A stretch of DNA of 27,669 nt from a virus (IMGVR_UViG_3300014911_000023:1-27669), one strand, 5' to 3'. Positions 1 to 27,669 are shown, counted from the stretch's first letter. Made by a program: numbers and translations. The notes: a model not told the origin generated them from the sequence alone.

Positions 1-75
1 AGTTAACATAAGATATATTCTCGGCAATTCCCAAATTTTGTATTTAAAAAAATGCTGTTGTTTAGCATAGTAATA

Positions 76-104
76 TATATACACCCAAATAAAAGAATTG
101 TCAA
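76..104 (-). promoter_or_regulatory. Sigma70-type promoter reading leftward out of the window
   Basis: On the minus strand TTGACA (99-104) is followed after exactly 17 nt by TATATA (76-81). The -35 box overlaps the TGA stop of the XRE-type regulator gene, so the promoter sits directly behind that regulator and must serve a gene beyond the left edge. Just downstream of the -10 box is ATGCT-7 nt-AGCAT followed by a run of T (about 50-68). It could be a weak early terminator/attenuator or an operator half-site, but its 5-bp stem is too short to call. The surrounding DNA is very AT-rich, which raises the chance of a fortuitous match, though the spacing is ideal. Confidence 0.6.
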
Positions 105-400
105 GTTTTTTTTAATTTTTTTCTTAATTCTTTTATTTGCAGCTGGGCTGGTGTTTCCTGAAAGTTCTCGGATTTCTCACGAACCCTAAATTCATCAAAA
201 GCATTGAGAAATGCCTGAGAATATTTTTCCTGCATCCTGCGCTTGCCTTTTAGAATCTGCGTAAACGAATTATTGGCTATCCCCATTTTTTTAGCAAAAT
301 CCTTCAAGTGAAACCCGAAGTATTTATGCAGATACTGGCTGCCATATTTTTGTGTAAGCACTCTTAAATATTCTAATTCGTGTTGGCATCTATCGGACAT
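101..400 (-). CDS. XRE/Cro-CI-type small DNA-binding regulator
   Basis: This 99-residue protein has a helix-turn-helix-like core at residues ~28-65: FGFHLKDFAKKMGIANNS then FTQILKGKRRM, the spacing of an HTH_3 (XRE) fold in which LKDFAKKMG is the positioning helix and NNSFTQILKG the recognition helix. The N-terminal helix and the Lys-rich C-terminus (ELRKKLKKT) would add dimer or DNA contacts. Family knowledge suggests a repressor or antitoxin-like transcriptional regulator. It is the last gene of a four-gene leftward block, overlaps the preceding gene by 28 nt, and has the outward promoter right at its stop codon, so control of that promoter is a reasonable inference. No toxin partner is visible. 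Confidence 0.6.
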   Translation of the reverse strand: MSDRCQHELEYLRVLTQKYGSQYLHKYFGFHLKDFAKKMGIANNSFTQILKGKRRMQEKYSQAFLNAFDEFRVREKSENFQETPAQLQIKELRKKLKKT

Positions 401-702
401 TGAATTATCTCTTGTAGTGCTCTGCGAACCGCAGTCTGAACATGCTGACTCATCCGATTATCAAACAATGAACCTGCGTCTTTTATTAAATAATCCTGCT
501 GAACAAATCCCATAGATTTATTCCAGCCGGTCAGAAGTTCTCTCATTAAATCAGTGAAGTTTTTACCGAACATCTGGATTTTCTTTTCAGCCTTCGCATA
601 CTCGCCCTCATCAAACTCAATGGCAACCCTTATATAGTAACGGTCTTTTCTTTTTACTGTCTTGCGCGCCTTGCCATTTATGATTCGGACTTCGCCAAAC
701 AT
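373..702 (-). CDS. Hypothetical protein, 109 residues
   Basis: Not recognised. I chose the ATG at 702 (protein begins MFGEVRII) over the longer reading from 744 because GGGAGG lies 6-7 nt upstream of it and overlaps the stop of the preceding nuclease-like gene. The first half looks like beta strands with a Lys/Arg-rich hairpin (KARKTVKRKDRYYIRVAIEF). The second half is helical (FTDLMRELLTGW, HVQTAVRRALQEII). There is no signal peptide or membrane segment. Its place between a nuclease-like gene and a regulator in a promoter-driven early block suggests a small cytosolic phage accessory protein. Confidence 0.5.
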   Translation of the reverse strand: MFGEVRIINGKARKTVKRKDRYYIRVAIEFDEGEYAKAEKKIQMFGKNFTDLMRELLTGWNKSMGFVQQDYLIKDAGSLFDNRMSQHVQTAVRRALQEIIQCPIDANTN

Positions 703-704
703 AT

Positions 705-929
705 TTAACCTCCCTTTTTGAACTTTCTCTTTTGGAATGAACAATACTGTTTTTGCTTATCAACACTATAATTTTTTTCTACTTCATAATAAATATTTTC
801 TTCGGGAATATAAAAATCTGGAATAAATCTTGCATAGGGTTCTGGCATAGGAAAAGCTCTTGGTTCGTATTTCCATTTTTTACCTTGTTTTGTAAGTAAT
901 TTAGCGAATTCTTTTTCTCCCATAAACAT
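705..929 (-). CDS. Small PD-(D/E)XK-like nuclease-fold protein
   Basis: This 74-residue protein resembles the core of small phage-type endonucleases. WKYEPRAF is followed by RFIPDFYIPE and IYYEVE, the usual hydrophobic-PD-F then strand-E-x-K order of the PD-(D/E)XK fold. The lysine expected two residues after the catalytic Glu is a Glu here (EVE instead of EVK), with a Lys directly after it, so the protein may be inactive or may use a shifted lysine. The ATG at 929 has AAGGAG 7 nt upstream. It overlaps the 3' end of the zinc-ribbon gene by 29 nt and its stop overlaps the ribosome binding site of the next gene. Fold assignment is by motif only. Confidence 0.5.
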   Translation of the reverse strand: MFMGEKEFAKLLTKQGKKWKYEPRAFPMPEPYARFIPDFYIPEENIYYEVEKNYSVDKQKQYCSFQKRKFKKGG

Positions 930-1050
930 ATTTTTTCTCCTTATCCCAATATGGACTCTTACATTTTGGACAAATTCTTACTTCGCTTTTTCGTGGATGC
1001 CACATATGATTACACCTTTTACACCTTAACTGAACAACTGCGATTTCCAT
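901..1050 (-). CDS. Small zinc-ribbon protein, 49 residues
   Basis: Reading the minus strand from the ATG at 1050 gives a 49-residue protein with two zinc knuckles, CKRC (residues 10-13) and CPKC (27-30), around HMWHPR, then KSPYWD. The pattern CxxC-x-H-x-W-x-PR...CPxCKSxxWD is common in small rubredoxin-like zinc ribbons of prokaryotes and phages, often next to regulators. GGAGG lies 5-6 nt before the start, and a strong promoter lies about 30 nt upstream, making this the first gene of the leftward early block. It overlaps the nuclease-like gene by 29 nt in another frame. The four Cys plus a good start make it well supported despite its size. The partner is unknown. Confidence 0.75.
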   Translation of the reverse strand: MEIAVVQLRCKRCNHMWHPRKSEVRICPKCKSPYWDKEKKYVYGRKRIR

Positions 1051-1080
1051 ATATTCCTCCTTACTTATAAGGTTACTTAT

Positions 1081-1109
1081 AGTATATACTTACCAGAAGG
1101 TTTTGTCAA
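1081..1109 (-). promoter_or_regulatory. Strong sigma70-type promoter for the left-end early block
   Basis: On the minus strand TTGACA (1104-1109), a 17-nt spacer and TATACT (1081-1086) match consensus closely. The -10 region lies in the perfect palindrome AGTATATACT (1081-1090), and two TATAAGTAA copies follow downstream, which could be operator elements. Transcription would begin around 1074 and enter the zinc-ribbon gene at 1050. The sequence around the -35 box (ACTTGACAA) is identical to that of the other leftward promoter at 76-104, so both are probably recognised alike. Confidence 0.75.
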
Positions 1110-1160
1110 GTTCTATTTTAGTATATATCCTATATCAGCTTCTTGCTTGGTTTGAACATA

Positions 1161-1207
1161 TAAAAACCCCCTTTTCTCTACCTATATATAATAGACGAAT
1201 AAGGGGG
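1161..1207 (-). terminator. Rho-independent terminator behind the VRR-NUC gene
   Basis: On the minus strand CCCCCTT (1201-1207) pairs with AAGGGGG (1167-1173) across a long 27-nt loop and is followed directly by TTTTTA (1161-1166). It begins 15 nt after the TAA of the VRR-NUC gene and lies just upstream of the promoter at 1081-1109, so it separates the late operon from the early block. The loop is longer than usual, so efficiency may be moderate. Confidence 0.65.
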
Positions 1208-1221
1208 CAAAATCTAACAGA

Positions 1222-1572
1222 TTATTTTATTATTCTTGTTACATCGGATAAGTCGCGGGCTAATATATAGGTAAGGCCGGCGGTCTGGCAAAGCTCTTGG
1301 AAATGCCTCTGTTCTTTAGTTTGGCGGCCAGTAGCGGATTTGACTTCTATGAAACCGATTTTATTATCCTTAAAAAAGGTAATATCAGGGAAGCCCCTAA
1401 AGGTGAAAGGATCATAGCAAAATGCCTTCCCGCGCCTAACCCCCATAGTCTTTGTTTTACCTACGGCTTGGCAAATAGGCTTAAGATACCCTAATATCTG
1501 ACGCTGGATTACCCCTTCAGGATTACCTCTCTTGCGGGGCTTGTTCAGCCATTCTGGGTTGAATTTTCTCAT
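1222..1572 (-). CDS. VRR-NUC domain endonuclease
   Basis: This 116-residue protein is essentially one VRR-NUC domain, the compact PD-(D/E)XK nuclease family found in phages and in FAN1. Visible elements in order are the helix Glu at E19 (PEGVIQRQILGYL), D63 in GFPDITFF, E76-V-K78 in GFIEVKS, then GRQTKEQ with Q84, the classic tail of the family. All catalytic residues are present. Family members cut branched or flapped DNA; in phages they are usually assigned to junction resolution or DNA processing before packaging. It is the last gene before the terminator. In front of its ATG, AGGGG is followed by a small inverted repeat (GCTT-GGGC-AAGC), so the binding site may be bridged by a hairpin. 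Confidence 0.85.
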   Translation of the reverse strand: MRKFNPEWLNKPRKRGNPEGVIQRQILGYLKPICQAVGKTKTMGVRRGKAFCYDPFTFRGFPDITFFKDNKIGFIEVKSATGRQTKEQRHFQELCQTAGLTYILARDLSDVTRIIK

Positions 1573-1671
1573 AGCTTGCCCAAGCCCCCTAAATCCCTGA
1601 ATTCTCTTTTATCGAGATACCATACAGATATCGTAATTTTACCTATACCTCCTGGTTGTATTCCATAACAA

Positions 1672-2043
1672 TCAATCTTTTAGGTTATCCTTTTTTCTTC
1701 TTCTTTTTACCTTTAACCATTTTAGAATTGCCTGCGCTACCGCATCTTGACAAGAAGCGGCCTGTGAAGTTACATTATATTTATCACAATGGTGCGCCTT
1801 GTTCCCCCTCAAATCCCTAACCAGTTGCCTTAAACTTCTTTTACCCTGGAAAGTGGCTTGCCGAGCCAGTCCATCTCTGACTATTAAATCACAATGGAAT
1901 TTGCTGTTTCTCGGTATAAAAACCCGCTTAAAACGCCTCTTTTCATCATAACAGATAGTGATGTAAAAATTCCCACAGCCAACTCGGATTTTATAAGTGC
2001 AACTTGGGGTAAAATTAAAAAATTCCCCCTCATTTTCAGACAT
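1672..2043 (-). CDS. TSCPD-domain protein
   Basis: The 123 residues match the pattern of a TSCPD domain, the Cys-containing domain found at the C-terminus of some B12-dependent ribonucleotide reductases and as small stand-alone proteins. YKIRVGCGNFYITICYDE gives the glycine/cysteine strand pair; RDGLARQATFQGKRSLRQLVRDLRG gives the central helix region; SCQDAVAQAILKWL is the diagnostic SC-x-DA-x-A-x-A helix. The tail is strongly basic (KVKRRRKKDNLKD). Stand-alone phage versions have no settled function; a link to nucleotide or DNA metabolism is inference. The start shares one base with the stop of the metallophosphoesterase gene (TAATG), so the two are translationally coupled. Confidence 0.65.
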   Translation of the reverse strand: MSENEGEFFNFTPSCTYKIRVGCGNFYITICYDEKRRFKRVFIPRNSKFHCDLIVRDGLARQATFQGKRSLRQLVRDLRGNKAHHCDKYNVTSQAASCQDAVAQAILKWLKVKRRRKKDNLKD

Positions 2044-2783
2044 TATTTATATTCCTTTCCCAGTGCCGTAAACTTATTCTTTATAATCGGGCATTGGTGG
2101 ACTTCAAATCTGTCTGGGTAATAATAGATATAACTAAAACCAGTCTGCCAATTACATATCCCTATGCGCCATTCTTTAGCCAATTTAAAATCGCACAAAC
2201 AGAAATTTTCCCATGCTCCCCTTACGCCTAAAAGGTCGGTAACATAAGTTGACCCGCCCCTGTGGGTGTGGCCACAGATTACTGATAACCCAAAGTGTTT
2301 AAGCATGCGTCTTGCGGTCATCCCTGAATCCTGGCTTACTATTGTGCCATGAGTAAGAATTAGCTTACCCCTTCGTCTATAACCTTCAGCATTTTCAATA
2401 AGGGAAATACCCAACTTATCAAGCCCAAGCAGAAACCCTAGATTAAGACTGCGGATACTCGCTAATTCCTCGGCTTTGCGCCAGATATATTTGCGTAGGC
2501 GATCAAGATGATTGCCTGCATGCAACTCAATTTCAGCCTTAGGGCATATTTGTCTTAAAATTGAAAGGTATTCGTGGGTTTTGTCTATATCTTTTTGGAT
2601 AGTAGTTTTTCTTTTGGGGTCGGTATCAAATTTGCTTATTTGCCAGAAATCGCAAACATCACCTAAAATATCTATTATGTCTGGTTTAAAATCACTGACA
2701 AAATCAAAAAGTAATTCGTTTATTTTTTTATCTTCGTAAGGAATATGCTGATCGTTTATTACGATTGCTTTTTTATAGTCCAT
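2043..2783 (-). CDS. Calcineurin-like metallophosphoesterase
   Basis: The 246-residue protein carries all five blocks of the two-metal calcineurin-like phosphoesterase fold: D11-x-H13 (NDQHIP), GD-x-x-D (G41-D45), GNHLD (G90-H92), H145 in LTHGT and GHTH (G171-H174). It is a cytosolic single-domain enzyme without a signal peptide. Family members hydrolyse phosphomono- or diesters, including nucleic acids and nucleotides; the substrate cannot be read from sequence. Small enzymes of this type recur in phage genomes. The ATG at 2783 has no adjacent Shine-Dalgarno sequence. AGAGG lies 19 nt upstream, separated from the start by a perfect 16-nt palindrome that could fold and bring it close. Confidence 0.85.
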   Translation of the reverse strand: MDYKKAIVINDQHIPYEDKKINELLFDFVSDFKPDIIDILGDVCDFWQISKFDTDPKRKTTIQKDIDKTHEYLSILRQICPKAEIELHAGNHLDRLRKYIWRKAEELASIRSLNLGFLLGLDKLGISLIENAEGYRRRGKLILTHGTIVSQDSGMTARRMLKHFGLSVICGHTHRGGSTYVTDLLGVRGAWENFCLCDFKLAKEWRIGICNWQTGFSYIYYYPDRFEVHQCPIIKNKFTALGKEYK

Positions 2784-2786
2784 AAA

Positions 2787-2802
2787 GTTAACAGCTGTTA
2801 AC
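2787..2802 (-). promoter_or_regulatory. Perfect palindrome between ribosome binding site and start of the metallophosphoesterase gene
   Basis: GTTAACAGCTGTTAAC is a perfect 16-nt palindrome. On the minus strand it is flanked as AGAGG-palindrome-TTT-ATG. In RNA it could fold as a 6-bp stem with an AGCU loop, placing AGAGG about 3 nt from the AUG instead of 19. It may equally be a dimeric protein operator. A further GTTAAC occurs at 2816-2821. Confidence 0.45.
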
Positions 2803-2805
2803 CCT

Positions 2806-3267
2806 CTAAAGTATGGTTAACAAGGGTAATGTAGCTATATACAAAAACCCCCTGCCCCCTTCTTCCAGCCAATCCCTGCTTATCCACTCAGACCATAAAC
2901 ATATCAAAACCGCTAAGGCAGCCGCCCTGATGAGAATAAACCCTAAATGAAAGCCAGTCCAGACAAGCGGAAATGCCGCCAGACCATAAGCAAGCCCTGT
3001 AATCGCCCAGCAAGCCCAATTTTCGCTTAATTTATCTGGAGCAAGGTAATCGTGGTATGTTGACAAAGCCGCCGCATTAAGCCCATAAGTAAGCAAATAA
3101 GCTCACCAGAAGTCCAAATTAAAGCCCTTTAAAAGCCATATAACCCCTAATAGCACTAAAGGACAACCATAACGCCGGATAGCTTTATTGCCGTATTTCC
3201 AGCCACCGAGGCGGTATAACACCCCTGAAAGCACACTTAACCCTATTATCCAAAGAAATGTCGCCAT
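2806..3267 (-). pseudogene. Phage membrane protein interrupted by a single in-frame TGA
   Basis: From an ATG at 3267 the frame encodes 54 residues ending FNLDFW, then TGA at 3103-3105, then continues in the same frame with AYLLTYGLNAAALSTYHDY to a TAG at 2806. The two halves read as one multi-span membrane protein: VLYRLGGW and CPLVLLGVIWLL in the first, three or four hydrophobic segments and WSEWISRDWLEEGGRGFLYI in the second. The layout resembles a family of phage inner-membrane proteins of about 150 residues found near lysis genes. A Trp codon (TGG) changed to TGA would explain the stop. A TTG at 3096 could restart translation of the second part. TGA ends many other genes here, so general recoding is unlikely. 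Function unknown; a holin-like or lysis-associated role is only suggested by place. Confidence 0.6.
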
Positions 3268-3327
3268 AGCGCCAATACCCCTAAGATTATATAACCTAAA
3301 ACCAACAAGTTTATAATCGGCTCGGTA

Positions 3328-3585
3328 TCACTTCTTATATAATACTTTCTCATTCGCCTCTTGTTGTAGCTTCAATAACTGCCCCTTATAGACCACCGCT
3401 AAATCATCCTCAGCTACCCAATTCTGCAACTTGCCATTATAGATTGCCTTAAAGGGTGTGCCCTTAGGGATAATCCTTATCATCTCATCGCTACGCAAGA
3501 TTACGGCGTTTGAAGCGCAACCGAGCAAGTTTACGGTTAAGAATAGACAAAGCGACAGTATCGTTTTTGCGTAGAGCTTGCGCAT
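3328..3585 (-). CDS. Small lipoprotein, possible outer-membrane spanin subunit
   Basis: Starting at the ATG at 3585 the product is 85 residues: a basic N-terminus (MRKLYAK), a hydrophobic stretch, then lipobox LLGC, giving a mature lipoprotein starting CASNAVILR. The remainder (IRIIPKGTPFKAIYNGK... ending EANEKVLYKK) is hydrophilic with an SH3-like feel. AGAGG lies just before the start; a TTG further up (3618) is less likely. The gene begins inside the 3' end of the preceding membrane-anchored gene in another frame (95-nt overlap), the arrangement of overlapping Rz/Rz1-type spanin pairs. That would place it in the outer membrane, bridging to the inner-membrane partner at lysis. No proline-rich tract is visible, so the spanin call is tentative. 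Confidence 0.55.
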   Translation of the reverse strand: MRKLYAKTILSLCLFLTVNLLGCASNAVILRSDEMIRIIPKGTPFKAIYNGKLQNWVAEDDLAVVYKGQLLKLQQEANEKVLYKK

Positions 3586-3718
3586 AATCCTCTTCTGTTT
3601 TCTCAATTTCATTATCAAGTAATCGTTTCCTGCGTTTATTGCCGAGTAAGTAAGTCAGTAATTTTGTAATACCGACTATTATGGCAACCGCAAGACTAAC
3701 CCAGGTTATATTACCCAT
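3491..3718 (-). CDS. Membrane-anchored helical protein, possible inner-membrane spanin subunit
   Basis: This 75-residue protein has one N-terminal membrane segment (residues ~5-25, WVSLAVAIIVGITKLLTYLL) followed by a charged helix (KRRKRLLDNEIEKTEEDYAQALRKND...LNRKLARLRFKRR). This topology and the out-of-frame overlap with a lipoprotein gene fit an i-spanin, although it is shorter than the ~100-150 residues usual for that group and very basic. Its ATG overlaps the TAA of the upstream gene by one base (TAATG), so translation is coupled. It may instead be an unrelated small membrane protein. Confidence 0.5.
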   Translation of the reverse strand: MGNITWVSLAVAIIVGITKLLTYLLGNKRRKRLLDNEIEKTEEDYAQALRKNDTVALSILNRKLARLRFKRRNLA

Positions 3719-3933
3719 TAGCCAATATTGTCATCATCAGGCACATTAAATACTTCCCTTATCTGCCTGCAAAGAGGAAGCACTAAAGCGTCGTCAATCT
3801 TGTTGCTGGAATTAGTAACTGCTTCTTCCACCTTGTCTAACATACCGTCAACCGCTTTTTTCAAGACTTCAGGTTTTAAGAGTTTAAGCAATGCCCCTAT
3901 CAGCGCCGTGATTATCTGGTTTTTCCAGTCCAT
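3718..3933 (-). CDS. Small amphipathic-helix phage protein near lysis genes
   Basis: Seventy-one residues: an amphipathic to hydrophobic N-terminus (MDWKNQIITALIGALLKLL), an acidic helix (VDGMLDKVEEAVTNSSNKIDD) and a conserved-looking tail ALVLPLCRQIREVFNVPDDD. Proteins of this length and layout, ending in a short 'LPL...IR..F.IPD' tail, recur among hypothetical phage proteins. I cannot assign a function. GGAGG lies 6-7 nt before the ATG, within the 3' end of the overlapping upstream gene (50-nt overlap). Its neighbours suggest a membrane-surface role. Confidence 0.5.
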   Translation of the reverse strand: MDWKNQIITALIGALLKLLKPEVLKKAVDGMLDKVEEAVTNSSNKIDDALVLPLCRQIREVFNVPDDDNIG

Positions 3934-4138
3934 TTTTTCCCTCCATTATTTGTTTTATAAACTCTCCGTTCATAATCTGTAAAATCTCATCTATATTAGA
4001 GATTGCCTGCCTGCGTAAATCTCCGGCAATCTTGTGATTGTTGTTTAAAATATCCCTTAATTCCTTATGCAGAAGCGATATTTTCTGCGCCTTGTGTATA
4101 TCTATCTTTATATAAAATTTATCTTTTCTTACATCCAC
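3884..4138 (-). CDS. Hypothetical helical protein, 84 residues
   Basis: I place the start at the GTG at 4138 (MDVRKDKFYIKI...) because AGGAG lies 8 nt upstream; an earlier GTG at 4174 lacks such a site. The start overlaps the last codons of the zinc-ribbon gene. The protein is soluble and helical: KIDIHKAQKISLLHKELRDIL, DLRRQAISNIDEILQIM. The frame overlaps the next gene by 50 nt. No family is recognised. Its position in the chain of tiny overlapping genes suggests co-expression with the lysis-type cluster. Confidence 0.45.
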   Translation of the reverse strand: MDVRKDKFYIKIDIHKAQKISLLHKELRDILNNNHKIAGDLRRQAISNIDEILQIMNGEFIKQIMEGKNGLEKPDNHGADRGIA

Positions 4139-4290
4139 TCCGCCAGCTCCTGCTTGCTGAATTCCCTCTCCCACTCATGCCCGCATTTAAGGCAGGTGTA
4201 TCTTTTGCCTTTATAGTGGCCTCTTTCTCCTTGTATTAATTTACTGGTATAGAGCTTGGCGTTACAATTGGGGCATTTAATGATATCCAT
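4129..4290 (-). CDS. Small zinc-ribbon protein, 53 residues
   Basis: The minus-strand frame from the ATG at 4290 encodes 53 residues with CPNC (residues 6-9) and CLKC (33-36) followed by GHEW, a standard two-knuckle zinc ribbon with a basic segment between them (GHYKGKRYT). It ends AEWM. The start overlaps the 3' end of the preceding gene by 14 nt and its stop overlaps the GTG of the next, consistent with the tight coupling throughout this cluster. Such minimal ribbons bind nucleic acid or protein partners; the role here is unknown. It is distinct from the ribbon at 901-1050, lacking the WxPR motif. Confidence 0.65.
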   Translation of the reverse strand: MDIIKCPNCNAKLYTSKLIQGERGHYKGKRYTCLKCGHEWEREFSKQELAEWM

Positions 4291-4525
4291 TGTTTTTAAT
4301 GATTAGGTCTATCTTAGTTTCAATCTGGGTAACCGTCTTTTTTATTTCGGGAATACAGCTTAATTTTTCATCCACGCTTTTATGTATCTCATCGCAGACC
4401 TCTTTTTTCTTGTATCTTTTCTCTGCTTCCCCGAAAGTAGGACGCTTGGCAAACTCCGACTTTACGATAGCAATACCTGTAACGCAAAACAAGATTAACC
4501 CACCCCAAGGTATAAATTCCATCAT
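4277..4525 (-). CDS. Single-span membrane protein with coiled-coil tail
   Basis: Eighty-two residues: a membrane segment near the N-terminus (FIPWGGLILFCVTGIAIV, residues ~4-22), then KRPTFGEAEKRYKKKEVCDEIHKSVDEKL and a coiled coil (IPEIKKTVTQIETKIDLIIKNN). Small phage membrane proteins with 'C-x-x-IHKxVDEKL...IPE' followed by a coiled coil are frequent near lysis modules. Candidates are a spanin-like or holin-accessory protein; neither is proven. It starts with two ATGs; the first (4525) overlaps the TGA of the upstream 33-codon gene as ATGA. Confidence 0.5.
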   Translation of the reverse strand: MMEFIPWGGLILFCVTGIAIVKSEFAKRPTFGEAEKRYKKKEVCDEIHKSVDEKLSCIPEIKKTVTQIETKIDLIIKNNGYH

Positions 4526-4623
4526 TCTTTCATCTCCCTTATTAACCTCTTAATCTCCTCCAGTTTTTCCTTTATCTGCCTTATGATTTCCCTGTTTAGC
4601 ATTTGTTTTTCGTCTTTTGTCAT
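4522..4623 (-). CDS. Tiny charged helical peptide, 33 residues
   Basis: A 33-codon frame starts at the ATG at 4623 and stops at TGA 4522-4524. It is linked by ATGA overlaps on both sides, to the end of the beta-helix protein gene and to the start of the next membrane protein gene. The peptide (MTKDEKQMLNREIIRQIKEK, then LEEIKRLIREMKE) is a single highly charged amphipathic helix suited to coiled-coil pairing. The double ATGA coupling and a gene-like composition support translation. It may mainly act as a coupling element or pair with the coiled coil of the next protein. Function unknown. Confidence 0.5.
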   Translation of the reverse strand: MTKDEKQMLNREIIRQIKEKLEEIKRLIREMKE

Positions 4624-6770
4624 TGCACATCCACCCAACCAATTACTGAACCTCCATCGCCGCCACTTGCTGCTCCTGTATCCATCACTGCTGGCTGTGC
4701 CTGAAATACGTAATCCATATTTGTAAGTGTAGGATTTCCGCCCGCAACGGTTATGGTCATATCATCCACATATCCAGAGTAAGTTATTCCACCATAAGCC
4801 CACGCTTCTATTTCTACCACTCCTGCCTCTGTGGGAGTAAAACTTATAGATAATTCTTCCCAGGTATCAGCCGCCGCCGTCATCTCATCTATCACATCGT
4901 TATCCACTCCAGCAATCTGTTTTCCTCTACAAACTAACTTCATTGTTAATCCTGTATTACTACGTCTGAACCACGTTTTAACTGTAACTTGATTATTGGC
5001 TGTGCAAGCAACTCTGGCTATCTTCAGGTCTAAAGGATAATCTAAGTTTCTATTAGCGGAAGTAACATCCAATCTCCAGGCAATTCCAAGGGCAGTATGC
5101 CTAACCGTTCCTTCGCTATGGATTTGTCCGCCATCGGTAAAAATTATATGATTATCCGCTGTCTGGTCGTGTTTTTGGGAGAATAGACGGCTATTTACAA
5201 AAGAAACAAGTCCTCCAACTTCCTGTGCTTCGGCTATCAGAGCATTAAAAAGATAATTCCTTCCGTAACCATTAATAATTCCTTTTGAACTATTATCTTC
5301 TGTTGATAAAGAATATATATAATTATTGCTGCTGTGAGAGGCAAAATAGATAGCATACCCATAGTTATTCCTGGCATTACTTATAGTCTTTATTTTATTG
5401 TAGCTGCTGCTGTAGAAATAAATGCCATAAGAATTATTATTATTAAGATTAGTCAAAGTGATTATAGTATTATTTTGGGCAGAGCCGAACGAAATGCCGT
5501 AAGAAGAATTGTTAGAAACATTAATTAAGTTGTTAATAGTGTTGTGATGACTACTATTGTAGTAAATACCGACACTTGAATTATTATTAGTGCTGGTCAA
5601 GGTATCTATGGTATTGTTACAACTATTATTGTAGTAAACAATACCCGTATAATATCTACAAACATTTAGATGGTTAAAAGTTACATTATGCTTTCCAGAA
5701 ACATAAATTCCGTATCCATAACCATTTAAGCCATCAAAAAATGTTTCGCCATCCTGAACTGTGGTGGCGGTATCCCAGCCACCCTGAAACTCTATGTTAT
5801 TCCCTGATGTTCCGCTATCCTGAACCGCCTGCACCTGTTTTGTCGAACTTGAAGCCATAGCAGTCTTAATTGTTTCCCTTTTATAAGTGGTAATGGTCTC
5901 GGTCGTTCCCGAATATCCTCTACCAGAGTTTGCCTCACGATTAGTATCGGTATCCAATTTAACGGTTATCCCTACAATACTTTGTATTCCATACCAACCC
6001 TCCGTGCCACCCTGTTCGGAGGAATTTTTTGAAATTAAACTTTGAAGGTTAAGTCCGTTTGTGGTGCAAGCGATAATGTTATCTAATAATAAAGTGGGGG
6101 TCATTGGGTCAGTATCCGCATAAACAGCGATTGATTGGATAGATGAGCCAAGATTTCCTCCGCCGTCTTTGGTCAAAGTTAAGGGGAGATATCTATTAGT
6201 TGAAGGGATTGCGGGGATATAAAAAGTATCAACGATGGTATCGCCTGTAGTATCCGAACACAAAACAACTTTAAGATAATTAGCGCTAATCACAATTGAA
6301 TTCCTAATCCAAAGTGAGATTTTTTGATAAGCCGATAAATCAAGAGTAGTAAAAGATTTATAGGCAACTTTACCAGTAGTAAAATCCGAACCGATGGCAA
6401 GAGAGGCGGAATAATTACCTTCTTTTTCTGTTGATGAAGTAGTAGCCGTAACATTGGTAGAAGCAACCCAAGCAGTTTCGCATAATTCAATGGTAGCGGT
6501 TTGAGCAGAAGTAAGGGTTACTGTCTTTGAAAGATTAGTCCACGTTGCATCACCAATAGAAACTGGGGCAGGGCTTTTAGCAATCCTGATAATATCACCA
6601 GGGGCTATCCTTATGGCAGTTGCTCCACTTGTGATTGTCTTCCAAGCATTAGCCCAAGACGAGCCGTCATTACTGTCGTCGCCATTTTCATAATCCAAGT
6701 AATAGATTGCAGCAAAACATTTACTTACTAACAGACTCACAAATATTAAAGTTAAAAATAGTTTTTTCAT
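4620..6770 (-). CDS. Exported right-handed beta-helix protein (tailspike-like)
   Basis: The 716-residue product begins with a clear Sec signal peptide (MKKLFLTLIFVSLLVSKCFA, cut near A20). After IYYLDYENGDDSNDGSSWANAW, a start typical of secreted parallel beta-helix proteins, comes a beta-sandwich-like region (~120-240). Next is an Asn/Ser/Tyr-rich repeat array (~345-510) with a period of about 24-26 residues (GIYYNSSHHNTINNLINVSN and variants), the signature of PbH1 beta-helix coils. A carbohydrate-binding-like sandwich follows (~560-675). In phages such proteins are receptor-binding or polysaccharide-degrading tailspikes. No catalytic set is evident. The signal peptide is unexpected for a virion protein assembled in the cytoplasm. 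The ATG overlaps the upstream TGA (ATGA). Confidence 0.7.
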   Translation of the reverse strand: MKKLFLTLIFVSLLVSKCFAAIYYLDYENGDDSNDGSSWANAWKTITSGATAIRIAPGDIIRIAKSPAPVSIGDATWTNLSKTVTLTSAQTATIELCETAWVASTNVTATTSSTEKEGNYSASLAIGSDFTTGKVAYKSFTTLDLSAYQKISLWIRNSIVISANYLKVVLCSDTTGDTIVDTFYIPAIPSTNRYLPLTLTKDGGGNLGSSIQSIAVYADTDPMTPTLLLDNIIACTTNGLNLQSLISKNSSEQGGTEGWYGIQSIVGITVKLDTDTNREANSGRGYSGTTETITTYKRETIKTAMASSSTKQVQAVQDSGTSGNNIEFQGGWDTATTVQDGETFFDGLNGYGYGIYVSGKHNVTFNHLNVCRYYTGIVYYNNSCNNTIDTLTSTNNNSSVGIYYNSSHHNTINNLINVSNNSSYGISFGSAQNNTIITLTNLNNNNSYGIYFYSSSYNKIKTISNARNNYGYAIYFASHSSNNYIYSLSTEDNSSKGIINGYGRNYLFNALIAEAQEVGGLVSFVNSRLFSQKHDQTADNHIIFTDGGQIHSEGTVRHTALGIAWRLDVTSANRNLDYPLDLKIARVACTANNQVTVKTWFRRSNTGLTMKLVCRGKQIAGVDNDVIDEMTAAADTWEELSISFTPTEAGVVEIEAWAYGGITYSGYVDDMTITVAGGNPTLTNMDYVFQAQPAVMDTGAASGGDGGSVIGWVDVQ

Positions 6771-7099
6771 TCTATCATCGATTGTTTTGTAAGTTCTTCA
6801 ATAATCAAATTTTTCTCTTTTATAATTTCTTTAAGTTTATTTATCGTTGGCTCTGGTGGAGGTGGATTATTTAGCATCTCACAAATTTTATTAGTTTCAG
6901 CAATAACTTCTTCTTCGGTTTCTTTATTCTGAAATTTTAGAATAATACATCTTTTTTCTTTGCCGTTAGTAATAACAACTTTAACCCGATATTTACCTGC
7001 TATATCCTGCCAAGTTTCTACTACTTTTTTGTATTGCCAAGTTTCTTGAGCAAAACAAAGAACAGGTATCAATAAAAACAATAACAACCATTTCTTCAT
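6767..7099 (-). CDS. Exported small protein with C-terminal coiled coil
   Basis: The 110-residue product has a textbook signal peptide (MKKWLLLFLLIPVLCFA, then QETWQ). The mature part has a short beta-rich segment (KYRVKVVITNGKEKRCIILKF) and, after a proline run (NNPPPPEPT), a coiled coil (INKLKEIIKEKNLIIEELTK). No family is recognised. It sits between two other exported proteins and overlaps the beta-helix gene by ATGA, so the three are probably made together. It may be a periplasmic or surface partner of the fibre-like proteins. Confidence 0.55.
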   Translation of the reverse strand: MKKWLLLFLLIPVLCFAQETWQYKKVVETWQDIAGKYRVKVVITNGKEKRCIILKFQNKETEEEVIAETNKICEMLNNPPPPEPTINKLKEIIKEKNLIIEELTKQSMIE

Positions 7100-7107
7100 A
7101 TTAACCT

Positions 7108-8373
7108 CTAACTTTCAGGTTGATAAAACCAAATCTGTAACACAAAGAAATTTGTATCTATCGCAGGGTCAACATCTATATCTATATAAAGTATTTTTCC
7201 TGTAGGTATTGTTCCGCTTCCTAAATCAGAATTAGACATATCGCTTTCAGATGAATTACCCGTTGTGGTATCTAAAACATCTATTAAAGTTGCATTAGCC
7301 CCTGGAAATGCCCCGTTTGATAATGTATCACAATACATAAGATTAGCATCAAGTTCAACAGAAGGATCTGCAACATTAGCATCAACTGCCCATTTCGTTA
7401 TTACTATTCCATCAGGATAGACGGTTGAGTCAAACTCATGTAGCCACTTATCGCTGTCTAAATCCCAATCTCCTGAGGTAATCAAGGCGGTTATTTTACG
7501 GTCAGAAGATATAGCTACTTCTCTTGTTCCGTCATGCCAAACAAATTGCTTCTGGGTGGTATCAACCGCCACCTCGCCTGCGGCATCGCAAGTGACATCG
7601 CCTGCTGTGTTAGGCACTTCAAGAGAGATTACCCCGCCAAAATCATACGCCCCTGTGGTAGAGTTTATCTCATCCGACCCCACGCTGTCATTGGGCAACA
7701 CAATTTCACCATCCCCTGTGCCGTCAACTGAAAAAGTTATTGAGTCGGTAGTTGCGTCGCCTACCACTAAAGGAATATTGCCTGTGTTTATGTTGCCGCC
7801 AGAGATGGTAATATCACCCCCAACACTTACATCGCCATCCTCATCAACAGCAAATAATTCAATCCAGTTTTCGTCGCCATCGTCAATCCCGCCTTTTCCC
7901 ACTTCAAAGATTTCCTGATTTGCCGTGCAACCCTGATTAAGAATATCAACGGCTATATTAAGCATAGCATTATCAGTTCCAGTCGAAGCGGTTTTCTCTG
8001 TGCTAAAAGTCAAGCTATCCTCGTCGTTTTCTTCATAACCTAAACCCCAATCACTATCACTACCAAATCTAAGGCGTTGGTCGTCTATAAAGGTTACATT
8101 GTTAGCAGTCCAAATCATATCGGAAGTCCCTGCAAATGCTCCTGAATTGTTATATTGAAATTCGGTATCATTACCACCAGGTGTTCCACTAAAAGTTAAT
8201 TCATCTAAGGTTTCAAACGCCTTTTGTGCGGTATTATCCGCAGAAGATAAATTATTATCAAAATTGCTTGTATCTGTCCTTATTTGCTTTGCCCTGGAAG
8301 GCGGTAAATCCGAATAACCGACTTTTACGGAAATAAACAGAATTGCGATTATAAGTATCTGTTTTTTCATCAT
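7108..8373 (-). CDS. Exported tail-fibre-like protein
   Basis: I start at the ATG at 8373 (MMKKQILII..., 421 residues) because AAGG lies 9 nt upstream; a TTG at 8391 is also open. A Sec signal peptide (MKKQILIIAILFISVKVGYS) precedes DLPPSRAKQIRTDTSNFDNN. The rest is low-complexity beta-structure typical of phage fibres: GGNDTEFQYNNSGAFAGTSD (N-terminal third), DGDVSVGGDITISGGNINTG and DGTGDGEIVLPNDSVGSDEI (middle), then a globular C-terminal head (~300-421). Fibre proteins recognise host surfaces, but they rarely have a signal peptide. The strand-like repeats and neighbours support a fibre. Whether it is on the virion or on the host surface is open. Confidence 0.65.
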   Translation of the reverse strand: MMKKQILIIAILFISVKVGYSDLPPSRAKQIRTDTSNFDNNLSSADNTAQKAFETLDELTFSGTPGGNDTEFQYNNSGAFAGTSDMIWTANNVTFIDDQRLRFGSDSDWGLGYEENDEDSLTFSTEKTASTGTDNAMLNIAVDILNQGCTANQEIFEVGKGGIDDGDENWIELFAVDEDGDVSVGGDITISGGNINTGNIPLVVGDATTDSITFSVDGTGDGEIVLPNDSVGSDEINSTTGAYDFGGVISLEVPNTAGDVTCDAAGEVAVDTTQKQFVWHDGTREVAISSDRKITALITSGDWDLDSDKWLHEFDSTVYPDGIVITKWAVDANVADPSVELDANLMYCDTLSNGAFPGANATLIDVLDTTTGNSSESDMSNSDLGSGTIPTGKILYIDIDVDPAIDTNFFVLQIWFYQPES

Positions 8374-8384
8374 AATATTTACCC

Positions 8385-8412
8385 TTGACAAATAACTTTT
8401 AGGTGCTATATT
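8385..8412 (+). promoter_or_regulatory. Plus-strand promoter giving an apparently leaderless mRNA
   Basis: TTGACA (8385-8390), a 16-nt spacer and TATATT (8407-8412) lie directly before the ATG at 8419. The expected transcription start, about 7 nt after the -10 box, coincides with the A of that ATG, and no Shine-Dalgarno sequence lies between. The -35 box overlaps the leader of the divergent minus-strand fibre gene. This is the only plus-strand promoter associated with protein genes here. Confidence 0.65.
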
Positions 8413-8418
8413 TGAGTT

Positions 8419-8994
8419 ATGAAAGTGTGTAAGTTAATTACCATATGTTTTTGTCTGTTTCTTTGTAGTTGTGTTTCGGCAAACCATTTCATTAAAACCC
8501 TTGATAGAAACCCTAATCTTGCCCTTTCCGAAGCCGAAGAAAAAATCGGCAAACCTACCGAAGTTGTCAAAGTTGCTGAAGACTCCTCTATAATTTGTCA
8601 TATTTACGGCTCTCCTAAATGGGGTCAAGCTGCTGCATATTTCGTAAAAGGCAAATTATTCAGTTACGATAAAAATTCTGCCCTTTTTCATTTAGACACT
8701 TACTACGATCTCCGCCTCATAAGCAAAGAAGATTATCGCTGGGGTTATGAGCAGATACAGCGCCAGGCCTACCAACAAGCAATATTAGAAAGCCAACAAA
8801 ATGCTATGGCTATAAATATGTTTATGGGTATGCAAAGTCTAAACCTACAACAGCAACAGTTAGATTTGCAAGAGCGACAAACTAATATTAATGCTTTTAA
8901 ATCTAATAATTCTACTAATTCCTTTTCTCTGCCTAAATCTTATACCATTTTTAACCGCTATGGCTTTCCAGTAGGAAGTGTGAAAGAGCAATGA
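8419..8994 (+). CDS. Moron lipoprotein, possible envelope or superinfection-exclusion protein
   Basis: The 191-residue product has a lipoprotein-type signal (MKVCKLITICFCLFLCSC; the lipobox-like LCSC is slightly atypical). Next comes a domain of about 70 residues (ALSEAEEKIGKPTEVVKV... YFVKGKLFSYD) with the 'IGKPT' turn and short beta strands seen in SmpA/BamE-like lipoproteins, then a Gln-rich helical region (~110-165). It is encoded against the surrounding late operon from its own promoter, the hallmark of a moron: an added gene expressed independently, often in lysogens. Phage lipoproteins in such places (T5 Llp, phi80 Cor) block receptors or alter the envelope. That function is inference from context; there is no clear homology. 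Confidence 0.65.
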   Translation: MKVCKLITICFCLFLCSCVSANHFIKTLDRNPNLALSEAEEKIGKPTEVVKVAEDSSIICHIYGSPKWGQAAAYFVKGKLFSYDKNSALFHLDTYYDLRLISKEDYRWGYEQIQRQAYQQAILESQQNAMAINMFMGMQSLNLQQQQLDLQERQTNINAFKSNNSTNSFSLPKSYTIFNRYGFPVGSVKEQ

Positions 8995-9164
8995 ATATAG
9001 TTAATCTCTATAAAACTAATGAGTCTTTTGGTATTCTTGTAAAAGCAATTTTTAAAACCAGTATAGTCATTATTGCGTTTTTAGTTGCTATTCAAATTTG
9101 TAAGATTTTGAAAAATCGTTGCAAAAACTGCCCCTCCTTAGCTGAAATCGGCTATTCATACTAA
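8991..9164 (+). CDS. Small single-span membrane protein
   Basis: The frame from the ATG at 8991 overlaps the lipoprotein stop as ATGA and encodes 57 residues. It has a membrane segment (FKTSIVIIAFLVAIQICKIL, residues ~21-40) followed by a short Cys-bearing tail (KNRCKNCPSLAEIGYSY). Its TAA overlaps the TAG of the convergent 1165-residue protein gene by two bases. Translational coupling to the lipoprotein suggests a two-protein envelope unit. No family is recognised. Confidence 0.6.
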   Translation: MNIVNLYKTNESFGILVKAIFKTSIVIIAFLVAIQICKILKNRCKNCPSLAEIGYSY

Positions 9165-12100
9165 TCAAATAAATTAGGCATTACTAAACTTTTATTTTTT
9201 CCCTTACCAAACAAATCAGGCACAACTAAAGACTTAGCTTTTTTTATAAGGCTAAGCCCTTTCCTTGCAATCTCTACTCTTCTTTTCTCTATACCGTTAA
9301 TCAACTTTCTTTTTTCGCTTTCGCTATATTCTTCTGATTTAATTATTATTTCTATCTGTTTAGTTAAATTAGATAAAATCTTTGCCTGTTTATTCAAAAT
9401 GCGTGCAAATGTAAGGTTTGGATATTTACTCTTTATTTTTGAAGCATTTTCTCTGTCGCCTTTTTTTAAGTAATTACGATAAGTATAATATGCTTTACTT
9501 AATTCATTCTTATTTTCATAAAACTGTTGAATACTCTCTGCTCCCGAACTCATTGCTGGTCTTGTAACAAATCCTTTTACTAAAGGAAAATCTGATAATT
9601 CAGCTGGTCTTTCTGGTTTAACTTTTTCACCACTTGCTTTTTTTATTCCTTTAATTAGCATATCCCCTGCTTCCAAAGCATACTTTCCTGTTCCGCCAAA
9701 CCAGCCTTGAGCTAAATTTTCTATCTTCGCTGGAGGATATTTTCCTACCTTACCTAATAACTTCGCTGTCTCTGTGGTATATTTTCCATATTGTTCCTCT
9801 GGTAATAATCTTTCTCTACTTTCTGGAACAATAGGTCTTTCCCTAAAAAAGCTCCAATTAGTAGCATTTTCAATCAATGGTTTTATAGCAGTTGCTAAAA
9901 TACCCGAAGCAGGGTCTCCAGAAACAGGCAATAAAGCGTCATATAAAGATTTATCTATTTTGTCAAAAGCGCCTGGGTCTTGGGTATCTAAATATTCCAT
10001 AAACCTTTCTGGTAATGAACCAAATATCTGTCCGTATAAAAATGGTTTTGGCACTCTTACATAAGTATTTCTTACTTTTGTTACCCAGAATAAATCTCTC
10101 TCCCAGCGAGGTATTTCTTTATAATCAGGGTCATTGCGATTTTTAAGATATAATAATAAAGACGGTATAGTTATGCTGGTAATCCCTTTTATCGCAAATC
10201 CAGCTGGGTCTGCCTTAGCAGTCCTAAAAGATTTATCAATTCCTTGAATACCAGCATTGAAAAAGGCAATAACCGCATTTATATCTTTTGTCTTAGCTCC
10301 CTTCCGCGCAAAATCGACAGTTGCCTCTCTGCTTTGGTATCCGGCCTCAACCGGTGTCATTCCTTTTTTAATCGCTCTTTTATAAACCCCTAATCTTGTT
10401 GCCTGTTCAAATAACTGGCTAATATCCTGAGCTTTAGATATTATGTTTAAGTTTTTTAACAATGATGGTCTGCGTTGTAATTCCTTTAAGGATTTTTGTA
10501 AATTAGACCTTGATAGCTCTACAAATCCGGAATAAGCCCCTCCAGAGCGAAGCCAGTCAACATATACTTCAGACTTACCTAATATATCCGCTATTGAACC
10601 CCCAGTATCCACAAATGGCTTGAAGCCGAAATTTGTCTGCATTAAAGCAGTTAGCTGGTCTCTTATGGGATTTCTAAACATAAACTCCGGCGTTATGGTT
10701 GCACCTACTCTTAACCAATGAGCAGGTTTAGACATAATCTCTGTCATTAAACCTAAAGAGGTTTCATTTAGCCCGGTCATTGCTTGATAAAGATTAGGAG
10801 TAACTTCTATATACTGGCGTTTTCCATTCTCAAAATATTCTATGACATTGCCTTTAGGCTTAAATGGGCTTGGGCCAAAAATAGTTTCAGTAGCCTTTTC
10901 ATATTGAGCAACCATTGAAGGTCGTATCTTCAAAAGTGGCTTCAATTCCTTATGTTGTTTAATTATTTTAGTAAGAACCTTTTTAGCATTAGCAAGAGGA
11001 ACAATAGGGATTTTTACAGGAGATATGTCTTCAGGTAAAACCTTGCTTAATTTAGCTACTCCTCTTGCAACCGTATTTCTTTCGGCAATATCCATAATCC
11101 GATAAGTATTTTTAATCATACTTTCAATAGGATTATGGATTTCCAATTCCGAACCTTTAATACGCTTTATAGGACTTCTTGCGCCAGTAAACCTTTTTTT
11201 GCTTACAGGAAGGCTGGAAGTATCAACACTTTCTATAACCCTGTCAAAAGGAATATAATTAGGGTTTCTGGCGAGAATTAAATCATACTGTTGTTGAGAC
11301 ATATTTCCACTATCTACAAGAGTATGTAAAACCCTTTTTTGATAAGCGTAAAGGCGTTGGGCGGTTTGTTCTAAATGGGTTATATTCTTGCCATACTTCT
11401 TGTTAAGATTATTTAAAGTTGCTTTTGCTTGCCCCACCTGATTAGAAGTCGCTATCTGTTCTTTAGTCCACTTAGCTTTTGGCCTCTGCAAATCTTTTAT
11501 TGTCCTGCTTGCAATAAGATAATCTACTAAATCTTTTTCCCTGTTTACCCTTCCTTTAATTGGGCTTCGTTTATCATAATAATCTAATATAGGTTTTAAG
11601 CCTTCGCCGGTAATCTCAATTTTTCCTTGTGGGGTTATACGATAAGTTTTGTTTTCTAAAACTGTATGGACTTTATTCCCTACGCTTAAATAAGTCCGCG
11701 CTCTTAAAGCCGGATTTTCCCCTGGTAGTATTTTTGCCCCTAATTCTTTGGCTTTTTGAACGGTATTCTCTATTGATTGAAAACGATTGATATAATTCTG
11801 ATAAATTCTCTCTCTTGTTTCATAAGGTAATACTTTACGGTATCCCTTTACTAATGGAGAATATTTACTTTGGGTTGCCTTAAATTCTTTCATAGTGGGG
11901 GATTTGCCCCACAATGATAAACCTGCTAATACCGCACCACCTGCGATTTTTTCTTCTATATCCCCAGGAGTAGTAATTGCACCAGTTCCAAAAGCAACGG
12001 GAATTTTAGCTTGAATAGGCAAAACATTTAACCCCTTCAACATCCCTTTTGTTAAAACTCCTACCGTTCCCCCGGCTAATGCTCCTTTTACCTCGCCCTC

Positions 12101-12658
12101 TTTATAACCTTCGGCAGCACCGGAAATAACTAATCCATATGGCCCTAAAGCCATAAGTTTAGGAATTTCAAAACAAGCCTGGCCTAACCCAAAATACACT
12201 GCTTTGGCAATTTTATTAGATACCCCTTCTTTCTGAAGCTTATCTGCCCAATAACTCCAGTTATCCCTAAGATATTCAAATATGCTATCTTTTGTTTCTG
12301 GCAAGCCTAATATCTGGGCGATTTTATCGGCATAAAAATCAAGAGTATCAGCAAAATTAGCGGAAGACGTTAGTGTTCCCCCATAGAAAGTCTTAATAGG
12401 TTTCGTAAAGCTTTCTTCAATAAAAGAGGATAAATAAGAAAGATTTTTCTTTAAGGTAGCTTTGGGAGAGTAGGAAGTTTTTTCTTTATTTATCAAAGGC
12501 GGTCTTTTCTTCATAGAATAATATCTATTACCTTTTTTAACTATTTCATATCCAGCTTCCTGTTCCATTAAAGAGGATTTTCTTTTGCTAAAAAGATTTG
12601 GAACTACTAAATCTCTTTCTTTAACCTCTTTACCAAAAAGGTTAGCAATAACCGACAT
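9161..12658 (-). CDS. Large polyvalent protein with LPD38-like region (internal/ejected virion protein)
   Basis: This 1165-residue protein is the largest product here. A glycine-rich hydrophobic stretch (~160-255) could be membrane-active. A central region at ~655-720 (FRNPIRDQLTALMQTNFGF, KPFVDTGG, YVDWLRSGGAYSG) matches the pattern of LPD38 domains of large polyvalent proteins in phages and mobile elements. The C-terminus is charged and helical. Large proteins between neck and fibre genes of podoviruses are usually injected with the DNA. A short motif is repeated at both ends: ANLFGK (5-10), LVVPNLFSK (17-25), SLVVPDLFGK (1143-1152) and SLVMPNLFD (1157-1165). The ATG shares one base with the stop of the previous gene. 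Enzymatic activity is not evident. Confidence 0.7.
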   Translation of the reverse strand: MSVIANLFGKEVKERDLVVPNLFSKRKSSLMEQEAGYEIVKKGNRYYSMKKRPPLINKEKTSYSPKATLKKNLSYLSSFIEESFTKPIKTFYGGTLTSSANFADTLDFYADKIAQILGLPETKDSIFEYLRDNWSYWADKLQKEGVSNKIAKAVYFGLGQACFEIPKLMALGPYGLVISGAAEGYKEGEVKGALAGGTVGVLTKGMLKGLNVLPIQAKIPVAFGTGAITTPGDIEEKIAGGAVLAGLSLWGKSPTMKEFKATQSKYSPLVKGYRKVLPYETRERIYQNYINRFQSIENTVQKAKELGAKILPGENPALRARTYLSVGNKVHTVLENKTYRITPQGKIEITGEGLKPILDYYDKRSPIKGRVNREKDLVDYLIASRTIKDLQRPKAKWTKEQIATSNQVGQAKATLNNLNKKYGKNITHLEQTAQRLYAYQKRVLHTLVDSGNMSQQQYDLILARNPNYIPFDRVIESVDTSSLPVSKKRFTGARSPIKRIKGSELEIHNPIESMIKNTYRIMDIAERNTVARGVAKLSKVLPEDISPVKIPIVPLANAKKVLTKIIKQHKELKPLLKIRPSMVAQYEKATETIFGPSPFKPKGNVIEYFENGKRQYIEVTPNLYQAMTGLNETSLGLMTEIMSKPAHWLRVGATITPEFMFRNPIRDQLTALMQTNFGFKPFVDTGGSIADILGKSEVYVDWLRSGGAYSGFVELSRSNLQKSLKELQRRPSLLKNLNIISKAQDISQLFEQATRLGVYKRAIKKGMTPVEAGYQSREATVDFARKGAKTKDINAVIAFFNAGIQGIDKSFRTAKADPAGFAIKGITSITIPSLLLYLKNRNDPDYKEIPRWERDLFWVTKVRNTYVRVPKPFLYGQIFGSLPERFMEYLDTQDPGAFDKIDKSLYDALLPVSGDPASGILATAIKPLIENATNWSFFRERPIVPESRERLLPEEQYGKYTTETAKLLGKVGKYPPAKIENLAQGWFGGTGKYALEAGDMLIKGIKKASGEKVKPERPAELSDFPLVKGFVTRPAMSSGAESIQQFYENKNELSKAYYTYRNYLKKGDRENASKIKSKYPNLTFARILNKQAKILSNLTKQIEIIIKSEEYSESEKRKLINGIEKRRVEIARKGLSLIKKAKSLVVPDLFGKGKNKSLVMPNLFD

Positions 12659-12918
12659 TATAAAATTCCTTTACTTATCAATGCCTCAATTATTTCTTCT
12701 CTTGTTTTACCTGGGTATGCTTTCATATTTTCTGTAATCAGCTTTTCCTGTTCAGAAGTATATTGTTTATTTTTTATAGTCGTGGTAGTAGAAGCTCCTT
12801 CAAGAATTTGTCCCGCTGAATTCACTATCTCTTTCATCTTCCCTGAAATAGGGTCATACTCAACAATCCTGCCATCAACAAGCTCTTTTAATTGTTTTTT
12901 ACCTTTCCCCTCATACAT
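12658..12918 (-). CDS. Small protein upstream of the large polyvalent protein
   Basis: From the ATG at 12918 the product is 86 residues, with LVDGRIVEYDPISGKMKEI, a flexible Thr-rich segment (ASTTTTIKNK) and a helical end (EEIIEALISKGIL). No Shine-Dalgarno sequence precedes this ATG. The frame stays open upstream for over 25 codons and encodes NSLIKYDPSNNKVNIMYEG, a near-repeat of GRIVEYDPISGKMKEIVN, so the true protein may start earlier at a non-ATG codon or by frameshift from the previous gene. It lies in the internal virion protein group and overlaps the next start by one base (TAATG). Function unknown. Confidence 0.5.
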   Translation of the reverse strand: MYEGKGKKQLKELVDGRIVEYDPISGKMKEIVNSAGQILEGASTTTTIKNKQYTSEQEKLITENMKAYPGKTREEIIEALISKGIL

Positions 12919-12968
12919 AATATTAACTTTGTTATTTGAAGGGTCATATTTAATAAGAGAATTGCCAA

Positions 12969-13508
12969 TTACCTTAACTGTTGGTTTATCACTTGTAAGG
13001 CTCGCTCTTTCCTTATATTGTCCTTATCTGTTAACATAAAGTTTTTTCCCTCAAACCTCGGCCTCAATTCTTTCAAAGCCCTTGTCGCACCCGGAAAATT
13101 AGCCACCCTTGATTTAATAAAAGAAGCCCTTTCCCCAGGCGGTAAAGCTCTAAAATGCCCTCTTGTCATTCCTTGACCAGTTTTATACTCCTGCCTTGCC
13201 CTCATATAGCGGTCAACATCAGCCTGAAAACCCATCGCCTTCTGCTCTTGGGGAGAATAAAAACCTATTGAAGGTAGCCCTGTTTGAAGGTTTATTCCTT
13301 TTAAATAAACCGAAGGGATAGCCGGCCTGTCAAAAGACGAAGCAGGAATACTCATATCTTTGCCGAATAAACCCTGACTTTTCATTGCCTCAATATTCTT
13401 TAATGTTACCTCTTGATTTCGTTGCCGTTCCCAATCTTTTAATGCAAATTGACTAAGAAGCTCTATTAAAGCATCTGTGTATTTATTACTTGAAGGGTTG
13501 AACATCAT
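12969..13508 (-). CDS. Hypothetical virion-associated protein, 179 residues
   Basis: AGGAGG lies 7 nt before the first of two ATGs. The protein is soluble and helical with no signal peptide: MMFNPSSNKYTDALIELLSQ, then a Gln/Glu/Lys-rich helix, a proline-containing middle (FDRPAIPSVYLKGINLQTG) and a basic C-terminus (RALKELRPRFEGKNF). It lies between the glycine-rich 321-residue protein and the 1165-residue protein, where podoviruses encode internal or ejection proteins, so that is the most likely class. No specific family is recognised. Confidence 0.5.
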   Translation of the reverse strand: MMFNPSSNKYTDALIELLSQFALKDWERQRNQEVTLKNIEAMKSQGLFGKDMSIPASSFDRPAIPSVYLKGINLQTGLPSIGFYSPQEQKAMGFQADVDRYMRARQEYKTGQGMTRGHFRALPPGERASFIKSRVANFPGATRALKELRPRFEGKNFMLTDKDNIRKERALQVINQQLR

Positions 13509-13520
13509 AATAAGCCTCCT

Positions 13521-14486
13521 TTAATATTGAAACATACTGCCTGTTCCACCACCCAATAAACCACCTAAAGCAGCGCCACCAAGAACAGACATTCCACCGG
13601 TAGGCAAGGCTAATAAAGCACCTGCCCCCATTCCTAATAAACTTCCTAACCCGCCTAAATTACTCTCTTTCTTATTTGCCTCTAACTGCGCCAATGTTTG
13701 CCAGGCGCTCATTTCTCCCTGGTATTTTTTTAAATCGGTAGCTTGTAATTGCCCGAATAATCCGGAAGCAGGATTTAAACCCATAAATTGGTAATTAGTT
13801 GCCTGCTCTATCGGATAAAGCGCAGATTGTTTCAAGAGTTGCCCCATATTAAAAGCAGTCTCAATATCCCCTCTCATCAAGGCATCGTAATATTCTTTCT
13901 CCATATTCGCTAACTGTGTTGCCTGTAAAACAGGGGTCATTTTCCTTGTCTCTTCGGAAAGAGCAAGGTTATACATAGTTGAATAATCACCGCGTTTTAG
14001 GGCGTCCATATATTGTTGTTGCTGCATTTGCCTTCGTAGCCCTTCATAAGCCCATTTCTTTGAAATATCAGCTACGCCCTCAGCCGTATCCTCGCCGTAT
14101 TCGACCATCTTTTGAAATCCCGGGCCCGACCCAAATAAATTCTCAGCAATCAAACCTTCTTTTACCGGCTCAAAACCTTCTTCCCTTGCTTTCTTATATT
14201 CTTTAAGCACGGTATCAAGATAATCTTTCTCTACCTGAGAATAATCCGCCAAGCTGTAATCCTGGTCAAATAACCCCTGGTATCTGCTTAAAGCGGTATC
14301 CATCAAAGAGGATGAACCAGGAGTAAGCCGGTTAAGATAACCCTCGTATCCCGTAGTGGGATAACCAGCATCAAAAAGACCCATTAACCGCGTCTGCGCC
14401 TCTGTGGTAGGTAAAGTCTCAGGGATGGTAAACCTCTTGAGCCAATCACTATAAGGGATATTTGCTAGTTCCTTTACTTTCGGCAC
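13521..14486 (-). CDS. Internal virion/DNA-transfer-type protein with glycine-rich hydrophobic C-terminus
   Basis: Translation starts at a GTG (14484-14486) with AAGAG 8-9 nt upstream. The 321 residues are mostly helical and Gln/Tyr-rich (KWAYEGLRRQMQQQQYMDAL, with a similar block ANMEKEYYDALMRGDIETAF: two related YxDAL-RGD units at about 158-175 and 200-217). The end is a glycine-rich hydrophobic tail (GGLGSLLGMGAGALLALPTG through ALGGLLGGG, ~275-312). That tail resembles pilot/ejection proteins that insert into membranes during DNA entry. The position after the fibre and neck genes agrees. The family is assigned by layout, not by motif. Confidence 0.55.
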   Translation of the reverse strand: MPKVKELANIPYSDWLKRFTIPETLPTTEAQTRLMGLFDAGYPTTGYEGYLNRLTPGSSSLMDTALSRYQGLFDQDYSLADYSQVEKDYLDTVLKEYKKAREEGFEPVKEGLIAENLFGSGPGFQKMVEYGEDTAEGVADISKKWAYEGLRRQMQQQQYMDALKRGDYSTMYNLALSEETRKMTPVLQATQLANMEKEYYDALMRGDIETAFNMGQLLKQSALYPIEQATNYQFMGLNPASGLFGQLQATDLKKYQGEMSAWQTLAQLEANKKESNLGGLGSLLGMGAGALLALPTGGMSVLGGAALGGLLGGGTGSMFQY

Positions 14487-14497
14487 TAAAATACTCT

Positions 14498-14629
14498 TTA
14501 ACTCCGTAGTGTAAGGGTCTTCCTATATTGCGGAGGTGGCGGGGGGTTATGGTCATCACCACCGCAACCAACATTACTTATTAACAACATTAAAAAGCTA
14601 AAGAATAAATCTTTAAGTAATTTTTTCAT
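14498..14629 (-). CDS. Very small lipoprotein, 43 residues
   Basis: The ATG at 14629 has AAGGAG 9 nt upstream, overlapping the acetyltransferase stop. The peptide is MKKLLKDLFFSFLMLLISNV followed by GCGGDD: a signal with lipobox NVGC, then a short acidic to proline-rich mature part (HNPPPPPQYRKTLTLRS). After processing only about 22 residues would remain on the lipid anchor. Small proline-rich lipoproteins include Rz1-type o-spanins and entry-exclusion peptides, so an o-spanin or immunity role is possible; no adjacent i-spanin is evident. Confidence 0.6.
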   Translation of the reverse strand: MKKLLKDLFFSFLMLLISNVGCGGDDHNPPPPPQYRKTLTLRS

Positions 14630-14641
14630 CTTGCACTCTCC

Positions 14642-15034
14642 TTATAACCTTTTATAGAACCATTTTCCGTCGTCGGTCTTATTGTATTCTTTCATACCCC
14701 ATTTAAGGGCGTATTTCTGCATATGCTCTCTTGAATTTAAAATATAAGACACATAAGTATCATAACCGTTATCTATCAGGTATTTTTCCATCGCCTTTAG
14801 TAATATCACGCCAAGCCTTGTTTTCTGAAATGGCTTGCTGACTAATATATGTTCAAACCTCGGAAAGCGCTTATTAAAATTTATTCCCGCTACCCCTAAT
14901 AATTCCGGAGTGCCGTTTTGCGCCGCTATAAAAGTGCATTGAAAATCTATCTTTTCATCAAGGTTTACACTCTCTGCTAACTTAATCAGTTCAGGATAAT
15001 TCTCGGGTTTTAAGATTGAGATATTGTATTTCAT
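14642..15034 (-). CDS. GNAT-family N-acetyltransferase
   Basis: The 130 residues follow the GNAT layout: an N-terminal strand/helix (ISILKPENYPELIKLAESVN), the beta sheet FIAAQNGTPELLGVAGINF, then the acetyl-CoA strand and loop (FEHILVSKPFQKTRLGVILL, an R-x-G-x version of the Q/R-x-x-G-x-G/A pyrophosphate loop), helix KAMEKYLIDNG, and the terminal strand TYVSYILNSREHMQKYALKWG typical of the fold. The substrate is unknown. Acetyltransferases recur as cargo genes in phages and may modify host or phage proteins. It lies between the fibre gene and the small lipoprotein gene, 8 nt after the fibre stop, without a clear Shine-Dalgarno sequence. Confidence 0.65.
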   Translation of the reverse strand: MKYNISILKPENYPELIKLAESVNLDEKIDFQCTFIAAQNGTPELLGVAGINFNKRFPRFEHILVSKPFQKTRLGVILLKAMEKYLIDNGYDTYVSYILNSREHMQKYALKWGMKEYNKTDDGKWFYKRL

Positions 15035-15042
15035 TTAATACA

Positions 15043-16383
15043 TTATGGAAAATAACCTACTAACTCTACGACCGCCCTGACTCTGTTGTTGCTATAAGCT
15101 CCTCCATACTCTACAATACCGTTGGCATCTGTATAAGCCCAAACGAAATTATAATCACCCTCGTGGAAATATTGTTCTAGGGGAGCATCAGTCGAACCAT
15201 TAGTCCTAATACTTCCTTTATCTGTTGTTCCCTCTGGGGGAGTATCTTGAGCTGTTATTTTAAATAAGCATAAAACAGCATTTGATCCTACATATGCGCT
15301 AATATCTAAGTCATACCAACTTAAAGGAAATTCCGTTTCTGATAAAACCGTAGAACCGTCTTCTTTAAAAGCATATGCCCAAATCGGGTTTACCCCTGCA
15401 CCTTGTGATTGCAAAAATTGCCCTGCTGTTCCCTGTGAACCTAAACCATCAGCGTCATCACTTGCATTATTAACAATCAACTCACCAGTAGCGGTAGTAC
15501 CACCTATCTGAACACCATCCATTGTGCCACCGTTTATATCTATATCCGTAACCGTAGGGGCGGAAGCAGCACCTATTGTTACGCCGTCTATTGACCCGCC
15601 GTCAATATCAAAATTACTTCCCTCAATCTCGTTTGCCCCTGCTGTTAATTTACCTCCAGTATTAAGTGTAGTGCAGGTAATTGCTCCAGCAGAAGAACCT
15701 CCGATTGTAACCCCATCTATTGACCCGCCGTCAATATCAAAATTACTTCCCTCAATCTCGTTTGCCCCACCAGTAAGCTTTCCGCCAAGAGTAACTGTTC
15801 CAGTGGTGGCAACATTGCCTAAATTAGTTACCGTTGGCGCTGAGGTAGCACCGATGGTAACGCCATCAATAGACCCGCCGTTTATATCGCAGGTCGTAAC
15901 TGTCCCTAAATTAGTAACAGTCGGAGCGGATGAAGCACCTATCGTAACTCCGTCTATCGTGCCACCGTTAATATCAACAGTCGTAACTGTCCCTAAATCA
16001 GCCCAAGTCCCTGAAACCGTCTGATCGGCGGTAAAAGTCCAAGTAACCGCAGGAGTAAAGGTTATTCCATTGGCGCAGTTAATAGTCAATAATTCACTTG
16101 AACCATCCCCTAAAGTTGTGTTTCCGCTTGAGGTAAATCCGCCAGAAGCAGTCAGCGTCCCTGAAAAGGTGCTATTGCCGGAAGTGGTTATCGCTATATT
16201 TGAAGCCAGATTATCCGTATCCAAATCATTAACTTCATTGATAATCTCGTCAAAAGAAGTATTGAGGAGCGCCGCCGTAAGCACTTCTCCGTTTATATAT
16301 GTGTGGGATTTTGAAATATCCCCGCAGTAACCATAAGTGAATAACAATAAAACTATTGCCAAAATTAAAAGTTTCTTTACCAT
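15043..16383 (-). CDS. Exported repeat-containing tail-fibre-like protein
   Basis: The 446-residue product starts with a signal peptide (MVKKLLILAIVLLLFTYGYC). The segment YINGEVLTAALLNTSFDEII is the common phage fibre N-terminal motif ('dG-xxLTAaxLN'). The central region (~100-310) is built of repeated units DINGGSIDGVTIG and NLGTVTT with a GANEIEGSNFDIDGGSIDGV variant, a fibre shaft of short beta turns. A globular C-terminus (~330-446) contains Trp/Tyr-rich strands. The shaft is partly duplicated at DNA level (15587-15768). Its start overlaps the previous stop (ATGGTAA). The signal peptide is again unexpected for a cytoplasmically assembled fibre. Confidence 0.7.
   Translation of the reverse strand: MVKKLLILAIVLLLFTYGYCGDISKSHTYINGEVLTAALLNTSFDEIINEVNDLDTDNLASNIAITTSGNSTFSGTLTASGGFTSSGNTTLGDGSSELLTINCANGITFTPAVTWTFTADQTVSGTWADLGTVTTVDINGGTIDGVTIGASSAPTVTNLGTVTTCDINGGSIDGVTIGATSAPTVTNLGNVATTGTVTLGGKLTGGANEIEGSNFDIDGGSIDGVTIGGSSAGAITCTTLNTGGKLTAGANEIEGSNFDIDGGSIDGVTIGAASAPTVTDIDINGGTMDGVQIGGTTATGELIVNNASDDADGLGSQGTAGQFLQSQGAGVNPIWAYAFKEDGSTVLSETEFPLSWYDLDISAYVGSNAVLCLFKITAQDTPPEGTTDKGSIRTNGSTDAPLEQYFHEGDYNFVWAYTDANGIVEYGGAYSNNRVRAVVELVGYFP
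15587..15768 (-). repeat. 53-bp direct repeat inside the fibre shaft
   Basis: The same 53 bp occur at 15587-15639 and 15716-15768, offset by 129 bp (43 codons), so reading frame is kept. They encode ANEIEGSNFDIDGGSID in both copies. Further degenerate GGSIDGVTIG units occur between 15520 and 16000. Such identical in-frame repeats allow the shaft to lengthen or shorten by recombination or slippage. Assembly collapse from short reads is also possible here. Confidence 0.85.
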
Positions 16384-16844
16384 TTGTAATCCTTCCTTAA
16401 TTGTTCATATTTTGCAATTGCATCCTCAAAATTGACAATTTCATCTTTAGGAATGAAATTCTGCTTGCTTAAATTCTTTCCGTATTTTACCGTCAGGCCT
16501 GTATCATCAAAATTTACTATCGTCGGAATACAGAAATAATGCACATCATAATCAACTTTAAGTATTACGGCTATACAGTATTTATTTAACTGCTCCTGCG
16601 TAGGCAGGCGTGCAGAGGCCGTATTTGATATTGACATTACTAAAATAAATGCTATAATTAGAATAGCGAATGAGGGAACGGATTTTTTATGTCTAAAATT
16701 GGCGGTGAGTAAGTCTTGGAAACTTAACCGTTTCCTCATTTGCAGACTGAAAGCCGTCTTTATTTTGGAGATAGGAATACACTTGATGATAGATCTAAAA
16801 ATCTTAAATTGTTTTCTAATCAAGGTGAACATATAAAATTTCAT
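16377..16844 (-). CDS. Hypothetical protein with internal hydrophobic export-like segment
   Basis: The open frame starts at an ATG (16844) that overlaps the upstream TGA as ATGA and gives 155 residues. An alternative ATG at 16739 gives MRKRLSFQDLLTANFRHKKS followed by a hydrophobic stretch (FAILIIAFILVMSI) ending SNTASA, an ordinary signal-peptidase site before RLPTQEQ. The mature ~78 residues (AVILKVDYDVHYFCIPTIV, FIPKDEIVNFEDAIAKYEQL) match nothing I know. The part encoding the N-terminal half is also the complement of the candidate plus-strand RNA at 16631-16766, so the first ~60 residues may not reflect selection on protein. It lacks the Gly and Glu+5 of a true prepilin, although a prepilin peptidase gene lies nearby. 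Confidence 0.45.
   Translation of the reverse strand: MKFYMFTLIRKQFKIFRSIIKCIPISKIKTAFSLQMRKRLSFQDLLTANFRHKKSVPSFAILIIAFILVMSISNTASARLPTQEQLNKYCIAVILKVDYDVHYFCIPTIVNFDDTGLTVKYGKNLSKQNFIPKDEIVNFEDAIAKYEQLRKDYKW
16631..16658 (+). promoter_or_regulatory. Consensus promoter on the strand opposite the operon
   Basis: TTGACA (16631-16636), a 16-nt spacer and TATAAT (16653-16658) match both consensus hexamers perfectly. The predicted start (~16665) falls one base before the 5' arm of a 16-bp inverted repeat. No plausible protein gene follows on this strand: there is only an 8-codon frame at 16689 and a 16-codon frame near 16789. A non-coding or antisense RNA is the simplest product. Confidence 0.65.
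16665..16766 (+). ncRNA. Candidate ~100-nt structured (antisense) RNA
   Basis: Immediately after the promoter, GCGAATGAGGGAACGG (16666-16681) pairs with CCGTTTCCTCATTTGC (16728-16743) over 16 contiguous bp. Two of these are G-U pairs that exist only in the plus-strand RNA; the complementary strand would have A-C mismatches. The 46-nt loop can hold AUUUU/AAAAU (16682-16686/16695-16699) and UAAGU/ACUUA (16710-16714/16722-16726), giving a three-way junction. The closing stem is followed without a gap by AGACTG-AAAG-CCGTCT (16744-16759, one U-C mismatch) and TTATTTT, a weak terminator-like end. I recognise no known RNA family. The RNA would be complementary to the late-operon mRNA in the 155-residue gene. 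Confidence 0.5.
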
Positions 16845-17245
16845 CTAATATCTAAACTTCGTGCTACCTCTACCCATACTGAACCCGTATAAGTTAAAGT
16901 TATTGCTGAATAAACGCTTGCGGTTGATGTTACGGTAAAAGCCGCACCGGCAAGTTTCACATTGGAAGCCCAACCCGCAACCGTTCTTGAACCTATGGCA
17001 TCCTGTAAGAAAATTATTGTTATCGTCCTTCCCTGATAAGCGTTTTTTAAGGTAATACCGGTAATATTTCCAGTCAGGGTAATCTTGAATATATCTCCCT
17101 CATCGCAGTCAAAAGTAGGGGTAGCCGAAAAATCCACGCTGATATACCTTCGCTCTATCAGACGGTATAATTCTCTTAAATGGTCTTTAAGCAAAAATAA
17201 ATCCTGCGGCTGCTTTAAATCCTCAAATAATATCTCTTTATCCAT
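16841..17245 (-). CDS. Small tail/fibre-type beta-sandwich protein
   Basis: The 134-residue protein has an N-terminal helical segment (LKDHLRELYRLIERRY) and then a beta domain: SVDFSATPTFDCDEGDIFKI, TLTGNITGITL, RTITIIFLQDAIGSRTVAGW, TLTYTGSVWVEVARS. The pattern 'G-D-x-F-K-x-TLTGN...I-x-F-x-QD-x-x-GSRTV-x-W...ITL-x-Y-x-G-x-W-x-E-V-x-R' is common in small phage tail-fibre and collar proteins, so a fibre or head-decoration role is likely. No signal peptide is present, unlike its neighbours. Its ATG overlaps the prepilin peptidase stop (ATGGATAA). Confidence 0.6.
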   Translation of the reverse strand: MDKEILFEDLKQPQDLFLLKDHLRELYRLIERRYISVDFSATPTFDCDEGDIFKITLTGNITGITLKNAYQGRTITIIFLQDAIGSRTVAGWASNVKLAGAAFTVTSTASVYSAITLTYTGSVWVEVARSLDIR

Positions 17246-17615
17246 AAACCACCAAAAGTAAAACTGCCGTTAATATAAAAGGCGCATAGGGCTTCGGCTC
17301 TCCAGTCTTAAAAGGCATATATAATACCCAGGCCAGAAAAATAGATAATAAAGTAATCTGCCACCCCAAAAAAGAACCTATTACGCTGAATAACTTTGCG
17401 TCTCCTCCACCTAAAATATGCAACCTTGTATTATTTATAATCCATACCGACAAAAAACCTATGGCAACGCCTAAAGAAGAAAACACAATATTCCTTGTAA
17501 AAAATATCCCTAAAGCTATCCCGCCAACAGTCAGATAAACCGGAATAATTTTAGTCTTTATGTCAAATAGGCAAGCTAAAAGCAATATCGGAATCAATAA
17601 CTTAACAGGCGTCAT
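17238..17615 (-). CDS. Minimal A24 prepilin peptidase-like membrane protease
   Basis: From the ATG at 17615, overlapping the TGA of the tail nozzle gene as ATGA, the product has 125 residues and about four membrane spans. Both catalytic aspartates of GxGD aspartic proteases are in context: D18 in LFDIKTKIIP (compare D-x-+-x-+-IPN) and D72 in HILGGGDAKLF. The length corresponds to the catalytic core without the N-terminal methyltransferase domain, as in TadV/CpaA-type enzymes. Such proteases remove the class III leader from type IV pilins, pseudopilins or Flp pilins at the cytoplasmic side of the inner membrane. No canonical prepilin is encoded in the window, so a host pilin or an unrecognised phage substrate is implied. 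A longer reading from 17645 is less likely. Confidence 0.8.
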   Translation of the reverse strand: MTPVKLLIPILLLACLFDIKTKIIPVYLTVGGIALGIFFTRNIVFSSLGVAIGFLSVWIINNTRLHILGGGDAKLFSVIGSFLGWQITLLSIFLAWVLYMPFKTGEPKPYAPFILTAVLLLVVYG

Positions 17616-19132
17616 TCTATCCTGTAACCTTTCATAGGCCGCCATAAAAAGCCCAGAGCATACAACCTAAAATATTCATCAACGGTAGAGTGTGAAATAA
17701 GCAGTTGTATCCTTTTCATTCTCTTATTTATCTCACCGGATCGTTCTACAACATCAACGCCACCTAAAGTAGAAGTGCCTAACACGAAATCTATACCTAA
17801 TAAGTCCACTCCTGTTACCATTGAAAGAGTAAAATTATCCGTCTCTAAATTAGTCCTGTATTCAACAGTAATATCGTAATTACCTACCGCATCAAACAAG
17901 GCTATCAAGTATTTAATCTGCTTTTCTAATTGGGTATCGCCGAAATCAAGCCAGGGGAAATACATTTGCGAGGTATAGGCTGCGCCGAGGTTATTATAAA
18001 CTGAGGTATCATGTTTACAGACTGTGCCGGTATAATTGCCTGAATATAAATACTCCCTACCGGATACTTTTCTTTTTCCGAATGAATTAACCACAAAGTC
18101 GGATATACACCATTGCATATTTTTATAATCAAGGATAAAGCAATAATCATTGGTAGATCCTGAGCCGGAAGTAAAAGCGCACCAGTAAAGATTCTTCTCT
18201 TTTATTATTCCCGACACGCAATATTGCAACCTGTTCAGATTTATTTGGAATGGCGCTCCTTCAGAGAAGAAAGCCTTTATATCGTCGCCTATTGAAGTAA
18301 CCGTATCGCCTATCAACTGGTAAAAATTATCCCTGCCTATCCAAATCAGCCGTTCCGGATACGCGCCGCAAGGAGGGATATTCTGCATACTGAAATGGCT
18401 CATCACGCCGGTTTTCCTACTTATGCAGTAATACTTAAAGGGTGGAGTTGTCCCTGTGTGATAAACCCTGAAGATTGAATCTTCTTTGCCTACCACAAGA
18501 GTATTAAGATGTTCACATACGCCGCTTATCGGTTTATCGTCAGATTCAGAAGCCTTAAAGTTAAGGTAATCATTAGTGATATCCCAGAAAGTCCTGTCGT
18601 TTATCCCGGACCAATACGCTAATTTAGGCTGAGCCGCCGTATTAAGGGAAAAAAGCCTGTTCTTTAAAACAGCGTTGAATTTGCCCGCCGGCATATTTGA
18701 AACATTGGTGGCATTACCTGAACCGCCGTCATGTTCAATGGCCGAGTCCCTTAATAAACAAGTACCTATGAGGTAATCTTGAAATTTAGAAAAAGTCCAT
18801 AAGTTATTTGCGCTATCCGTAATTGAAACCCCTCCGGTCTTGTCTTCCCAAGTACCGTTATTATCTTTATAGAATTTACTCTCAGCTATGCAGAAAAAGG
18901 CCGGGGTGGTAATATCAAGCTCATATATTCCGGTTATCTCATCATCCGAGCCGATAGCGCTTGAATTATGTTTAGAGCGCCCGAAAAGCTTGGCAATCCC
19001 GCCTTCAGGATGATTATAACAATTCAGAATATAAGTTGCTTGCCCCTTCTGCGTGATAATATCGGGAGTATCAACAACATTCATCCCGCTAAATAATTTC
19101 GTAACATTCGTGAAGCGATGCCGTTTATACAT
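17612..19132 (-). CDS. Tail nozzle / hub protein (P22 gp10-like)
   Basis: The 506-residue protein resembles podovirus tail hub proteins (P22 gp10, T7 gp12 type), which form a beta-propeller nozzle below the neck. Supporting blocks are GMNVVDTPDIITQKGQAT near the N-terminus; NRLFSLNTAAQPKLAYWSG and NDRTFWDITNDYLNF (~155-195); DKPISGVCEHLNTLVVGKED (~200-220); PERLIWIGRDNFYQLIGD; and a repeated-strand C-terminus ending FLWRPMKGYRIE. The gene follows the adaptor gene, as in P22-like phages, and is coupled by ATGA to the prepilin peptidase gene. Its Shine-Dalgarno is weak, so coupling to the upstream gene (stop 2 nt before) probably drives initiation. Confidence 0.75.
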   Translation of the reverse strand: MYKRHRFTNVTKLFSGMNVVDTPDIITQKGQATYILNCYNHPEGGIAKLFGRSKHNSSAIGSDDEITGIYELDITTPAFFCIAESKFYKDNNGTWEDKTGGVSITDSANNLWTFSKFQDYLIGTCLLRDSAIEHDGGSGNATNVSNMPAGKFNAVLKNRLFSLNTAAQPKLAYWSGINDRTFWDITNDYLNFKASESDDKPISGVCEHLNTLVVGKEDSIFRVYHTGTTPPFKYYCISRKTGVMSHFSMQNIPPCGAYPERLIWIGRDNFYQLIGDTVTSIGDDIKAFFSEGAPFQINLNRLQYCVSGIIKEKNLYWCAFTSGSGSTNDYCFILDYKNMQWCISDFVVNSFGKRKVSGREYLYSGNYTGTVCKHDTSVYNNLGAAYTSQMYFPWLDFGDTQLEKQIKYLIALFDAVGNYDITVEYRTNLETDNFTLSMVTGVDLLGIDFVLGTSTLGGVDVVERSGEINKRMKRIQLLISHSTVDEYFRLYALGFLWRPMKGYRIE

Positions 19133-19133
19133 C

Positions 19134-19850
19134 TTATAAATTATAATCCTTCGGTTGATACGCCCTGCCCCTGACAGTTATACAGGGATGAGGACGCACT
19201 CTTTTGGGCCTGCCCAACCTGTGAACCTGCCTTTTTTTAAGCAGACCTAATGCGCTATCAGCTAATCTTTCCCAAAGTGCAAATCCTTCGGTGTCGCCCA
19301 TTTCGGCGCAAATCAATTTATTCGTCCAATAAACTAAACCCTGATGATGGGAAGTTGGTATCTCCGGAATATCGGTATCGCTGGAAAGCTCTGTTGGTTT
19401 TTTCTGATATTCCATTTTCAGAGGAGAGTAACTTGAGACAAAAGCGCTGTCCGGCACTAATACAAACAAAATACGCCATATCCCTGATTTCATAGTTATA
19501 TGACATCCGTAAACATCGCCTTCGTCTGTATCCTCTTCCCTTTTCCATTCGGTATCGTCATACTGATTCAATACCTGCCTTTTATTTGCAGAATTCCTGT
19601 AAAATATCTCAACCGGCTGGTCTTCATCCCAATCAGAAGCCACATCAGACATATTCACATATTGCTGGGAAGCCGTTAAAGTAATATCCGTTTCCCTCTG
19701 CATCCAGCTATATTTCATCGTATTGCAGATTTCCCGAAGGGCATCATTAACCTTTTTCTTTACATAAGTAATATGCGAAGTAGTTGTATCTCCAGTATCC
19801 CTTGCAGACTCGTTATAAATATCGCTAAACTGCTTACCATATGTAGGCAT
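19134..19850 (-). CDS. Neck adaptor / head-completion protein (P22 gp4-like)
   Basis: The 238-residue protein has the look of podovirus head-tail adaptors: an N-terminal helical bundle (SDIYNESARDTGDTTTSHIT, VNDALREICNTMKYSWMQRE), a beta insertion (DITLTASQQYVNMSDVAS, PVEIFYRNSANKRQVLNQYD), EYQKKPTELSSDTDIPEIPT with the conserved 'P-x-L...D-x-P-E-IP' segment, then HHQGLVYWTNKLICAEMGDT and a basic C-terminus. In the family it docks under the portal and connects to the nozzle. AAGGGG lies 6-7 nt before the ATG. Gene order, directly upstream of the nozzle, agrees with the assignment. Confidence 0.7.
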   Translation of the reverse strand: MPTYGKQFSDIYNESARDTGDTTTSHITYVKKKVNDALREICNTMKYSWMQRETDITLTASQQYVNMSDVASDWDEDQPVEIFYRNSANKRQVLNQYDDTEWKREEDTDEGDVYGCHITMKSGIWRILFVLVPDSAFVSSYSPLKMEYQKKPTELSSDTDIPEIPTSHHQGLVYWTNKLICAEMGDTEGFALWERLADSALGLLKKRQVHRLGRPKRVRPHPCITVRGRAYQPKDYNL

Positions 19851-19860
19851 TTTTCACCCC

Positions 19861-20145
19861 TTACTTATAAAGAATTTCTATCTCAACTACAATACCGGCG
19901 GTATCGGGAATATAGACATAAAGCTTCTTTACATTTTTTAAAACGACAAAACCGGAAGTTGAAGTCATCCAGGTTGAAGGAGAAGCGGTGTAGGCATACC
20001 TGAAATGATCCGCAGTTGTCCCTTCCCTCAACTTTACCTTGATTTCCTGAATCGGGTTTTTACGATAATCACTCTCATCAAAAACCTTATACCAAGTATC
20101 AGCAAGAGTGCAGGTATAATTTATTATCCTTGACATCCTACCCAT
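19861..20145 (-). CDS. Small beta-rich head/neck protein
   Basis: Ninety-four residues, mostly beta: INYTCTLADTWYKVFDESDY, QEIKVKLREGTTADHFRYAY, GFVVLKNVKKLYVYIPDTAG, IVVEIEILYK. The final 'K-x-LYVYIPD-x-AGIVVEIEI' resembles small phage head or decoration proteins of similar size. GGGAG lies about 6 nt before the ATG at 20145, which overlaps the coiled-coil gene stop by 8 nt. There is no signal peptide, in contrast to the decoration-like pair at 22025-22807. The exact role is unknown. Confidence 0.5.
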   Translation of the reverse strand: MGRMSRIINYTCTLADTWYKVFDESDYRKNPIQEIKVKLREGTTADHFRYAYTASPSTWMTSTSGFVVLKNVKKLYVYIPDTAGIVVEIEILYK

Positions 20146-20587
20146 TAAAAACTCCCTTAATAACCTCTATCGTTTTTTCAAGCTTGTTTTTTATATCCTC
20201 TACCTCTGCCTTTAAGTCCAGATATTCTCTGATGCTCGTTTGCAGATTTACCTTTAGTTTGTCGGTTTCTTTTATTTTCTCATCAAGGGTTTTCTGCAAT
20301 ATTCCGGCTTGTCCCCTGTCTTTAACTAAAGCTTCCTTTTGAGAAACTACCTCATTTTCCTGTATCTTTAGCTTTTCCAGGGCGGCATTAACAGCCTTTG
20401 CCACTTCGCCAGCCAGATATTTAGACTTATCAGCAACCGCCGAATTAAGCTCTTTTTGTTTGCGGCTTAGGGCTTCAATATCAGCCTCATAATTGGCTTT
20501 CTTTTTTTCCAAGCCGTCAACTTCCTTTTTCAAAACGCTGACTCTTTTTTCAAAATCGCTTACGATTGTCTTAATATTCAAATTCAT
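20138..20587 (-). CDS. Coiled-coil protein, 149 residues
   Basis: Almost the whole protein is heptad-patterned: KRVSVLKKEVDGLEKKKANY, EADIEALSRKQKELNSAVAD, KLKIQENEVVSQKEALVKDR, TDKLKVNLQTSIREYLDLKA, ending EDIKNKLEKTIEVIKGVFNG. No signal peptide or membrane segment is present. AGGAGG lies 6 nt before the ATG. Its place between two small neck-region proteins suggests a structural or assembly (chaperone-like) role. Long coiled coils are not family-diagnostic, so no specific name is given. Confidence 0.55.
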   Translation of the reverse strand: MNLNIKTIVSDFEKRVSVLKKEVDGLEKKKANYEADIEALSRKQKELNSAVADKSKYLAGEVAKAVNAALEKLKIQENEVVSQKEALVKDRGQAGILQKTLDEKIKETDKLKVNLQTSIREYLDLKAEVEDIKNKLEKTIEVIKGVFNG

Positions 20588-20588
20588 C

Positions 20589-20936
20589 TTAACCCTCCTT
20601 TTTTATTTTCTTTGTCGGATTCATCCTTTTTACTTTTTTCTTTGGTTTTACAACCGGCTTTCCCTCAACCTCTTTAACAGATTCGAATTTTGGAATTGTG
20701 TCTGTTGGAATTTCCGAAATAACTAGTTTAGGTTTTTCCTGTTTATCCTGTGTTACTCCCGTAATCTCAAACTCCCATTGAGTATAGGAAAGTTTAATAT
20801 TGCCTTGTAGTAAACGGTAAGCTTCATTATCGGGAAGCTCTATAATTTTTCTCTCCGGCCAAAAGATTTTTCTCTGATGATTCTCTAAAAGAACTGCCCT
20901 GGGAAAACGTCTGCCGTTGTAACGTATTTTAATCAT
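20589..20936 (-). CDS. Hypothetical protein with basic tail, 115 residues
   Basis: The first ~60 residues are beta-rich (MIKIRYNGRRFPRAVLLENH, KIFWPERKIIELPDNEAYRL). The second half becomes Pro/Val/Lys-rich and very basic (VVKPKKKVKRMNPTKKIKKE), a disordered nucleic-acid- or protein-binding tail. GAGG precedes the ATG, which overlaps the ligase-like gene stop by 8 nt. Similar short proteins beginning 'IxxxG...W..G...ElPd..A..Ll..g' accompany capsid genes in other phages, hinting at a head-completion role. The match is vague. Confidence 0.45.
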   Translation of the reverse strand: MIKIRYNGRRFPRAVLLENHQRKIFWPERKIIELPDNEAYRLLQGNIKLSYTQWEFEITGVTQDKQEKPKLVISEIPTDTIPKFESVKEVEGKPVVKPKKKVKRMNPTKKIKKEG

Positions 20937-22056
20937 GAATAACCTCCTTATTTTGCTTGTCTAATAAATATGCCTCAAAAAGAGCAATTATTATTATTAT
21001 TGGAACAGCTAATCTGCCTATATGAAGTGCGTCCTGAAAAAAACAGACCACGAGTATTGAAATTATTGATAAAACAAAAGCCATTTTTAATCTATCACCG
21101 ATAATTCCGGCGGATAATCTTTTAAAATAAGAAAATAAGGAATAAGCCAATATGACAAAAGGCACAAACCCAAACTCATATATAAACCTTAAGTATTCGT
21201 TGTAAGTCTCAACAATCCAGCCTTCGCCTAATCTGAAATTAGATAATTCGGCGTGTAATGTAAATGTATCCAGGCCATATCCGATAAAAGGATTGCCTAA
21301 ACTTTGTTTCAGAGTAAAAAGCCAAACCGGAAGCCGAGAATTGATTTTATATGACAAAGAGCCGAATAAAGGCAAAGCTATAAAAACCACTAATGCTAAA
21401 ATCGGAATAATAATTAAAATCTTTTTCTTCCAACTCTTAATCTGGAAATGAAGCGCCACTAAAAACATAGCTGTAAAAGCAAGCATAGCCGCATAATTCC
21501 TGACCATTCCTAACGCTATCCCTACCAAAAGAAGCGCCCATACTGAAAAAACAGCAAGTATCGGTGCAATAAACGCAAGTAATATCGCAAGGTGCTTATT
21601 CATCGCCATAAGGCCGCAGAAAAGTTTAGGTTGTTCGCCATATACTAAATTTATTCCAAAAAGCTGTAATACCATAAACGCAACATTAATTAACGCCAGA
21701 TACATAAACCACTTTAAAACGCCCTGAATATCAGAAGTGCTGCGCACGATAGCGTAATAAAGCAGGCAACCAAAAATAATATGTAATAGGCTTATTGATA
21801 AATGATGAGGCGCTCTTATGAGGGAAATGACTACTGCGAGGATAAACAGAATCAGGATATTATAATTCTTAAATTCTCTTTTGGCCGGCAGGCTTATGCT
21901 CAACCCGAAAAGAATCAAAGCGCCATAGTTAAAAAACAAAAGCTGTAATGACTTCTGAGTAAAACCCGGCAGCCAGATAATCGGTGCAAGAAATAAAAAA
22001 GCTTTCAAAGACCAATCAAATATATTAGTAGTAATAAACGATTGCTGACGCACCAT
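20929..22056 (-). CDS. O-antigen ligase/polymerase-family membrane protein (Wzy/WaaL/PglL superfamily)
   Basis: From the ATG at 22056 (GGAG 4 nt upstream; a start at 22086 is less likely) the product has 375 residues and about 10-11 membrane spans. The Wzy_C-type periplasmic region lies at ~238-300: INSRLPVWLFTLKQSLGNPF, IGYGLDTFTLHAEL, then TYNEYLRFIYEFGFV, matching 'R..W..al..i..nPl.G.G' and '(H)N.YL....E.G'. The His usually before that Asn is Tyr here. The superfamily polymerises O-antigen, ligates it to lipid A core, or transfers glycans to proteins (PglL/PilO); sequence alone does not separate these. It overlaps the second secreted decoration-like gene by 32 nt and the next gene by 8 nt, so it is an integral part of the late operon. 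Phage O-antigen polymerases are known in serotype conversion. Confidence 0.75.
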   Translation of the reverse strand: MVRQQSFITTNIFDWSLKAFLFLAPIIWLPGFTQKSLQLLFFNYGALILFGLSISLPAKREFKNYNILILFILAVVISLIRAPHHLSISLLHIIFGCLLYYAIVRSTSDIQGVLKWFMYLALINVAFMVLQLFGINLVYGEQPKLFCGLMAMNKHLAILLAFIAPILAVFSVWALLLVGIALGMVRNYAAMLAFTAMFLVALHFQIKSWKKKILIIIPILALVVFIALPLFGSLSYKINSRLPVWLFTLKQSLGNPFIGYGLDTFTLHAELSNFRLGEGWIVETYNEYLRFIYEFGFVPFVILAYSLFSYFKRLSAGIIGDRLKMAFVLSIISILVVCFFQDALHIGRLAVPIIIIIALFEAYLLDKQNKEVIHD

Positions 22057-22375
22057 TTTGCTCCAGATATATACCCTCACGAGCATTAAGACCTTCAGAA
22101 AAGTCTATTTCCGTGCTGCAATATTGGGTTGCTTCCTGAAGTTCTATCAAGACCGTTTTTCCAGAAACAGCAGATGAAGATGAGTCATAAACAGCTACCC
22201 ACCCTTGAGCCGAAGTAGCAAGCATACTGACTTTATAAATCTTGCCGGCACTTGTTTTTATTGCTGTATCTGAAGTTTTAAGGTCAGAGCTAACCATCCT
22301 TTGAGCGTCAGAAGCAAAAACTAAGCTTACAAAACAAAAAAATACTAATATAATTAAAGAGATTATTTTCCTCAT
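22025..22375 (-). CDS. Exported small decoration-like protein (paralogue 2)
   Basis: Starting at the ATG at 22375 (GAGG 5 nt upstream) the product is 116 residues with a strong signal peptide (MRKIISLIILVFFCFVSLVFA, cut before SDAQRM). The mature part is a small beta domain (KIYKVSMLATSAQGWVAVYD, SSSSAVSGKTVLIELQEATQ, NAREGIYLEQNGASAIVYYY). Its order of strands matches the neighbouring protein at 22433-22807, so they are tandem paralogues. This 'IY-x-V...V-Y-D...GIYL...A-x-IVYY' pattern is common in small phage head proteins encoded after the capsid gene, but a signal peptide is not usual. A Ser-rich loop (SSSSAVSG) could be a glycan acceptor if the adjacent ligase-like enzyme acts on protein (inference). 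Confidence 0.6.
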   Translation of the reverse strand: MRKIISLIILVFFCFVSLVFASDAQRMVSSDLKTSDTAIKTSAGKIYKVSMLATSAQGWVAVYDSSSSAVSGKTVLIELQEATQYCSTEIDFSEGLNAREGIYLEQNGASAIVYYY

Positions 22376-22390
22376 TTTATCCTCATCATT

Positions 22391-22421
22391 AAAGTAAGGA
22401 GCGGCCATTTAAGACCGCCCC
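22391..22421 (-). terminator. Stem-loop (possible partial terminator) between the two decoration-like genes
   Basis: On the minus strand GGGGCGGTC (22413-22421) pairs with GGCCGCTCC (22398-22406) over 9 bp with two G-U pairs, a 6-nt loop and TTACTTT after it. The hairpin starts 11 nt after the stop of the first decoration-like gene. The interrupted T-tract suggests partial termination or mRNA stabilisation, which would raise capsid-side expression relative to the genes further on. Confidence 0.5.
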
Positions 22422-22432
22422 TTGACTTTTGT

Positions 22433-22807
22433 TTACCTATACTCAACAACTACGGCAGCATTTGAACCACTAAGATCAGCATAAGCACCGGTTGAAACTT
22501 TAACAGGCCTGGTAAATTCTAACCTTGCAGAATCACCAGCAGTAGCTTCAGCGACTTCAATTACCACATTTCCAGTTGCACTTGAAGCATCATATATGGT
22601 TAATGTAGAAGTCGCACTGGCTGCATATAAGGTTACGGCATAGATATAGCCTGCACCACTAAAAAGGGAACCATCGCTATTTCTTGCCGAACAGTTTACA
22701 TAACCAGCCTCATCAGCATCTTCTCTATCATAAGAACCGGCGAATACAGGAACAAATGCACCCAATACGAGAGCCAGGCAAACTAACAAACAAAATAACT
22801 TTTTCAT
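22433..22807 (-). CDS. Exported small decoration-like protein (paralogue 1)
   Basis: The 124-residue product has a textbook Sec signal peptide (MKKLFCLLVCLALVLGAF then VPVFA, cut before GSYDRED). The mature part holds a beta domain (YIYAVTLYAASATSTLTIYD, ASSATGNVVIEVAEATAGDS, STGAYADLSGSNAAVVVEYR) with Ala/Ser/Thr-rich turns. GGAG lies 8 nt before the ATG, 15 nt after the capsid stop. This is the classic place for a capsid decoration protein, and the fold pattern fits small head proteins, but the signal peptide would send it to the periplasm. It may therefore coat the cell surface rather than the capsid, or be attached to virions after export. Confidence 0.65.
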   Translation of the reverse strand: MKKLFCLLVCLALVLGAFVPVFAGSYDREDADEAGYVNCSARNSDGSLFSGAGYIYAVTLYAASATSTLTIYDASSATGNVVIEVAEATAGDSARLEFTRPVKVSTGAYADLSGSNAAVVVEYR

Positions 22808-22822
22808 TAGTTTATCTCCTCT

Positions 22823-24154
22823 CTATATTGTTCCCGGGTTTTTGGAGTAGCACTCCATAACCAAGTAGTTAGGTTTATTTCCTGCGGAATCCTCTATGGC
22901 TTTTACGCCATATAAGGTCTCAATACCAATACCAGTAACAAAACCATAGTCATCCGTATCCTGCACTCTCTTAGGCTGCTGTCCCCATGCAAAGGCGCAT
23001 ATTTCAGCACCAAAAGCGATAACTTTGGAGACATTGCGCTGAGTTACTAAATCGCCATTTGAATGAGCCGCAGCAGTCGTAGAATTAGCTCCTCTTGTGC
23101 AACCAGTGAAAGTCCTATAAGTTTTTCCGGTATAAGTAATTTCCTCAGAACCAATGGTAATTGTCCCACTTGAACTAAAAAACTGGGTGTATTGTTTCTC
23201 TTCGCCACTATTAGAAACTGCTGCTCCACCAACAGTAACAGTAGTCGCATCAGCCGCCAGAGAACCATACACGGTCGTTTCTGGCCTTAAAGGGGTTCCC
23301 TGAACACAATTAGCAGCTTTTACTCCACGAAGCGTATAAACTAACAACCCATTCCACTCAACAGGACGACCAGTAAAGATAGGGTTATTATCACCACGAG
23401 ACGCTGCCGCTTGAACGGCACTCAACCATCTGTCGTCTCCGCGAAGGTTATATTCATCAACCTCAGAAATAACCACGCCGTAATGATAAGTTTCCTGCCC
23501 GCTATCTCTTGATACACTCAAAGGAATTGCGCCTTTTCTATCCAAAGCAAGCTTAATCTTATCCAATTCCTGAGTCGTGAAAGTATCATCGTCGTTCAAA
23601 GTTGCCGAGCTGGTTGCGTTTCCGCCATATAGAGTATCTGAAACATTATCCAAAAGTTGTGCAAAAGTCTGTCTATCCAATTCTCTTGCCATCCAGTTAG
23701 AAAGCCTTAGCCTAATCTGTTGCAGAACGTCAAAATTTACTTCTTTTTTGACTTTCTTTGTTAAGGCTACTGCTTTTCTCAGCCAGTCAACGGTTACATC
23801 AAACTGGGCAGTTGAGAGTTTATCCTCATAACCTCTAAGGGTATTCTCTCCTGTCCTCCCCGGCCCGTATAATTCAGACATAACCTGGATGTGTATAACA
23901 TCACCAGCTTGATTGACAAACTCGGTTTTTTCAACGATCGGCTTTTCGCTTCCTTCTTTCCCTTTTAATGCACTCCAAAAGCTCTTTTTGGAAGCATCCA
24001 AGCGTAACCGAGCTTCCCAAATTTCTGGAACATTGTAATCCAAGTCGCTATTGGTATCACTATCCATAGCTACCATAGCGGTTACATCTGTTCCGGAATG
24101 GTTAAACAAAAGAAAGAGGATAGATGCAAACATATTTTTCAAAAACTTTAACAT
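22823..24154 (-). CDS. Major capsid protein (HK97 fold, N4 gp56/DUF4043-like) with extra leader and inserted domain
   Basis: The 443-residue protein matches N4-type capsids: WEARLRLDASKKSFWSALKG, LYGPGRTGENTLRGYEDKLS, FDVTVDWLRKAVALTKKVKK, LSNWMARELDRQTFAQLLDN and a C-terminus with DYGFVTGIGIETLYGVKAIE. Two features are odd. Residues 1-29 are a hydrophobic leader (MLKFLKNMFASILFLLFNHS) before the expected start near M30. Residues ~287-373 are an inserted beta domain (TVYGSLAADATTVTVGG, ITIGSEEITYTGKTYRTFTG, CTRGANSTTAAAHSNGD) like the 'IGSEQ-x-Y-T-G...TRGANGTTAAAH' domain of phage fibre or tail proteins. GGGAG 5 nt before the ATG supports the full-length start. The Shine-Dalgarno lies in a small hairpin (CCCTT/AAGGG). 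Confidence 0.8.
   Translation of the reverse strand: MLKFLKNMFASILFLLFNHSGTDVTAMVAMDSDTNSDLDYNVPEIWEARLRLDASKKSFWSALKGKEGSEKPIVEKTEFVNQAGDVIHIQVMSELYGPGRTGENTLRGYEDKLSTAQFDVTVDWLRKAVALTKKVKKEVNFDVLQQIRLRLSNWMARELDRQTFAQLLDNVSDTLYGGNATSSATLNDDDTFTTQELDKIKLALDRKGAIPLSVSRDSGQETYHYGVVISEVDEYNLRGDDRWLSAVQAAASRGDNNPIFTGRPVEWNGLLVYTLRGVKAANCVQGTPLRPETTVYGSLAADATTVTVGGAAVSNSGEEKQYTQFFSSSGTITIGSEEITYTGKTYRTFTGCTRGANSTTAAAHSNGDLVTQRNVSKVIAFGAEICAFAWGQQPKRVQDTDDYGFVTGIGIETLYGVKAIEDSAGNKPNYLVMECYSKNPGTI
24092..24109. repeat. 18-bp repeat shared by the 5' ends of capsid and scaffold genes
   Basis: tccggaatggttaaacaa (24092-24109) recurs with one mismatch at 24968-24985, in the same codon frame near the start of each gene, encoding LFN[H/D]SG. 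The surrounding codons diverge, so the shared block is either selected or a recent partial duplication. Confidence 0.7.
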
Positions 24155-24178
24155 GCTATCTCCCTTCGTTAAAAGGGG

Positions 24179-25027
24179 CTATTTTTTATTGCCGGCAAAA
24201 AGACGATTATGTTCTTCCCGCTCTAACTTATCCAACTCAGCGCTGGAAAGTTTAGTAAAGTCAATCTTCTTTTTGCCGCCTGCCCCTGCATCACCTTTAC
24301 CTACTATGAAACTTCCCTTTTTCTTTTTAGGTTTAGAAGCTGTTTTACCTGCAAGAAATTCGGCAGCTCTTTTAACAGCCCAATAGCCAGCTTCAGGATT
24401 ACCGCGATAAGTCCTTCTGAATTCGGGGTCGTTTCTGATTATCTCCAATGCTTTTTTGCGAATAGGGCTATCTTTTGAAATAAACTCAGGATAATCCCTT
24501 AATACCGCATTTTCAGATTGAAGAACTTTAATCATATAACTCATCCGAGAAGCCAACTTATCGTAGTGATCATAAGCCTTGTTTATCTTTTCAAGTAGAG
24601 GCCAACTTCTTTCATCAGCCTCATCTTTAGTAAACCTCAGCTCGCTGGTATCAAGCTCTTTAGAGCCTTCTTGCTTCGTCGCATTTTTCAGAAGTTCCGA
24701 ATTAACCCGGATTTCACCGCTCGCATCTTCGGTTAAAACACCAAGCTCTATAAGTTTTTCTAACTTTTGAGCTTTGGTATTTACTTTATCAAACCTTTCA
24801 CGAGGGATAAATTTAGAGCGTTCTTTACCGACGCTTTTACCGCTGTCGTCGTCAGCGTCCCCGCCCTCTTCTTCTCCGGCATCTTCTTCATTACCTTCAT
24901 CCTCTTGATCCTCTTCTTCTTTGTTTCCTTCATCGCCTTCAGAATTTTCTTCCTCACCTTCAGGTAATCCGGAATCGTTAAACAAGAGCCTCAAGAGTTC
25001 CTTCCATAACCTTTTTATTAACTGCAT
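24179..25027 (-). CDS. Acidic scaffold-type protein
   Basis: The 282-residue protein lies directly upstream of the capsid gene and has scaffold composition. A very acidic stretch (~22-65: EGEEENSEGDEGNKEEEDQE and on) is followed by a helical middle (KVNTKAQKLEKLIELGVLTE, LEKINKAYDHYDKLASRMSY, IRKKALEIIRNDPEFRRTYR) and a basic C-terminus (ASKPKKKKGSFIVGKGDAGA... KLEREEHNRLFAGNKK), the end that usually binds the capsid. Its first 20 residues, MQLIKRLWKELLRLLFNDSG, resemble the capsid leader. GGAGG 6 nt before the ATG supports this start. Internal scaffolds guide procapsid assembly and then leave. Confidence 0.7.
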   Translation of the reverse strand: MQLIKRLWKELLRLLFNDSGLPEGEEENSEGDEGNKEEEDQEDEGNEEDAGEEEGGDADDDSGKSVGKERSKFIPRERFDKVNTKAQKLEKLIELGVLTEDASGEIRVNSELLKNATKQEGSKELDTSELRFTKDEADERSWPLLEKINKAYDHYDKLASRMSYMIKVLQSENAVLRDYPEFISKDSPIRKKALEIIRNDPEFRRTYRGNPEAGYWAVKRAAEFLAGKTASKPKKKKGSFIVGKGDAGAGGKKKIDFTKLSSAELDKLEREEHNRLFAGNKK

Positions 25028-25045
25028 TTGTAACCTCCAATTTTA

Positions 25046-25432
25046 TTACCGAGAGCTTGCCTCTCGTGGGTTAGATTCCTTTTTCTGTTCTTTGATTACA
25101 TCCCTAACCTCAGTCATATTTTTCATTCTCCAAATTAAGCTCTGAGGCTTTTTCAGAACACCGTCTATCTGATTGATACGCGCTATAAGCCTGATTTTCA
25201 CTTCTGCTGATTTCATATTGTTAGAGTGTTCATTTAAAAGGTTTGCGTTCAAGGCTTCCTTATCCTCTTTTAATATCTCGCAAAGCCTCTTAAAATCAGG
25301 ATTCTCTAATAACCGTTCCATAGCAGACGCATCACTAATTATCTGTTCCCTTTTTTTCCTGCCGGCTTCTAATTCTTCCTGGGTAAGTTTGTTTGCTATC
25401 GGATTTCTCTTTTTAAGTAGTCGGTTGAGCAT
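25046..25432 (-). CDS. Small helical protein between portal and scaffold
   Basis: The 128-residue protein is soluble and helical (LTQEELEAGRKKREQIISDA, NPDFKRLCEILKEDKEALNA, SAEVKIRLIARINQIDGVLK). GGGAGG lies 6 nt before the ATG, which overlaps the portal 3' end by 20 nt. Many N4/P22-like genomes have a small unannotated gene in this place, thought to help portal or scaffold assembly. No motif allows a more specific name. Confidence 0.5.
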   Translation of the reverse strand: MLNRLLKKRNPIANKLTQEELEAGRKKREQIISDASAMERLLENPDFKRLCEILKEDKEALNANLLNEHSNNMKSAEVKIRLIARINQIDGVLKKPQSLIWRMKNMTEVRDVIKEQKKESNPREASSR

Positions 25433-27458
25433 TATTCTTACCTCCCATAGGCGAATTTTGCGGGCTGCTTGCCTGCCCCATTTCTATATCTGCCAATACT
25501 CTTTTTGCGGCTTCCCCTTCCGGAGTGCCTTTCTTGAATTTAGCCACTTTCTTTAATTGTTCTAATTGCTGCTTCTTCATTACTTCTTGCTGCACGGTCG
25601 CTTTCATCTTTATCATTTCTTGCGCCAATTCTTCGGCAGAAGGTAAAGTAATTTCTTTTAAACCAAAAGCGTCTATTATTCTCTGAACGAGTAATTTACG
25701 ATTGTTTAAAGTCGTCGGAGACATTTCCGGAGAGAAAAAGACCTCGCTTCCTAAAGTCTTATACGCTAACATAGCGTCCTCTCTCTTGCGGTATAAATTC
25801 GTCTCCACACTCGTTCCACGCGGGATAAAATTCCATTTTAAGCTTAGGATATTTCTTGCTATCTGCCGGAAAGGATTATCCTGTGATTCCGTTACATAAA
25901 AGACTTTCTTTTCCATCCCTCTTTCTTTCATCATCTTGGCGTGCATTTGGATATTGGCTTCAAAGAATTTCTTGTTTGTCATCTGTAAAATGCTAATCAT
26001 CGTATCAAAACTGAAATTCCCCTCGCCGATAATCGCCATTATTCCCCTGGCTGTCTTATTAGAAGCGATATTAGACTCAGCGCCGAGAGTGTAATCGGTT
26101 ACTCCGAATAACTTTTGCAATAAACCAAGCGCAAACTCTAAAATCCACTCGGAGTTATATTCAGAAGTATTACCCATATTCAGCCTGCCAAGCCTTGTCT
26201 TATCGCTAACGCCCCAAAATTCAGCCGGGCCGAAAGTATGCACTTCAGGGTCAAAGCCGCTTTCCTCATCATAGACAAAAGGCGGATGAGAATTGATAGT
26301 ATCCCTGTCAACCATATGATTAAATATTGCGTCAATTAAATCTCTCAGGCCTTTCGCAAACTCAGGAATAGACTTGCCTCTGAACCTATGCGGCATAGGC
26401 ATAATCTGCCAATGGAAAAACATCCTTTTGCCCTTATAAGGATTAGGAATCCATCCCAACAATTCCCCTGCTTCTATGGCATAAAGGGCTATAATTTCTT
26501 TAGGCTGCTTTTCGCCTTGAGAATTCTCAATATCTACCTTGCCCCAAACTTCAATCAAATCTATTTTCTTTAAGGTACTTATCGTTTTATCCTGGTCTTC
26601 GGAAGGCTTGATTTTATCCAGGTTTTCATATCCGCCGTCTTTTGGGTCGCCCTCTCTCTTTTTAAGCCAATACCAGCTCTTGCGGAATTTATGCGCCATA
26701 AAAGGCAATTCATCAATATCGTAAGTATCCGCACCTTCAGGCGTAATAAAGTCTTTAGGATTAACCGGAATTAACTTAGTGCCGAAGTAAACCTTATCGG
26801 TCTTTTCAACCGTGATCTCTTTTACTTCCGGAGTCATATTCAAAACAGGATTAGGGGTAGGTTGAAAATTCTCATCCACTTCTATTGGGTATCCGTCCGG
26901 CCAGTTTTCGTCATATTCGTTTTTTGTGGAAGGGTCAAGGATGGGTTCGCCTGATATTGGGTTAATCAGGGTAAAATAAGTCTCTTCCCAGCTATAATCT
27001 TCATCTGCTTCAATGAGCTTGCCTATACCGTCGCCAGTCAAGCCTACATCCATCATAATATCGTAATACTGACGCTCAAAATTCATTTCATCTTCAAGGG
27101 TATAAGTATTATATTCCTCAACTATCTTTGCTTCGTTCTTGTCCTGCCCACCCCTGCCGGTAACATTGCATATCGGCTTGGTAAAAATAGTCTTAACAAA
27201 CCTCGCTATGATTGCCCTTAAAGTTATGGCTTCTAAAGGAATACCTATGTCTGCGCAGCCCTCCCAGGGATCGGTCTTTGGGAATTTATCAGGGTCAGCG
27301 CCATAAGCTAAACCTTGAATTGAACGGATTGCCTCAAAACGCTGAGTCCATTTATCAACCTTACCCTCATACTCCTCGTGGTTTTGAATATGCGGCAATA
27401 CTTCTTTCTCAATAAAATCCTTTACTGCCTGATTTTGTTTTTCTCTTCCCTTAACCAT
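25413..27458 (-). CDS. Portal protein
   Basis: The 681-residue protein has the size and features of podovirus portals. Visible blocks include an N-terminal stretch with KFPKTDPWEGCADIGIPLEA, the segment RGKSIPEFAKGLRDLIDAIF followed by NHMVDRDTINSHPPFV, and the helical stem and wing with ASNKTARGIMAIIGEGNFSF. The C-terminus is Gln/Lys-rich and coiled (KATVQQEVMKKQQLEQLKKV), a likely barrel-type tail. The portal forms the dodecameric DNA channel at one vertex and nucleates assembly with the scaffold. GAGG lies 5 nt before the ATG. It is the first structural gene behind the strong terminator at 27476-27519. Confidence 0.85.
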   Translation of the reverse strand: MVKGREKQNQAVKDFIEKEVLPHIQNHEEYEGKVDKWTQRFEAIRSIQGLAYGADPDKFPKTDPWEGCADIGIPLEAITLRAIIARFVKTIFTKPICNVTGRGGQDKNEAKIVEEYNTYTLEDEMNFERQYYDIMMDVGLTGDGIGKLIEADEDYSWEETYFTLINPISGEPILDPSTKNEYDENWPDGYPIEVDENFQPTPNPVLNMTPEVKEITVEKTDKVYFGTKLIPVNPKDFITPEGADTYDIDELPFMAHKFRKSWYWLKKREGDPKDGGYENLDKIKPSEDQDKTISTLKKIDLIEVWGKVDIENSQGEKQPKEIIALYAIEAGELLGWIPNPYKGKRMFFHWQIMPMPHRFRGKSIPEFAKGLRDLIDAIFNHMVDRDTINSHPPFVYDEESGFDPEVHTFGPAEFWGVSDKTRLGRLNMGNTSEYNSEWILEFALGLLQKLFGVTDYTLGAESNIASNKTARGIMAIIGEGNFSFDTMISILQMTNKKFFEANIQMHAKMMKERGMEKKVFYVTESQDNPFRQIARNILSLKWNFIPRGTSVETNLYRKREDAMLAYKTLGSEVFFSPEMSPTTLNNRKLLVQRIIDAFGLKEITLPSAEELAQEMIKMKATVQQEVMKKQQLEQLKKVAKFKKGTPEGEAAKRVLADIEMGQASSPQNSPMGGKNNAQPTT

Positions 27459-27475
27459 CTTTACCTCTTCGGGTT

Positions 27476-27519
27476 AAATAAAAAAGCGGCTACCTTAACA
27501 TTTCTGTTAAGATAACCGC
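27476..27519 (-). terminator. Strong rho-independent terminator just upstream of the portal gene
   Basis: On the minus strand GCGGTTATCTTAAC (27506-27519) pairs with GTTAAGGTAGCCGC (27486-27499) over 14 bp with two G-U pairs and a 6-nt loop. TTTTTTATTT (27476-27485) follows directly. It ends only about 17 nt before the portal ATG, and no promoter is visible between. Transcription entering from the HNH side must either stop here or be antiterminated for late expression. Confidence 0.85.
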
Positions 27520-27545
27520 CTGTTAGTAACCCCCAAGCGAATTAT

Positions 27546-27669
27546 TTAATTATATGAATGAATTGCTTTGTGGCAAAAATAACATAAAGTTATTAAATTA
27601 TCAATATCATTATTTTTCTGTTTTTTGGAAACATTTTTCCCATTTCCATCTATATGATGAATACAAAGC
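27546..27669 (-). CDS. HNH endonuclease, C-terminal part (cut by window edge)
   Basis: The frame is open from the right edge to TAA at 27546-27548 and encodes the last 40 residues of an HNH nuclease: CIHHIDGNGKN, then NNDIDNLITLCYFCHKAIHS, matching HH-x-DGN...ND-x-x-NL-x-x-LC-x-x-CH-x-x-IH with the zinc-binding Cys pair. HNH enzymes near phage packaging genes either assist terminase or are free-standing homing nucleases. The N-terminus is outside the window, so these cannot be separated. Confidence 0.8.
   Translation of the reverse strand, partial: LCIHHIDGNGKNVSKKQKNNDIDNLITLCYFCHKAIHSYN

Follow-up and report, generated by a model that had tools for sequence, protein, structure and literature searches.

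Predicted Sec signal peptides on fibre, spike and post-capsid proteins of a short-tailed phage from an Omnitrophota genome bin

A short-tailed phage from the genome bin of an Omnitrophota bacterium has seven genes in its late operon whose products start with N-termini of the Sec/signal peptidase I type. They encode two proteins that follow the capsid protein (SP1 and SP2), two fibres, a beta-helix protein and two small partners. In all seven, a Lys/Arg-rich tip is followed by a hydrophobic stretch and an A-x-A-like site. Judged by these sequence features, the signals are of genuine Sec type, and they are kept uniformly within the lineage when called by a strict scorer or by eye. We tentatively propose (probability about 0.43) that these virion-type proteins are exported late in infection and join the virions at lysis.

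Genome context and organization of the late operon

The window, which is the whole stretch of 27,669 nucleotides analyzed here, corresponds to contig C13 of a genome bin of 1.74 Mb. The RpoB of the bin assigns it to Omnitrophota (85% to UBA1562). The GC content is 0.39 compared to 0.34-0.42 for the bin, and the tetranucleotide pattern is compatible with the bin but not diagnostic; the host assignment to Omnitrophota is based on binning. The contig itself is viral. No close relative was found among the GTDB genome contigs at the patterns scanned. Relatives occur on free viral contigs in IMG/VR, with capsid proteins 61-80% and tail hubs 57-75% identical. These contigs encode terminase, portal, scaffold, Bcep22-type capsid and tail-hub genes, which speaks against the suggestion of the first-pass annotation that the element might not be a conventional virus.

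The late operon is located on the minus strand and starts with portal, scaffold, capsid, SP1, SP2, a membrane protein and small structural genes. It continues with a connector-like gene, the tail hub, a prepilin-peptidase-like gene, a 134-aa gene, a small signal-bearing gene and fibre 1. An acetyltransferase-like gene, three further genes, a 1165-aa protein and fibre 2 follow, and the operon ends with a small signal-bearing gene and the beta-helix protein in front of a lysis-type region. An overlapping membrane-protein/lipoprotein pair (3491-3718 / 3328-3618) looks like a putative spanin pair, which would suggest a host with an outer membrane. Two lipoprotein-type signals were seen in addition to the seven signals described here, one in the 3328-3618 gene and one on the plus strand at 8419-8994.

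The capsid family (phrog_334 / PF13252) and the related gene order place the phage in the Bcep22-like lineage. The Bcep22-like podoviruses Lessievirus BcepIL02 and Pavtokvirus PEp14 share this capsid family, with 26-29% identity over about half of the protein, and show a similar order of portal, capsid, small structural genes, tail fibres and N-acyltransferase. In contrast to the window, no Wzy_C or A24 protein is annotated in the stretches of their genomes that were read, and their DarB-type proteins are much larger.

Table 1. Features of the late operon in operon order. "^" marks the predicted cleavage site; positions are counted from the first letter of the window.
Feature	Position	Strand	N-terminus	Basis and remarks
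Major capsid protein, Bcep22-type, without called signal peptide	22823..24154	-		phrog_334 1e-37, PF13252 8e-22
SP1	22433..22807	-	MKKLFCLLVCLALVLGAFVPVFA^GSYDRED	adjoins the capsid gene
SP2	22025..22375	-	MRKIISLIILVFFCFVSLVFA^SDAQ	
Polytopic membrane protein, Wzy_C / O-antigen-ligase fold	20929..22086	-		Pfam and AF2 fold match
Tail hub / head-closure type protein, without signal	17612..19132	-		phrog_3287 2e-21
Short prepilin-peptidase-like membrane protease (Peptidase_A24), without N-terminal domain	17238..17645	-		PF01478 1e-15
Small partner 5' of fibre 1	within 16377..16844	-	...SFAILIIAFILVMSISNTASA^RLPT	start codon uncertain
Fibre 1	15043..16383	-	MVKKLLILAIVLLLFTYGYCG^DISK	
Fibre 2	7108..8373	-	MMKKQILIIAILFISVKVGYS^DLPP	
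Small signal-bearing protein in the gap between fibre 2 and beta-helix protein	6767..7099	-	MKKWLLLFLLIPVLCFA^QETW	called by the strict scorer
Right-handed beta-helix protein, spike-like, signal-bearing	4620..6770	-	MKKLFLTLIFVSLLVSKCFA^AIYY	called by the strict scorer

Signal peptides and their conservation

Signals were called with a home-made scorer, not SignalP. It requires a K/R n-region, an uncharged h-region with a mean KD of at least 2, small residues at -3/-1 and no later membrane helix. Under these strict settings 5 of 24 late-operon genes in the window were called; the signals of fibre 2 and of the small partner of fibre 1 were called by eye. As a control, 96 annotated virion-region CDS of BcepIL02, PEp14, T7, P22 and HTVC106P yielded a single call. 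This was a BcepIL02 fibre and is taken as a false positive; apart from it, the virion-region proteins of the Bcep22-like podoviruses are without an export signal, in contrast to those of the window. With the background rate set to 2/97, the binomial P is 1e-4 for 5 genes and 4e-7 for 7 genes. The Bacteroidota phages B40-8 and 11b served as an extra control and show no signal-bearing fibres by the strict scorer.

The first-pass annotation had regarded the signals as real and as unexpected in decoration, fibre and spike positions, where "decoration position" is a statement about gene order only. The present analysis agrees with both points. All genes named in that annotation are present on the minus strand at the coordinates in Table 1. 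Its count of at least six genes, too many for an annotation slip, is exceeded by the seven found here, and purine-rich ribosome-binding sequences are located 5' of several starts, most clearly for SP1, SP2 and fibre 1. The probable start of SP2 is an inner ATG at 22375, 11 codons within the mechanical ORF. For the small partner of fibre 1, the homologue in locus L004 reads MQNKRCEVILILVGLLSITVNAFA^ALPTQ, and the alignment runs across LPTQEQL.

Among the relatives in IMG/VR, the strict scorer called SP1 in 9 of 10, SP2 in 8 of 8 and fibre 1 in 3 of 4 cases. The one SP1 and the one fibre 1 that were missed have clear signals by eye (SP1 thus 10 of 10), so that every copy of the three proteins keeps the signal. 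No call was made among 48 proteins of the portal, scaffold, 94-aa, coiled-coil, 238-aa, hub and 134-aa families of the relatives. The capsid protein was called in 2 of 10 relatives because its N-terminus is amphipathic. The signal segments have a mean identity of 36-38% among the relatives and diverge as fast as the mature part, yet their charge of +2 and their high hydrophobicity are constant. They therefore behave like functional signals.

It had also been considered that homologues might uniformly start after the hydrophobic segment. This applies to distant homologues only, namely to the fibre 1 N-domain in Omnitrophota contigs of the same class and to phage proteins of matching fold which are too short for a signal; the lineage itself keeps the signals throughout. 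As the signals are uniform there and absent only from more distant homologues and same-fold domains, they look like lineage-specific additions to virion-type proteins.

Fold and origin of SP1 and SP2

SP1 consists of the signal peptide and a beta-sandwich protein of about 100 aa. Its AF2 model (pLDDT 80) matched 45 viral models in BFVD at E < 1e-3. The best four matches are whole phage proteins of 93-103 residues with a target TM of 0.76-0.86. The phage proteins matching SP1 have 91-103 aa, and most are without known function; one match further down the list (rank 48, E 1.1e-3) carries the annotation of a virion structural protein. About 95 residues are too short for a signal plus the fold, and these proteins therefore lack a signal. 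A comparison of the model with the PDB gave nothing at 1e-3. SP2 is a paralogue of SP1 (profile match, hhalign probability 99.6, E 1e-23). The 94-aa neighbour was considered as a signal-less SP1 paralogue, but no relationship was detectable (hhalign probability 2%). Apart from the window's own genome, none of 285 Omnitrophota genomes yielded an SP1-like protein, and a tblastn search of 50,697 phage records was likewise negative; the capture of a host gene is therefore unsupported.

Membrane proteins of the late operon

The gene of the Wzy_C-fold membrane protein adjoins SP2 in those relatives whose contigs span this stretch. The Pfam Wzy_C domain was detected in five of six lineage members with a best value of 1e-11, the copy of the window being below the cut-off. 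Its AF2 model (pLDDT 70) has one standout match in the PDB, the O-antigen ligase WaaL (7tpg, TM 0.57). Homologues occur in 83 of 285 Omnitrophota genomes. Fold and family motifs (R..W, P..G.G...F) are recognizable, with the Arg and P-x-x-G-x-G kept. The His of HNxYL is present in locus L140 and in four aligned Omnitrophota homologues, and is replaced by Y/F/Q/S in all six phage members. We therefore refrain from calling the protein a functional O-antigen ligase or glycosyl transferase. The gene does not form a surface-conversion cassette apart from the late operon but lies on the same strand inside the virion operon, at a conserved place.

The Wzy_C / O-antigen ligases of phages D3 and VarioGold have the same phage-encoded fold. 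They are separately transcribed extras, whereas the gene of the window has a fixed place in the virion operon, behind the capsid genes, and has lost the family His. The closest described case is VarioGold, in which a phage-encoded O-antigen ligase is located beside a signal-peptide gene in a separate cassette (PMC9658991).

The catalytic Asp pair of the A24 peptidase (D-x-K/E-T, G-x-x-D) is present in the window and in loci L014 and L016. In L014 the gene has the same place as in the window, in L016 it is located elsewhere. The host bin has its own A24 gene with a frame of 277 aa. A phage pilin was considered as substrate of the peptidase, but the eight phage loci scanned contain no candidate with a pilin-type (class III) signal.

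Fibres and their recurrence in other phages

Fibre 1 is composed of the signal peptide, a conserved anchor-like N-domain, repeats and a variable C-terminus. Its phage fibre domain homology and its place among the tail genes make it a candidate virion structural protein of the tail fibre type. Among close relatives the N-domain is well conserved while the C-terminus varies, which is the pattern to be expected if a receptor-binding protein is anchored; the most distant relative shows weak conservation of the N-domain (19%). The repeats match the long signal-less phage fibres of L195 and L205 at 36-37%. A profile search with the N-terminus led to two contigs of genome G190, which belongs to the same class of Omnitrophota. 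The homologue there starts with MAQVTITPFVANTVLTAAALNNAFNAIINQVN, without a signal, and stands after a hub gene and a gene of about 140 aa, as in the window. The G190 and G170 contigs are known from gene order alone, and integration as proviruses is not implied.

Fibre 2 consists of the signal peptide and a DTSNFDNNLSSADxTxQKAxETLDE domain. This N-domain was found at 63 loci in IMG/VR. It is N-terminal in about 31 of them and signal-bearing in 17 of the 31, a count that includes near-duplicates and seeds and is biased upwards because all seeds had signals; it shows recurrence, not frequency. Phage fibres with "LTAAxLNxxFxxI" or "TSNFxNNLSxADDxVQKALDTLD" have N-domains and repeats homologous to those of the window, but in conventional fibres of this kind the protein starts without a signal or the domain is internal. 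The beta-helix protein shows Pfam matches to NosD/Beta_helix (6e-11 and 1e-9).

Locus L140 has a gene order similar to that of the window although its capsid is unrelated. It starts with terminase, portal, scaffold, a Mu-gpT-type capsid and a signal-bearing 178-aa protein. Next comes a Wzy_C membrane protein, with a Pfam value of 1e-9 and an E of 1e-19 against the profile of the window lineage. Behind it lie a 140-aa protein with a signal, a gene of 118 aa, a coiled coil and a fibre that again has a signal. In L170, three consecutive signal-bearing genes directly precede a portal-like gene and resemble the order of fibre 2, small protein and beta-helix protein in the window. Signal-bearing fibres are also located 3' of a capsid-like gene in L188 and 3' of connector-type genes in L128 and L203; in L170 and these three loci the neighbours were named by eye.

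Possible destinations of the exported proteins

Tailed phages assemble in the cytoplasm. Late in infection, the Sec machinery would export SP1, SP2, the fibres, the beta-helix spike and the small partners, which would lose their signals at the A-x-A site and fold in the periplasm or further out. Capsid, scaffold, portal and tail hub would not leave the cytoplasm, where their assembly would take its usual course. Once exported, the fibres and outer proteins could bind virions crossing the envelope at lysis, and the receptor-binding layer would thus be completed outside the cytoplasm. Export and cleavage are what we infer from the N-termini, and attachment to the virions is putative. Of the two destinations that the first-pass annotation had suggested, attachment is favoured somewhat ahead of a coat on the host surface because all fibre and spike candidates carry signals and the anchor domain of the fibre is kept. 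As this concerns three of three candidates, no obvious receptor-binding fibre would be left for a virion that lacks them. A point against attachment is that lysis would be the only occasion for exported proteins and virions to meet. The open-access papers searched describe neither Sec signals on tailed-phage fibres nor a precedent for exported fibres, an absence that is weak evidence since subscription papers were mostly outside the search. A wider proposal, that fibres, spike and outer capsid proteins of several tailed-phage lineages are Sec-exported, matured in the periplasm and added at lysis, is held with more reserve.

The main competing explanation, which we consider less probable, is that the exported proteins remain on or around the infected cell. 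Aided by the Wzy_C-like protein, they would mask receptors, exclude other phages or keep the progeny off debris, and the virion would adsorb via the hub and the 134-aa proteins. The envelope is the usual destination of export, and the polytopic Wzy_C-fold protein is co-conserved beside SP2 and found again in L140 with its unrelated capsid. The O-antigen ligase/polymerase genes of D3 and VarioGold serve surface conversion (PMC9658991), and the lipoprotein-like gene on the other strand at 8419-8994 resembles an ordinary surface-acting extra gene. However, the signal-bearing genes lie on the strand of the virion operon and inside it, without a separate cassette. A surface coat would leave the phage without an evident fibre, and the N-domain of the fibre is kept; the active-site His of the Wzy_C protein is lost in the lineage, and late expression would be poor timing for exclusion. 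Llp of phage T5 is an exported phage lipoprotein acting at the cell surface. It is comparable to the proteins discussed here in being exported, but it is a single lipoprotein and not a set of several SPI-type proteins of fibre, spike and decoration type.

Both virion attachment and a host coat are more likely than the following two explanations. The Wzy_C family includes O-oligosaccharyltransferases such as PglL/TfpO. The Wzy_C enzyme might accordingly act in the periplasm and glycosylate the exported proteins, so that virions or cells become sugar-coated, with the prepilin peptidase supporting type II/IV secretion to the cell surface. The WaaL fold match, the location beside exported proteins in two capsid lineages and an A24 peptidase whose two Asp are intact in three members fit this idea. 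It is nevertheless improbable, as the absence of the HNxYL His in six of six lineage members makes glycosylation by this protein doubtful and no class III (prepilin-type) substrate was seen in the phage loci scanned. Just as improbably, the hydrophobic N-termini could serve the assembly of the virion, be it by nucleating trimers, by docking or by being cut off by a protease of the phage or host, given that the capsid and scaffold proteins of the lineage also start with amphipathic segments of about 20 residues and that the N-terminal 20 residues of P22 gp7 are removed by a host protease (record note); but those capsid and scaffold segments differ, being W/R/L amphipathic helices mostly uncalled by the scorer, while the signals combine a canonical K/R n-region with a short h-region, end in A-x-A right before the domain and are found on unrelated folds.

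Implications for phage biology

In the current view, all parts of a tailed-phage virion are built in the cytoplasm. If the fibres and the outer proteins are exported first, the proteins that determine host range would fold in an oxidizing compartment, exposed to periplasmic enzymes of the host, and particles would be completed at lysis. If the proteins stay on the host, phages would have turned tail fibres into surface proteins. Either way, recurrent and so far unremarked Sec signals on phage fibres become testable, and gene callers and fibre predictors would have to accommodate signal-bearing fibres.

Predicted exported and membrane proteins in the window and other phages

The gene order of window 8373-4620 (fibre 2, a small protein with predicted Sec signal, beta-helix protein) recurs in viral contig L170 (2899-5220), where a signal-bearing fibre, a small gene for a predicted exported protein and a predicted exported SSWANAW-motif protein are directly followed by a portal-like gene. 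This motif is common to the L170 protein and the beta-helix protein. Relatives of the window carry an additional signal-bearing gene; the window stops short of the corresponding site. The single gene on the opposite strand is likely to be an accessory gene whose product works at the cell envelope, and the overlapping ORFs look like an outer/inner spanin pair.

Positions of further genes for predicted exported and membrane-associated proteins
Feature	Position	Strand
Signal-bearing gene, ~90 aa, upstream of portal	L002:2254-2526; L014:2433-2708; L102:2611-2895	
Opposite-strand gene, Cys-rich export signal, lipoprotein-like	window 8419-8994	+
Short prepilin-peptidase-like protease	window 17238-17645; L014:14458-14904; L016:3274-3654	
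Wzy_C-fold protein	window 20929-22086; L140:9136-10389	
Overlapping ORFs, lipoprotein and membrane/coiled-coil	window 3328-3618 and 3491-3718	

In two capsid lineages, the Wzy_C-fold gene has a fixed place 3' of the capsid gene, beside predicted exported proteins; the family His is absent in the window's lineage and retained in that of L140. The phage-encoded protease occupies two different genome positions among its three loci and retains both catalytic Asp; no phage substrate for it was evident.

Capsid (22823-24154) and scaffold (24179-25027) proteins share an extra amphipathic N-terminus of about 20 residues, e.g., MxxLKRWFLSLLxLLSDxSG, in the window, L002, L003, L006 and L105. A 252-aa connector-like protein of L105 starts with the same type of segment (MKNFILELIELLSDNSG), which may be a common tag for assembly or membrane.

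Three signal-bearing genes in succession were also found in a tail-like region of L132 (5770-10057; IMG/VR record 2884458355). Judged from its record number, this is probably an isolate genome, and L132 is a possible candidate for a cultivable phage in which signal-bearing tail-region genes could be tested.
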